The position numbers were made by a program, and so were the translations under genes. From contig JAHQIY010000013.1 in assembly GCA_019054805.1 (NCBI GenBank), positions 2,914,001-2,978,000 on the forward strand: a stretch of 64,000 bases of DNA, in the 5' to 3' direction. The DNA comes from Brachionus manjavacas (Eukaryota; Rotifera; Eurotatoria; Ploima; Brachionidae). Under the pieces are notes generated by a model. The model had not been told where the DNA came from. It did not search any database and worked only from the letters and a program-made list of their open reading frames with translations. This document shows, piece by piece, positions 1 through 64,000 of the stretch; the stretch's first letter is position 1, and every line of letters starts with the position of its first letter.

Positions 1-681
1 CATTAGCAGAAGAAAACGTCCGGAAAAACTGGTAAAAACAAAGAGCAAAAAATATCCAATTTTCAAGCAATTTCTTAGAATTTTTGGAAATTTTAGAAAA
101 AAAAATTAAATTTTTTACGTAACTTTACGTAAAATCCGAATTTTTTAATTGTAAAATCTCGTAAAAAATGGTAAAATATGGTAGATCCATGTAATATCGC
201 TTTGAAAATAAAAAAAGATTGTTAATTCAATTTTATTTTTTAAGGATAAAAAGGAAAAAGATTTTCAATTTATTATTAAATATTTTTCTTTAAGTCTGTT
301 ACCGGGTAGGCTGACTGGTTCTCTTGGACATAGTAGTTGGAGTAGTTACATAAGAGATACAGAAAATTTTCTATTCAGAACACAAAATCAACATTATTAT
401 TCAAATTAAACTGATATTTATGTATTTCTTAACTTGGCGCCAGCAATCAATCAGTTGAGTTAGACTAACAAACTAGCAACTAGATCCATGACACTCATGA
501 ATATGAAAGGACTAATAACCGGGGCCTAGCTACGCCTTTGTAATATAGAAACACGGCAACACAGTTTACTAATTTCAATTAAATAATATTTACATAAAAA
601 TTCAAATCACCACTGTATATTTGATAAAAACCAAGAAATTAAATTTAAAAAATTTAATTTAGATGAACATATATATATATA
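1..681. other. AT-rich non-coding, no gene
   Basis: No coding region seen. Positions 100-200 are rich in GTAAAAT/TTTACGT words like those in the MITEs at 682 and 33300, so this may be part of a decayed copy. Positions 300-545 are more complex. TTGGCGCCAGCAATC near 433-447 resembles a tRNA-Lys-type primer binding site after an LTR, but no second LTR or coding sequence supports that. Confidence 0.4.
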
Positions 682-1045
682 CAGTACTGCTACGATACAG
701 TGATTTTACTAAAAATTACGTGTTTTTACTAGATTTTACGTAAAAATCGGAAAAAATCTGTGAAATTACGTAAAAATACTAAAGTAAAATAATGTAAATT
801 TACCAGATTTTACGTAATTTTACGTAATTTTACCGGATTTTTCGTCAATTTTGGTAATCTTCAAAAGGGCCAAAAAAAGTCCAATTTTGGTGAATTTTTG
901 AATTTTTTGATTTTTTTTATAAATTTTATGAAAAAAAAACCAAAAAAAAAAAAACGTTTTTTTACGTAATTTTACGTAATTTTTTATTATAAAATGGTAA
1001 TTTTAAGTAAAAAAAAGTAAATTTTAGTAAAAAACACTAGTAAAA
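682..1045. mobile_element. mariner-like MITE, one end and interior
   Basis: It begins with CAGTACTGCTACGATA directly after a TA (680-681). That end is nearly the same as the ends of the complete palindromic element at 33300-34052. The interior carries the same TTTACGTAA-type words. No matching right end was found, so the element is truncated or too diverged; the right limit given is approximate. Confidence 0.55.
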
Positions 1046-1257
1046 AATAAAGTTTTTTAAATTAACGCTAATAGCTAAAGTTTTAATGGTCAGACCAATC
1101 ACCATTTTTATCTATAACAATTTTTATTACCTAAAATATATAAGATTTAAACTTCATAAATAAAATAAAAATTGAATAAAATTCAAACTTTTTTTAAATG
1201 GTTAATATAACTTTGACATTTAACTGGTGTTAAGGTTTTGTAATATAATAATTTATA

Positions 1258-1375
1258 TTCATTGATTTTTCATTAAATTTGACGATGTTTCATCGATGTC
1301 CATTGATAATTCATTAAATTTGACGATGTTACATCGATGTCCATTGATAATTCATTAATGAAACATTGATAATAG
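1258..1375. repeat. 41-bp tandem repeat, about 2.7 copies
   Basis: The word CATTAAATTTGACGATG starts at 1271 and again at 1312, and GATGTCCATTGATAATTCAT repeats at the same spacing. No coding potential. Confidence 0.75.
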
Positions 1376-2032
1376 ATAAAACTTGCTATTTTTTCACACA
1401 CCAAAATAGGGGTAACAAAATATTTATTAGAGGGAGAAAGAGTGTATCATAAGATGTAAAGAAATTGTTCCATTTTTAAAAAACCTTTTCAATTTCCAAA
1501 AATTTTTTGAAATGACTTTTGCACAAGTCTTATTTAAATCGACAGCTAGAAATTTTCTATTTTCAAATTAAAAAAAAAATCTAAAAACGAAATAAAAACT
1601 TATCAAAAAAAAAATTATTTCAATTAAAACTTTTGAAAAAAAAACTTATCTCAAAAACTAGAGCTTTGAGCACTCTTATCTGGCCCTAATGAACAAATCA
1701 AGAGTTGTAAAAAATTTATCTTCAAGTCTACACGTACCTAAATTCAGGTGTATGCATATGTGTGTGTGTGTGCCTGGAGAGCAAAATTTATGTTAGTCTT
1801 TAAATGGCGTTTAAGCTCACAAATTGCGCACTTTATCCGCTCTCGCTGTTCTAAATTGAACCATGTACAAGACTCAATTTAAATACATGAATTTAAATCG
1901 AATTTATGCTTGGAATTATGTTCAAGCCGTTCACTTAAATGCATGCGAACAAATTTGCTTTGAATTCAGCTCTAATTTTTCTAAAAACGTAAATTTAAAA
2001 TTTAGACACTTTTGAAGCAAAAAATCGAAAAA
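1376..2032 (+). promoter_or_regulatory. upstream region and 5' UTR of the PDCD4 gene
   Basis: This stretch has no ORF and leads into the PDCD4 start codon. It contains a short GT microsatellite (about 1759-1771) and a locally GC-richer patch near 1800-1870. No TATA box or initiator can be assigned with confidence. The regulatory role is inferred from position only. Confidence 0.35.
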
Positions 2033-5000
2033 ATGCCACTGAGCGAGACCAACAAACCGCAGTCGCAGTCCATCGAGGACCTGATCGCGCAGCTCGACTC
2101 GCCCGCAGTCATAAGCCCGACGGCGCAGAGCGAGGAGCGCAAGTGCCTCAAGGGCAAGCGCACCGCCACCAACTTTGTCCGCCACAACTCCAACGGCACC
2201 AACAGCGTGCCCCTGCTCCAAAGAAACATAATCACGTCCAAAAAGTACACCAAGAACCTCAAGTCGCTGAACAACCGCGGCCTGCCGAAAAAAAACGGCG
2301 CCGGCGGCAAGCACACGTGGGGCGCGCCCGGCTGCGAGCTGGCCGACTACTACATCGACTCCAGGGACCCGAACTACGACTCGGAGGAGGCGCCCGGCGC
2401 CACCATCGTCCACTCGCACCTGCTCAAAGAAATCGACGCCGACGATTTCGACCACGACATAAAGCCGGTCATTCTGGAGTTCTTCCAGAACGGCGACACC
2501 ATCGAAGTGATCGAGCAGCTCAAGGCCTTCAAGCTGAGCCGCGCCAAGCCCCATCTGGTCGCCTATCTGGTCCAGATGGCGCTCGAGAACAACAACACCA
2601 GCAGAGAGCTCATGTCACGGCTGCTCCGCGACCTCACCTATGAAATACTCGACGAGGCCGACTTCTGCGCCGGCTTCGACATGCTGCTCAAAAATTTGAA
2701 CGAGATCACGCTGGATAACCCGGACGCGGCCGAAAAAAGCGGCACGTTCATCGCCAGGGCCGTGGCCGACAAGGTGATCGGTCGGCGCTTCATTGACCGC
2801 TTCTACGACGCCCAATTAAGCGAGCAGAACATGCCCGATGTGAACGACGGCCTAGTGCTCAAATCGGTGGACAGTGCCCGTCTTCTGGTCACCATGAACA
2901 ACCACTTGAATCAGCTGTCGCACATTTGGGGCAACAAGGGAGGATTTTTGGCTGTCACTGAGCTTGTCGACAAAATCAAGGAGATCATACAGGAGCTGTA
3001 CGACTCGAGAGATGTCGACGAAGCGGTCAGGTGCCTCAAAGAACTCAATGTGCCGCATTTTCATCACGAGCTCGTATTTGAGGTAAGATGTGAACATTTT
3101 TTTTTTTTTCACTCAATTTTTTTCTTAAATTAGAGATTTCTTTTGGTGCAAAATGAGCTAGAAATTTTGCTTTTTTTTTTTTTTGATCCTGATCAAAAGG
3201 TTTATTCGGAAATTCTGGAAATTTTCGTCCTACTTATTTGAAAATTTTTAAAAATTTAAATTCCTCTCAAAATATTTTGTCTAAAAATTAAAAAAAAAAA
3301 TTAATTTTTTTAATTCTAATAAAAAACTTTTAAAATTCAAAGCTAAAACCCAAAAAAGTCAGCCCCTTTTTTGTTATCTTCAACCTTCTTTATCTAAATG
3401 AGAGAGGTTGAGGGTAAAGATATTTGAAAAATTTTATTTTTTCTAAGTAATTAATTTTTATAGTCGGCACGCTCAAATTTTCTTTGAAATTGAGGATAAA
3501 AAATTTTAAAAATTTAAATTCTTCTCAAAATATTTTGTCTAAATATTTAAAATAAAATTTTCATTTTTTTAAATTCTAAAAACTTTTTAAGTTAAAAGTC
3601 AAAACCCAAAAAAGTCATCCCCTTTTTTGTTATCCTCAACCTTTTTTGTCAAAATGAGAGAGATTGAAGGTAAAGATTTTGAAAATTTTAATTTTTTAAG
3701 TAATTAATTTTTATAGTCGGCACGCTCAAATTTATTATGAAATTGAGGATAAGAATTTTTAAAAATTTAAATTCTTCCCAAAATATTTTGTCTAAAAATT
3801 AAAAAAAAAAATTGAATTTTTTAAATTCTAAAAAGCTTAGTTGTGGCAATCGACTCCAATCGATTGACAAATTTAATAAATCGATTAATTAATTTTAGTC
3901 AGCTATTAAATCGATTTAAAAATCGATTGATTCTTTCTAGTTAACTATAAAGTATCTAATATTTCTCGAAATGAAAAATTAATGTAATTAATTAGCAATA
4001 AATGTTTTTTTTTAAAAAAAAAAGATACTTAAATTGATTTAAAATTTCAAAAATTAAAACAAAAATTACAATTTAACGATATATTAAAAAAAATATTTTT
4101 ATGCGTAATTAAAAAAAAAGATTAAAATTTTGGGAAATTAAATCAAGAAAAGAATTGATAAAAAATTTGACAACAACCTATTCTAATATCTTTCTAAAAA
4201 ATAAATATCAAAAATTGAATATTTAAAAACTCAGTTTTGCACGTCTAAAATAAAATTATTTTAAACTTAGTTGTAAAAATATTTTTTCTCTAAATTAAAT
4301 CCACTAAAAATTCACAAAATGATGGTAGTTTCAGAAAAATTATAGAAAAATAATTTAGAAAGTTTTTTAAAATAATTTAAATTACGAATAAACATATTTT
4401 TTTTAATAAATCGTTAAATTGTAATTTTTGTTTTAATTTTTGAAATTTTAAATCAATTTAAGTATCTTTTTTTTTTAAAAAAAAACATTTATTGCTAATT
4501 AATTACATTAATTTTTCATTTCGAGATAAATAGATACTTTATAGCTAACTAGAAAGAATCAATCGATTTAATAGTTGACTAAGGATAATAAGTCGATTTA
4601 AAGTTAGTCGATTTTTGAATCAATTATTGATAATCGATTGCCAACACTAAAAAAGCTTTATAAAATTCAAAGCTAAAACCCAAAAATGTCACCCCCTTTT
4701 TTGTTATCCTCAACCTTTTTTGTCTAAATGAGAAAGATTGAAGGTAAAGATATTTAAAAAATTTTATTTTTTTAAGTAGTTAATTTTTAAAGTCGGCACG
4801 CTCAAATTTTTTTTGAAATTGGGGTAAAAATTTTTAAAAATTTAAATTCTTCTCAAAATATTTTGTCTAAAAATTAAAAATAAAAGTTTTATTTTTTTAA
4901 ATTCTAAAAAACTTTTAAAATTCAAAGTCAAAACCCAAAATCCTCAACCTTTTTTGTCTAAATGAGAGAGATTGAAGGTAAAGATTTTGAAAATTTCAAA

Positions 5001-8000
5001 ATATTCTGTCTAAAAATTAAAAAAAAATCCTCCTTCTTCAGGCAAATTGAAGTAAATGATCAAATGTTTATTTTAAATCAAAATTTTTTGTTTTTGATTT
5101 ATAAAAAAGGTATTTTTTTATCAAATTTTAAATAACAATTGGCTAGAATTAACTGATTTGTTTTATCTTTAATTAGGATGAGATTATATGAATTTTTATC
5201 TGAAGTAAAATGAATATTAATCAATTTTTTGAAATTTTAAAACACACAATTTAACTTTGTTTCGCTGTAATAGGTGAACTATCATAAAAGAGAAAAAAAA
5301 ATATAGAATCTTAAAAAACAGAGAAATAAATTAGAAAAAAATTATTTATAGTTTTTTAATTGAGCCAGATGAAAAAAAAGAAGAAAAGATAAAAAGAAAA
5401 GTTTTGGATTATAAAAATTTTTTTTGTAAATCTGTACCGATCTAATGTTCCTTCAGAATAAAAAAATATAAAATAAAAAAATTAAAAAATATATAAAATA
5501 TAAAAAAAAGAATTAAATAATGAGAAAAAAAATTAAGTTGAAAAAGCTAAAGGTTAAAATAAAAAAACACCCTATAAAATTTTAAAATTAAGATTTTAGA
5601 ATAATCAATTAAAGATCAATTGGAAAAAAAATATTTGTTTTATTTAAATTAAAATAATAATCAATTTTTGTTTAATTAATAAATGTTTGTGATCTTGATC
5701 ATGAACTTCAAGGTGCTCTTCTTCTTTGCCAGTAAGAATTGGACAAAAATTTTTGCTCTCCAAATTAAAAGAAAAATTGAGGGTAATAATATTTAAGAAA
5801 TTTTGTTTATTTTTTTTAATTAATTTTTTAACTCAGCAGGCTTAATCGGCAAATTGAAGATCACACGATCATTTAAAATTTAAAGACTTAATTAATCTAA
5901 TGATCTTGATAGTTTTGTAACAATAAATACTAAATATTACTACACATGTTATGTTTAATTTAGTTCATAGATAGATTAACATCAAAATGACCAAAACCTT
6001 TAATTTACTGAACAAAAACAATCATTAATTTAAATATTTTAGGTTTAAGTTAATTCGGAAAATTGTTTCTTTTAAATTCATTAATTCAAACTAAAATAAT
6101 TCGATTTTTCCACTTAAAAATTTTAAATATTTAGAGTTTTTGTTTTTAAGAGTTTTTATTAAAATAAATTAAAAAATTTAAACCCATTAAAGTTCAATAA
6201 AAAGGGATATTTTATATTTTTATAAAAAACTTGACATACATTTATTTTTTCTCTATTTTTAAAAATTATTACATCTTTTATTTTGAGCATTTGATTTTGA
6301 TCTTGAAATTCAATTTTTCGCAAAACTGAGTAATCATGATTCTTAAATTTTCTTTGAATTTAAGGATAAAAATTTTTAAGGATTTAATTTAATAATTTTT
6401 TAAATTCTACTTAAAAGTTTAATCTGAAAATTCCAAAAATTTACTCCTTTGCCAGTATAAATTGGAAAACATTTTTTGGGTCTATCGCATTGTGTGACCA
6501 ACAGCTAATTGAATAGTCACATTTAAATTTGGTCACCAAAAAATAATTTTCATTAATTTAAAAATTAGTAAAATTGAAAAAAAAATTTCAAGAAAATTTA
6601 AAAGTGTCAATTTAATTTTGAGAAAAAAATTGCTCTATTAAAGTGTTTTTTTGAAATACTTGAAATTTTCTTTTTAATTATAATTAAAATTAAATTAGAA
6701 GACTCAAAACAATTTCAATTTTTGCGAGATTAAATTGGACAAAAATTTTTGCTTTCAAAATTTAAAGAATAAATTGAGGATAAACTTCACAATGCCAATT
6801 TTAAGCCCGGAAATTTTTTTGAAAGAATTTAAATGATACTCTGCAATTTACTCTTAAAATAAAAAATAAATCAATTAATTTGAAATAACAGAAAATATTA
6901 AGAATAAAAATAAAATTTCGATTTCTTCATTTAATTTTAATTTTAAGAAAAAATATATTATTAGTTGACCTAATAGAACCCGAATTTATACAAAATATTA
7001 AAATTCTTAATTTTTTTAGAAAATACATTTTTTATCTTACTCTTTTGAATTAAAAAAAATTGAACAAATTTTTTTATTGAAAAAAGGCTTAATTTAAAAA
7101 ATCCAAAAATAACAAAATGTTCCTAAATTTTTTTTATTTTATAATTTGTGGTCTTTTTAGGCTCTTTAGCTACCACCTGCGAACTTATATCCGTTTTAAG
7201 ACAATCACATGAAAAAAGGTAGTTTTTCCGCGGTATTTCCGCCAAATATGATTGGAATGAACTGAAACTAAATAAATACGTTGTTGTTAAATTTTTTCAA
7301 ATACCTGTTAGATCAATAACTCTATTCAATTTTTTACAATTTTATGTATTTTAATTTTGATATTTTATATTTTTATTAATAATGAATTTAATAAATGAAG
7401 TGTTAATCAGTCTCATGAGACAAGGGAACTAGCCTGTTGATTAACCTTGAAATAAAAGTAATAATAAAAAAAAGGTACCAGGTACGTATTTTTTTACAAA
7501 AACCGCCAAAACTGACCCTAAACCTCCTCTCTTACTCTCTTAGATTAATTTTTGGTCACACTAGAATAAAAACATAAAATATCAATAAATTAATAACATT
7601 GATATTATATTGATTAATACCTGAACATAATCAGCATCTAAAACATCGTCAAAAAATAAATTTCTGTTTAAAGTTTAATAGAAATTTTTAAAATTTTCAG
7701 AAATTTTATTTTTTAATTTTTTAGCATAACCTTTTGAAAAAAAAAAAGTAATTGAATGGATATGCCGTTTTTAGGAAAAAGATAAAATTAAAAAATTTTT
7801 TTCTATTTTTTTTTTAATTTTGGGAGAAGGATTTTTGCTCAAGTATTCTATCCTTTATGGTTTAGTTCTGGGTTGTTAGTTTGGATGGATAAAAAAATGT
7901 GAAGACTTAAGTCTGATGGTGCGAATACTTTTATTTATCTAAAAAGGTAATATGAAATCGGCCGATCTAATCGATTCGGTCGAGTTTTAGTAGGGCCTAA

Positions 8001-8890
8001 AGTATAGAATAGAAGTGTAGTTGAATGATGTTTTCTTGTTTCATTCGATCCACATATAATTCACTTGTGATATGCATGCTTAAAGTGAAGGCTGTATGCG
8101 GCGTAAGCATTCACATCAGCTACGCGTGTGCCCTTCTATGTGATGCGTTGCAACAGTTCAGTGTCAAAACTTTCTGGGCGTTGGTGTGCGTAGATCGAGG
8201 GCGACATAACACCAAGAATTTGTTTATTGTCAAAGAAAGAGGATAATAATAAGAGGAGGAATGATTTTTAGAATTTTTTATTTTTTAGAACAAAGTTTTT
8301 GATTTTATAAATTAAGAAAAATAAAATTTTTTTTTTAAATTTATTGATCGATTTCTTGATAAAACAGAAGAAAAAATTGATTGTCCTTGATTTTTTTATT
8401 TTAAAGGAAAAAATATTTATAAAGAAATTAATTTGGTACATATAACCTTTTTCAGTGCAAGATTGAATTGATTATATTTTTTTTCTCAAATAATCATTTA
8501 AAAAGCTGGGATGAAATAATTTTTTTTAAGGCTATTGATTTTGCGCTGCAGAAGGCCAATGACTCGGCAATGGATTTGATGGTTGATTTTTTTGGGAAAT
8601 TGTGCCAAACAGTAGTTGTAACTTACGACCAGTTTAAAATGGTAGGTTGCACATTTTATTGTTGAAAAATGTTCAAGTTGGGTTTTAAGGGCCTGGTAAG
8701 AGTAGTAGATATTATTCAGGACATTTGCTTGGACGTTCCGAACGCCAGTGTAATGCTAGAGAAGATGATGAACAAGTGTCATTCTCGAGGATTTATCAAT
8801 GAGAGTATTTTGGATGTGATGCCAAATCGAAGCCGCAAGAGATTTGTGTCCGAGGGAGATGGCGGAAAGATAAAAGAAGATGTATATTAG
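2033..8890 (+). CDS. PDCD4: Programmed cell death protein 4 (two MA3 domains)
   Basis: PDCD4 family proteins bind the helicase eIF4A through two MA3 domains and restrain cap-dependent translation. Exons read as 2033-3082, 8531-8641 and 8690-8890, all in phase, giving about 453 aa; the human protein has 469. The first ATG in frame is 2033; the frame opens with a TTG at 2012. Visible marks are the conserved linker GAGGKHTWGAPG (about residue 93), DPNYD, MA3-1 at about 141-262 (HDIKPVILEFFQNGDT), MA3-2 from about 305 with the family signature LNVPHFHHELVFE at the exon 1/2 junction, and the tail RKRFVSEGDGG. The exon 3 acceptor is either 8689/8690 or 12-15 nt earlier, a 4-5 residue uncertainty. 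Intron 1 is 5.4 kb and full of repeats; intron 2 is only 48 nt. Exon 1 is far richer in GC than its surroundings. Confidence 0.95.
3220..5030. repeat. ~254-bp tandem array in PDCD4 intron 1
   Basis: A unit containing AAAACCCAAAAAAGTCA, TTTGTTATCCTCAACC, AATGAGAGAGATTGAAGG and AGTCGGCACGCTCAAATTT recurs. The AAAACCC word is at about 3348, 3603, 4675 and 4928. Spacing is 253-263 bp once the 812-bp insertion at 3839-4650 is discounted. There are about five full or partial units, the last ones shortened. No coding potential. Related, more diverged pieces (TTTGCCAGTA..AATTGG) recur at 5728 and 6438. Confidence 0.85.
3839..4650. mobile_element. hAT-like foldback MITE with 8-bp target duplication
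   Basis: Arms of about 265 bp (3839-4110 and 4385-4650) are inverted copies of each other. The ends read AGTTGTGGCAATCGA and, inverted, TTAGTGTTGGCAATCGA, a TAGTGTTGGCAA type of end known from hAT transposons. AAAAGCTT lies on both sides (3831-3838 and 4651-4658). Other units of the surrounding tandem array hold a single AAAAACTT at this place, so the empty site is visible. No transposase is encoded, so this is non-autonomous. The exact first base is uncertain by about 2 nt because the target ends in TT. Confidence 0.85.
5430..5600 (-). mobile_element. 3' end of hairpin-tail non-LTR retrotransposon (family 1)
   Basis: Sense is minus. The tail CTGAAGGAACATTAGATCGG at about 5437-5458 followed by TACAGATTTACAAAA matches the 3' terminus shared by eight other places in this window. 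The hairpin arms are eroded in this copy. Only AT-rich 3' UTR lies upstream; no reverse transcriptase remains. Confidence 0.6.
5601..7144. other. Intron sequence without gene
   Basis: This is part of PDCD4 intron 1. It is low-complexity AT-rich DNA with weak echoes of the tandem unit (5728-5790, 6438-6460, 6735-6785). No ORF or RNA gene seen. Confidence 0.6.
7145..7460 (+). mobile_element. Truncated non-LTR retrotransposon end (family 2)
   Basis: Plus-strand translation near 7215-7350 gives a degraded reverse-transcriptase C-terminus (FFRGISAKYDWNELKLNKYV). It is followed by the 3' tail GTGTTAATCAGTC ... GCCTGTTGATTAACC at 7401-7448. The same tail follows the reverse-transcriptase remnant at 55.2 kb, which identifies the family. 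The two ends of the tail form an inverted pair (GTTAATCA / TGATTAAC). Strongly 5'-truncated. Confidence 0.7.
7461..8530. other. Intron sequence; complex patch at 7900-8245
   Basis: The rest of PDCD4 intron 1. Positions 7900-8245 are clearly richer in GC than the flanks and open in one frame over 8025-8246. The conceptual product (73 aa) resembles nothing I recognise and the patch is probably a decayed insertion. The acceptor TTTTTTTAAG at 8521-8530 leads into PDCD4 exon 2. Confidence 0.45.
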
Positions 8891-9760
8891 TGTTGAATAT
8901 ACTTTGTCTAGTTTATAGTTTGGAAATAGATGTTTTGAAATATTAATTGAGATATTTTAAAAAGAAGATTCATTTGCTTATTTATTTTTTTCAATCAATT
9001 TAAAATGTTGATAAAAAAGTTATGTAAATTTTATCGAAAATAAAAATAAACCAAAAAAAATTCTTGATTTTTATTACCTGTTTTACTTCCCGAATACTTT
9101 GGCATTTTATTGCAGTCATGGTATTGTAGGCTTCAATTAAGAATTCTTTATTGATTATTAAAATAAAATTATTAGATACAAAATTTTATTAGGTTAGTGA
9201 CAAAAAGATTTTTTGTAAATTTTTAAATTGATTATTTTTCTTATATCAATCATTTTGTTAGGATTCTTATCCATTTTTTTTGCTATTTACTCAAAAGATT
9301 GGCGGCTTGACTTGTTAAAAACATTTATTTAATTTTAAGAATATTTTGAAATTTATTAACATCACATCTATTTCTAAAATGGGCCCAGATTTACAATAAA
9401 GTTAAAAAGGGTCTCTCAAATAAATAAGGAAAAAATTAAAAAAATTTTTTTTTACAAAAATGTAGTTTTCTCCTCTTTTTTTTGTGAATTAAATTAATTT
9501 TTAGTTTTTTTTAAAAAAGTATGAGGTTAAAGGTATTTTTTTGGTAAATTGAAGTTTCAAATTTGAGAGAAGCCTCAAGTTCCTTCTGATAGATTGTGCT
9601 GGTCCGGTTTGGGAAAGCGATCTGCAATGCGGGGGAAAAATATATGAAAATAAACTTTTTTTAATTTTTTTATGCAAATTAATTTTGAAATGGTTTGTTA
9701 TTAAAATAAATAGTTCAGTTTGAATTAAAAAAAAAACTGTATAAAAATATTTTTTACAAA
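8891..9760. other. Intergenic, PDCD4 3' flank
   Basis: Holds the PDCD4 3' UTR, with candidate AATAAA-type signals near 9036-9050, then AT-rich DNA without a convincing ORF. Positions 9560-9640 are more complex (GATTGTGCTGGTCCGG...) but do not translate to a recognisable domain. Confidence 0.45.
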
Positions 9761-9883
9761 CCCGATGTTGTTCAGACACAGGTTGATGTATTGAAACCAC
9801 AAATAAATGTGATTGAGCCTCAGGTGGATCTTTTTGAGCTACAGATTGATGTCCAAGAAAAAGGAAAGTTGAGGATGAGGTAG
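9761..9883 (+). pseudogene. Short open stretch with PQxDV-type repeats
   Basis: Frame from 9764 reads about 39 codons to TAG at 9881. The peptide repeats a hydrophobic/acidic pattern: VQTQVDVLKPQ, INVIEPQ, VDLFELQ, IDVQEKG. Heptad-like spacing hints at a coiled coil. It has no start codon and no clear neighbouring exon. It could be one exon of an undetected gene or a transposon ORF1 fragment. Function unknown. Confidence 0.3.
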
Positions 9884-10401
9884 TTGATTTAAATAAACCG
9901 GTTTAGAATTTGATTTTTTTGATCTCCTGTTATTATTTTTTATTTTTTAATGTATGAAAGTATTCTAAGAGATATATTTTTTAGTTGGGAACTTTTTTCT
10001 TTTCAAGTACCGAATGTAAGACTGACATTTAATGGGAGTCAAGATTTTTGAAATTCAAAAAGTGCATTAAATGCTTCATTCTCTTAATGAATTTTTTTTC
10101 TTCACATGCTTTTCTTTTAGAGAGATTTAGCCTGTTAGAATTTTTAAAATTTTTTGTCTTTTTGTCAAAAATTTCGAAAGCTATGATTTGAGTTTCAGAT
10201 CATTATCCTCTTAAAAAAATAGCTGGCTTACACGTGTAAGGATAAAAATACTTTATTGTTATTTTCAAACTTATTTTATAATTAAATAATTATATTCTTT
10301 TTAGCATGTAATATTTTTTAATAAATTTTATTCTTAAAGCAATGATAACTCTTCAAAAAATATTCTTAATGCATATGTAAAGAATCAAATTAGTCATAAA
10401 A
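9884..10401. other. Intergenic AT-rich, nothing recognised
   Basis: No ORF, repeat or RNA gene supported. Confidence 0.5.
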
Positions 10402-10525
10402 TTGGTTGAATGGTAAACGGTACATGCGCTAAAGCTGGATTTCTGACTTTAAAAAACAAATATTAGTCTCACTTGGAAATTAATTACTATTAAGGGTCTA
10501 GATTCAAACCCTAAACTACTTTAAT
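10402..10525 (+). repeat. Possible tRNA-derived SINE fragment
   Basis: TGGTTGAATGG at about 10403 fits the polymerase III A-box pattern (TRGYnnARnnG). ATTCAAACCC at about 10503 fits a B box with one mismatch, inside GGGTCTAGATTCAAACCC. Box spacing is too long for a tRNA gene and no cloverleaf forms, so a SINE head or chance match are the options. Confidence 0.25.
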
Positions 10526-10601
10526 GCAAATTATTTAATAAAGTTTAAAAAAAAATAAAAAATTTTACATTTTTATTTACTGGCAATTAATTAAAAAAAT
10601 A

Positions 10602-13024
10602 TTAAACAATAGCTGACAAGAAGGCTTTAATTCCTAGAAAGTTCTCAGGAGCCACATAAACCATTCTATCCTCCGGCAGAGTAAATCCATAATAATAGTC
10701 CGGAGTGCCGGGACCTGGTCTTAATTCGATCACATAACCATACTTTATGTTCTCAGCACCTTTAGCCCTTTTTCAAAATAATTAGTTTAGAAATTTTTTT
10801 TTTGTTTTAATCTCACCAGTCGCCCGAACTTCCAGTATTGACATCTAAAACAAACATTTAAAAAAAAACACAAAATTTTAATAAAAAAATTTAAAATTAC
10901 ACAATAATTGAGAAGACGACCCAACAATAAAATCAGACCCTAAAAATAAATTTCTTAAAAAACACAGCAAAATTAAATTTTTAAAAAAACCATTAAATCT
11001 TTTGATTGCATCAGCACCAATTTGAGCTTTGGCAATAATGTCATCATTATCATCTGGAACTTCAAATGGCGAGTGACCCCACTGAGTTAACCTTGTTGTA
11101 AATTATTAGTTTTCTTAAAAAAAAAATTAATTTTTGTATCTACCACCAGCAACCATAAGAATGAACAGAGATGAAAGCGTCCCATTCTCCAGTTTTGTCT
11201 TGAATAGCTTTGATAACTCCTTTTGTTTCTAGTTCTGAACCTGCTGATTTTCCGGCGTGTGTTTCAGAGCAAGGGTTTGTGCTGCTTCCACCAGTCTTAT
11301 TATTCAAAATTTTTTAAATTTTAGAAAAAGGATGTAGTGAAATTGTGCATTTAAATATTTTTTTTAAAGATTAAAAAAATAAAAAAGTCTCTATTTTTTC
11401 TTTCAAAATTAATAGAAACTTTTCAAATAAAAGTCTTCATATGATTTTTTAAATTTTTTGACCAAATAAATTAAAGCATTTAAAATGAAAATAAATTCAA
11501 AAAAATTTTATAATTTTCATTTTCTAAAATTAATTTACAAACAAATTTCGAAATGAATTATTTTAATTAAATCATTACATTTCTCAAAAATATCCTATTT
11601 TTATTTCTTCTTAATTTTTCAGTAAAAGAATTTTTACGAAAAAAAATTAATTTTCTGTTAGCTGGAGAAATAAAAAAATTCTTGAGTTGAAAAAAACTAT
11701 TCTTTTGACATTTTCTATCTTAAAGAAATTTTATCATTGTCTTTTTCATTTCTAAAAATAATTGCCACTTAAACATTGAAATTTTAGCAAAGCTTAAAAC
11801 ATACATTTCTTATACTATTTTAATTTATTTACTCAATCCTCTTAATACCTTGAAAATTTAAATGCTTTTGATAAAAAATTTACAAAAATTTATCTTTTGA
11901 CTTACGAAGCTATTTAATTATTGTGAAATTATTTTAAAAAAAATTACCAGCCATCTGAACGGAAAGTTTCGGTTCAAATCAGTGCCAACACAGCTTGAAA
12001 ATTGATTAGGAGATCGATTTTTTCTCCACAATCTTGACTTTAAAAAACCTTAATTAAAAAATAAAATTAAAAATTATTAAAATTACTGTTGTTTGTGAAT
12101 ATTCATAGCCATCTGGGTTAAGTAATGGTGTAATATGAATTTCGTATTTGTTCATTATGGCAACTGTCTCTGGTTCACCAGATCTGTATTCTCTAATAAA
12201 CTTTAAGAGATTTAAAATAAAAAACTAAAACAAAAATCTTATTTGTTTTACTCTATCAATTAAATAGACACATGATGCTGGTGATACCCATTCTCTCTTG
12301 AAAAAAATACATTTTTTTTATATTTTCTATTATTTTATTTAAAAATTTACTGCATGGATTCCACAATCAATCCAAATGCTTCTAGTAGTGGTGGAGGTCT
12401 TTAAGACAATGGCCTTTAGGTTGCGATTTTCGTAGGTCTTTCCGTAAATGTAAGAACTGGCAATATCTGAATTAGCAGCCACAGTGCTGTCAATAAAGCT
12501 TAAAATCTAAAAAAAAAAATGAATAAAAAATTTATTTAAAAAAAAAAATACTTCAGTGTATCTGGCATATTTGAGAAGAATGCTTCGGTCATTTTTAGGC
12601 CGCACCATAGATCTCGCTTGTTCATTTATTTTACTTTTGATAAATTAAATAAAATTAAAAAAAAAACTATTTTCTAAATACTTTTGAATATTGGGTTCAA
12701 CCACCTGGTATTTTATTTTAAGATTGTCAAAAAGTTGACTGTATTTGACAAAAGCCTTGGGTGAGAGTAGAACAATGGCAATTTTTACATCTTTCTTTGC
12801 CAAATTCCACAAATCGAACTATGAAAATGTATTTTTGAATAAAATTTAAAAAAAATTTATTTCATTACTTCAGAGTCAGTCTCCTCTAAATCATGTACTA
12901 GTTTAACTTGGTCATCTGTCTCTAGACGAATTTCGACTAGTTTAAAGTTGTCATAATCGGTCGGTTCGCTTAGAGCGATGACCAGAAAGCCAGCTAGCAA
13001 AATTCCGGTGAATATTTTAAGCAT
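10602..13024 (-). CDS. Secreted metallocarboxypeptidase A (M14), complete zymogen
   Basis: Removes C-terminal residues from peptides; expected to be secreted, probably digestive. Twelve exons: 12869-13024, 12682-12818, 12552-12633, 12351-12506, 12252-12296, 12087-12200, 11948-12037, 11147-11295, 10991-11091, 10901-10939, 10817-10844, 10602-10767. They sum to 420 aa, close to bovine procarboxypeptidase (419). Residues 1-19 are a signal peptide ([19 protein letters not shown]), about 20-125 the activation propeptide, and the rest the catalytic domain. Zinc ligands are His176, Glu179 (GIHAREW) and His305 (SVHSYG). Asn252-Arg253 (DLNRNF), Tyr357 and the base Glu380 (VIELRPG) are present. The residue matching CPA position 255, at the base of the S1' pocket, is Gly364, predicting preference for neutral or aromatic C-termini. 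Introns are mostly 46-110 nt; intron 7 is about 650 nt. Confidence 0.95.
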
Positions 13025-13696
13025 TTTAGAATAAAGATCTCAATTATTGATCAATTTATAGACTTTTGGTGAAAAAGAGACATTTGTTTTTAGACTAAGG
13101 TGATAAAAATCAGTTGTATGTTTCAGTATTGTTTCGTAATTTTTATTAGATCAACAAAAATAATAAAATTAAATAAAATAAAATAAGTTGTTTTCTCAAC
13201 TTTGTTTTTTTTTAATTTTCCAATTCTTAATGAACTCATTATTTAAAGAAATTTGAACTTAATTAGGCTATGCTTTGAACTTTGGAATAAAAATGCTGAA
13301 AGGAAATTTTGATATTAAAATTTATTGAAATTAATTTTTGATTTGCTTTTTAGAAATTTATTATTTAGCTAAAATTGAAATAAAGTGAGTTTTTATTCAT
13401 TCCAAATGCTTCACCTTAACGAGACTTCAATTTTTCTTTTAATTGAGCTCTAGTTGTAAAGTAATTCAACAAAAATCCAACATTTTGTCTGACCTTTCTC
13501 TCATAATGAAAACAAAATTTTTTTTTTATGATTTTATATTATCATTTTCAGCTTTAATAACCTAAACTTAATTCAAAGGAACATTAATTTTTTTTTATAT
13601 TTTTTTTTAAATCAAATGATAATTTTTACAGAATATATATTACTCAACTCGAAAAATTTATTTAAAAATTAAAGTAATAAAAAAATTAAAATACTT
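13025..13696. other. Intergenic between carboxypeptidase A and the fascin-like gene
   Basis: Upstream of carboxypeptidase A on the minus strand. AT-rich, no ORF. Any promoter for the peptidase gene should lie in 13025-13150, but no motif can be named. Confidence 0.5.
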
Positions 13697-13854
13697 ATTG
13701 CTGTGAATGCGCTTCAATTTTATTTCATTTTAAAATGATATTTCTTAAATTAATTTAAAAAAAAAGCAAAATTAGAATAAATTTTTATAATTATCATTTA
13801 TTAATTTAAAAAAGTGAAAAATTTTCGAATATTATTTTATTTCAGCAAGAATCA
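13697..13854. repeat. Direct copy of the fascin-like gene 3' end
   Basis: About 158 bp starting ATTGCTGTGAATGCGCTTC and ending CAAGAATCA matches 14672-14830 with only a few differences. It covers the 3' UTR up to and including the stop codon (TCA on plus) of the gene at 14828-15883; homology stops at the coding sequence. Confidence 0.9.
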
Positions 13855-14671
13855 TTAAAAAATTATCTTTTGTTGGTTTTTAAAGATTGTGATCAGGTGG
13901 CTTAAAATGAGATCAAGTTTGGCATCTAAAAATTAAAGAGAAAAAATTATTTTTTAATGAGGTTAAAAGAGATTTTTTATTTTATTAAAATATTTAAAAA
14001 CAAAAAAAATTTTTTTTAGTTTGCTCGTGTTTTAATCCTTTGTACATTTTCAGAGTAAATTCAAAGTAGTTTATTATTCAATGTTGTTTGGTTCAAGTAT
14101 TTTTAAATAAAAATTTATAGAATCTGAAAATAATTTAAAAAAAATATACCAAGTTCTTTTTCCCATGAAAAGAAATTAAAATAACAATATATAAATAAGA
14201 GACAACAAATTTTGCTTTTTCAAAATAATTTATTAAAAAAAAATTTTAAAGCAATTTAAACTTATTAAATCTTAGTAATCTTTAATATTTTACTTCATGT
14301 AATCAATACTTTAAAACGAAATAATAAAAATTGTTTCTGTGAATTATGCGAAACTGACTTAAAAAAAGTGCGGAATTAATTGTTGTAATAGAAAATACAA
14401 TCTTTGTAAAATTCAAAAGTATTTTGAAATAAAATCTAAATCAATAATTCGATCATATGATATTGATCATGACCTTCAAGGTTCCGTAAAATCTAGTAAT
14501 TTTCTGAAATGTTAAGAAATAAATCTTTATCATATTTTTAAATTTTCATTTAAATTTTTTTTTTTAATTTTTGATTCAAAATTTTATTTTCAAAAGTAAA
14601 ACGGGTGTAGAATAAAAAACGGAACAAAATTGATTTTATCATAAAATTTTTTTTTTTAACAAAGGCTTTAA
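13855..14671. other. Spacer between the two 158-bp copies
   Basis: AT-rich, no gene seen. GATCATGACCTTCAAGG near 14462 resembles GATCATGAACTTCAAGG at about 5697, a minor dispersed repeat. Confidence 0.45.
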
Positions 14672-14830
14672 ATTGCTGTGAATGCGCTTCAATTTTATTT
14701 CATTTCAAAATGATATTTTTTAAATTAATTTTAAAAAAAAAGCAAAATTAGAATAAATTTTTATAATTATCATTTATTAATTTAAAAAAGTGAAAAATTT
14801 TCGAATATTATTTTATTTCAGCTAGAATCA
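14672..14830. repeat. 3' UTR copy next to the fascin-like gene
   Basis: The partner of 13697-13854, lying as the immediate 3' UTR and stop codon of the gene at 14828-15883. Confidence 0.9.
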
Positions 14831-15883
14831 ATTTCTCACTTCAATATAAAACTTATGATGATCATTAATTTCATTTCCTCTGACAACTAAATTACCACTA
14901 TGACCATGATCTGACATGACATAGTTTTCATTAACCATAGATCTAAATGAATGACTGCCATCTTCATTTTTTACTAAAAAAAATTTTTCATAATCCCCAA
15001 GTACTACAGATTTAGCAAGCAAAACTTCATTGTAAGGTCTCACAAATCTTTTGTTGAATTTTGATTGTAAGGTAATTGTATTTTCATCGTTTTTTAGCAA
15101 GAAAAATAATTCCCAATCAGCAACCCAACTTCGATTGGATTTTAATGGAGCCATACCGAAAAATTCTGAGGTCACAAATTTTCCATTTATTTTTGCCTTT
15201 AATGAAATCAATGCGGAACCCTTACAAGTCAAGACATCATTTACATGGTCAACTATTTTTTCTTCACTTTTACCCTTGTCAACATTTTCACTCACACTTT
15301 CAACCATCTCCAAATGTTTATTTAGCTCCAAACTTCCGATTAACTCCTGAATTTTTATCTCTGGCACTTTTAGATAGTAATCACACTGTTTCATCTTATC
15401 AAGAATTGTTTTCTTTTGTTCATCAATTTTGCTTTCATATTTTTTTTCGATTTTAAGCCTATTAGACAATGTTTCCTCTTTGGAAATTTCATTTACAAAT
15501 GATTCTTTGATAATTTCTTGAGAGTCCATATTTTTGATTTCCTTTCTTAGCTCACACTTTTCCTTTTGCAGCTGGTCTATTAAGTCCTGTGTGTAATCTT
15601 TGATCCGTTTTATCAAGCTCTCGCACTGAAGGTCAATTTGGTTTACAACTTTGTCAAATTGGTCATCAAGTTGGATCATTAATTCATCTTTTAAATTGCT
15701 AGCTAGAGCTAATTCTATTTTATTTCGAAGAATTAATTCCTCGTTGAACAGCATGCTCAGGCATTGTTCAACATCGATTGTGTGGTCTTTACAGGCAGGA
15801 CAGTCGATTTTTCCCGATTTGTCTTTTAGGTTTTGGTACAAAGTTGTCTGGTCACACTCAAGTTTTATTTCCAGCAAGTCCAT
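14828..15883 (-). CDS. Coiled-coil protein with C-terminal fascin-like beta-trefoil
   Basis: Single-exon gene, 351 aa, ATG to TGA. Residues 28-45 hold a lone CPAC pair and a later Cys, a possible remnant of a RING or B-box finger. About 50-200 is charged and helical with repeated K/E/L patterns (QLDDQFDKVVNQIDLQCE, IDEQKKTILDKMKQCD), a likely coiled coil. About 225-351 looks like a fascin-type trefoil: ISLKAKINGKFVTSE, DWELFFLLKN, TLQSKFNKRFV, EKFFLVKNEDGSHSFRSMVN, ENYVMSD. Fascin folds bind actin or sugars; which applies here is unknown. No signal peptide, so probably cytoplasmic. The 3' UTR is duplicated about 1 kb downstream. Domain order resembles a TRIM-like scaffold with a fascin tail, but a complete RING is not visible. 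Confidence 0.85.
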   Translation of the reverse strand: MDLLEIKLECDQTTLYQNLKDKSGKIDCPACKDHTIDVEQCLSMLFNEELILRNKIELALASNLKDELMIQLDDQFDKVVNQIDLQCESLIKRIKDYTQDLIDQLQKEKCELRKEIKNMDSQEIIKESFVNEISKEETLSNRLKIEKKYESKIDEQKKTILDKMKQCDYYLKVPEIKIQELIGSLELNKHLEMVESVSENVDKGKSEEKIVDHVNDVLTCKGSALISLKAKINGKFVTSEFFGMAPLKSNRSWVADWELFFLLKNDENTITLQSKFNKRFVRPYNEVLLAKSVVLGDYEKFFLVKNEDGSHSFRSMVNENYVMSDHGHSGNLVVRGNEINDHHKFYIEVRN

Positions 15884-16225
15884 TTTTATCAGTTATTTAA
15901 TTTTTAGACAAAATTTTAAATTTTTTCAAATTGTTTTTATGTAAAATTATTTAAGAAAAAATTAATTTTAAATACTTAACTCTTTCATATCAAGCCTAAC
16001 AAAATGAATTATTTTTTTATTCAAAACAAAAAACAATCAAAATTTGGGAATAGTCGAATATGTGATCGGACAAAAAATGTCATGTGGTCTTAAGTCTAAT
16101 TTGTGATCGCTGTTAAGATCGCGATCACAAATTTTAATTGATAAAAAATATGTGATCGTAATTAGATTATTTTTTTTTATTTACAAACAAGTCAATTATC
16201 TAATGAAAAAATTAAAAATTGTATA
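15884..16225. other. Intergenic with TGTGATCG motifs
   Basis: AT-rich spacer upstream of the fascin-like gene. TGTGATCG or its complement occurs several times between 16060 and 16155, including GATCGCGATCAC. They may be remains of inverted repeat ends. No gene. Confidence 0.4.
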
Positions 16226-16513
16226 TTATTTTTTTCCTTTTACATTTTTATCTTTATGACACCGACTCTTATGTATTTTTAGACCCCAATCATTTTCAAC
16301 AAACTTCATCTTCCCAACAGCTTTACACAAATCACATTGAATTTTATCTTGACCTTTCGGCTTTTCCAAAACATTAGATACGGCAGTTGATGCTATTTTT
16401 GACGGTATTGGATTTTCGTACGAAGCCTTTTCTATCTCTAAAGCTTTCCGTTTTACACTGCTTATTTTTTCATTGATTATTTTAATCGAATTGTATTTTA
16501 ATTTAGAATACAA
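16226..16513 (-). pseudogene. Zinc-finger fragment, probably retrotransposon ORF
   Basis: Open frame of 95 codons. The C-terminal part reads IQCDLCKAVGKMKF...WGLKIHKSRCHKDK, a C2H2 finger with the GLKIHKSRCH helix typical of N-terminal fingers in R2-type and related non-LTR retrotransposons. The N-terminal half is basic and helical. No reverse transcriptase follows in frame. It could instead be a small host zinc-finger exon, but the transposon-rich setting argues against it. Confidence 0.5.
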
Positions 16514-16902
16514 TTGTAAAAATTGAAATAAAAATTGTAAAAATAAAATTTTGAATTTTAAAATATTATCTTACAGATCTTGACAAGCTATTACACCGAA
16601 CTTGTGCACCCTGTTCAGCTCGTCTTGATTTGAATAATAAATTTATTTTTTAATTTCTATCCTTATATTAACTGTTTAAAAAAAAATTAAAAAAAACTTA
16701 AAATCTGACCAAGAAATGACCATTTTAAGTAATCTATTGATTTTAACTTTGAGTTTATATGTATTTTTAAAGAAAGTACCGATCTTCAAATTATTGATAT
16801 TTTTGATTCAGCTCGTCAAGATCTTTTAGAAAAATTACTAAAGTTAAAAATTTAGATTTTTTATTTCCCCATATCCTTTAATAATTGCAAAAAAAATAAC
16901 AG
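16514..16902. other. AT-rich, inverted short motif
   Basis: No gene. AGATCTTGACAAGC near 16577 and CTCGTCAAGATCTTTT near 16812 are partly complementary and may be ends of a degraded small element. Confidence 0.35.
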
Positions 16903-17416
16903 GTGTTCAAAAAAGAATGTTCAAAATTTTGAGATTTAAAAAAATATGTTCCCATGGACTAGATTTAACCAAATTTTGTGTAGTTATTTTGTATCATCTA
17001 AAAATTAAAAAAATATGAAAAAATTGTTGTTACAATTTTTATTAACAGAAATAGGCCATCTAGAACAACTATACCTAAAAATGACGAATGTAATTTGATG
17101 TTTTTTTAGTAAATATAAATGTTTAATAGTTGATTTTAAAGAGCAAAAAAAACAGATAAAAATGAGCCTCTGATAATTTTTTAAAGATTTTTTGATCAAA
17201 AGTTATTTAAAAAAAAAACATTAAAATTTGACTTTTTGAATTTCCTCAAAAATATTTCGTATCAATGTGCTTTTTGCTATATCTTGCTAAATAACAAGTT
17301 TTTTATATTTTTTTAATTATTGGATGATACGAAATAACTGAACAAAATTTGGTTAAATTTAGTCTATGGGAACATATTTTTAAATCTCAAAATTTTGAAC
17401 AATCTTTTTTGAACAG
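16903..17416. mobile_element. Foldback MITE (TGTTCAAAAAAG ends)
   Basis: The arm 16904-17025 (TGTTCAAAAAAGAATGTTC..., TATGTTCCCATGGACTAGA, TTTAACCAAATTTTGTG) returns inverted at 17285-17415 with few changes. TA lies next to both ends, compatible with a Tc1/mariner-type target. The interior of about 260 bp carries no transposase. Confidence 0.75.
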
Positions 17417-17432
17417 TTATTACTAAAATACG

Positions 17433-17650
17433 AACCCATACTTATCTCCCCAAGAAATACCATGCCATTTATCTTCTACCATATTTCTAGTACTAAATTT
17501 TATCAGCTTTTATGCAAGACAAAAATCTAAGCTCTAGCTATTTGGGTTTGGCCTCCATTTAAGCCTGAAATCAAAAAATCTTAATTCAGATCTACGAACC
17601 CATACTTATCTCCCCAGGAAATACCATGCCACTTATCCCCCCACCATTTT
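17433..17650. repeat. 161-bp spaced direct repeat
   Basis: TACGAACCCATACTTATCTC, then CCCAAGAAATACCATGCCA, occurs at 17433 and again at 17594 with minor changes. On the minus strand it reads GGGGAGATAAGTATGGG and lies next to the MULE-like transposase remnant, so it may be that element's subterminal repeat. Confidence 0.75.
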
Positions 17651-17849
17651 TTTAGAACTAATTTTTAATTTTTTCTGAAATCACATAAAGAGAGTTTATT
17701 TTTCTAACTTATAAATTGTAGTGATGTTTTTTCTGTGTTTTAATCTCCATTTCTGACCATTTTTTTAAAAATTTCTCTAATTTTCTTTCTTGTTGTGTTT
17801 GTCCTTACATACTCTTTACATTTAATTTAGCTTCGGATTTTTTGTACAA

Positions 17850-18120
17850 CTTAGAAACTTAATATTCACCAGATTGGATCATTGCTAGTTTAGATGAGTT
17901 TTTTTGACCATTTGCCATCTCTTCAAAAAAGCTGAATATCTCAGTCAGATTATTTTTTGATTTCAGGATTCTTTCTTTTATTGAATTATTAAATCCCTCT
18001 ATTTCATTCGTCGTATAATATCTATTTAGCTAATCTTTGTATATTAAATTAGGTCTGACAAAAAAGTCATAAATCTTTCTGGCTTTATGTTCTAAGAACC
18101 AATTTGAAAAACTTTTCATA
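17850..18120 (-). pseudogene. MULE-like transposase remnant
   Basis: Minus-strand translation from 18120 gives MKSFSNWFLEHKARKIYDFF, one in-frame TAG, then NRYYTTNEIEGFNNSIKERI and LKSKNNLTEIFSFFEEMANG. The TTNEIEGFN block matches the conserved TNN..E.FN region after the catalytic core of Mutator-like transposases. Several stops show it is dead. It is truncated by, or abuts, the retrotransposon at 18120. Confidence 0.6.
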
Positions 18121-18960
18121 TTTAGTAGTAGTTGTAGTAGTTTTGACTGTAGCTGGCTAGCCAGCGAGTGTGCTGATAAGGCGCACTATGACAGCTGATG
18201 TGATTGATTGCTGCTCATCCAGGAATCAATACCTGCTTTGAAGCTGTTAACATTGGGGGCTTCAAATAATTGATTTGGCAGTGAGTTCCATATGTTAGCG
18301 GTTCTGTTGAAAAAAAAGTTATCTCTATGTTGGAGCCTCGAAATTTCTTTGTGATATTTGAAGCAGTGACCTCTTCCTTGGATTTTAGTGACATTAAAAT
18401 TGTTGATTTTTTCAACCAATTCTATTCCATGCAAGAACTTGTATAATTGAATTAGATCACCTCTTTTTCTTCTTCCACCAGATTTGGAATGTTCAAAGCC
18501 TTCAATCTGCTTTCATACGGTTTGTTTCTAATTGAAGAAACAAATTTCGTAGCTCTGCGTTGAATCCTCTCAAGATTCTCACAATCCGACTTAAGAAATG
18601 GAGACCATTAAGGCACAGCAAATTCCAAAAGAGGACAAACAAAAGTTAAATACAATGATCTAAATAACTTACAATCAAAACGAGCGAATGATTTCCTGAT
18701 GCGACCCAATATTTGATTTGCTTTGTTTGTAGCCTCTATCACTTGATTTTTCCATTTATGATTTGTATTGAAGATAACTCCAAGATCTCTTTTATCAAGA
18801 TTACTCAAGATTTCATTTTCCTTTGAGTGATTCAAAATATTTGGTAATTAAGTCAAGTTATTCAATGGAATCTATTTTACTGTTGCTCACAATAAGGCTT
18901 TTCTTTCTTTCGTTTGTTGACCCAAAAATTAAATACAAAATTTTCTCTTATCAACATCAT
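18120..18960 (-). mobile_element. 5'-truncated non-LTR retrotransposon (RT C-terminus)
   Basis: Sense minus. From high to low coordinate the pieces read DKRDLGVIFNTNHKWKNQV (RT block after the catalytic core), ANQILGRIRKSFARFDCKLF, SLYLTFVCPLLEFAVP, LERIQRRATKFVSSIRNK and HRDNFFFNRTANIWNSLPNQ. All are standard for Jockey/CR1-like reverse transcriptases. Frameshifts separate the pieces. The 3' part (18120-18185) is a TAGTAG-rich tail. The YxDD core is absent. Confidence 0.85.
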
Positions 18961-19589
18961 CTATTTAAAAATCCTTTAAAATATTTATAATGCTTTTTAT
19001 TTAAATGGTTGCAGCAAAGAACAAAATCAGATTGGTTAAATGTCTTTCTAAATCCTTCATCGGTAAAAAGTTTTATATCCAGAACAGAAAATGTTTCGTT
19101 TTTAAATAAGATGTCACTATAATAATTCACTTGTTTAGTAAAATAGTAGTAGCAATCAAGGTCCTCTTTTTTTCTTTCAGTGTGTCCAGAGCAGACATTA
19201 GTCTATCATGCGAACATGGTGGACACACTCATTTATTTAAAGAAATTAAAAATTTTAATTTTAATATAAATTCACTTATATTTTACAAATTAAAAAAAAA
19301 GAATGAAATAAAATATAAAGAAGAAAAGGAGAGAAAAAGGTGATTTGGTTTTATTTCAGGTTATTTTTTTTTTGTATTTTACATTTTTAAGAAAATTATA
19401 GATGTAATCTATGTCAAATTTGGGAAATATTTTAATAAACTCAACCAAGTTTAGATTTACATTGTTAATTTTTCTTCGTCTAAATAGAGATAAATTTAGA
19501 AAAAAAGAAAGAAAATGTTAATTCACCAAAAGAATTGAGCACTAAACTTCCTGGAGTATAAAGTTCATTGCTGTTTCTTAAAGGGAATA
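18961..19589. other. No functional gene; possible transposase scraps
   Basis: Minus-strand translation of 18970-19150 gives YYSDILFKNETFSVLDIKLF and TDEGFRKTFNQSDFVLCCN in pieces, reminiscent of a transposase N-terminal region, perhaps of the MULE-like remnant at 17850. Broken by stops. The rest is AT-rich. Confidence 0.35.
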
Positions 19590-20030
19590 TTATTTCAGCA
19601 CAATCAATTTCTGATTAACACAATTAAAAAAACATTCAACACAATTCGATTTCTTCTCAGCACAAAAAATTATAAAAAAAACATTTAACACAAAAAAATT
19701 GTGTTTGAAAATAATTCTTAAAGAAAATTTTTTTTTCAATACAAAAATATTTCAAATAAAATAATTTTTAAAAGTAAAGTCACGCTTTATTGTTGCATTG
19801 AAAGAATTAAAAAGCATTTTTGTGTTTACTGTTTTTTTCAAAATTATTTTCTGTGTTGAATGCATTTATTTTATTTTTCAATTTTTGTTCTAAAAGTATT
19901 TTTTCAAATTTTAATTTTTGTGCTAAAAGTATTTTTTCAAATTTTAATTTTTGTGTTGAGAAGAAATCATTTTGTGCTGAGCGTTTTGAAATTGTGTTGA
20001 ATGGTTATTTTTTTGTGTTGAAAAGGTAGA
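19590..20030. repeat. Imperfect inverted repeat with 33-bp tandem units
   Basis: The left half (19600-19700) repeats TTCAACACAATT-type words; the right half (19850-20030) repeats the complement, GTGTTGAA. Within the right half TTTTCAAATTTTAATTTTTG tandems at about 33-bp spacing (19857-19960), giving a repetitive open frame (NFCAKSIFSNF) that is an artefact of the repeat. Probably a decayed foldback element. Confidence 0.6.
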
Positions 20031-20044
20031 CCCTTTCTTAAATT

Positions 20045-20548
20045 ATATGATTTGTTAAGAGAATCGTTCACTATGAGTTGAGTTTTAAGTGGAGGAGGTG
20101 ATTCTGGGTTCTTTAAAATCTAATAAGAAAAACAGCAAAGTTTAATGATCAGCCTATGTTGAAAACCGTAAAGACCTAGAATTTCGAGATTATTATTATT
20201 TGTATTGAAATCGTAAGAAAAATTAACTTTGGCTTTGAAGTGGATCAATTTGAAAAGTGAAATATAATATGCATTGGATAGAGATTGAATAGCTGGTTTG
20301 GAAAAATAAATGACAAGTGATAAACAATAATTAAAGTGGGGCAAGATGAACGTTTTAAAATATTGTATTTTGACTGGTTTTGAAAGAAAGAATAATTGCT
20401 TAATTGAGTTGTGCTTTTTCGTTTCTAAATTGAAAAAAACTTTAGAATCTAACCCCTGTTCGAAGTCAATTGGAACAAATGACTTGACAAGTATTCGGGG
20501 TTCGAACCAGTATATAATTTTATTTAAAAAAAAGACTATTTTTTTCAA
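20045..20548 (-). mobile_element. Truncated non-LTR retrotransposon (RT thumb region)
   Basis: An open frame on minus (20120-20548) reads LSKPVKIQYFKTFILPHFNY, CLSLVIYFSKPAIQSLSNAY and LEILGLYGFQHRLIIKL, a typical region downstream of the catalytic core in non-LTR reverse transcriptases. Truncated at its 5' side. It ends 26 bp from the carboxypeptidase B stop codon and so lies in that gene's 3' flank, in the same orientation. Confidence 0.75.
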
Positions 20549-20573
20549 AATTAGGTTTAAAAAAAAATTTTAT

Positions 20574-23500
20574 TTATTGATAGTCAAAAACTTTTTTGAT
20601 CCAATTCATCCTTTCTTGGCATTCGTTCACAATTCTTTTGTCTACACTGTTTCCAAGAAAAGTTTTGATATACTCCAAAAATCCATCGTAAACTTCATTG
20701 GCAGCTTGTTCAATATTTTCCTCAGGAAACTCAAAACCCATGCCTGAATAATCAGTTATTTCAGGCTTGAGCTCAATGACAAAAGTGTGGTTTACTTTAG
20801 CTGTTTCTTTAGACCTAAAACAAAAATATTAAAAAAAAAATTTTCCTTCCTATTAAGCAAATAACCAATCTTCACTGCATCCACTAGCTTCGTACAATTC
20901 ATGAGAAGCAATGCCAAATCCAAAGCTAAAGCCATGCTTTTTTTCAATTGTGTAGATAGCTGTGAGCGCTTTTTGACACTTTAAGAAAAATTTTTTCAAA
21001 AATTTTTTTTTTAAATTTTTAATTTCAAAACAAAACCGTTTCTTCAAAATTATCTGCAAGGTGTTGTCTGGAATAAGAAAACGGAGCTAGCCAAACAGCG
21101 CCGTATGAATGCATGCTGATGTGACTAAGCCATCTGGGTGATCTGCTCATTATAAAGTCTTGAAGAGACTTTACTTCCGGTTCAGAGGCAGCGTAGCGAC
21201 CAGCATAGATTTCCGAACACGGATTAGCCGATGCTCCACTCACTTCAATCAAAGTTAGGGAAAAAAAGATTCATTTTTCTTAATGTGGGCATACCCATCC
21301 ATTTGTGATCAAAATTTCTGTTAAGGTCCACTCCGTAGCATGTGTGGTCGAATCCATTTGTGGAATGACGCATGTTCTTTCTCCAAAACCTGTTCAGATT
21401 AGAGTAGCGACTGAACTCGTAGCCGTCTGGATTTATCAATGGTACAAAGTGAAGCTCAAAGTTTCGGAGTATTCGACTCACATCTGCATCATTTGCTCTG
21501 AATTGTTTAATAAACTTAAATTTTAAAAAAATTGTTTATTGTTTATTAACTTCAAGTATTACGCCATATTAGGTTTTTCTAAAAAAGACATATAATTATT
21601 ACCTATGCTATTTTCATTCGCAAAAAAGTCAAAAATATTGATGATGGGTTTAATTTTTATTTTTAAAATCGAAAAAAAATACTGAAAAATCTATTTTTTA
21701 AATCTAACACTTTTTTTTTATCCTTTTTGGGTAATTATTTTGGCGATTCTTTTTCCATCAAAATTTAAATCAAAAAATTGTTAAAATTAATAATTTTAAT
21801 AAAAAAATAATTATTAAAAACGACCTTTTTTTAAAAATTAAATAATTTATTTTAATTTTTAAACATGTATGAAAAACAAGTTTGCAAAAAGAGGAAATTT
21901 TTTTTTTTCAACTTTTCAATATGTAAAAATTTTGTGAACACTTTCCTAACATGGGGCTGAAAAGAAGGCTATTGTCTTTCGGAACAGCCCAGGGTATGCA
22001 CCCAAATTATTTAAAAAAAAAAGAAAAAAAAAAAGAAAATGTATGTCTCTCGAAGTCAAGATAGAAATTATAAAAAAAACATACTGAACAAAAAATAACC
22101 ACTTCAAAGCTGGTCAAAGAATGCAACGTCGATTCAAAAGCAACAAACAATCCAGTAGAGCAAGACAGTGATACAGAAATTGAATAGCAACAAGATGCAA
22201 ATTAACAAGTGATTAACTCAAAAGAAGCATTCGATAGAATAAATGAACTGAAACAATTTTTTTAACCAAGAAAGATGATAATTCTAATGTAATAAATTTA
22301 TTATTTAATATTGAAAATTTAATAATTGATAGTAGCTTTACCAAACAACCATCTATTACCGATTTTATTCAAAAAAATTAATTTCTTGTTTTTTTTCGCA
22401 TTTTTATTTTGTTTTTTTTAATCAATAAAATTTGGTTTAACATTTTTTTTGTCCTTATCATTTTATATGGGAATTTTCCGCCCAAGTAGTTCGTTACCCC
22501 GAGGATTGACTGTAATGAATAACCTGCAGAAGAATTAGCAACTTACATTGACTTAAAAAATTAAATTTTGTATTGCAAAATTTAAAAATATTGATTTAGA
22601 TTTTATTTTACCTCAGATAATTTGCCGCATATTCAATACTTAAATCAAAAAGAATTCATTGTATTCTAAAATTATTAATTTTGTAATTGAGGGTAGAGCA
22701 GTAATTATCAATCATTCAAACTAAAAATCAAAATTTTAAATAAATTTAAAAAAATCAAAATTTTTAAAAGAATTCTCGATATTTTTTTTTAACCTTTCAA
22801 AAAAAATTAAACTCTATTTCATCAAAAAGTTTAATTTCAATTATGAAGACTTGCAGAATTCACTTTAAATTTTGGGATAAAAATTTAAGAGAATTATCGA
22901 ATAGATTTTTTGAAATTTTAACATAATATAGTTCAAAATATTTTAATTTAAATAATTTTGTTCGATTTTGTTTTTTGATTTAAAAAGGAAAAATATAAAT
23001 CAATAAATCTAATCACTATTTTCGTACATTAAAAATTATTCTTTTTTTTTAAATTTGCAAAACCAACTTTTGTTTATTAATTAAAATATTTAGTTCTTTT
23101 TTTTCTTAAATTTAAACGAAACAGCTTGATATAATGGCTCAAATTGAAGAACTTGAATTCTCTGATTAAAGTAAAAATTTTTCTAAAAAAACTTGGTTAA
23201 CTTGGTAAAACTCGAAATTAAAAAAATTAAAAAAAAAAAAATGTCAAAAGTCGGATTGACAAAAATCGAGTAAATGATTTAAAAAAAAATTTCTTTAAAT
23301 AAACTTTTTAAAGCTTTTTACATGTTCCCTTTTATAAATCACTTGGCCTTAGTCTTCATTCTTTAGTAATGAAAGGGTAGCAACCTTTTTTAAAAAATTC
23401 CGGAAACTGCCTTCACTCGTTATCTGACACTTTTTTTAATTTTTTTTAAAAAGTTGATCATAAATTAACCTTTTTCGGTATTTTGTTTATAGTAATACTA

Positions 23501-26401
23501 ACGAACAAGGGGTAATAACCACAAGTGGTTTTTGATCTCACATAATTTTTTTTTTAAAAGTTTTTTTTTGCACAAATAAAAAATGGCTCCTTTTCTACAC
23601 ATTAATCAATTGATGTAATATCTATCCCATTATATATTTTTTTAAATTGATTGTAAAAATAAACCCATAAATAAAAAGGATACCGATTGAGAAAAAAAAC
23701 TTCTTGAAAAAATTTTTTTTTTTAAATTTAGACCTTTTGTTTTATGTAATTTTTGACCCTGATTTCATTTTTTCAATTGGTTTTATTTAAGAAGAAGAGC
23801 TTTCAAAAAAAGAAAAAAAAAGAAAAAGTCTAATAAAGCTACAAGTAATGATCCAGCCTCTAATGTAGATCTAGTAGTAGAGCCAAATATGAGTTTAGAT
23901 AATGAAAAAAATTGTTTTAAATGTAAACAAAAATTCTGTTCCGATAAAAAAAATCAATCTAAACGGATTTCGTGTGAAGGATGCTCTAACTGGTCATGTG
24001 CTAAATGTCTACCTAAAGAGTTGGATATGAAAAGTGAGTTTTATTGTTTAATAAAATGTAAATAATAGAATTTAAATTAATTTGATTTACTTTTATTTTT
24101 ATATGCTCATCTTTTATTTGTATTTTGTATTTATCACTTTTACCCCAACCGTTGGGGTTAAACTGTTAAAAAACCTCATTCTTTTTAAATTTATATATTT
24201 TTTTACCGTAAACCTTTGCCCAGCATACTAGGAATAAACCTGAAATTTAACCGGAATTCTATATGGAATAGTTCCCATCGATACCATGTTAAAGTAATTT
24301 TTTTGAATTTTTTGAGAATTGCGGTTAAAATTTTAGAAATGTTCTAATAAATTTCTGACGTTTATTCCAGGATTTAAAAAAAAAATTAAAAAAATGTAGA
24401 ATTAGATTCGATTTGGTTTATCAGTCAAAATTAAGGATTCTTCCAATTTTTGAGTTTATTCTATGTGTAAAAAATGAAAAAAATTTTCAAAACTGCGTTG
24501 AAGCATCTTAAGTTTGATACTTTTTCTTGAATAAAATATTGCATACTTTTATTTTGTATTAACAAAATCTTTTTACACATCCTAACATGTTGTCAAATCG
24601 TAATCTAAATGATGTAACTCCTGTAACAACTTCTCAAGCTCAGACTCAACGATTCCAGTTATCAGGGCGTTATGTTTTAAATGATTTAAATAGCCAACTT
24701 CAATCTCAGCCCCGATCCCAGGCTTTAGTTCAAAATACTCGGCCTCGGCCACAGCTTGTTGTAAACAATACAGATTCTCAAGAAAATACAGCAGTAAAAA
24801 AAAGGGGTCGTAAGAGACTTCCTAGAGATTAAAATGGAAAAATTATCCGACCAAGCAAATAAAAATTTCAATTATATACATATATTTATTAAATTTAGTT
24901 CCGATTTTTTTCATTTTTTACACATAGAATAAACTCAAAAATTGGAAGAATCCTTAATTTTGACTGATAAACCAAATCGAATTTAATTCTACATTTTTTT
25001 AATTTTTTTTTTAATTCTGGAATAAACGTCAGAAATTTATTAGAACATTAGTTAAATTTAGCTTTTATTAATAGAAAATTTCTTAATTTTAACCGCAATT
25101 CTCAAAAAATTCAAAAAAATTACTTTAACATGGTTTCGATGGGAACTATTCCATATAGAATTCCGATTAAATTTCAGGTTTATTCCTAGTATGCTGGGCC
25201 AAGGTTTACGGTATGTTTTTTTTATTTTAATAAATTTTTTTTTCAAAATTGACCGAAAATGTTCAAATTTTTTAAATCCTATCAAATAGTACCAATTGAA
25301 TTAAATTTCCACCCTCTAGACCTCTTTGAATAAAAGATATATCGAATTTACCTCATTTTACGATATTTTACACGATCAATAAATCAAAAACTTTGATTAA
25401 ATGACAATTCTAATTTTAAAATTAAAGACTGAAAGAGTTTTAATTCCATGTCAAAAGCAGACACATAATGCCATATCAGCGGATATATCTGGCATAGAAT
25501 AAGAAAAAATCAGCCTCTAGAACTGAAAAAATGATGCCAAAAACTATTTAAAAATAGTGTAATAAATAGATATAGTTTAAAAAAAAAAACAATTAAATTT
25601 ATTTTTAAATTTGGATTTAAAAAATTATGAATCTAATCTAATATTTGAAATTTTTTAAATAAGTAATCAATAAAAATTAAAAAAAAAAATTTTCTTTGTT
25701 TTTTAAAAAATGTGAAAGTATTATTCACCGGATCAATGAAAACACAGATAAAATATCTTACTTTGTCTATCAGGTAAACATTTGTAGCCACGGACAACCA
25801 CTCACGTGCATGTATCCCACCATCGAACAAAAACAAAGGCTTGGAACTTCCTCTTGACTTGCTGGTTATCTAAGACAAAAAACTTATAGAAAAGAACCAA
25901 AAAATGAAACAAACCTTTAAAGAGTAAATTGGTCGATTTTCAAAGCTTCTACCTATACTGGTCACTCTTACTAGATCTCGATTTTCCTTGGCAACTTTAA
26001 ACATCCATGCCGAAATCTATAAAAAAAAATTTTTTTTTTATTAATTTAATTTTTTAATTTACTTCATCATATGACACATATCTGCCGACAATGTCGCGTT
26101 TAACCGATCTTTTAGATTTATGATAAGCTCGATCTCTTAAAAACTCAAAGTTAATCTTGAATTTTTTGACCAAATAGGCCAGGGTTTGATTGCCAAGACG
26201 CAAATCAGCAAAGTAGTCGTACTGGGAATCAAAGTAGCGTTTGGTGCTGCGCAACGAAAGCCACTGGTCTATGTCCGGACTTGAGCTAATGTAAGAGTTT
26301 AAGTCCTTAATAAACTCGGCTTTGACGAACGCTCTGACCACTTGGTCGCCAGAACTAGCTCCCATTTGAGCAAGTAGGCAATAGAGAAAAATTTGAAGCA
26401 T
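20574..26401 (-). CDS. Secreted metallocarboxypeptidase B (M14), acidic S1' residue
   Basis: Exons: 26063-26401, 25915-26016, 25762-25869, 21295-21514, 21037-21242, 20866-20978, 20574-20814; in phase, 442 aa. Signal peptide MLQIFLYCLLAQMGASS, then a propeptide (to about 120) ending in a basic stretch (KSKRSVKR), a plausible activation cleavage site. Zinc ligands His167, Glu170 (GGIHAREW) and His301 (SMHSYG); Asn248-Arg249 (DLNRNF), Tyr354, catalytic Glu377 (FVIELKPE). The residue equivalent to CPA 255 is Glu361 (SGCSEDW), so a basic C-terminal residue is the likely substrate; that is inferred from known CPB, which has Asp there. The C-terminus runs about 40 residues past the usual end with two further Cys-containing helices. 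Intron 3 is 4.2 kb and holds three transposon pieces. Tandem with carboxypeptidase C, 105 bp upstream. Confidence 0.94.
21515..22040. other. Intron 3 of carboxypeptidase B, first part
   Basis: AT-rich intron DNA with no recognisable element. Confidence 0.5.
22041..22520 (+). mobile_element. Internally deleted pogo/Tigger-type transposon remnant
   Basis: Plus-strand translation begins MSLEVKIEIIKK, as in the helix-turn-helix N-terminus of pogo-like transposases. It continues in pieces through SKEAFDRINELKQFF to the tail FTKQPSITDFIQKN, a C-terminal signature of that group. The whole DDE core is missing and several stops interrupt. The downstream flank ends in GATTGACTG followed by TA (about 22505-22516), a possible right terminus; no left terminus was found. 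Confidence 0.6.
22521..23790. other. Intron 3 of carboxypeptidase B, middle part
   Basis: Long AT-rich stretch, no supported ORF or repeat. Confidence 0.45.
23791..24065 (+). pseudogene. PHD-like zinc-binding C-terminal exon, likely transposase tail
   Basis: Open from an acceptor-like TTTATTTAAG to TAA at 24063. A lysine-rich start (RAFKKRKKKKKSNKA) precedes CFKCKQKFCSDKKNQ, ISCEGCSNWSCAKC and FYCLIKCK, a cysteine pattern like a PHD finger (C-C-C-C..W-C-C..C-C) with Cys where His is usual. Similar fingers follow a basic stretch at the C-terminus of many pogo/Jerky-type transposases, so this is probably the tail of such an element. A host exon antisense to the peptidase gene cannot be ruled out. 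Confidence 0.5.
24205..25212. mobile_element. 1-kb foldback element carrying an AT-hook ORF
   Basis: The left arm from 24205 (ACCGTAAACCTTTGCCCAGC) returns inverted ending at 25212, with about 90% similarity over roughly 280 bp. Blocks such as GGAATTCTATATGGAATAG and TTCTGACGTTTATTCCAG are shared. Right-arm insertions make it about 40 bp longer. Flanks carry similar ATATTTTTT/ATGTTTTTT, a possible but unclear 8-9 bp target duplication. The unique centre codes for a short basic-tailed protein. Long inverted arms plus an AT-hook tail resemble the MULE at 48474. Confidence 0.75.
24587..24832 (+). CDS. AT-hook-tailed ORF inside foldback element
   Basis: 81 codons, ATG to TAA. Gln/Asn/Ser-rich (TTSQAQTQRFQLSGRY, NDLNSQLQSQPRSQ) and ending KKRGRKRLPRD, an AT-hook-like DNA-binding motif. 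The MULE remnant at 48.7-49.1 kb also ends in a Gln/Asn/Ser-rich stretch with KRGRKKK and KRGRGRPKK. It may therefore be the last exon of a Mutator-like transposase kept between the arms. No catalytic part remains. Confidence 0.45.
   Translation: MLSNRNLNDVTPVTTSQAQTQRFQLSGRYVLNDLNSQLQSQPRSQALVQNTRPRPQLVVNNTDSQENTAVKKRGRKRLPRD
25213..25761. other. Intron 3 of carboxypeptidase B, last part
   Basis: AT-rich, no element recognised. Confidence 0.45.
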
Positions 26402-26506
26402 TTTTTGTGAATAAAATTTATAAAAAAATTAAAAGTGTTTTTTTAAAATTTATTTAGATAAAATTTTTTTTATCAGTTTTGATAATTTAGATAAACATCT
26501 CTAGGG
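26402..26506 (-). promoter_or_regulatory. 105-bp spacer between tandem carboxypeptidase genes
   Basis: Separates the stop of carboxypeptidase C (26507) from the start of B (26401), both on minus. It contains AATAAATTTT, usable as a polyadenylation signal for C, and little else. Such a short gap leaves almost no room for an independent promoter. Confidence 0.5.
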
Positions 26507-29500
26507 TCAACTCCAGTAGCCAGATAAATTTCTCTTCATTAAATCAAATTCGTTGATGCAGGTTTTTCTTACTTTATCATGAACGCTAGGGTTCAGATGA
26601 AATAGAAAAGTTTTCATGTATTCTCTGAGACCGATGTAGGCCCTTTGGACTATGTATTCAATGCGTCTTTCGTGTACTTGAAAGCCAAAATAAAAGTCGC
26701 TCTCAAAAGTCTCCTGGTTGGTTGGTCCGATCTCCAAAGTGTACGCGTAGGGTATCTTGGCCACCATCATCGCCCAAGCGTCTCCAGAACCAGTCGCGTC
26801 ATCTTAACAAAAAAATTATCTCTTTCCTTTCATTTTTTTTATTTTTATCTACATGACAATAGCTGGCTTGGTATGCCAAACGAGTATGTGTAGTTGAACT
26901 TTTTTTTAATTGCTCTGATTGCATATTGGGCTCTGGTACACTTAATAAGAATAAAAAAAGTATTTATCTTATATTTTTGAAAAAAAAGTTTTCATGAGAA
27001 TTTATGCTATGTAATATTTAGTTTAAAAGCAAAATGACATAAGTCTTTAACAAACTTTACAACTTGAAAAAAGAAATTTATTTAAATATTTTATTTTTTT
27101 TGCTTTCATACGAAGTTACCAGTTCAAGGTAAAATTTTTTTTTTTCCTCCTGGAAATAAAATTATAAATTTTTATAATTAATAAAAATGAAATTTTATTT
27201 GAAAAATCTTTACAAAATAAATAAAAAATGCTAAATAATAATTTTTTGAAAATTTTTAATTCTTTATTTTTATTAAGATTTAATTAGACTTAAAAATTTA
27301 ATAATCTACTTTTTAATTATTTTCAATCTTTATCTCACACAATCACTTTATTTTATTTATTTAGTTTACTTTTTTAACGATTCAAAATCAAAATTTTAGT
27401 TTTTAATGATGTTTTTTAAACCACATTTTGCATGTTTTCTAAATCTTCCTGCGTATTTCTCGCTCTGATTCAGACTTGTAATTTATTTTCTATCTTTTTC
27501 ATGTTTCTACATTTTGTCATCTTTATTTTTGTTTTTCAAAACTTTAATAAGCCATGCTCAATAGGGTCTTTTTTGGAATATCCATTTCTTATTCCAGATC
27601 TACAAATAAGTGGAACATAAACTAGCAATTTTGTTTTTTTTTTGTTATTCAAAGAGTGAAATCTAAAAAATAGAAAGAGTCCTGAGACAAGCTTAAATTT
27701 TGAAATAATAAAAGCTTTTTTCTTAACTAGTTAATTGAACACATAATCAAGACAAAAAAAATTTTTTGATTTAATTCAAAAATTTAAGTCTTTTAAAAGA
27801 AATAAACCTATGACATTTTTAATAAAATTTTAGACAAATGATCTTGTTTTTATTTTGTTTGAATTTTAATATATAAAACCATGAGACTTAAGAGCTAACT
27901 TATGTCACCACTAAGATTTGAAATCAGTTTTTGAGAATAACATCAATTTAAATTGCTGATTATAATTTTAGAAAATGTGCTAAATTTTATATTTATTAAT
28001 TTTTATGTTATTCAATATCAACAATAATACAAATTAAACATGAAGCTTTGACACAAAATGTTTCTTGATAAAACTAATTATGGATATTTCTTTCGAATAG
28101 AAAATAACTATTTTTTTTTGTAGAAACATCTAAAATTTTAATATTTTGTAGCATAGTGACATGATCAGACTATAAATATAACTTGTTACTTAAATAGAAA
28201 AGAGATTCAGTTGTTTTTTCTATACTTATTTTAAATAAAGTTTTTAACTAAATGCTAAGCTTATTATTCACACATTCGGCCTGTACTACATTGATGGCAG
28301 CATGGTCATGGTGGAAAAGGCTTTTTGAGAGAAGAGGAGCCTAGATGGGATTGTTTAATCAATTGGTACGGATGTTGGCCCCAGAAATGTTGGTCAGCGA
28401 AAATAAGTGCACGATTTGTGACAAAGAAGTAGAGATAGACATGATTCAGCAACATGTGAGGACATGCTCGAATATCGAAATTTTTCGGACAAAAAATGGA
28501 TGAGCTTTTCATCACGTGCGCACTATGCAAAGGAAGGTATCAAGTTGGTATCAAGTTGATAATTACAGTGTACATGTGATGGACTTCAAAATGAAAACAT
28601 GCCGAAACTGTGGGGAAGAAATAAAGAAAATTAAAAGAAGCGAAACATTTACTTACTTAAGGCCCGGCAGTTGTCCCTTTATTTAGTTGCCCGCGTTACA
28701 ACACAGGACTAACAGAAGATGAGTTTGCGCAGCATGTTGTTGAATGCATGGTCCCTAAGGAAAAATGCAGACTTTGTAAGGGAGATATTGGACCGAACCA
28801 TAATTGCATGTCATGTCCGGTTTGCACAACCGTCTCGGATGTAGAGGATTGGCTAATTTTCTCAAAGATTGGCAATATTCTTTGAGAAGACGAAGAATAT
28901 TCCAAAAATTATAAAGAGCATTTTATGAATTAAGAAGGAAAATTGGTTTGCCACACTTGCAGAACGAAAACAGAAAATTGCTGAAAATAAGGATGCCTTA
29001 GAAAAACAAATGTGAAGAAAAAAGAAGAAGGGAGAAATAGCCTTTAAAAGGAAACATGACATGTTTAAAGAAAAAAAGAAAGAGCAATTTTTTTTTGAAA
29101 AAAATATGAAAGTTGAGGAATGGGAGGAATGTCGTATGGTGACATGATCAGACTATATATATAACTTGTTACTTAAATAGAAAAGAGATTCAGTTTTTTT
29201 TTCTAAACTTATTTTAAATAAAGTGTTTAACTAAATATTAAGCTTATTATTCACACACTCGGCCTGTACTACAACCTAATTACATTCTGTTAGCATTTAA
29301 CCTTTTATGTAAAAAGTAAATTAACACGAATGAATTAATGTGTATTTTAGCAAAGAAAATAGTTTTAAAAAAATGTTACTATTTTCATGTAGTTAGATTT
29401 TGTCATGGATGGATCATTTTTTTCCCAATGATGCAGCCAAAGGGCGCCATACGAATGAAGCGAGATAAATGAAAGCCAATTGGGAACTAATGAGAGAATG

Positions 29501-32046
29501 AAGCTTTGAATTGATGCTATTTCAGGTTCTGATCCTGGTTTTTGGCCGGCATAAATTTCTGTACACATGTTATCGCTAGATCCGGTCTCTGATTTAAAAA
29601 AAATAAGTAAAAAGCTTGGAAATTTTGAATTAAACCAACTCATCCAGTGGTATTCGAAATTTCGGTTTAAATCAGCTCCAAAACATTCTAGAATTTTAAA
29701 ATTTTACAAAAAAATATGCAAATCCCTAAATGTACCATTTGTTGAATATTCACTAAAATTTCTCATATTTTTCCTCCAAAGTATATCGCTCTAAAAATTA
29801 AATTGAATTTGTTTCAAATATTTATTTGGATTATTTACTGTAAGACTGTAGTGATAGCCATCAGGGTTGACCACAACCATGAAATATATGTCATACAAAT
29901 TCAGAAATTTGCTCATCAATGAATACTTGTTTGTTTGCTCTTCTAATATCTACAAAAAAATATTTTATTGTATTAATAATTTTAAAAATTAAAAAATATT
30001 AATTTTTAAATTAAATTTTTTATAATTGGGTCTGTCAACTTTTCATGTATAATAACTGATACTTTTAATTTTGGGACAAAAACAAAAAACTTATTTTCAA
30101 ATATCTTTTATTGTTTAGGCCTAAAACTCGCTCTGCAAAGTCAATCAGCTGATACAAACTTTGAGACACCCAAATTAAGTCTTTACAAAAACTTTGCAAA
30201 AACTCTGCAAGTCTGCAAAGCACTAACATATCTTTAAATCATTAAAATTAAATTGTAGAGACTTTTGTATCAGCTGGTTCATTTTAAAGAAGTGCCTTAT
30301 TTTTTATGTTGATCAGAAGTTTTATCCAGTTTTCTTCCTTCACTCAAAATTGTTAATTAATTATCTTTTAATATTTTGTGCTATAAAATATAACAGAATA
30401 GGTTCTGATACATTAGATAAAAAATTTATTTGCTAGACTTATAAGACAAAAAACAGGGGCTTATATTTATATCGAACATAGATTTTGATTTTAGGCATGG
30501 CATTTGACCAGAAAATACCAAAAATTAATTTTTTTTGGAAAATCAGTTCCTGTTATAGTGATATGTGGCAAAAATGGAAATAATATGTTAATTTTTTGTA
30601 ACTTCTGGTTTCAACTTTAAACCATATTTAAGGACATGTCTCTATTAGAGGATACCCTTTAAAAATGGGATGTCTCAAAAACAGACTTGTATTAAAGTCA
30701 CAAGTCAAGAATTTAAAAAATAAACATTATAAATCGTTAATATTTTTATTCAAGAAAAAATAATTGCCCTAAGTTAAATTATTTCAGAGTTGTTTAAAAG
30801 TCTCAAGTCAAGTCCAATTTCCGAACTTTTTTTTTCACGCTGATCATGACTAGAAAAATTCTTTAAGTATTTTAAAATAATAAATTGTTTTAATCTTGAT
30901 GACTTGACGTTCCGAGATTCCAAAGTCAATTTTTACTCTAAATTCTTAACTACAGTCAAAGCATTTTTCCAGTCATTTTTATTGCTTAACATGATCAATG
31001 AATGTGAAGGGAAAAATGAAATTTCTTCCGCTCCAGGTGGTTATTATGGAAGCCAAGCGAGTGTTGGACTTTTTTTTTTAAATAATTTTAAACTTGGACT
31101 GAAATTTTTTAAAGTGAATTATTGAATAAAAAAGAAATAAATTAGATATAAACATCTTCAGCATATTTTTAAAATATGTTTTTTTATTTTTCAGTTTTAA
31201 TAATAATATTAACTTAATTTTTGTTATTTTATAACAAAGATACAATTTCTAAGAAATAAACAAAATTTGAAATTGCCTTGGGTGCTTAAAAAAGTTTAAA
31301 TTTTCACAAACCTTGTCTATGGTGTACATAGCAGCACTAATAGTCGTCCACTCTCGGGCATGTATACCCGCATCATACCAAAATAATTTTTTTGTTTCAT
31401 TTATCTCAGATTTGTAGCCAATCTAATACAAAAAAATCTTCATAAGAATTTTTTTTATTTCATTTACCTTGAGAACTAGAAGACTTCGATTTTGAATCGA
31501 TTTGCCAATTTCAATCAATTCCACAATATCAGAATATTGTCCTGATATAAAATGTATCCATTCATAAACCTTGATTTACATTTGACAAAAATTTAAATCA
31601 CAATTAAAAAATAATATACCTGTTCCAAGTTATAATACATGGCTGTGATGTTCCTGGATCGAATTAAGGAAAAACTTAACTTGCCATATTCTCTAGACCT
31701 TTTTACTCTGCTCCGGTAAAATTTGTGCCTGATTGAAGACTTTTGTAGCGTGTGTAGAATGTTTTTTTTATCACTTTTTATCAACCATTTTCCACGTGCC
31801 AATTCTTCAACGGACTGGAAAAAAAAATTCCGAAATTGGCTTTTTTAGACCTTAATTTCAATTACTTGGTTGTGTCTGATGAGAATATTTTGATATTGAT
31901 CCACGGAATCAGGTGAAATCATTAGATTAACAAATCAATGGGGTAATTAGACATTGTTGGAATATGCTTAGGGAGACTTACTCATTAGCCAGAGTCAAGG
32001 TGGTATGAATAAGCAAAAAACTAGTCAAATATTTAAGCTGTAGCAT
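26507..32046 (-). CDS. Secreted metallocarboxypeptidase C (M14), CPB-like Asp pocket
   Basis: Exons read: 31982-32046 (signal peptide MLQLKYLTSFLLIHTTLTLA), about 31866-31922, 31620-31814, 31468-31569, 31312-31422, 29839-29949, 29736-29790, 29640-29687, 29380-29588, 26853-26940, 26507-26802. From the third exon on all phases agree. Catalytic set complete: GIHAREW, ADLNRNF, SLHSYG, Tyr in SYDATGSGDAW, Glu in YTLEIGP. The residue equivalent to CPA 255 is Asp, as in true carboxypeptidase B, predicting removal of Lys/Arg. Exon 4 (102 nt) matches in length and content exon 2 of gene B, so the two share intron positions. The signal exon cannot be joined canonically: no AG acceptor exists in frame before ISPDSVDQYQ. 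Introns of 1.4 and 2.4 kb; the latter holds a miniature LTR element. Confidence 0.88.
26941..28156. other. Intron 9 of carboxypeptidase C, part
   Basis: AT-rich, no gene or repeat recognised. Confidence 0.5.
28157..29273 (+). mobile_element. Miniature LTR retrotransposon with 134-bp LTRs
   Basis: 28157-28290 and 29140-29273 are direct repeats of exactly 134 bp with few differences. Both begin TGACATGATCAGACTATA and end GGCCTGTACTACA (TG...CA). A purine-rich run (GAGGAATGGGAGGAATG, about 29115-29131) precedes the right repeat as a polypurine tract should. The 850-bp interior is broken by stops but plus-strand pieces carry KCTICDKEVEIDMIQQHVRTC and KCRLCKGDIGPNHNCMSCPVC, cysteine-rich finger motifs. 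No protease, RT or integrase. No target duplication is evident. Confidence 0.75.
29950..31311. other. Intron 5 of carboxypeptidase C
   Basis: 1.36 kb of AT-rich intron, no element recognised. Confidence 0.5.
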
Positions 32047-32169
32047 TTTTAAGTGTTCTAAAATTTTTAAGTTTGATTTTTTTTCTAAGAGTTTTTTTAT
32101 CTTTTATATAGAAGATATGATAAATACAAAACGAGCTGTACAAAAATATATTTTATTAGATTAAAAATT

Positions 32170-32600
32170 TTTTACAAATAGAAGAGGTAAAATGAGAATT
32201 ATCGAATGATTTAGCTGGTGGTTTGGTGACGATGACGAATTAAGAAGAGATCTCGAGTGCGCTATTGACTCTTTTGAATTTAGAGTTGCGTTCATATTGC
32301 AGTAGTTCTTATCGCAACAATATGTGCAAATCTTAAATAAAAAAATTAGAACAATATTTGGATCAATCTGTCAAAAAAACTAGATAAAAAATCAAAGATC
32401 TCTTTTCGGTTTTCAATTAAAAAAGTTATCTCAATGAAAAATAATTTAAGGTCCATAGAGATGTGGGATAAGAAAGCCCTCAAACAAGAGTTGATGAAGT
32501 GTCTGGCAGATCTAAAAGACTTAGTGAAAAAAGTTAAGTATCTTTTTTTGGATGTGCTTATGTTCATTTATAGAAACGCTTGGTCGGTGGTTCCAAGCTC
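32170..32600 (+). pseudogene. Unidentified coding-like pieces upstream of carboxypeptidase C
   Basis: Two plus-strand stretches look coding: FSWWFGDDDELRRDLECAID SFEFRVAF (about 32208-32307, ends at TAG) and, from about 32352 to TAG at 32609, ISFRFSIKKVISMKNNLRSI, EMWDKKALKQELMKCLADLK, DLVKKVKYLFLDVLMFIYRN. The second is helical and lysine-rich. I do not recognise either. They may be exons of a small gene, or remains of one, transcribed divergently from the peptidase. Confidence 0.3.
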
Positions 32601-32609
32601 TTCTAAATA

Positions 32610-33299
32610 GTTGCCGAGTTTGCAGCCTTTAAGTGGTTGAATAAGAGGCGCTGTTTATGATGAACGTTCCACAGTAACTTTGGTATTAGATTGCCAAGTC
32701 CGGATAAAAATGTGGGAAGGAAACTTATTATGAAAAAGTATAGTCTTCTTTCAAGATGACTATCATTTATAAAATCTAATTTTGCCTCAAAATTTACTTT
32801 TTTACGGCATTATGAAATGTCATCCTTAAATTTTGTTCTAATGGTCAACAAAATTATTTTGAAAATGTAACAAAGTCTAACAATTTGAGTTACATCTACT
32901 GCGAAAGGGTGCAAAAACTTTTGTAATTTGTTTTTATATTGAGTAAGAATATCATCTGCATAAAGCATGATTCCAATGATTGGATAATTATTTAAAGCTC
33001 TTTTAAAATTTTTAAAAATTATTAATGATTTTTTTTTGGATTAAAATCAAGAATCATATTTATTTTTTAGTTTTAAAATCAGAAAATTAGTTGACTTGAC
33101 TTAAGACTTGTGACTTAAAAACAACTCTGTTCCAATCTGTTGATTGCCAATTTTTGGTCCTCAATTAGTTCTACAAAATACTCGATGTAAATAGAGAACA
33201 GTTTTAGTGATAATTAGTCTCCTTGCTTTACTCCAACTGAAGTTTTAAAAATGCTGCTTTGTTTCACCTTGATCATTTTTCTAAACAAAGTTTGTAATA
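32610..33299 (-). mobile_element. Non-LTR reverse transcriptase fragment (GVKQGD and YADD)
   Basis: Sense minus. Translation gives VLQTLFRKMIKVKQSS, TSVGVKQGD, a stop, LSLKLFSIYIEYFVELIEDQ and, further on, IIGIMLYADDILTQYKNKLQ. The GVKQGD and YADD blocks are palm motifs of reverse transcriptase. Interrupted by stops; broken at 33300 by the palindromic MITE, with possible continuation beyond 34053. Confidence 0.8.
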
Positions 33300-34052
33300 C
33301 AGTGCTGCTACGATACCTTGAATTCACCATATTTTACGTAAATTATGGTAAATTCACGATATTTTACCATATTTACCGTAAAATATGGTATTCTAAAAAA
33401 GGTTAATCATCGTAAAATACCGATAATTACTGTAAAATTCAGTGAAAAAAAATATTTCCAAAATTTCTCGAAAAAAATTTTTTTTTTGAATTTTTGAAAA
33501 AGGAAAACAAAAAAAAATTTTTTGACAAAAATTGACGTAAATTTCGGTAAATTCTTGTAAAAAAAGGTAAAAAATGGAAAAAATTCAACAGAAAGGGTAA
33601 TTGGATTTTTTATTACTTCTTTCAATTTTTTTTCTAAACAAATTATGAAAATTAATATTTATTTGTCAATTATTTGTTTTCCCAAATCAGTATTTGAAAA
33701 TAAAAAATCCAATTTCCCTTTCTGTTGAATTTTTACCATTTTTTACCTTTTTTTACAAGAATTTACCGAAATTTACGTCAATTTTTGTCAAAAAAATTTT
33801 TTTTGTTTTCCTTTTTCAAAAATTCAAAAAAAAATTTAATTTCATGAGAATCGGTTTTTTTCGAAAAATTTTGGAAAATTTTTTTTCACTGAATTTTACA
33901 GTAATTATAGGTATTTTACGATAATTATCGTTATTTTACGAAAAATACCCTTTTTTAGATTACCATATTTTACGGTAAATATGGTAAAATATCGTGAATT
34001 TACCATAATTTTATGTAAAATATGGTGAATTCAAGGTATCGTAGCAGCACTG
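33300..34052. mobile_element. Palindromic mariner-type MITE with TA target site
   Basis: The two halves are near-perfect inverted copies over about 360 bp each. Ends read CAGTGCTGCTACGATACC, flanked by TA on both sides (33298-33299 and 34053-34054), as expected for Tc1/mariner insertion. The sequence is full of TTTACGGTAAA-type words. Two mirror-image open frames (33407-33625 minus, 33694-33924 plus) encode almost the same Phe/Lys-rich peptide and are artefacts of the palindrome. It is inserted in the reverse transcriptase fragment. Confidence 0.9.
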
Positions 34053-34249
34053 TATAAGCTAAAAAATTGTCATAATATTAACCCAATTTTGTAATACCTT
34101 ATATTTGTTTCACTTTCTTTTAATATATGAACAATAGCTAAAGGAGTTTCATTACTCAAAGTCTATTTAAATAATAATTAAACAATAAAAAAAAAAATAA
34201 TCTTAATGGGCTCAGTTTTTCATTTTCATCCTTATGTATATTAACACTC

Positions 34250-34850
34250 AAAACAATCCTGTTAGTCAAATGTTTAAGCTAAAATCTAATTGTCACATGT
34301 CTGGTATACTAAAAGTTCTTAGACTCTTAAAGATTGAACAACTTTATCTTTTTTCTAAGATGTCCTTTATCAGTTCAGTTGGATTTAACCACTAATCTTC
34401 ACAAATATTTAAATACTTATGTAATAACATTTCAATGAACAAAATTTGTTCTGCCCTCTCCTTTGGTAATGATCTCAAGCGTTTGATGCAGTTCACTAAT
34501 AAAAACCTCGATACAATACTAAATAGTATTGGTCAGCTTAAATTGGATCTTAAGCGTCATTTTTACTTACGTGACGGAATCTCGGACTCTATTGAGCTTT
34601 GTTTGAATAACTTAAGATTCAAATATTTTCAAATACTTCTAAATGAATTAATAAAACCAAATTAAGTCAGTTCACTCCTTCTGGTCCAGGGGGGTTTCCA
34701 TAAATAACTATACATCTTCTTCTATTTTTTTTTCTTTTTTTTTAATTTTACATTTTATTTTTTTTATGCAAAACTAATTTTATTTTTACTTTACTTCTCC
34801 TGATGGAGGTTAATTTGAATTAAATAAATAAAAAAATATATTGAGTTTTT
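34250..34850 (+). mobile_element. 3' end of another non-LTR retrotransposon
   Basis: Pieces on plus read SNCHMSGILKVLRLLKIEQL, YLFSKMSFISSV and then the open frame 34435-34665 (LSFGNDLKRLMQFTNKNLD, FYLRDGISDSIELCLNNLRF). They look like the C-terminal region past the RT domain. A non-coding tail ends in GATGGAGGTTAATTTGAATT and AAATAAATAAA near 34825. Assignment rests on resemblance of this arrangement, not on a catalytic motif. Confidence 0.5.
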
Positions 34851-35454
34851 TTGCTTTGCTTCTTTTAAGTGCCATTAACTGTTGGAGAGTACGTGTATTA
34901 TATTATATAAACTGTGAAATACCAGAATCAGAATTGTGGACATTGAAGTGATTTTTTAAACAAATATTGGGATTGAAAAAGCTATATAATACAGAGTTGT
35001 TTATAAATTCAAGTAAATGACTTAAATTTTTTTTCAAGTCAAGTTAGTGATTTTTTTTTGTAGACGGGCTTTAAATTTTTCATTTATTTTATCGAACTCC
35101 ATTTTAACTAAATTTTAGTTGAAAAAATAAAAAGAAAAAATTCAAACAAAAGTTTGTTAAAAAAAAAACTTTGACTTAAATTTTTGTGACTTAAAAACAA
35201 GTCTGGTTTATCATATATTTTCTTAAAGTCCTTGAAAATCTCAATCAAATAGCAATAAAAATTCTTTTAGCAGGGAACTAAAAACAATTGATAAAAAGTA
35301 AAAAAATTTTCTCTTGGGGTATCAAGTCACAATAACGCATTCGAATCAACAAATAAAATTGTTAAAACAGAGGGAACCTTGCGTTAGAGAATGGTGTTTG
35401 GCAATTCTTGCCAAATTTAAAAATCAAAATAGTCGATCAATTTTCTAGATTTAT
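34851..35454. other. AT-rich spacer
   Basis: No gene or repeat recognised. Confidence 0.5.
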
Positions 35455-36905
35455 TTATTTTTTATTTATTTATTTGTTTTCTGTACCGAGCTAGGGCTCC
35501 TTCAGAATAAATTTAAAAAAAATCAAAATCAAAATCAAAAATAAATTTAAGTTAATAAAATGAGATAAAAAAAAATCAAAATAAAGTAAATAAGCTAAAA
35601 TAAATTGAAAGTTAAGAAGACATGTATTGAGTTGATTGTGACACATGTTTACATAGTTGAAGCTTCAGAAAAAAAGAGGAAATAGTAAGGTAGCAATTAC
35701 ACAATGGAGTTGGGCATTCAATATATCTCGATTCGAGACCTTCTTTGTATTCTTCCAACAGTCTGACAAACAATGGAATAGAATGACTCAAGAGTCCTGT
35801 CCCAACATATTTCTCACTCAACTCAAAAAGCCGATTTGAGACTGTTAGTATTTAAGTTTTAATAAGAGCCTCATGATGTACGATGTTGGAGGGAGTATAA
35901 TATTTTAACTTAAGCATAGACTGACTGCTGTATTCTGCTGTATGCTTGTAGTTTTTTGATTTTATTTTCTGAAAAATGAATTCAAGCAAGGAAAAGAATA
36001 GTCTAAAATTGATCCGACTAAAGATTTATATAAATTTCCTAATGTGTTTTGAGTGAGACCCCATTTTTTATTTGAAAATACAGTAGAAGCTCTCAAAATG
36101 AACATCCTCAAATGTGAACAGCCCTATAAGTGAACACAAATTTCTTGCGACCGACCAAAATGAATCTTTTTACATGGCATAAAATCCCTCAAATGTGAAC
36201 GTTCGGTATGTGAACATGAAAAATTTAGAAAAAAGTGAACAAAAAACTCGAAAAAAAAATTTATTTACAGCTAAATTCAAAAATTTTTTTTAATATCTTC
36301 GTAATATACATGACTTTTAAATTTATAATATATATTTTATTTAATTTTTAAAATAATCTTCGATTATCGATTGTGTTTGGTTGGAAAAAAATAATTTTTA
36401 CATTTGATATTTTTATATATCAAATGTAAAAATTTTTCCTCCGTGGTTAGTTTATTATAGTTATTCAACTTGGATGCTGACATTTTTCTAATTAGAGATT
36501 AATTTGGAGATTCAAATTTTTGCATTAATTTTATCATCATTCAACTGATAATTAAATGAATACATGGTCTTATTTTTATTTTTATTTTTGTTTTACACAA
36601 AAATTAACTTAACATTTATTAATTTCACAAAAGTGAACAGTTCACTTTTGAGAGAGCATCCTCAAATGTAAACAGCCCTATGAATGAACAAAAATCCCTT
36701 GCGACGGCGAGTGTTCACTTTTGAGGGATTCTACTGTATCTTAATAATATTTAGCCTTTTGTTGCAGCGTTCTTTAATTTCGTCAACCATTATATTAAAA
36801 TTTAACTTAGAATCAAATTTAATACCAAGAAACTTGATTTCTTTTTGACTCACTATTCTGTTTCCATAAATTTTTAAGTTTAAATTATCACTCTTTTTTT
36901 TGATT
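35455..36905 (-). mobile_element. Family 1 non-LTR retrotransposon, 3' half, split by a MITE
   Basis: Sense minus. Upstream of the MITE: NLKIYGNRIVSQKEIKFLGI, KFDSKLNFNIMVDEIKERCN, KRLNIIKI. After it: WGLTQNTLGN, then NRLFELSEKYVGTG, SHSIPLFVRLLEEYKEGLES, RYIECPTPLCNCYL. This is the C-terminal region of a non-LTR reverse transcriptase. An AT-rich 3' UTR of about 100 bp follows, ending CTGAAGGAGCCCTAGCTCGG and TACAG plus an AAATA-rich tail near 35460-35480. The same end occurs at eight other places. 5'-truncated; frameshifted. Confidence 0.85.
36081..36736. mobile_element. pogo-type MITE inserted in family 1 element
   Basis: Ends CAGTAGAAGCTCTCAAAATG and (inverted) CAGTAGAATCCCTCAAAAGT are flanked by TA on both sides (36079-36080, 36737-36738). 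Inner blocks CCTCAAATGTGAACAGCCCT and TTGCGACC/TTGCGACG recur in both arms. Removing it restores contact between two parts of the interrupted reverse transcriptase, so it is younger than its host. No transposase encoded. Confidence 0.9.
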
Positions 36906-37045
36906 TATTTTTATTTTTTATTTATTTTGTTAACTGTACCGAGCTTAAGCTCCTTCAGAATAAAACCAAAAAATCAAAAAAAAAATTAAATAAAATAAAA
37001 AAAGAAAAAATCAAAAAATAAATTTAAAAATAAAGTAAATTAGAA
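36906..37045 (-). mobile_element. Family 1 3' tail, short copy
   Basis: CTGAAGGAGCTTAAGCTCGG (minus), followed by TACAGTTAACAAAATAAATA, with about 90 bp of AT-rich 3' UTR upstream. The hairpin stem is a perfect palindrome here. Lies immediately 5' of the larger copy at 35455, in the same orientation. Confidence 0.8.
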
Positions 37046-37269
37046 ATGATTTAGAAATCCTAATCATTTAAATTATAAAAAATTTACACATTAAAAACTC
37101 GAAGGATTCTCAATTGCTAGTTAGTGGAATATTCTAGAAACAAAAGTTGTTGAGCTTAATTATCTGGATTCTTTGTTTTACTTCGAAAATCGAATTTGAT
37201 AAATTTAGAAAACAACAGAAAAGTAAATTTGAGGAAAAAAGGAAAAGACCAAAAAATTAATAGATTACT

Positions 37270-37375
37270 TAGACTTATTTATGCTTTTTTTTATTTCATC
37301 TTATTTTATTTTATTTTTTTATTGTATTTTTTCTGAAGGAGCATTACATCGGTACAGATTTACAAATAAATAAAT
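37270..37375 (+). mobile_element. Family 1 3' tail, plus orientation
   Basis: CTGAAGGAGCATTACATCGG and TACAGATTTACAAATAAATA at about 37339-37375, preceded by a TTTTATTT-rich 3' UTR. The stem is partly mismatched. Confidence 0.75.
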
Positions 37376-38020
37376 TTCCTTTCAAAATAAAATTACCAAA
37401 AGACTTGTCAATCTATTTTGCCAAAAAATGGGTAAAAAAGATGTGTTCAGCCCGCTAAAAGTAATTAGCAATATTTAACATATTATCTTAACCAGCACAT
37501 CGAGTTCTATAGGAATATGCTTTAAAAAATATGGATTTAAACGCTGAGCTATTTTTCAAGTCAAAATTCTGCTCCGTTAACTTTTTTTAATTTAAATCTT
37601 GTTTATTTTGATACCATGAACATATGGTTGTAAAAGGGTCTAGGGGTCAAATATGTAAGGAAAAGTAATTCTCTTATTTACAAACCGTGAAGATTTATGA
37701 AGCATGCGCCTTTAAATTTTAACTATTTAAATAAATCTTCGAAGAATTTTACAAGTTTTTTTTTAATTCATGATCACTTAAATTTTTTACCTTTTCTTTT
37801 TACATGCCTTTAGATTTCAAAAATAAAAAAATTATTATTTTTTTTTTGACTTTTGCACATGTATGAACCCATATTAAAATTGGATAGATAAAATTTTTTA
37901 GGAGAAAAAAAATTTACAATTATTTCCGAAAGAGTCGGGACCCCCACTCTTGTAGAAAAAAATTTTGTTTTATTCTTTAATTTGAAAAAAAAATGAAAGT
38001 AAAATTTTTTTTTGATTTAC
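37376..38020. other. Spacer or intron downstream of the Ly6-like exon
   Basis: AT-rich. The second exon of the gene at 38021-38305 should lie here or farther left, but no frame with the expected terminal CC..CN cysteine pattern was found. Confidence 0.4.
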
Positions 38021-38305
38021 CTTATGCTGAATTCCTTGGAATTGTTGTGAGAGCCGACAGCCGATAAGCTCGGCGCTGCACTGCGCGACGCATTTTTTCT
38101 CCACACTTAAACTTTGCAGTTGATCAGGCAAGAAAGTGTGAGTGGTCATGCAGACGGCGTTGTGGATTCTGCATGGTTGGTCGATGGCCTTGCGGTTGCA
38201 CGCCTCGTTTGAGCTGGAGATGCACGCAAAACACGTCAAGTTGGAACTGGCCGACTCGAGGGGATGAAATGCGGCCAGCAGCGCCACAAATTGTAGCCAC
38301 AGCAT
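38021..38305 (-). CDS. First exon of a secreted Ly6/uPAR-like cysteine-rich protein
   Basis: 95 codons from ATG to a good donor (CATAAG|GTAAAT at 38021/38020). Signal peptide MLWLQFVALLAAFHPLESA, then LTCFACISSSNEACNRKA, PCRIHNAVCMTTHTF, VEKKCVAQCSAELIGC: ten Cys in the mature part, opening with the LxCxxC motif and spacing of the three-finger Ly6/uPAR fold. Such proteins are secreted or GPI-anchored receptors and modulators. The C-terminal exon, which should carry the last cysteines, was not located. GC-rich relative to surroundings, with codon use like the real genes here. The gene may be intact with a distant exon or may have lost its end to transposon insertion. Confidence 0.7.
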
Positions 38306-38765
38306 TTCTAAAGGAAAAAATTTAAATTTGCTCTCCTAAGAATATTGACTTTAATAAAAAAGCGATTAGTTCCATTCATCAAATAAATGTGCTCTCAATT
38401 TGAATATTTATTTAGCATAGAAACAAAAAAGCCAATTTGAATTTCACTTGATCGCAAATATCATATGAATATAATTAGCTTATTTCTGGATCATTTGAGT
38501 GTTTAGAGTTAGGCTTGATTTGGGATTCGAATGACATTTTCCTATTTGACATTCTTTCGAATAAGCTGAGCACAAATCAAACATACTTGGGCTTGTTTTG
38601 CTATTTGACGTGACATTGATTCGGCCCGAAATTAAAAAACACCGAAACGTCTACGTACGTACTCTAAGCGAGTTGTTTGATTAGGCAAACTGAGAAAATA
38701 TTGACTTGCAAAAATATGCTTGAACTCAATGACAAAACTAATCAAATTTGTTTGAGAATGTAAGA
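38306..38765. other. Upstream region of the Ly6-like gene
   Basis: Somewhat less AT-rich, no ORF. Position suggests it holds the promoter; no motif is assigned. Confidence 0.4.
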
Positions 38766-38941
38766 AGAATAACAAACCTTGATATATAAATAGCAATTAA
38801 GCCAATTCAATTAGATGCCTATTTGTTCTAATTGAATGAATCAATTAGTCTTAAAACAATGCTAGTCACGATTTAAGTTATTCAAGCATTTTTATGATGT
38901 TTGTAGCCAGATAATTAAAAATTAACTTTTTAATAAAAAAA
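38766..38941. repeat. 176-bp direct repeat, copy 1
   Basis: AGAATAACAAACCTTGATAT through TTAATAAAAAAAT matches 40121-40297 almost base for base (differences such as CTAGTCACG/CTTGTGACG). The DNA between the copies is made of retrotransposon ends. Confidence 0.92.
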
Positions 38942-38994
38942 TCTTTCCTTTCCGAAAGAATCAGATCAGTAAGCTAAAAATTTGACTAGTCCAA

Positions 38995-39125
38995 TAGTTC
39001 CATACAGATTAAAGTGCGTAATTTCAATTGCTGGACAGAAACAAAATTGCTTTTTTGTAATGGTGAAGGTCACAACATCGCGAGATGTCATGTTAAGAAA
39101 CAAGCCTGCACAAACTGCAATCAAA
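38995..39125 (+). pseudogene. CCHC zinc-knuckle fragment
   Basis: With one frame change the plus strand reads NCFFCNGEGHNIARC then KKQACTNCNQ, a C-x2-C-x4-H-x4-C knuckle followed by a CxxC, as in gag or ORF1 proteins. Cut off by the family 1 tail that follows. Confidence 0.5.
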
Positions 39126-39129
39126 AAAA

Positions 39130-39300
39130 GAATTTATTTTATTTATTTATTTGTTAACTGTACCGATCTTAAGCTCCTTCAGAATAAAACCAAAAAATCA
39201 AAAAAAAAATCAATTAAAATAAATATAGATTTAAATAAAATCAAAAAAAAATTTAAAAATAAAGTAAATAAAGTAAAATAGAGTAAGAAGACACGAAATT
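39130..39300 (-). mobile_element. Family 1 3' tail copy
   Basis: CTGAAGGAGCTTAAGATCGG (minus; one stem mismatch), followed by TACAGTTAACAAATAAATAA, with AT-rich 3' UTR up to about 39290. Confidence 0.8.
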
Positions 39301-39314
39301 ATGCTTTTGTAATT

Positions 39315-39790
39315 ATATTTTATTTATTTTTATTAAAATAATAGTTAGGGGAGGACCCCGGGCAGTTTGGAATGGTAATTAAACTCCCTTTCAGCCCCGT
39401 GTTAGTAGTTTTGATAATTGAGAAAAAAGTGAACAAAATTTTGAAAATGATACAAGACAGAAAGTTTTTTTTTTTTTTTTGATCACTTGAGAGACACAAA
39501 TTTTTGAATAGAGCATAATTAATTTTGAATAAATTTAAAATTAGAATAAGAATAATAAGAATTAAGAAAATTTTTTTTTTTTTTTTTTTAGGAGTTGTGT
39601 TCGATGTTGATTTGACGATCCAGGTTCCAGGTAACATGTCTGAACTTTTATAATTATACAATAGGGGATTTAAGTTTTGTAATGTTAATTTTAAATTTTG
39701 ATAATTATTATTCATTGTGTTCTTTTTTTTTTTTCTTAAACCGAATCAAACTGATTTAGACCGGACTAGGAGTTAGCATGAACAGTCCAA
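39315..39790 (-). mobile_element. Family 3 retrotransposon 3' end
   Basis: The tail GGCTGAAAGGGAGTTTAATT, ACCATTCCAAACTGCCC and GGGGTCCTCCCC, then AAT-rich DNA (minus, about 39400 to 39320), is shared with 49875-49950. An open frame on minus (39320-39715) is mostly low-complexity. No RT motif remains. Confidence 0.6.
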
Positions 39791-39904
39791 CAGTGGTGGA
39801 GATTTTCTTCTTGGTAAAGACCTTATTATTTTTTTTTTTCGGTAATTTTGTGATTATTTTTTGTAACAATTTAACATTTAAATCAAGTAGGCTAGATAAA
39901 ATGA

Positions 39905-40080
39905 GATTAAAATTTATTTATTTATTATTTAATTTATTTGTTTTCTGTACCGAGCTAAAGCTCCTTCAGAATAAGTTAAAAATAAAATAAAATAAAAATA
40001 AAATTAAAGTTAATAAAATTAGATAAAAAAAGAATCAAAATAGAGTAAATAAGGTAAAAAAATGAAAGTTGAAAAGAGGG
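39905..40080 (-). mobile_element. Family 1 3' tail copy
   Basis: CTGAAGGAGCTTTAGCTCGG (minus) and TACAGAAAACAAATAAATTA near 39924-39970; perfect 5-bp stem. AT-rich 3' UTR continues to about 40080. Confidence 0.8.
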
Positions 40081-40120
40081 GATATTATTATATATATAAT
40101 TTTAAAAAAAAGTTAAAAAA

Positions 40121-40297
40121 AGAATAACCAACCTTGATATATAAATAGCAATTAAGCCAATTCAATTAGATGCCTATTTGTTCTAATTGAATGAATCAAT
40201 TAGTCTTAAAACAATGCTTGTGACGATTTAAGTTATTCAAGCATTTTTATGATGATTGTAGCCAGATAACTAAAAATTAACTCTTTAATAAAAAAAT
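40121..40297. repeat. 176-bp direct repeat, copy 2
   Basis: The partner of 38766-38941. Confidence 0.92.
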
Positions 40298-40424
40298 ATT
40301 TGTTTTTTTTTTTTGAAAAAATATAAAATAAAAAATTAAATTTGTTTAATTAAATACTGAAGATTTTGCCTTGACTGATGAAGACACTGCAAATCGTCAA
40401 TTCTTAGTTAAGAATTTTTTTTTG

Positions 40425-40915
40425 TTTTCTTAACCGAGCTAGAGCTCCTTCAGAATTAATTATAAAAAAAAAATAAAAATAAAGTAATTAAGCTATAATA
40501 AAATTTACAAAAGGTTAAAAAGACATAAATTGAGTTATTTGTGGCACATGTTTACATGGTTGAAGCTTCAGAAAAAAAGAGAAAATAGTAAGGTAGCAAT
40601 TACACAATGGAGTTGGGCATTCAATATATCTCGATTCGAGACCTTCTTTGTATTCTTCCAACAGTCTGACAAACAATGGAATAGAATGACTCAAGAGTCC
40701 TGTCCCAACATATTTCTCACTCAACTCAAAAAGCCGATTCGAGACTGTTATTAATTTAATTTTTGTTTGACAATATCTTAAAAATATTTAGTCTTTTATT
40801 GCAGTGTTCATTGATTTCATCTACCAGTTTATTAAAATTCAACTTAGAATCAAATTTTATACCAAGAACTTGATTTCATTTTAATTCACTATTTTGTTTT
40901 TAAACAATAAAAATC
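40425..40915 (-). mobile_element. Family 1 retrotransposon 3' part, second long copy
   Basis: Minus-strand frame 40515-40724 gives SEKYVGTGLLSHSIPLFVRL, LEEYKEGLESRYIECPTPL, nearly the same as the copy at 35612-35821. Upstream (40740-40915) are remains of the RT region (KLNFNKLVDEI, EHCNKRLNIF) with an internal deletion. Tail: CTGAAGGAGCTCTAGCTCGG at about 40436-40455. Confidence 0.85.
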
Positions 40916-41579
40916 TACACTTAAACTAAAAATACAAATATAAATTTGGCATTAAAATCATTTTGCAGCAATTTACACTAGACCAAAATAAATGAATTTC
41001 AATTCATTCATTCATGAAATATAAATTATTTTTTAAATGAGTTTAAAAAGAGTTTTTTGTTAAAAAAATTTGTTGTTTAAATAAAATTTAATTTTAAAAT
41101 TTTTTTTATAAAGCATGTATTCTTGAAGTCTTAGAAAAAAAAAGTTTTTAATTTATAACAATTTTTTTTTTTTTTTTTTTTAACTATTATTCTTTTTTTA
41201 TTTATTATTTTCAATTCCTCGTTCGGATTTCAACTGGTTTTATTTTTAATAAACCATTTTAAGGACTAAATTTAGGGTTCTCAAAAATGGCTAAATGACT
41301 AATTTTTAGTTCTTCATGTTTTGAATATAATATTTTAAAGTTAAGTTTCAGTTAAAATTAACTAAAACATTTTTCAGTTTATAAAAAATTCATTAAATAA
41401 AGAAAAAGAAAAGCGAATGAATCACAACCAAGGAAGTTTATAATAATAATGATAATGACAAAAAATAATGACAAAAAACCGTATAGGTGAATCAATCAAA
41501 ATATGCAATGATAAACAAAAATGATCAAAATGGAAAAACACTTCTCAATCTCCTTATAAAGACATTCTAAAAATTACAT
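40916..41579. other. AT-rich spacer
   Basis: No gene. Simple repeats TAATAATAATGATAATGACA near 41440. Confidence 0.5.
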
Positions 41580-43085
41580 AGACGGAGAATAGGAGACTAC
41601 GAGGTCTTCTATTCTGGAGTTAAAGAGTCAGAGGAGGCATACGGGAGGTTCTAGTTGCAGTGCGACCGCGCCACATAAGGGCTTTGACAGCATGGGGCGC
41701 AGTGAATGAGCGGATTATCTGAGTCAAATTTAGCTCGCGGAATGTTGCAACAACGTTTGTAAGTTGCTACGCACCAACAGAAGAGGCAACATAAGAGCAT
41801 AAGGAGAGCTTTTATGGACAGCTGCAAGCCGTTTTACACAGAGACATGGTGTTCCTGATTGGTGATTTTAACGCCAGGGTAGGCAATGATTATGAGGTAT
41901 GGGGGGCGTCAGTGGAAAGCATGGACTGCGGAACGAGGAGATGAACAGCAATGGTGAAAGGCTGTTGGAACTGTGTATGGTCAACAACTTGAGCGTTTGC
42001 AGTACCTTTTACCAGCACAAAGACATTCACAAGATTACTCTTGTGAATTTCAATTCTCAGAAAGCCAAAAGCCAGATCGACCACATAGTGGTTAACCGGA
42101 GATGGCTGTCAGCTATTCAGGACACCAGGGTCTGGGCTGGAGCAGACTTCGGAACCACGGATCATTACTTGCTGGCAGCGACGTGCAGGCTAAGACTTAA
42201 AAGCTCGCGAAAGGTTAGCCCATTCGCATGTCTGGACGTGGAGCAACTAAGTCATAGCCTCAATAAAAGGCGAGTTCCAGATAGAGCTTAAATACAAATT
42301 CAGTGTTTTGAGCGACGAATGTGAAGATCTCGAGCAGAGCTGGGCTCGTTTGAGGACGGCCATAAGTGAGGTAGGTCAAAAAGTATGTGGACGAGAGAAG
42401 AAGCATTGCAATGAATGGATGAACGATGAAGCTCTGAAAGCTATCAATGAAAATGCCGAAGTCTTTAGAATGGTAAGAAGTGCCGTTACCAGAAGGCAAA
42501 AGGAAGCCACAATAAACCGGTACCACGAACTAAACAAGCTTTGCACAAGACTAGTCAGGAAAGCTAAGACATTGAAGGGTATGGACGGAAATGGTTTGAA
42601 AGTAGATTTCGTGATGTCGGATCGAAGAAAAACGCGGGGCACTCAGGTCAGCGGTACACTTCGTGTTAACGCGCTTTTGTATGCCGATGATCTAGTGCTT
42701 ATCTGTGAGAGCATGGAGATACTCACAGAATGTGTTAGGAAGCTTGAGGCTAAGACTCGGCAGTGGGGACTGATGATAAATGCTAGGAAGACCAAGTGGA
42801 TGACGGCTAACTGTGATGCTGGGGATGAAAGACTCGAGATCGGTGGAGACCCGTTAGAAAGAGTCGACAAGTTTGTACATCTGGGAAGCATGGTGTCAAG
42901 CAAGAGGAGACGCGAAGGAGGATAAGTCTCGGAGCCTTCAAATTCCATCAACTTAGGAAGGCAGTGTGGGACTAGACGGCGCTTAGTACCAGAACCAAAG
43001 CCAGGGTGTCTACAATCCTCTATGGAGCTGAGACATGGACTTGCAATGATGATGATTATTCAAAACTCAACCGTTTTCACCTCAG
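41580..43085 (+). mobile_element. RTE/craniofacial-type non-LTR retrotransposon, decayed
   Basis: Endonuclease part in shifting frames: VSCYAPTEEAT, VFLIGDFNARVG, NNLSVCSTFYQHKDIHKITL, SQIDHIVVNRRWLSAIQDTR, FGTTDHYLL, matching the apurinic-endonuclease-like domain annotated in many animals as craniofacial development protein 2-like. After a deletion of most of the RT (near 42585), the palm returns: VNALLYADDLVLICESME, GLMINARKTKWM, then HLGSMVSS, LSTRTKARV, TILYGAETW. GC content is much higher than in the surroundings. 5' part and much of RT missing; several frameshifts. Confidence 0.9.
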
Positions 43086-43097
43086 GAGATAAAATAA

Positions 43098-43582
43098 AGA
43101 AAAATAAAGAATATTCAGCATCAGTGAGGAAATTAAGCAATTTTTCGAGTAAACATATGTTTCAGTTAATAAAAGTAATCAATAATAACATGATTAAATT
43201 TTTTAAGACTCATTATGTTGAACAACTCATCAGATTAATATTTAAATCAAAATATTAATAGAATATTTTGTTGACGCAATTTTTTGTACTCAGACAAAGC
43301 TATTTTTAATTTTATCAATTTTTTTTAACTAATTTTCTTTATTCTGTTTGAAAAAATTTTCATAAATAAATTTTAATTTGTTTCCTCAGAAACAGAACAA
43401 GTGTGAATTAAATTTCCTGAATTAATCTTTTTTTAAAGTCTCCGATTGAAGCTCAAAATTAAATCAAGTCATTTTGTCCAAAATAAAGGTAGATATAAAT
43501 TATTTAATAAAAATGGCAAAAAAATGTGACTTTTAAAAATTATCTCATTTTTAATTTTTTTTTATTTGAAATTCAAAAAATT
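43098..43582. repeat. 485-bp direct repeat, copy 1
   Basis: AGAAAAATAAAGAATATTCA through AATTCAAAAAATTA is repeated at 54015-54500, about 10.9 kb away, with only a handful of differences. It contains no recognisable coding sequence; the short frame 43022-43258 overlapping it is a chance ORF. Confidence 0.95.
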
Positions 43583-43735
43583 ATATTATCTTGTAAGAAA
43601 TTTTTAAAATAATTTTGAAATAATATTGAAAAAATGCGACGTTTCAAAAATTTTTTCAGTTTCAAAAAAAAAATAATTTAAAGTTAATATTGCAAGCATT
43701 TTCATTTTTGAAATTAAACTATTTGATGAAATTTA

Positions 43736-43830
43736 TTTAGTTTTACTGAGCAAATGCTCCTTCAGAATAAAATACATGAAAAAGTTAAAGAATATAAGAT
43801 AAAATAAAAAATGAATATGGTAAATGAGCC
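43736..43830 (-). mobile_element. Family 1 3' tail copy with covarying stem
   Basis: Minus: CTGAAGGAGCATTTGCTCAG at about 43746-43765. The stem is GAGCA/TGCTC instead of GAGCT/AGCTC, so both sides changed together. Confidence 0.75.
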
Positions 43831-44777
43831 TAACCGGGTGACCTATTTTTTTATTGCATATTTCGCACTTATTTTATTCAAAAACTCCAAAAATGCTCAC
43901 CGAATTCACCCAATTAGCCCTATAAGAATTAAAAAAAGGATTTTAAAAGTTATTTTTTTCAAAAATTGAAAAAAAATTGAACGCTACTCAAGCTTTCCAT
44001 CTAATATTTATCTAATATTTTCATATTTTCATATATCATCTAAATATCATCTAATATTTTCCATCGAATACTTTTTTTTTAAACTTCTTTTTGTTTGTTC
44101 TGATTCATTTTTATATTATATTGATTATTTTTGATAATACAGAATGAATATTTTTATCAAATAAAATCAAATTATTTTTGGAAAAAAAGGAGAAACAAAA
44201 TTTTAAATTTTTCATAAAAAATGGCGTCATTGTGATCATTTTTGTCCATTCAGTCTAATTGTGTTAAATATTTTATTTTTGGGGGTAAATAGGTGGGATT
44301 TTTGTGTATTGAGGTGATACCTCATTAACCCCTTAACCCATAAAAAATAACAACATTAGACAACGGACCCATCGGCTATCTTAAAATTCTAGTAAAATTA
44401 TTTTCTACTAATTAAGACCAACTGAAAACGATAAGCAAAAAGGTCAGTTCAAACTTGTTCCGTCATCGGGTCAAAAATTGTCAAACATAATTACTAATTT
44501 GAAAAATTCTACCGAATTTGCCGAAAAAACTTTGAATTAAAAATAAAAAGGTTTAAAAATTTTTTAAAAATATTTCATATATATATTTGGATTCCTCTCT
44601 TCAAGATTTACAAGAATATGTGGGTTGTTTAAAAAAAAACGACTGATATATTTCGGTTTTTCAAATTACGTCACCGAATTTACATTAAATACATTTAGGC
44701 TGTGTTACCATACAAAAAAAAGATAAATAATTCACTTAGAATAAAGTTTTTATTCAATTGTTGAAAAACTGGGTCTA
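43831..44777. other. AT-rich spacer with weak inverted motifs
   Basis: No gene. CACCGAATTCACCCAATTAG near 43899 and GGGGGTAAATAGGTGGG near 44281 are the most complex parts and may be remains of element ends. Confidence 0.4.
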
Positions 44778-44992
44778 GTCGGTTAGGTTAACCATAGTTC
44801 ACTTATTATCCAAAGTTCTTGTTCTCAGGTTTTGTGAACTATACCTAATTTTTTTGTTCAAAATTTAATAGATGAAAAAATTTCAAAATAGTTGAACAAT
44901 TTTTAGATAATGTTATGGTCAATTAATAGTTCATAAAACATGAGAACAAGAATTGTTCCAGTAACAGGTGAACCATAGTTTACCTAAGCGAC
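44778..44992. repeat. 215-bp inverted repeat (MITE-like)
   Basis: Arms 44778-44845 and 44927-44992 match inverted: GTCGGTTAGGTTAACCATAG / GTCGCTTAGGTAAACTATGG, TTCTTGTTCTCAGGTTTTGT / TTCTTGTTCTCATGTTTTAT. Spacer about 80 bp. Too short to code. Confidence 0.8.
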
Positions 44993-45391
44993 AAGAACCG
45001 AAAAACTATGTTTTCCTCTAATAAAATTTTGACTTTAGTGATAATTTACTTTCGTTTGGTGCATTTTAACAAATAATTAATTAATGAAATATGAAGAACA
45101 GAGCGAAGATGGTTTTTTAAACTTCAATTTTGTCTTTAAGGATCATCATTTTAAAAAAAAACATTATAAAAACATCATTATAAAATTTAATAAAAAAAAA
45201 AGTTTTTCATGTTTGGGAAATTAACTTTAAATTATTTTTTTATTTGAAACTGATAAAAATAATTTGAATTATTTCAACATTGGATACATTTTGTAATTCA
45301 AACACAAAAAATTAAACCATTTTAATTTGCATTTATTGTTCTGAAGATTTTAAAAGTTTAATATTGAAAAAATTAAAAATTTATTTTAATC

Positions 45392-45653
45392 AAATTTATT
45401 AATATTTTGAAAAGATTCTTTTTTTTTATATTTTTTTTTGTTGTTGGTAAATGAAAATAAATGTAATCTAAACAATGAAAATTTTAAAATCGCAAAAAAA
45501 CTTAAAATTAAGAAAATTGGAGAGATTAATTTTTTTTTTTTAAAGTAAAAAATTTCATTGTTTAGATTACATTTATTTTCATAATTGTGGGGAAAATCCC
45601 ACAACAAAAAAAATATAAAAAAAAAGAATCTTTTCAAAATATCAATAAATTTT
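45392..45653. repeat. Palindrome directly upstream of the five-exon gene
   Basis: The arm 45392-45480 (AATATTTTGAAAAGATTC, ATGAAAATAAATGTAATCTA) recurs inverted at 45553-45653 almost perfectly. The right arm has an extra GTGGGATTTTCCCCAC, itself a small hairpin. It ends 70 bp before the start codon at 45723. Confidence 0.9.
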
Positions 45654-45722
45654 CAACTCTAAAATAAAAAACCTTTTTTTTCAAAAGAAAATTTTTTTAA
45701 TTAATTTTAAAAGTTATCTTAA

Positions 45723-47631
45723 ATGAGTTGGTTGCCAGGAATATCGCAAGCCAAATCTGTATTCCAGTTAATAACTGGTGATGTTGATGGAGCAAAGGAA
45801 ACTCAAAAACAATTTTTTCAACAATGTCCTGTTGTTTCTCAGTCTGTTGCTCTTGTTCAATTGATAGCTGATGATAAAGAAGGAGCTAAAGAAACATGGA
45901 ACAAAGGATGCTCTACAATAAATCAAGTAGTTAATAGTACTCCAGGTGTTGGTCATTTAAAGAGTGGCATACATAAAATTTGTGGAGATGATGAAGGTGC
46001 AGCACAAGCTTTCAAATCAGCAAATAGATCTGCTGGTAATGAAAATCATTTTTAATTTAAAAAAAAATATTTATTTTGATTTTAACAGCTGTTGCAGCTG
46101 GTGGTGTTGGTGGTTTTTTTGCCGGAGGACCAGTAGGAGCTGCTGCTGGAGGAATGTATGCGGGACTTGTAGTAGATACAGTAACTACTGTTGTTAATTT
46201 AGAGCCCAGTGGTAGCCTTCACACGTTCGAAAGAATCACCCAAGAAAAGCATGCTGCTGGCGCTATATTTGATTTCGTTACTGGCGTAGCATTAGATGGA
46301 GCAGCTGGTTATTCTGCTGGTCAAATAACTGGAAAAGTTGTTGGTAATTATAGCCTTAAAAGACTCTAAAAATAAAACTAACTAATAACTTTTAGGCAAA
46401 ATTAATAAAAATGCGGCTATGTCAAAAATAGATGTAATAGAGGCAAATAAACTTAATCTAAACGACGCTCAATATCAAGCTCAATATGATGCAGCATATG
46501 CACAATACAAATATGGAGAAAGTTTGCAAGGTAGATTTAAAATAATCTTTTTATTTAAAAAATTATATTTAATTTATTAATCAGGCATTAAATATGACTA
46601 TGCTAAAGATGGTTCTATAATTCAATCTAAAACATCTGTTAAACCTATCACCTCCATCAATGAAGCAAATGATGAAAGTAAATAGTGGTTTCTGCATAAA
46701 TTCCTAAATTTTCTAAAATTTTAAAGAATTAGCTTCAAATCAATTGAAAATTGCTGTAATTAGCGAAAACCAAGTATTTGTTGAAATTTTGCTATCTTTA
46801 TTGCGACATGAGTTTAAAAATTTTGAAAAACTTTTAAAAGATCAAAAATTGGAATTTGATCTAGAAAAATTGAATAATTTACAAAAATTAAAAGATTTTT
46901 TAATAGAAAATGGCGTCATTAAAAACTATCACTTTTTGAAACAAAAATTTGGAAATTATCTTGTAAAACAATCGCCAATAACTAGAACATTGGCTATTTA
47001 TTGGATTGAACTAAACCAAGAATTGAAAAATGTTTTGGAACATGAAAAAAACGATGTTAAAAATAAAAAAGTATCCCAGAAAGGTGAACACGTTATAAAT
47101 AATGGTGTTATAGAGCTATATAATAAGATAATTGATGAGTTCTTGAATGTAAAGCTTCACAAAAATTTTTCAGAAATAGAAGATCAATTGAGCTATTTAA
47201 GTCAATTAAAAAAAGACTATAACAACGATAAAATCCCCTCAGGATTTATATCAATAGAGAATAAAGTAGCCATCAAAAATGTAATGATTTGGAAGCACGA
47301 AGAACCATATTTTGATGCAAATGCTCTCATGTATGGTTTTTTTATCGAAAATCTAATGCAATCTAGTGTTAACCACATGATTGAACTTTGGGACTGTAAA
47401 GAAAAAGGATCCTTTTTTACCAGGCATGTTAAACTCTGTACGGAAGAAATTAGATCAAAAGAGGTTTTTGTTGACAAAATAGCTTATTATGGATGGATTA
47501 ATCAAGGTGGAAATCAACGCACATATAATAAAGCAAAAATTGAAGTTGATTACATGTTTGATAAACTTTTTGACAAGCTAAAATTTTGGGTTTTAGAATT
47601 AAAAAATGTTCCAAGCTTGTCGCATTACTAA
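45723..47631 (+). CDS. Five-exon gene of unknown function; glycine-rich hydrophobic core
   Basis: Exons 45723-46035, 46089-46343, 46396-46530, 46585-46677, 46727-47631; phases agree, 566 aa. Introns are 49-53 nt. Residues 1-100 hold a roughly 30-residue repeat around G/D-D-x-x-G-A: ITGDVDGAKETQKQF, IADDKEGAKETWNKG, ICGDDEGAAQAFKSA, with TPGVGHLKSGIHKI between. Exon 2 is a glycine/alanine-rich hydrophobic stretch (VAAGGVGGFFAGGPVGAAAG) like a glycine zipper that could insert in or dock on a membrane. Exon 3 is Ala/Tyr-rich (AQYDAAYAQYKYGE). The long last exon is lysine-rich and helical with no domain I know (FEKLLKDQKLEFDLEKLNN, SVNHMIELWDCKEKGSFF). No signal peptide. AATAAA follows at about 47646. 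Function unknown. Confidence 0.88.
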
Positions 47632-48463
47632 AAAACATTAGTTATTAATAAAATTTTGAATAATCTTTTTTTTGTAATTAAAATTGAAGATTTTTTATTC
47701 AATTATAAAGCTATTACCAAATTTTGGAAGTTTTAATTTTAGATCATCTTTTTAAAAAAATTAATTACTTTTTTTTGTTTAAAATAAGATATAAAGTAAA
47801 ATTATAAAACATTAATATAAATTGAGTTAAATCTAAGAGTGTTTTGTGATATTCTGTTCAAAAGAACCAAAAAAAATGACTAAATATTTAATAAATTTTT
47901 TTTATTTCAATTTCATAACTAGTTCTGTTAATTAAACATTGAACTTGGACAATTGTATTAACTATCAAAGTCTGCTGAACTGTGCAAATTTACCAGGAAT
48001 TAAATTTTAATTTTATCAAATTTTGACTCTTCACAGAACAAATATTAAACTGATAAAAAAAAAGAGATAATAGATATTTTTTACTGAATTTCTTAAAACT
48101 ACGCAAGAAGCATTTTTCATGTTTTTCAAGCTAAAAGTATTTAAAAATTTATCTATTTTTCAATAAATTATATTCAATTTTAAGAATTATTTATTTAATG
48201 ATATTTAATGAATTACAAAATGAATCCAATGTTAAAATAACATTGAAAAAGTGCGATGTTTGAAATAATTTTTTTCAGTTTCAAAAAAAAAAAATAATCT
48301 TAAGTTAAAATTTTTAATATTTCAATCAAATCCACACTAATGAATTAACAAAACAAATTTACGAGGAGTTAAATGAAAACAATATAAATATTGTAGATTT
48401 AAATAACATAAATTTATATGAGCATATAGCTTGAATATTTAAATTCGTCGTAAAAAAACGAAA
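47632..48463. other. Intergenic, AT-rich
   Basis: 3' flank of the five-exon gene. CATTGAAAAAGTGCGATGTT near 48240 resembles ATATTGAAAAAATGCGACG near 43622, a minor dispersed repeat. No gene. Confidence 0.5.
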
Positions 48464-48473
48464 ATTGAAAAAT

Positions 48474-49328
48474 GAGACTATTTTTAGTCAGTAGATATTT
48501 ATTTTTTCCAGAAGATATTTTATTTTTTTTTAAAAGATAAAAAAATACAAAGAAAAAGATAAATGTTTTTTATCATATATAATAATTTTTTATAATAGAT
48601 AAAAAAAATTGATTAAGAAAAAAAAATTAATTAAGAAAAAAATAAAAAAAATTAATTCCGTTTATTACGGTTTTCTTCTCTTTGATAATCTAGCACTTTG
48701 ATTTGAATTTTCATCATTTGTTTGATTTTCTGTAATTAAATTGGCATCATTTTTCTTGTTTTTTTTAGGTCTTCCACGTCCACGTTTTTAAGACTAAGAA
48801 CTAAGAACCGGTCTTTGTAGATTTTCGTTATCAATCAAATTTGTAGCCGAACTTTGATTAATAAATTGATTGTTAATTGGAGCTATTGAATTTCTTTCTA
48901 GAGATGGATTAGCTTTCTTTTTACGTCCACGTTTAGCATTACCTTCAATTGCCAAATCTAACCCTGGAAATTCATTCAATTTCAGAATAAATGATATGCC
49001 TATAACATGTTTACATTTGAGATGTTTTTTCCAGTATTCACAGGAACAAGTACTTAGTTGCCAATCGTCAATGTCAATTTTAATTGAACGAAACTTTTTA
49101 ATTAATAAGAAACACTTATTAAGTGCTAATTAAGTATAATTAGTTAATCTAACACATAAAAAAAATTATCTACTTAACAAAACAATTATCTTCGTAACAA
49201 AATAATTATCTACCGAAAAAGGTGAAAATCTACTAACAAAAACATTTATCTTTTCATTAAATTATCTTTTTTTTAAAATAAAATTATCTTCTGAAAAAAA
49301 CAATTATCTACTAACGAAAAACTATGCC
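48474..49328 (-). mobile_element. Internally deleted Mutator-like element (MULE) with 10-bp target duplication
   Basis: ATTGAAAAAT stands at both 48464-48473 and 49329-49338. Element ends (GAGACTATTTTTAGTCAGTA and, inverted, GGCATAGTTTTTCGTTAGTA) and the following 120-150 bp of AGATAATT-rich DNA are inverted copies of each other. A 9-11 bp target duplication, long inverted ends and a SWIM-type transposase tail inside together identify a MULE. At 855 bp it has lost the catalytic part and depends on a partner element if it moves at all. Confidence 0.9.
48655..49118 (-). pseudogene. MULE transposase C-terminus: SWIM zinc finger plus AT-hooks
   Basis: Minus-strand translation: FRSIKIDIDDWQLSTCSCEY, WKKHLKCKHVIGISFIL. 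The CxC-xn-CxH pattern (CSC...CKH) is the SWIM zinc finger found after the catalytic core of Mutator-like transposases. KRGRKKKANPSLERN follows and, past a stop and frame change near 48790, KRGRGRPKKNKKND to KRRKP, two AT-hook-like basic motifs. The frame is closed upstream by TAA near 49119, exactly where the inverted terminal DNA begins, so only the tail was retained. Confidence 0.85.
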
Positions 49329-49338
49329 ATTGAAAAAT

Positions 49339-49869
49339 CTTGGTCAGATTTAATTAATTCTATATTTAATTATTCAATTTTTGAATTTTTTTTTTTATAT
49401 ATTACTTAAGTTTCGAATAAAATATTTAATCTTGCTTAAATTACTTAACTAGAAAACAGTTTAAAATCTTGATCAATCTTGTTTTTGTTAATGGGAGATG
49501 TAGCTTGATCAAAAATCTCAATTTGGATGGTCTAGTTAATTACATGAAACGAATCAAAGTAATTAAATTGGACTAAACAGAATGGACGAAGAGTGAATGC
49601 AGTTGTTCATTCTTCCTGGAAAATTACTTTTGTTTTCATATAATAGCTTTGGGCGTAAATCTTAAGCTAACGACTATACCAACATGGTACACGGTAAAGT
49701 TGTTTAGTAAGGCAAGATAGTGAGCGAAGAAAATAAAACTAAGATTTTTTATACTCTTTTTTGTCTTTTATTATTCTCCTAAAATTAAATGAAATAAACG
49801 CTTTTTAAGTATTTTTACACATTTATTTTGAATATATATTATAAACAGAAATTAATTAAATTAAACTTA
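49339..49869. other. Intergenic, nothing recognised
   Basis: Somewhat more complex near 49560-49720 but no ORF. Confidence 0.45.
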
Positions 49870-50000
49870 AATTAATTTATTTATTTATTAAAATAAAGTA
49901 TGGGTAATACCCGGGCAGGTTGGAATGGAACTTAGTCCTTCCTTTCAGCCTAATGATCAAAATACAATAATATAAGATAAGTTTATGAGATTAAAATATA
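49870..50000 (-). mobile_element. Family 3 retrotransposon 3' tail
   Basis: Minus: GGCTGAAAGGAAGGACTAAG, TTCCATTCCAACCTGCCC, GGGTATTACCC, then AATAAATAAATAAAT. Shared with 39320-39410. The small hairpin GGGTATTACCC replaces GGGGTCCTCCCC of the other copy with both sides changed. Confidence 0.7.
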
Positions 50001-50139
50001 TAATTATAAAAGAAAAAAAAACAAATAATTAAGATAAAAGTAGACATAATGTTAGACATGTTTTGAAATAATTAAATAAATATAGGACTATTAAAATTAA
50101 CAAAAAATATAAATATATAAATCTTAAATTGGATTTATA

Positions 50140-50650
50140 ATGGACTACTTTTTTCCGTGTCTGAATTCATTTTCGGAGACAAACTTTAAAAAAATTCAAA
50201 TCTTACAAAACTCAGCAGTTCGTTTTATACTTAAACTAAAACATGATACTCCTTTCAATATATTGCGTCATGAGGCCTTTAATAAACTTTAACTCTGAAC
50301 TGTCTCGGATCGACTTTTTGAATTGAGCAAAAGAAATGTAGCAGGAAGACTGCGTCATTCTGTTCCATTGATTACCAAGCTGGTTGATGAATATAAAGCG
50401 GTTTTTGAATCAAGGTATGTTGAATACCCAACTCCATTGTGTAATTGCTATCTTACTATTTATTCTTTCTTTAACAACAAGAACAAACACTTTGCATCTG
50501 TCACCTCTTACAATTTATCAACTTAAATTTTTTTTTTATATTAAATTATTTTAATTTTATCTAACTTTTTCTTTTTTTTATTTTGTTTTATTTTTTTAAT
50601 CTGAAGGAGCTTTAACTCGGCACAGATAAAACAAATGAATAATAACAAAT
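50140..50650 (+). mobile_element. Family 1 retrotransposon 3' part, plus orientation
   Basis: Plus translation: KIQILQNSAVRFILKLKHDT, PFNILRHEAFNKL, SDRLFELSKRNVAGRLRHSV, PLITKLVDEYKAVFESRYVE, YPTPLCNCYL, homologous to the copies at 35.6 and 40.5 kb but more diverged. Tail CTGAAGGAGCTTTAACTCGG at about 50603-50622, then CACAGATAAAACAAATGAA. 5'-truncated. Confidence 0.85.
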
Positions 50651-51300
50651 GCTTTAAAAGTCATAATCAATGGTCGGCATCAAACTTTGAAATTAATTTT
50701 AGTTTATTGGAAATAATCGAATTAATAAATTAATTTTTTTAATATTTTTTTACAAAATTATCGGTGCTTGACCAAATACATAAACAGAAATTTTTTTTAT
50801 TTTTAAAATCAAGTATTGATAAAGCATTAAATTAAGAATTTGAGAGTTTGACGCGGACCTAAACCTGTGGTTACGCTATCAGATCATGCTCAAAATCGTA
50901 TCTTAGCTAGTAGTGATACATAATCAAACGAGGGAATACGGTAAAGGTATTCTATTTCTATCTTGAACCAGAAAATTCTGTCTGATTTTAAATTTTAGAT
51001 TTTTTAAAATTCTTTCAATATCTTCTAGAAACTCATCCAACGAATTTAACACAGAAACTATTTTAAAACCAAAAGCTTAGAAAAAAAATTTAAAATATCC
51101 ATTTTTTTTTATTGAAATTTTGATAATTTCAATTATATAAGATTTTTTTTCAAGATAAAATTTAACAAAAAAATTGCTGAAATTAAGTAATTTTAAAATT
51201 AATAAATTTTATAATTTAAATGTGGATTTGTTTAGTAAACTCTTTGAGATAATGAATTAAATACATATTCTAGGTAAAAATTTATAAATTTATTATTTTT
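50651..51300. other. AT-rich spacer
   Basis: No gene or repeat recognised. Confidence 0.45.
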
Positions 51301-51539
51301 TTCCTCTTATATATAAATTTCGAGTGTGAGTTGTTTGTGACTAATTTGGCCGTCGACCGTCGTACCAACATGCACGATAGCTCATTCGATAGCTTATGAC
51401 GAGTTATTTTGAGGAAAAATGCCAAATGTCTATGGCCGAAGCTACGGAAGGCAGTGAGCGCCCCCGAACTTTAGGTCTTTCGACTCTTTTTGATTGGTTA
51501 AAAAAAAGTTTTTAAAATTAGTTATCACACTTTCCTAGG

Positions 51540-52020
51540 GGTTATCGAAGGTGCTGATCACGAATATGCGATCAGTTGGGGCGTAGGTGTCGCGGCGGGC
51601 ATGGTGACCACACTTTGTCTTATTCTAAAGAGGCTTTTGAATTTAAGGGGGGGGAATGACTTATTGGGTATGGCTGCTTATCACGAATATGAGGTCGGTT
51701 GGAGCGTAGGTGTCGCGGGGGCCTTGGTGACTAAACTTTGTAATAAGTCAATCAAACTTTTTGTAATTAATGGAGGAAATGACTGATTAGGGGTATTTGA
51801 GGTTGCTGATCACGAAAATGAGATCGGTTGGGGGGTAGGTGTCGCGGCGGGCATGGTGACCACACTTTGTCATTAGTCAATCAAACTTTATGTAATTAAG
51901 GGAGGAAATTACTTATTTGGGGTATTTGAGGGTGCTGATCTCGAATTTGCGGTCAGTTTGGGCGGAGGTTTCAAGGTGGATATGGTGACCAAACTTTGTT
52001 TCATATCTGATTATCTTTTG
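51540..52020. repeat. ~128-bp tandem repeat, four units, GC-rich
   Basis: The block GCTGATCACGAATATG..., GTTGGGGCGTAGGTGTCGCG, GCGGGCATGGTGACCACACT, TTGT recurs starting near 51552, 51679, 51804 and 51936, the last more diverged. It stands out by GC against the surrounding AT-rich DNA. The open frame at 51601-51786 simply reads through a unit and a half and is not a credible gene. Confidence 0.9.
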
Positions 52021-52079
52021 CATTTATTGCGAGAAATGAGGTTTTAGGGGAAATGGCTTATATACCGAAACATAATTAA

Positions 52080-53630
52080 ACCGTCTTATCAGGGAGTCCA
52101 AACGATCAATCGATCAAAATACCGTTCCTGGAATTTCAAAAGGGTGGATAATGATCAAACCTTCGTTTGAGTAAGTCGAAAATGCCTGAACTTCATCATA
52201 AAGCTTTTTAGGAATTTTTAATTCAATTTTTAAAACTTACTAGGGTTCCTGGCAGTCTAAACGGCAGAAAATGTTCAAACTAACTAATTAGGGAGTTACA
52301 AAGGGAAGGGGGGAACATTTACAATCTGCCGATAATTTGAGTTATAATGGCGTCAATACGATCAAACTATCGTTTGTAAGAGTTAAAAAGGCAGGAACTC
52401 TATCAAACTATCGTTTGAAGGAGTCCGAATTGCGGGAACTTGATCTAAATGCAGTTCTAAGGCAAAAATTAATCAAACTACCCTTCCTGGGAGACTTAAC
52501 GTCGGAAACATGATCAATCTAACTATTAAGGGAGTAACTGAGGCAGAAACATGTTCAATCTGCTGTTAAAGAGAAACCAAAATGGCTTAAATAAGATCGA
52601 ACTGCCGGATCCGAGAGTCCAGAAATGCTGTAAAATGAATAAAATGCAGATCTAGAGAGTACCATGGTTAAACTATTATCAAACTGCCGGTTCAGATTGT
52701 TCAACATGGCTGAATTTAAAAAACTACCGATTTAGAGAGACCAAGTTGAGTGAAATACGATAAAGACTTTCGGTAAAGAGACCCCTAAATAGTTGAAATA
52801 TTAACAAACTGCATGTTCCGATAGTCCATAATGGCGGAAATATGATCAAACTGACTGTTCAGAGGGTTAAAATGGCAGAAATAATTCAAACTGCCGCCTG
52901 TGTTCAAAACGTGGGAATATGATCAAATAGCCTGTCGAGTGAGTGGAATGACAGGAAATATAATAAAAAATTCGCGTTGTGAGTCCAAAATGGCTGAAAT
53001 ATGAAAAAAGTGCCATTTAGAGAGTTTAAAAATCGGGAATATGATCAATTAGCCTGTCAAGTGAATTGATATGGCAGGAAATTGATAAATAAATCATTAT
53101 GGGAATCCAATATTGCTGAAATATGATCAAACTGCCGGTTCTGAGTGCCAAAATGGCGGAAATATGAAAAAAGTGTCGATTCTGAGTGTCCAAATTAGCG
53201 AAAATATGAAAAAAGTGCCAATTCCGAAAGTTTAAAAAGCGGGAATTTGATCAAATAGCTTCCTCGAGTGAGGAGAAATGGCAGGAAAATGATTAAAAAA
53301 ACCAGTGTTGTGAGTCCTAAACGGCTGAAATAACTGCCGGTTCAGAAAGTCTATTTCAGCTGAAATATGAAAAACTGTCGATTAAGAGAGAACATTGGCC
53401 TTGATATTATCTAATTTCGGTTCTGAGTGTTCAAAATGGCTGAAAAATGTAAAAACGCCGGTTCTAAATGTCCAAAATGGCTGAAAAATGTAAAAACTGC
53501 CGGTTTAGAAGGGACATTGGCTGAAATATTATAAAACTGCCGATTTAGAAAATAAAAAATATGAAATTTGACAAAAGTTTTAAGAGAATAATAAATGACT
53601 GAAATATGAATAACAAGACTCACTTCGAAT
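52080..53630. repeat. Degenerate ~45-bp minisatellite array
   Basis: Variations of ATGGCTGAAATATGATCAAA and CTGCCGGTTCTGAGAGTCCA repeat about thirty times over 1.5 kb with unit lengths near 40-55 bp. The best-conserved part is the right end (53100-53540). Every unit carries a CTGCCG/ATGGC core. No consistent reading frame. Contiguous with, but unlike, the 128-bp array to its left. Confidence 0.85.
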
Positions 53631-54014
53631 AAAGTAAAAAACCGGTTGAAAGAAAAATTTTCCTAATTTGCGATAAAATATAAAAATAAATTTAAAATAA
53701 TGCAGAAATTCAATTAATAAAAGCTCAGTATGAACATTATATAAATTTAATAGAAATAGGTGTGGTAAATACAGTGAACGGCTGAGTTTTAATATAAAAA
53801 GAATGCTATTTCAAAATAAAGTAATTTAATTGAATCCAGCTAAAAAGTCTGAAAATTTGAAATAAAATCAAAAAACTAATAGTAAAAGTGGGGAGAAGGA
53901 GGGTCCCGTAAATTGCTAGGCCGGGTATAAAATCTAAAGGATTTTAGTTGTGTGCGATTAAGAAGAGACCAAGATTAGGCTAGTTTTTCTTTTATATAAA
54001 ATCATTAATTAGAT
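53631..54014. other. Spacer between the minisatellite and the 485-bp repeat
   Basis: No gene. Positions 53880-53990 are locally more complex. Confidence 0.4.
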
Positions 54015-54500
54015 AGAAAAATAAAGAATATTCAGCATCAGTGAGGAAATTAAGCAATTTTTCGAGTAAACATATGTTTCAGTTAATAAAAGTAATCAAT
54101 AATAACATGATTAAATTTTTTAAGACTCATTATGTTGAACAACTCATCAGATTAATATTTAAATCAAAATATTAATAGAATATTTTGTTGACGCAATTTT
54201 TTGTACTCAGACAAAGCTATTTTAAATTTTAACAAATTTTTTTTAACTAATTTTCTTTATTCTGTTTGAAAAAATTTTCATTAATAAATTTTAATTTGTT
54301 TCCTCAGAAACAGAACAAGTGTGAATTAAATTTCCTGAATTAATCTTTTTTTAAAGTCTCCGATTGAAGCTCAAAATAAAATCAAGCCATTTTGTCCAAA
54401 ATAAAGGTAGATATAAATTATTTAATAAAAATGGAAAAAAATGTGACTTTTAAAAATTATCTCATTTTTACTTTTTTTTTTATTAGAAATTCAAAAAATT
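54015..54500. repeat. 485-bp direct repeat, copy 2
   Basis: The partner of 43098-43582. Confidence 0.95.
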
Positions 54501-54814
54501 AGATAATTTTTGGTTGTTCTGTTTATTTAAAAAAATTTGTTTAACAAATATTTTTTAAGCATTATTTTAATTGTTATAATTTTACGTTTTAATATTTGGA
54601 TATTAAAATTCAGGAAAAAAAAAGAAAAAATTTTGATTATTGCTATTTTTGGGAAATAATTATTTCAGTAGATAATTTATTTATTTCATAAAGAGAAGAT
54701 ATTTTTTTAATGTTACTTTAAAAAAAATTGAGAGCGATTATGTGATCGAGAAAAATGCTTGCATTTTTAAAATAATAGAGTTAAATACAAATTAATTTCA
54801 GCTCATAATAATTT

Positions 54815-55560
54815 TCAGATTTGTTGAAAGCTTTTGACACAGTAGATTATAATGCTCGGATGTATAGCTTTTGAATTTTTGAATTTAAATTCAAATCTTG
54901 ATTCCATTCACTCAGGTATGAAAAATTAATTTAGAAAAATATCTCAAAAAAAGAATGAAAACATCAAACAAGACATTATTTTTATTCGAGAAAATAAATA
55001 AATTTTTTAATTAAAAATCATTTTTTTCCAAATTAAAAATATTTTGAATTTGAATAATTCGATCGATCTGAACATTTATTTCAATTACTAATTCGGGAAA
55101 ATAAGGCTAAAGAAAGAAAATTAACAAATGTTTCCTTGTTCGAATAGGCAGTGAATTATTCAATCTTTTAAAGATGAAATTTGGAGAACCGCAAGGATCA
55201 GTTTATGGTCATCTGCTTTTTCTGATTTTTGTCAGTCATTTACCATTTTTATTTAAAGACATTAATCCTAAAGTTTTTGAAGATGATAAAACATTTAGTT
55301 TTTCAAATAAGCATCTTGAAAAAGTTCTTAGTCTTAATCAATTTTCAATAACATAAATCTTCTTTTTTGAAATTGTGCAAAAATTTTAATTATTTAACTT
55401 GAATATCTTGATGTTAAATTTTTTATAATAATTTTTATCAAAATTTTAAATGAATACTTTTATAAAGAATTTAAATATATGAAGTGTTAATCAGTCTTAA
55501 AGATAGGGGCACTTGCCTGTTGATTAACCTTGAAATTTTAAAAGTAAAAAAAATTCTTTT
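54815..55560 (+). mobile_element. Family 2 non-LTR retrotransposon: RT remnant plus tail
   Basis: Plus-strand pieces: DLLKAFDTVDYN (RT motif A), then the frame 55174-55356: FGEPQGSVYGHLLFLIFVSH, LPFLFKDINPKVFEDDKTFS, with motif B (PQGSVxGxLLF) and motif C as FEDD, where FADD is usual. Heavily deleted between and after these. Ends with the tail GTGTTAATCAGTC ... CTGTTGATTAACC at 55484-55531, shared with 7401-7448. Confidence 0.85.
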
Positions 55561-56342
55561 TCCCAAATTATTTTTAATAAAAATTTAAAATTGAACTTTA
55601 AAAAAAGGTACATACTTTTTAAACATAAAGGTTGCCAGCAAACATCGCATTTTTTGATAAATTTTGAGAAAGTTTTTTTGGCTTCTACCATCGATTTATG
55701 TTTGCACTGTGACTGAAATTGAAATGAAATTCATAGAAAAAAAGTTTAAAGCTTTTCATCAGCTTATAAAGTTTTGAGACAAAATAATTTTTAATAAATT
55801 AAGTAGAAAATCGGAAACAAATTATAAATTTTTTCTCTTTTAAAAAACATTTTTTTTTTGAAATTTTGAAAAGTTCTTTAATTTTTTTTAATTCTTGTTC
55901 AAAAAAGGCACATTTTGTATCATTTGCAAAAAATAAGATTAATTTAAATATTTTTTCAATTAAACTTTATTTTTTAAAGTGAAAAAATAGATGAACACAT
56001 GATATATTACCTATTGAAAGAACTAAAACAGAGAATAAAAATTTGAGCTAAGTTTTAAATTTTATTTACAGAGTTGATATGATTTTTTGAATTGAAAAGA
56101 CCCGACAGTGACTGTTTTTTAAATAAAATTAGAAAAAAATTATTTATATAAGAAAATTTCATTTTGTATTCAATTAGAATTTTTTAGCAAATTTTCGTAA
56201 ATACAAGTAAAAAAAAATTAAAAATAAATAAACATCTTTATATGGGATTTTTTTAAAAAATTTTTTAAATTTTCAAGTGCCTTATTTGATGGTTGACTGT
56301 TTGAAAAGAAAAAAAAAAGATCAATGTGAATATTTATTTAGT
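55561..56342. other. AT-rich spacer
   Basis: No gene recognised. Confidence 0.5.
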
Positions 56343-56595
56343 TAAATTTTATTTTACTGATTTTTTCATACCAAAGAATGGTAAGATGAATAGAGAATAA
56401 AAAAATCGAGCCATTTAGAAAATTTAAAACTGGTTGAATACACTAAAGTGTTTAATTAATTCGATTTAAGTTTTATTAATGAAAGCAAGTGGCTTAAATC
56501 ACCTGAATTATTAAACAAATAATAATCCAGGTCCTTAACAATTGAGCAAACAAAATTGCGTTCTTACTTGATTACACAAGTTCATTTACTTAATA
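56343..56595. repeat. Left arm of inverted repeat flanking the nuclear receptor gene
   Basis: About 250 bp, including GAATGGTAAGATGAA, CTGGTTGAATACACTAAAG, AAATAATAATCCAGGTCCTT and AACAATTGAGCAAACAAAAT, recurs inverted at 60050-60378. It lies 170-420 bp upstream of the receptor start codon, in the promoter position. Confidence 0.92.
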
Positions 56596-56766
56596 TGAAC
56601 AAGTGTAAGGGTTTAAATATTGCTTTTAGAATAATTAAAATTTCGACATTTTTTTTTTAATTTTTTTTCAAAAGTCTCTTGATGATGCACATTTAATTTA
56701 AATCAAAATTTATGTGATTTTTTTCTTATCACTTAGTTTAAAAAATTTTAATTTTAGCCAGACTAG

Positions 56767-58121
56767 ATGATTTCGCTGCAAAATCAATGTTTGACTCTGG
56801 ACCAGCTCTACCCATGTTACATGGCCGGCAAAAGGAAAAGCTTGCCGCATCCTTTCGGCAAATGCAAGGTGTGCAGCGACCGGGCCACTGGAATCCACTA
56901 CGGCATCGCCTCGTGCGAAGGATGCAAAGTACTCTCTCTCTTTTTTTTAAATTCAAATAAAACATTTTTTTAATTTCAATTTTGACAGGGTTTTTTTAAA
57001 CGCAGCACTTTGCGCAAAGAAAAATACCGCTGCTACTTCGGCAGCAATTGTCCCCTGACCCCGGACAGCCGCAACCGGTGCAAAGCGTGCCGCTATCGCA
57101 AATGCTGCGAGGTCGGCATGTCCATCCAAGGTAAAAATGGTTGCCAAAGTAGAGCGGTTATTGAATTTTTGTTTTAGGAGCCAAGATGGGCCGCATTCCC
57201 AAGGCTGAGAAAGAAAAGGCGCTCAAAATGCCGGAGCAGACACACATTCAGTCCGAGATGGACTCCACTCTGGCTAGCTTTAAAAAAATCGAGCACAAAA
57301 TGGACCTAGAGCATCCGCTCATTAACTTAATAAAATTTCACACTCCTTTTAAAAATTGCAAAATAGTTGCCACTCTGAACCATTCCAGTTTACTTGACGA
57401 TACATACCACATCATTTCCTCACTGCTGTCGGACAAAATCTACCAGATTTACATCGACCACAATGATTCAGTGGAAAAACTGTTGGACCGAGCTTCCATT
57501 TTGGTGAATAACCAGGTAAATGTGTTTGTTGGATGGGACGCCAATGTGAAACAGGTATGGGACGGTCTGCTCGAAAGCATTCCAGCTCAGGTCAAAAATT
57601 TAATCAGCATATGCAGAGAAATACCTGGTCTGAATGAACTGGGCCAAAACGATCTCACCAATTTGGTAAATAATCGTTTGTTCGATTATTTCTTGTTGAA
57701 GCACGCGCCTTTGTTCATCAATGGTGAGAGTTACCTGATGTTGCCAAACATGATCCAGTACACGCGGAGTTGGATGCTGAGGATAATTGGTCAGGAAATG
57801 GTGGAGACAATCTTCAGGTTTGCCGAGGAGTTCAACTCTCTGAAAATGACAAATAAAGAAATAGCGCTCATGTATCCGTTAGTATTGACCATGCCTGACG
57901 ACAACTATGATGATCCTTGTACCATAGCCAATTTGAATGAATACTACTTTCGTACCCTGATGTACGAGTTCGATTTAAATAGAAGAAATGGCTTTTTTGT
58001 GAACAGCTGGAAGAGTTTAGTGGCAAAATTACCGCAAATAAATGAAATACAGATGAAGCATATTGGCGGTCTTAAGCCGGAGAGTAAGAGTTTTTTTTGG
58101 TTCTGTCAACTGTTGGTTTAA
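56767..58121 (+). CDS. NR1-like nuclear hormone receptor
   Basis: Ligand-regulated or orphan transcription factor. Exons 56767-56928, 56989-57130, 57178-58121; phases agree, 415 aa; introns of 60 and 47 nt. DNA-binding domain: first zinc finger Cys33, 36, 50, 53 (CKVCSDRATGIHYGIASC), second Cys69, 75, 85, 88 (CYFGSNC, CKACRYRKC). P-box EGCKG is the type reading AGGTCA half-sites. The C-terminal extension MGRIPKAEKEKAL resembles GRIPKREK of Rev-erb/E75-type receptors, which points to NR1. The ligand-binding domain (about 130-415) is diverged; LMYPLVLTMPDD fits a helix 8-9 region. No clear AF-2 core helix is visible at the C-terminus (SFFWFCQLLV), which would limit classic coactivator binding. 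Exon 1 starts at the first ATG after a stop. Orthology is not assigned. Confidence 0.93.
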
Positions 58122-59269
58122 CTTTGACTCGTAGCTGATACGGTTGATAATTCGCAGCTAGTCGAGAATGGCTCATTCAATAGCCTCATTGATAATTTAA
58201 GGAATTTAGGTACTCTAGTTTTAAATTGACTATTAGTTAATTAGTTATTGTATTTGCAGAGAATTCTACTTTTTGAACGTAAAGCTTTTGAGCTTAATTT
58301 AAAATCATTTGAAATTAATTTAGCTTTTCGATTCATTTTGATTAATTGTTTATTTCATTTTAATTAATTGTTATTTTTCGTTTTAGATTGTTGAACAAAA
58401 ATGGACGAAGATATTTGTACCTAATTTTGAATTTTGAATAGAAAATTTTAAACTTTTATTTTTTTTATTTTTTTAAATTAATAAAAATTTCAATTTATTA
58501 AATTCATTTTAAGTTTAATGTGTTAAAAGGGTGAATTTTGATTTAAGTGATTTTTTAACTATAATAAGCCATTTTTAAAAATAGATAAGATAAATCAAAA
58601 ATTTGAAAAATAGCATTTATTTTATTAAAGGTAATTTTGATGGATAAAAATCTCATTTTAAATAAGAATTAATTGAAATCAAATTAGTCTTTCAGTTTAT
58701 TTTTTTTAAACGAGATAGAAAATTTTTTTTCGTTTTTTATTGTTGACAAAAAATGGCGAAGATACCTAATTTTGAACTTTGAATAGAAATCTTTTATAAA
58801 TTATAAATAAAAATATTTAATGTTTTTTATTTATTTAGTTTTTTTAAAAATAGGTTCACGCACGTCAAATCTACAACATTGTCTGAATTTTGGGAAATCA
58901 AAAAAATATCTTTTTTAGTTTTTTTTTAATCATGGGCTGGCTGGGAAAATCTTGGTCATGTAGAAGATTTTGTAGTCGAAAATATTGTAAATTAAACTAT
59001 TAAACAATATCTTTTATTCGGAAAAAAAATTAAAATTTATTTCCAATTTTGAATACACTTCAGTCAAATTATATGTCAAATATTTTTTTCGTTGAGGTAC
59101 TTCAATTTTTTTAATTTTTTTAGTCAGAAAGTTTAAATAAAAAGTCTGGAGTTTGAATTCAAAAAGACCGAATTTTAAAATTTTTTTCAATCTTAAATAA
59201 AAATTAATTTTGTAGTTAATTTTGCATAAATATTACAGTATTCAAAATTTATCATCTCAAATCCATTTA
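58122..59269. other. 3' flank of the nuclear receptor gene
   Basis: AT-rich. GTTGAACAAAAATGGACGAA with AGATATTTGTACCTAATTTT (58391) and a similar block at 58742 form a degenerate ~350-bp direct repeat. Polyadenylation-like AATAAA near 58480. No gene. Confidence 0.5.
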
Positions 59270-59395
59270 TTATTTAAACTCCTCTCAATTGTCGTTGTTC
59301 TAGACTCATTAAACCAAGGATCCTAAGTCTCTCTTCATTTGACTAATCCCGTACACTATTTGTTATCTTGGCTGCTCTACGTTTTCTTTTTGAAA
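59270..59395 (-). mobile_element. Short non-LTR reverse transcriptase scrap
   Basis: Minus-strand translation gives SKRKRRAAKITNSVRD, a stop, then SNEERLRILGLMSLEQRQLR, the conserved RRA..I...R....ERL..LGL.SLE.RR region downstream of RT in many non-LTR elements. Only about 40 codons remain. Confidence 0.75.
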
Positions 59396-60049
59396 CAAAA
59401 TTAAATTCAAAAACGAAAAAAAATTTAAAGATTTCTTTACTAAATTATTAATAATTTGTTATGACTCATTTTGTAAAATTTATCAGTTAAGTATCACTCA
59501 AATTTATACTCTGCAAAAGTTCCGCAATTTAAAACATATATTGCTTAGCAGAATTTTTGCAGAGACAAAATTTGAGTAATACAGATTATTTAATTAATGA
59601 AAATGACATTTAAAAAGTTTTGAAGGAAGTCTTTAATTGATGCAACAAAGCAAAGTTGAGAGGTGCACAGTGTCCAAATGGAGTCGCAGTGACGATTTTA
59701 TTCATTTCAGAAGCGATAATGAACATGCACAGATGAAATAAAAATTTAAACTTAAAAATATTTTAAAACCAAAATCAAAAATGCTTTCCCATCTAGAAAA
59801 AAATTAAAATTACATTACTGAAATGCGGCAAAAACAATTTGACCCAACAAGTATAAGTCTTGGTGAGCTCGAGGACCGATGCATCAACTTCATATAAGCA
59901 ATTGACAAAGATACAGGATTTGTAGTAGATCATTTAAATTAAATATTTTACATAAAAACCCCTTTATTTTTTAGAAGAAACATTTTTCACTTTAGACGAA
60001 AAGATTAAATTTAAAAATATTTTTTAATCAATTTTTAGACATTAAGCTT
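59396..60049. other. Spacer with two coding-like minus-strand pieces
   Basis: On minus, about 59935-59815 reads IYYKSCIFVNCLYEVDASVL, ELTKTYTCWVKLF and 59730-59625 reads MNKIVTATPFGHCAPLNFAL, LHQLKTSFKTF. Neither is recognised. They lie downstream of the inverted copy of the receptor promoter, so they may be remnants of a gene formerly driven by it. Low confidence. Confidence 0.3.
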
Positions 60050-60378
60050 TATTAAGTAAATGAACCTATGCAATGAAGTGAGAACGCAATTTTGTTTGCT
60101 CAATTGTTAAGGACCTGGATTATTATTTGTTTCATTTCAGGTGATTTAAGCAACTTGCTTTCATTAATAAAGCTTGAATCAAATTAATTAAAAACTTTAG
60201 CGTATTCAACCAGCTTTAAAATTTTAAAAAATGGTTCATTTTTTTATTTTTTTTTCTAGTTCTAACAAAGCCCCCAAACTGACCACATCAAAAATCAAAT
60301 CAAATTATATGCCTCACTGGATCAAAGTTTTCATCTTACCATTTTTTAGTATAGAAAAATGAATAAAATAAAATTTAA
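60050..60378. repeat. Right arm of inverted repeat (copy of receptor upstream DNA)
   Basis: Inverted copy of 56343-56595, with about 75 bp of extra sequence near 60262-60340. Similarity is high, e.g. AGGACCTGGATTATTATTTG is exactly complementary to the left arm. Confidence 0.92.
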
Positions 60379-63300
60379 TTAATTCTATTTATTCTTTTAA
60401 ATTTTTTGGCATTATTTGATTTCTAATTTTTATCAATTCAGGTTTAGAATTGTTTAAATTAAAGCAACTTTACCTTAAAAATTCGGCTTTTTTATTTACT
60501 TAATTGAAAAAAATTGAGTAAATATTTTTTTATTTCATGTCAAAACTTTCTAACCAAACAGTATTGAAAAAAAATTTCAAAATTAATAATTTTATTTTTT
60601 TAAATTAATTTTCGGATTTTAGTAAAACATATTTTGTTTCATCATTAAATTTTAAATTCCTCAATTTTGTCAAATTTTATTATTAGAATTTGATTTTTGT
60701 ATATTTTATTAAATTTGAAAATTTGAAAATTTTTACAATAAGTTAATAAAAATTGTGTTAAAAAATAATTTTTTTATTTGAATTTTTTTTAATTATTCGA
60801 ATTTGTTAATGATGAAAAGATTATTTAGGAACCGGAACAGTGTTGTAAATTTACGCAACCAGCTTTACACATGCAAATAAAATCGGATCTTTTTCTATAA
60901 TATATTCTAAATTGGCGCTCAATTGTATAATCTTTTGCGTAATTTGGCAAATTCACAACATCGTCAAAGATTAATAGAGTTTTATGTTCGATTTTTATTG
61001 CTCAACGAATTCACATGCTGAGAGGCATTAAGTAAATCTCACCTTAATAGTTAGCGCATGTTGTGCAATAGGAAATCTTCTTTGTTACATTTTTGAGTTT
61101 ATATTACACTTGAGAATATATACTTAGAGCTTAATACCTTGAGCACTTAATTTAGATCGAATTTCGAGACAATAGATCTCGATTTCAAAAAAAAATCTTC
61201 TTTTCATAATTAAATACATACATTTAAGTCTTTTGATTAAAAAAGGAATAATAAACGATATAAAAATTGAAAAAAAATAAGAAATTAATTTATATGTTTA
61301 TTGAAAAATTAAAATTTAGTATAAAAATTCTATGACAAAATTTGCAAAAAAATTAAATCTTAAAATTCTATTTTTTTCTAAATCAAATAATTTATCAAAT
61401 TAAATCATATTGAAACTTGTACAATTTAAAAACTTAAATTTTTTAGATCTTCTTTTGAAAAATTTTTCTGATTTATTTTGAATTAAATTTTTTTTTTAAT
61501 TTATTAAACTTGAAAAAAGACTAAAAAACTAAAGTGATTAAATGGTATTTTGATGTCGGGTGACCAGAGCTTTCCTTTCAAGGCTTTTATTGCGTTTTGT
61601 CATTCGATGAGGTAACACTGGAAAGACTTAAATCAAAATGATACTTTGTTTGATTTAATTGATTTTAGTTAAATGAATATAATAGAAAAAAGTTTGTAAA
61701 TGTTCAATATTTTTTATTTAAAAAACATTTTGAGGGATATACCCCTAGGACTTATGCCTTCATTAAATCAGTCCTCATTTAGTTTAAAAAAAGAAAAGCT
61801 AGAAATAATTTAAAATAGCAAATTACGTAAATATAAAGAAGAAAAAACATAGTACTTCTTTATAGAAATTTCAATGAGATTGCTAAATCTTTTTAGACGA
61901 TTTTATCATTAGGTTTTTAGATTTTTTGAAATAAATTTGAATTTTTTTAATTTGTTTTTCTTTAGTTAATTACCGCAAATTCGTAGTGATTAAAATGAAT
62001 TATTTTTTTGACACAAATTGAAACTTGAATGAATAAATGAAAATTTTGAATACCAGTTAAATATGATTCAATTTTACTTTTGAAATTAAATTAAAATCAA
62101 TTAAAAAATTAAAAGTATTAAAATTTGAATAAAATATTTGAAAAATTTATAATTTAAATATTTATTTAAAATTCAGTAAATTTTTGTTTTTTATGACCAT
62201 TTTATCATTAGAATTGTTCTTAAAGACAGATAACAGTCTATAAAGCTAAAATCAAGAGTTAAACAGGCAGACTTTAGCATAGAAATTTTTTTAAATATTG
62301 AGCCTGTAAAGTTTTGAAAGAATGCAAAAGTTTTATTTTATTACATTTTTATTTTTTATTTTTTTCTCTTTTTTCTATAAATATTATCCTGCTTAAATTA
62401 AATGTAATAAATAAATAAATTAGAGTTTTTTGTCCTCCTACACTGTCATTTTCATTAGGAGAATTTTTTTTTAAATCGAGAATTGTGTATATAAAGAGCA
62501 ATCTTAATCAAATAAGTCAGAGAAATTTAGAAAAATTTTAAAATACATTTTGGTGACTGCTCAAAATCTGACAGAGTTATTGGCATTCAAATCAAAAATC
62601 AGTTTACTTTTTGAAAATTTTTTTATTCAAATTTTTCTTTAAATTTTTTTGTTTTTTTAGTTATCTTTTTAATTATTTAATTTTTCCAATTAAAAAAATC
62701 AAATATTTATTATATTCAAAATTTTTCTTTTTTTAAATTTTAATTCGAATCTTGTCGATATTCAATTTTTAAATTAAAACGAATAATATTTTAATATATT
62801 TTTTAATTTTTTCATATTCGAAGCTGATTTCCGTTCGAACAACTACTTATTCAAATATCGGTTTGAATATGCATATACACTAATTATTCGCCTAATTTAG
62901 ACTTAAGCATCCTTTTTTTTCTTTTTAAAAAATGCCTAAATTATCACATTTATTAATTACATAATAAAAGAAAAAGAGTTGCTCCTGCCAAAACTCTAAA
63001 AAGTAAACAGATTCAACCATCTGATCCACGAGAACCAGGATAAAGTATAATATACCAAGATGAAGAAACAGATCCAAATTCAAAATTCTTTATTACTTCA
63101 GTTTTACTTCAGTTTTTTAATCTTTTATACTTTAAAATAATTCAGCAAATGTCTAACTTTTTTTTTACTCATTTATTATTTCTTTATGATTAGTTTTGTA
63201 CAAAAATCCGCTTTAAACGAAAGCGAAAGCTATTAGAACCAACCTGAGGTGCTTCCCTAAAAATTGCAAAAAATCTAAAAATCTAAAAATTGCTAAAGAT

Positions 63301-63905
63301 CGTAAGCGTCAAAAAATTGCTGGCACTGTGTGGGCATTATTTTTTTCCAATATTATAATTATTTAACACCTCTTCGGTGATGAACAATGAATTTTAATTA
63401 ATAGCAAAATAAAACAAAGAGATAAGAATAAATAAAAAATTGTTTTTTTATTTATATTTTAATATATGTTTTTATTCAAATAAGTAAACATACAATTTGG
63501 GATTTTTTGTTAGCTAGAATGCCTTTGGTAGTAGCTCTAAGATTCTCTACTTAGCTCAATTTCCTAGATATGACTAAATTTACGATTATCTAATTAAAAT
63601 CATTATCTGCAAGAATTTAAATTAAAAAAAAAAAAATTTATTTTTGTTTTTTTTATTTCTTGAACATTGCCGTTTGGAGTTTATTGAATTAATAAATAAA
63701 AAAAATAAATAATTTACTAAGTTCATCACTATTTTCTATTTCCTGTCCAAATAGTTCTTTCATTTCATGAAAAATTGATTTCCTATTGATATTAGTGCCA
63801 CTAAATAAATAAATTAAAAAAAAATTAACCAATCTAATATTTTTTGGATTTTTTTTGATCAATTTCATTTAGAATTGATTGTGAAATGTTTATTTGAATT
63901 CAAAA
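60379..63905. other. Long AT-rich intergenic region
   Basis: No supported gene in 3.5 kb. Complex patches: 60830-61080; 61545-61625; 61735-61785 (GAGGGATATACCCCTAGGAC, possibly a retrotransposon 3' tail on minus); and 63000-63350, where plus-strand pieces such as NLRCFPKNCKKSKNLKIAKD RKRQKIAG look coding but are isolated. The last ~100 bp should hold the 5' UTR of the gene at 63906. Confidence 0.45.
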
Positions 63906-64000
63906 ATGACTTTGGATTCCAGTGACTATGATGAGGACATCACTGTGTATGTACTCGGTTCGCTGTGCAGTTGCATGCACTCGTCTGAATCAGTAGACGA
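63906..64000 (+). CDS. Start of an unidentified gene, cut by the window end
   Basis: ATG at 63906 opens a frame with no stop to the end: MTLDSSDYDEDITVYVLGSL then CSCMHSSESVD. Base composition rises to the level of the real exons here. Acidic, no recognisable domain in 31 residues. Confidence 0.6.
   Translation, partial: MTLDSSDYDEDITVYVLGSLCSCMHSSESVD

Follow-up and report, generated by a model that had tools for sequence, protein, structure and literature searches.

The R2 element inserts at a single site in the ribosomal DNA by means of a restriction-like endonuclease, and its structured 3'UTR is bound by the R2 protein. How a LINE reverse transcriptase (RT) chooses its own RNA has been worked out for few elements. 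UnaL2, ZfL2-1 and ZfL2-2 belong to the L2 clade and are described as LINEs of the stringent type, in which the ORF2 protein recognizes a stem-loop at the 3' end (Hayashi, 2014; PMC4176376). The same study states that distant relatives in this clade, with RTs roughly 60% identical, share nearly the same stem-loop, and that the loop is the specific part while the stems are exchangeable (PMC4176376). Here we describe a hairpin at the 3' ends of a LINE group of the rotifer Brachionus manjavacas, found in a stretch of 64,000 nucleotides of contig JAHQIY010000013.1 (the window) and throughout the genome.

Hairpin copies in the window and the genome

A preliminary description of the window had proposed nine retrotransposon ends that share a 3' hairpin. 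A 20-place pattern with at most 3 mismatches finds nine matches in the window (shuffled sequence: mean 0.02, largest count 1), two on the plus strand and seven on the minus strand. The motif is present at all nine proposed places, with every proposed coordinate inside its match.

5432..5456, minus: 3'-end hairpin copy (copy 5437, from the motif search), both arms changed, G9/C16 now A/A
35481..35505, minus: 3'-end hairpin copy (copy 35486) with an exact core and CCTA as its loop; C-A at the fifth pair (unpaired); (AAATA)n tail
35669..36081, minus: C-terminal piece of the RT ORF belonging to the copy whose end lies at 35505-35481, from tblastn with the L045 RT protein
36934..36958, minus: 3'-end hairpin copy with exact core and TTAA loop
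37333..37357, plus: 3'-end hairpin copy with its 3' arm altered to CATC, lying head to head with 36958
39158..39182, minus: 3'-end hairpin copy with its 3' arm altered to GATC
39945..39969, minus: 3'-end hairpin copy with exact core and TTTA loop
40429..40453, minus: 3'-end hairpin copy (copy 40434), core exact, TTAAG in place of TACAG
40572..40811, minus: C-terminal piece of the RT ORF (SHSIPLFVRLLEEYKEG) belonging to the copy whose end lies at 40453-40429
43741..43765, minus: 3'-end hairpin copy (copy 43746), loop ATTT (A-T fifth pair), old insertion inside another repeat
44714..44902, minus: host repeat of the 43746 insertion, upstream part, 81% to L068 126-323
50113..50472, plus: C-terminal piece of the RT ORF belonging to the copy whose end lies at 50601, 69% to L045 over 120 aa
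50601..50625, plus: subfamily B 3'-end hairpin copy, CACAG ATAAAACAAAT tail, C10-A15 mismatch

These copies are less uniform than first described. The supposedly common ending CTGAAGGAGC-N4-GCTCGG is exact in only four of the nine, and all four core pairs of the GAGC/GCTC stem are intact in five. The fifth pair, T-A, is likewise found in five; it is unpaired in three (5437, 35486, 37333) and replaced by A-T in one (43746). TACAG follows in six copies but is absent at 40434, 43746 and 50601, and the AAATA repeats are missing or weak after 5437 and 40434. At 50612, the supposed G-T pair turns out to be a mismatch of C and A (GAGC..ACTC). The A-T pair at 43755, offered as a joint change, does exist, but in a single old insertion carried by another repeat, both flanks of the 43746 insertion being common to L065, L067, L068 and L057. 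A lone 'compensatory' copy of this kind may be one insertion multiplied by another repeat. RT C-terminal sequence lies directly upstream in three of the nine (35486, 40434, 50601).

In the 114-Mb genome the motif occurs at 4,077 places with at most 3 mismatches, and the insertions are scattered. The exact pattern CTGAAGGAGCN4GCTC is found 2,362 times, against 0 for the reversed-pattern control, and CTGAAGG-N10-CGGTACAG 1,644 times, against 1. Spacing between the two anchors is nearly fixed, with N10 at 1,644 places versus N11 at 6.

The element and the position of the hairpin

Locus L045 carries a 942-aa ORF that combines an APE-like endonuclease and an RT (RVT_1, 1.3e-41; Exo_endo_phos_2, 9.8e-15; Exo_endo_phos, 1.7e-10), and the RT of its group is similar to the solved R2 and LINE-1 ORF2 chains. 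Where an RT chain extends at least to residue 938 and is followed by an intact motif of its own, the start of that motif lies 77-206 nt past the RT end, and an (AAAT)n-like tail comes after it. The motif is missing downstream of three RT C-termini for which 0.9-1 kb of following sequence is available (L017 at 2219, L060 at 6257, L004 at 1725), and those of L022 and L012 are followed by a motif remnant.

Clean 13-bp target-site duplications lie directly after the tail in two copies (C1:690921 and C8:342302), and L025 represents an empty site for the 43746-type insertion, its duplication read by eye. We relied on these clean cases and set aside an automatic search of 95 copies, in which duplications of at least 12 bp appeared in 10/95 copies versus 27/470 with swapped flanks, a weak signal in which seven of the ten cases were one repeated family segment. 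The two clean duplications and the one empty site fit retrotransposition, and the motif-bearing copies are the 3' ends of a non-LTR (LINE) group of the APE type. A one-sided hairpin that stands after an RT ORF, with a repeat tail and duplications, speaks against the end of a DNA transposon or a palindrome.

The sequence after the motif bears on another possibility, namely that the hairpin serves the RNA and not the RT, in 3'-end formation, transcription stop or 3'-end protection, with AATAAA in the tail as a poly(A) signal. Repeats resembling AATAAA do follow directly in most of 86 listed copies. However, the 30 nt that directly follow the motif in these copies are mostly AAAT repeats and long poly(A) runs are few, runs of 8-9 A occurring in a few copies such as those at 5432 and 40429 in the window, and a signal of this kind needs no fixed place inside the copied part before a repeat tail. 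We consider a role confined to the RNA very unlikely.

Conservation, predicted fold and covariation

On a tree of 101 copies, internal-branch changes per site number 0 for AAG, 0.75 for the arms and 5.25 for the loop; judged from these aligned copies, the constraint on AAG and the arms is strong while the loop changes freely between lineages. The predicted fold begins with an outer stem, which is UUCUG/CAGAA in A and AUCUG/CAGAU in B. Next come an internal loop rich in purines, with AAG facing GGUA or GAA, and the inner stem GAGC/GCUC, which is closed by four variable loop nucleotides. In 11 of 11 representatives the hairpin lies within whichever 40-nt window of the 3'UTR is most stable. In seven of these, at most 5 of 200 shuffles were as stable (tests uncorrected for their number); folds were only moderately better than shuffles for the window copy at 50601 (23/200), L069 of family D (14/200) and family G (17/200), and that of family 2 was no better than shuffles (145/200).

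The preliminary description had based its case for RNA structure on joint change on both sides of the stem, and here it fails: by tree and by pair counts we found no significant covariation in the main family. Neither the core four pairs nor the fifth pair had any same-branch, two-sided, pair-keeping change on the tree of 101 copies, on which the fifth pair was lost one-sidedly 19 times. Compensation at the fifth pair was rejected, given the lack of tree events and of any excess in an unselected list of 100 copies (65 paired versus 67.6 expected). A mixed sample, which counts related copies as independent and includes hand-picked unusual loops, gave 61/103 paired versus 52.6 expected, a value reached in 66 of 10,000 shuffles. 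The second outer extension pair was above shuffles (78/103 paired; 4/10,000 shuffles), again with related copies counted as independent, and on the tree it changed on both sides with pairing kept 2 times, was lost one-sidedly 8 times and was gained 8 times; the counts for the first were 1, 9 and 2, respectively. The three two-sided same-branch events are thus confined to the two outer extension pairs, with many one-sided changes alongside.

In family H, 27 distinct rows gave apparent covariation (0/500 on two measures), which we rejected as carried by three rows taken by eye for chance matches. Without these, the inner stem is not significant (90/500 for cells paired, 37/500 for score), and the outer stem is uninformative there since the pattern search fixed it beforehand. 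The family was limited to 38 exact-anchor matches because the pattern at up to 2 mismatches matched 458 times in the reversed control, versus 1,121.

With covariation nearly absent, the signal may lie in the plain letters of CUGAAGGAGC and GCUCGGUACAG, which the protein or the RNA end would need, while arm pairing would be of little importance. The arm letters are nearly invariant, all changes are one-sided except in one of 412 core cells (an L022 copy, both sides changed yet paired), and CTGAAG is present even in family 2, within a different hairpin (CTCC TGAA GGAG). Yet the two invariant blocks, set in an AT-rich 3'UTR, are complementary to each other and almost always separated by 4 nt, the letters between them are free, and families H and E have other stems of like layout. 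Recognition of the letters alone seems to us unlikely, and the hairpin looks real and held by selection despite the failed covariation.

Related families and a probable recognition signal

Families B (RT 71-77% identical to L045), D (50-55%) and F (32%) retain the arms. The fold of family G, a single copy (L056), is unlike that of the other families. The attachment of the tail to one RT group held up, the tails not being found equally on unrelated elements: the 25-nt motif is absent at up to 8 mismatches from five RT fragments of 26-38% identity (L059, L026, L055, L056 minus, L045 plus) with at least 565 nt downstream. It is also absent at L047 plus and L056 plus (43% and 57%), whose fragments end before the C-terminus. 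Separately, relatives of the motif are present at L026 and L056.

Main-group 3' ends are nested inside other LINE copies (L008, L034), and caution is needed because such ends can mimic sharing between families. An earlier assignment of the motif to family E (RT 44% to L045) was withdrawn, as the motif in that family belongs to a 3' fragment of the main group that is nested in it; the apparent chimera at L034 is explained likewise. Nesting would also suit a spread of the tail among LINE families by 3'-end exchange or capture, the likeness then reflecting recent swapping and not long constraint. This we hold to be distinctly unlikely: D and F have hairpin variants of their own at the normal distance from their own RT ends, and B has its own tail variants.

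The hairpin is most likely, judging from its conservation and placement, a handle for the element's copying enzyme. The observed basis is its 3'-end position, its attachment to one RT group, a few clean duplications, conserved arms with a variable loop, and the predicted fold. As in stringent-type LINEs, a conserved predicted stem-loop stands close to the 3' terminus and is followed by a short tandem tail; compensatory changes, a supportive criterion for such elements, were not found in the main family and were not significant in family H. We think it probable that this is the recognition hairpin of a stringent-type LINE, read by the ORF2 protein through the arms and internal loop and not the loop, with target-primed reverse transcription beginning in the AAAU tail. 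The template signal first proposed remains the probable reading, although the joint changes offered in its support did not hold up. If the ORF2 protein binds and starts in this way, the arms would be required for copying, and an RNA would be copied only with its arms kept, whatever happens upstream.

More tentatively, and with doubt prevailing, several LINE families (RTs 32-77% identical) may share one arm and internal-loop code (CUGAAGGAGC ... GCUC, loop free), with the same layout in other letters in H and E, a logic opposite to that of L2 LINEs and one that could permit cross-mobilization. Thousands of 3' ends, together with several RT families in which the hairpin is preserved, shifted or exchanged for another, amount to a natural mutagenesis series in which the loop letters are free and the arms and AAG are not.

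No Rfam covariance model reached its gathering score in the window, and with E up to 1 the nine loci gave one match, a weak snoRNA in L059 away from the hairpin. A full-text literature search for the hairpin 10-mer returned no LINE paper by title among the matches listed, and a search on rotifer or Brachionus LINEs nothing on the hairpin among the matches listed. The element resembles R2 in its RT, a relation by RT sequence only, and in the notion that structured RNA at the 3' end marks the template; unlike R2, it has an APE-like endonuclease and scattered insertions. Like the L2-clade LINEs cited above, it has an ORF with endonuclease and RT and a 3'-end stem-loop common to distant relatives. 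It differs from them in its (AAAT)n-like tail and, from sequence comparison alone, in that the loop appears free whereas the arms and internal loop are fixed.

Hairpin copies in the window and in the genome

The preliminary description reported nine retrotransposon ends with a common 3' hairpin, and all nine are present: CTGAAGGAGCN4GCTCGG gave 9 window matches at three or fewer mismatches, compared with 0.02 in shuffles, at coordinates that agree. The hairpin has an inner GAGC/GCTC stem of four core pairs closing a variable 4-nt loop, whose outer positions (n1 and n4) make up pair 5, and is followed by an (AAAT)n-like tail. The letters given for these ends proved accurate for some copies, with the exact motif in 4/9 and TACAG in 6/9, and the remaining copies deviate. 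Likewise, the four core pairs are all intact in five of the nine and the fifth pair is T-A in five of the nine, while the rest differ, and the G-T pair placed at 50612 is instead a C-A mismatch (copy 50601).

Across the 114-Mb genome (61 contigs), the exact motif has 2,362 matches, CTGAAGG followed by a free 10-mer and CGGTACAG has 1,644, and a 25-mer at three or fewer mismatches has 4,077; reversed-pattern controls gave 0 or 1. The same anchors with one extra base between them matched only 6 times. Six of the nine window copies are packed inside 5 kb (35481-40453), and the nine in 64 kb exceed the 2.3 that the genome-wide density predicts (Poisson 6e-4, for a window picked with the copies in view). 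On contig C1, 5 of 99 neighbour gaps are below 1 kb, against 1.25 expected. Some 3' ends form head-to-head pairs roughly 300-500 bp apart with hairpins facing outwards (36934-37357, C1:690420/690921 and C1:1188253/1188580), perhaps new copies inserted into the T-rich 3'UTRs of old ones. Small contigs C39, C51 and C53 (also C20) carry several near-identical copies of one adjacent LINE-end pair, as would follow from duplication of a larger unit.

Position at the 3' end of a LINE

With a C-terminal RT fragment of the window as query, all 150 scored candidates matched (2,517 candidates in the genome). The longest fetched copy, L045, encodes an APE-like endonuclease together with RT in one 942-aa ORF, which is related by sequence to the solved R2 and LINE-1 proteins. 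Where a fetched RT chain extends to at least residue 938 and its own motif is intact, 77 to 206 nt separate the RT end from the motif start; longer gaps occur where a changed or nested copy lies nearer. Of the chains extending this far, three were without the motif in 0.9-1 kb of downstream sequence, and two others retain only a remnant. Most of 86 copies have AAAACAAATAAATAAATA or a variant 3' of the motif, and target-site duplications lie on both sides, directly after the tail, in the copies at C1:690921 (TTAGCATTTTAGT) and C8:342302 (TAATCAGCATCGT). The motif together with its tail therefore forms the 3' terminus of target-primed insertions. A wide duplication search was weak (at least 12 bp in 10/95 copies vs 27/470 swapped-flank controls) and is not counted as evidence. 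By eye from the ORF list, 41896-42925 (+) holds ORFs that resemble parts of the endonuclease and RT of another LINE.

Pair changes, constraint and predicted fold

Compensatory change, the headline of the preliminary description, is not supported. Pairs were counted in 105 rows (86 + 19 copies), reduced to 103 by removing two chance rows; this sample is not random, as some copies were sought for RT and others chosen on purpose for unusual loops. The four core pairs have 0, 0, 0 and 1 cells altered on both sides yet still paired, the sole case being a much-changed copy (L022); pairing is broken in 23 cells and survives a change on one side in 9. In a tree of 101 copies built from 180 upstream nt (two more rows left out, one weak and the other too short), no branch carries a two-sided pair-keeping change at the core pairs or pair 5. 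At pair 5, one-sided changes abolished pairing 19 times, created it 5 times and preserved it 2 times. Among 100 copies listed with a free 10-mer, the core is altered in 10 and compensated in none, and pair 5 is paired in 65 vs 67.6 expected. In six copies of the related family D, n4 is always T and n1 is G, G, C, T, T and A. On the tree, three two-sided pair-keeping events fall in two outer extension pairs amid many one-sided ones (for example T-A in subfamily A vs A-T in B), which is no more than suggestive of compensation.

The A-T stem at 43755, also read as compensatory, goes back to a single event. There (copy 43746), a truncated LINE end of about 95 bp sits within another dispersed repeat (43680-44902), which has spread it to five or more sites (window, L065, L067, L068 and L057). 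Because these loci have the host repeat in common and L025 has it without the insert, as an empty site, the pair represents one insertion amplified by another repeat. At locus L066 the fifth pair is A-T too, but the tail and setting differ.

Despite the failed compensation claim, the hairpin looks real. Internal-branch changes per site number 0 in AAG, 0.75 in the arms, 1.5 in GGTA (AAG and GGTA forming a predicted internal loop), 1.2 in the outer CTG/CAG stem and 5.25 in the loop. Since dead copies should decay equally at all sites, this unevenness most likely stems from the source lineages. In 11/11 representatives, the hairpin falls within the 40-nt stretch of the 3'UTR segment that folds most stably. 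Equally stable shuffles numbered at most 5/200 for A (two), B (L044), D (L070), F, H and E, and 14 to 23/200 for D (L069), G and window copy 50601. The family 2 fold was no better than its shuffled segments (145/200 as stable), and the fold predicted for G differs from the A-type hairpin.

Related families and known recognition systems

RT identity to L045 over common columns is 71-77% for B, 50-55% for D, 38% for H, 35% for G, 32% for F and 30% for family 2. B and D retain the arms and AAG, with GAACAG replacing GGTACAG in D. Family F ends in GGCTGAAGGAGCCCTGCTC(T/G)TAGCC or a near variant (11 matches at three or fewer mismatches). Family H ends in GCTG-AAA-N18-AAG-CAGC, with 38 exact-anchor matches, three deemed chance by eye, and inner stems such as GGGGA/TCTCC, GGAGA/TCTTC and GAAGG/CCTTC; this stem is 90% paired, yet not above shuffles with the three chance rows removed. 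For two H hairpins (C1:423683 and C4:5937736) the distance to an RT match is 554 nt, and AATA-type repeats come next in five fetched copies and are absent in the L045 one. H and F also seem, by eye, to carry a second small hairpin directly after the first (L081, L082, L084, L086), with varying letters (GACC-ATA-GGTC, GACC-GTA-GGTC, TTTCTT-TAAA-AAGAAA). Family E ends in ATATGGC-GAAAA-GAG-N8-CTC-AAA-GCCATAT in L019; 6 of the 8 exact-anchor matches resemble E, and two of these six differ from each other at both positions of one outermost pair. That E carries the main motif was rejected, the motif copy there being nested. In L059 (minus strand), family 2, with its RT about 28-30% identical, ends in CTCCTGAAGGAGGTTAATTAAATTC and AAATA repeats, with a CTCC-TGAA-GGAG hairpin; such ends have 35 matches at up to one mismatch. 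The 9-mer CTGAAGGAG is common to the main group and many family 2 copies, and either CTGAAG or CTGAAA is present in families A, B, D, F, H and 2, a recurrence that may reflect descent, convergence or exchange.

The data demonstrate the anatomy of the hairpin, its constraint and its group membership. The ORF2 protein would most likely recognise the hairpin, with reverse transcription probably beginning in the AAAU tail. We found no description of the element in the literature listings searched or in passages of PMC8447722, PMC6555955 and PMC4176376. The signal is real, abundant and of an ordinary kind. In zebrafish L2 LINEs, according to PMC4176376, specificity resides in the loop and the stems could be exchanged, whereas here the loop is free and the arms and internal loop are fixed. 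Recognition, if it works in this way, would therefore be laid out differently from that of the zebrafish elements.
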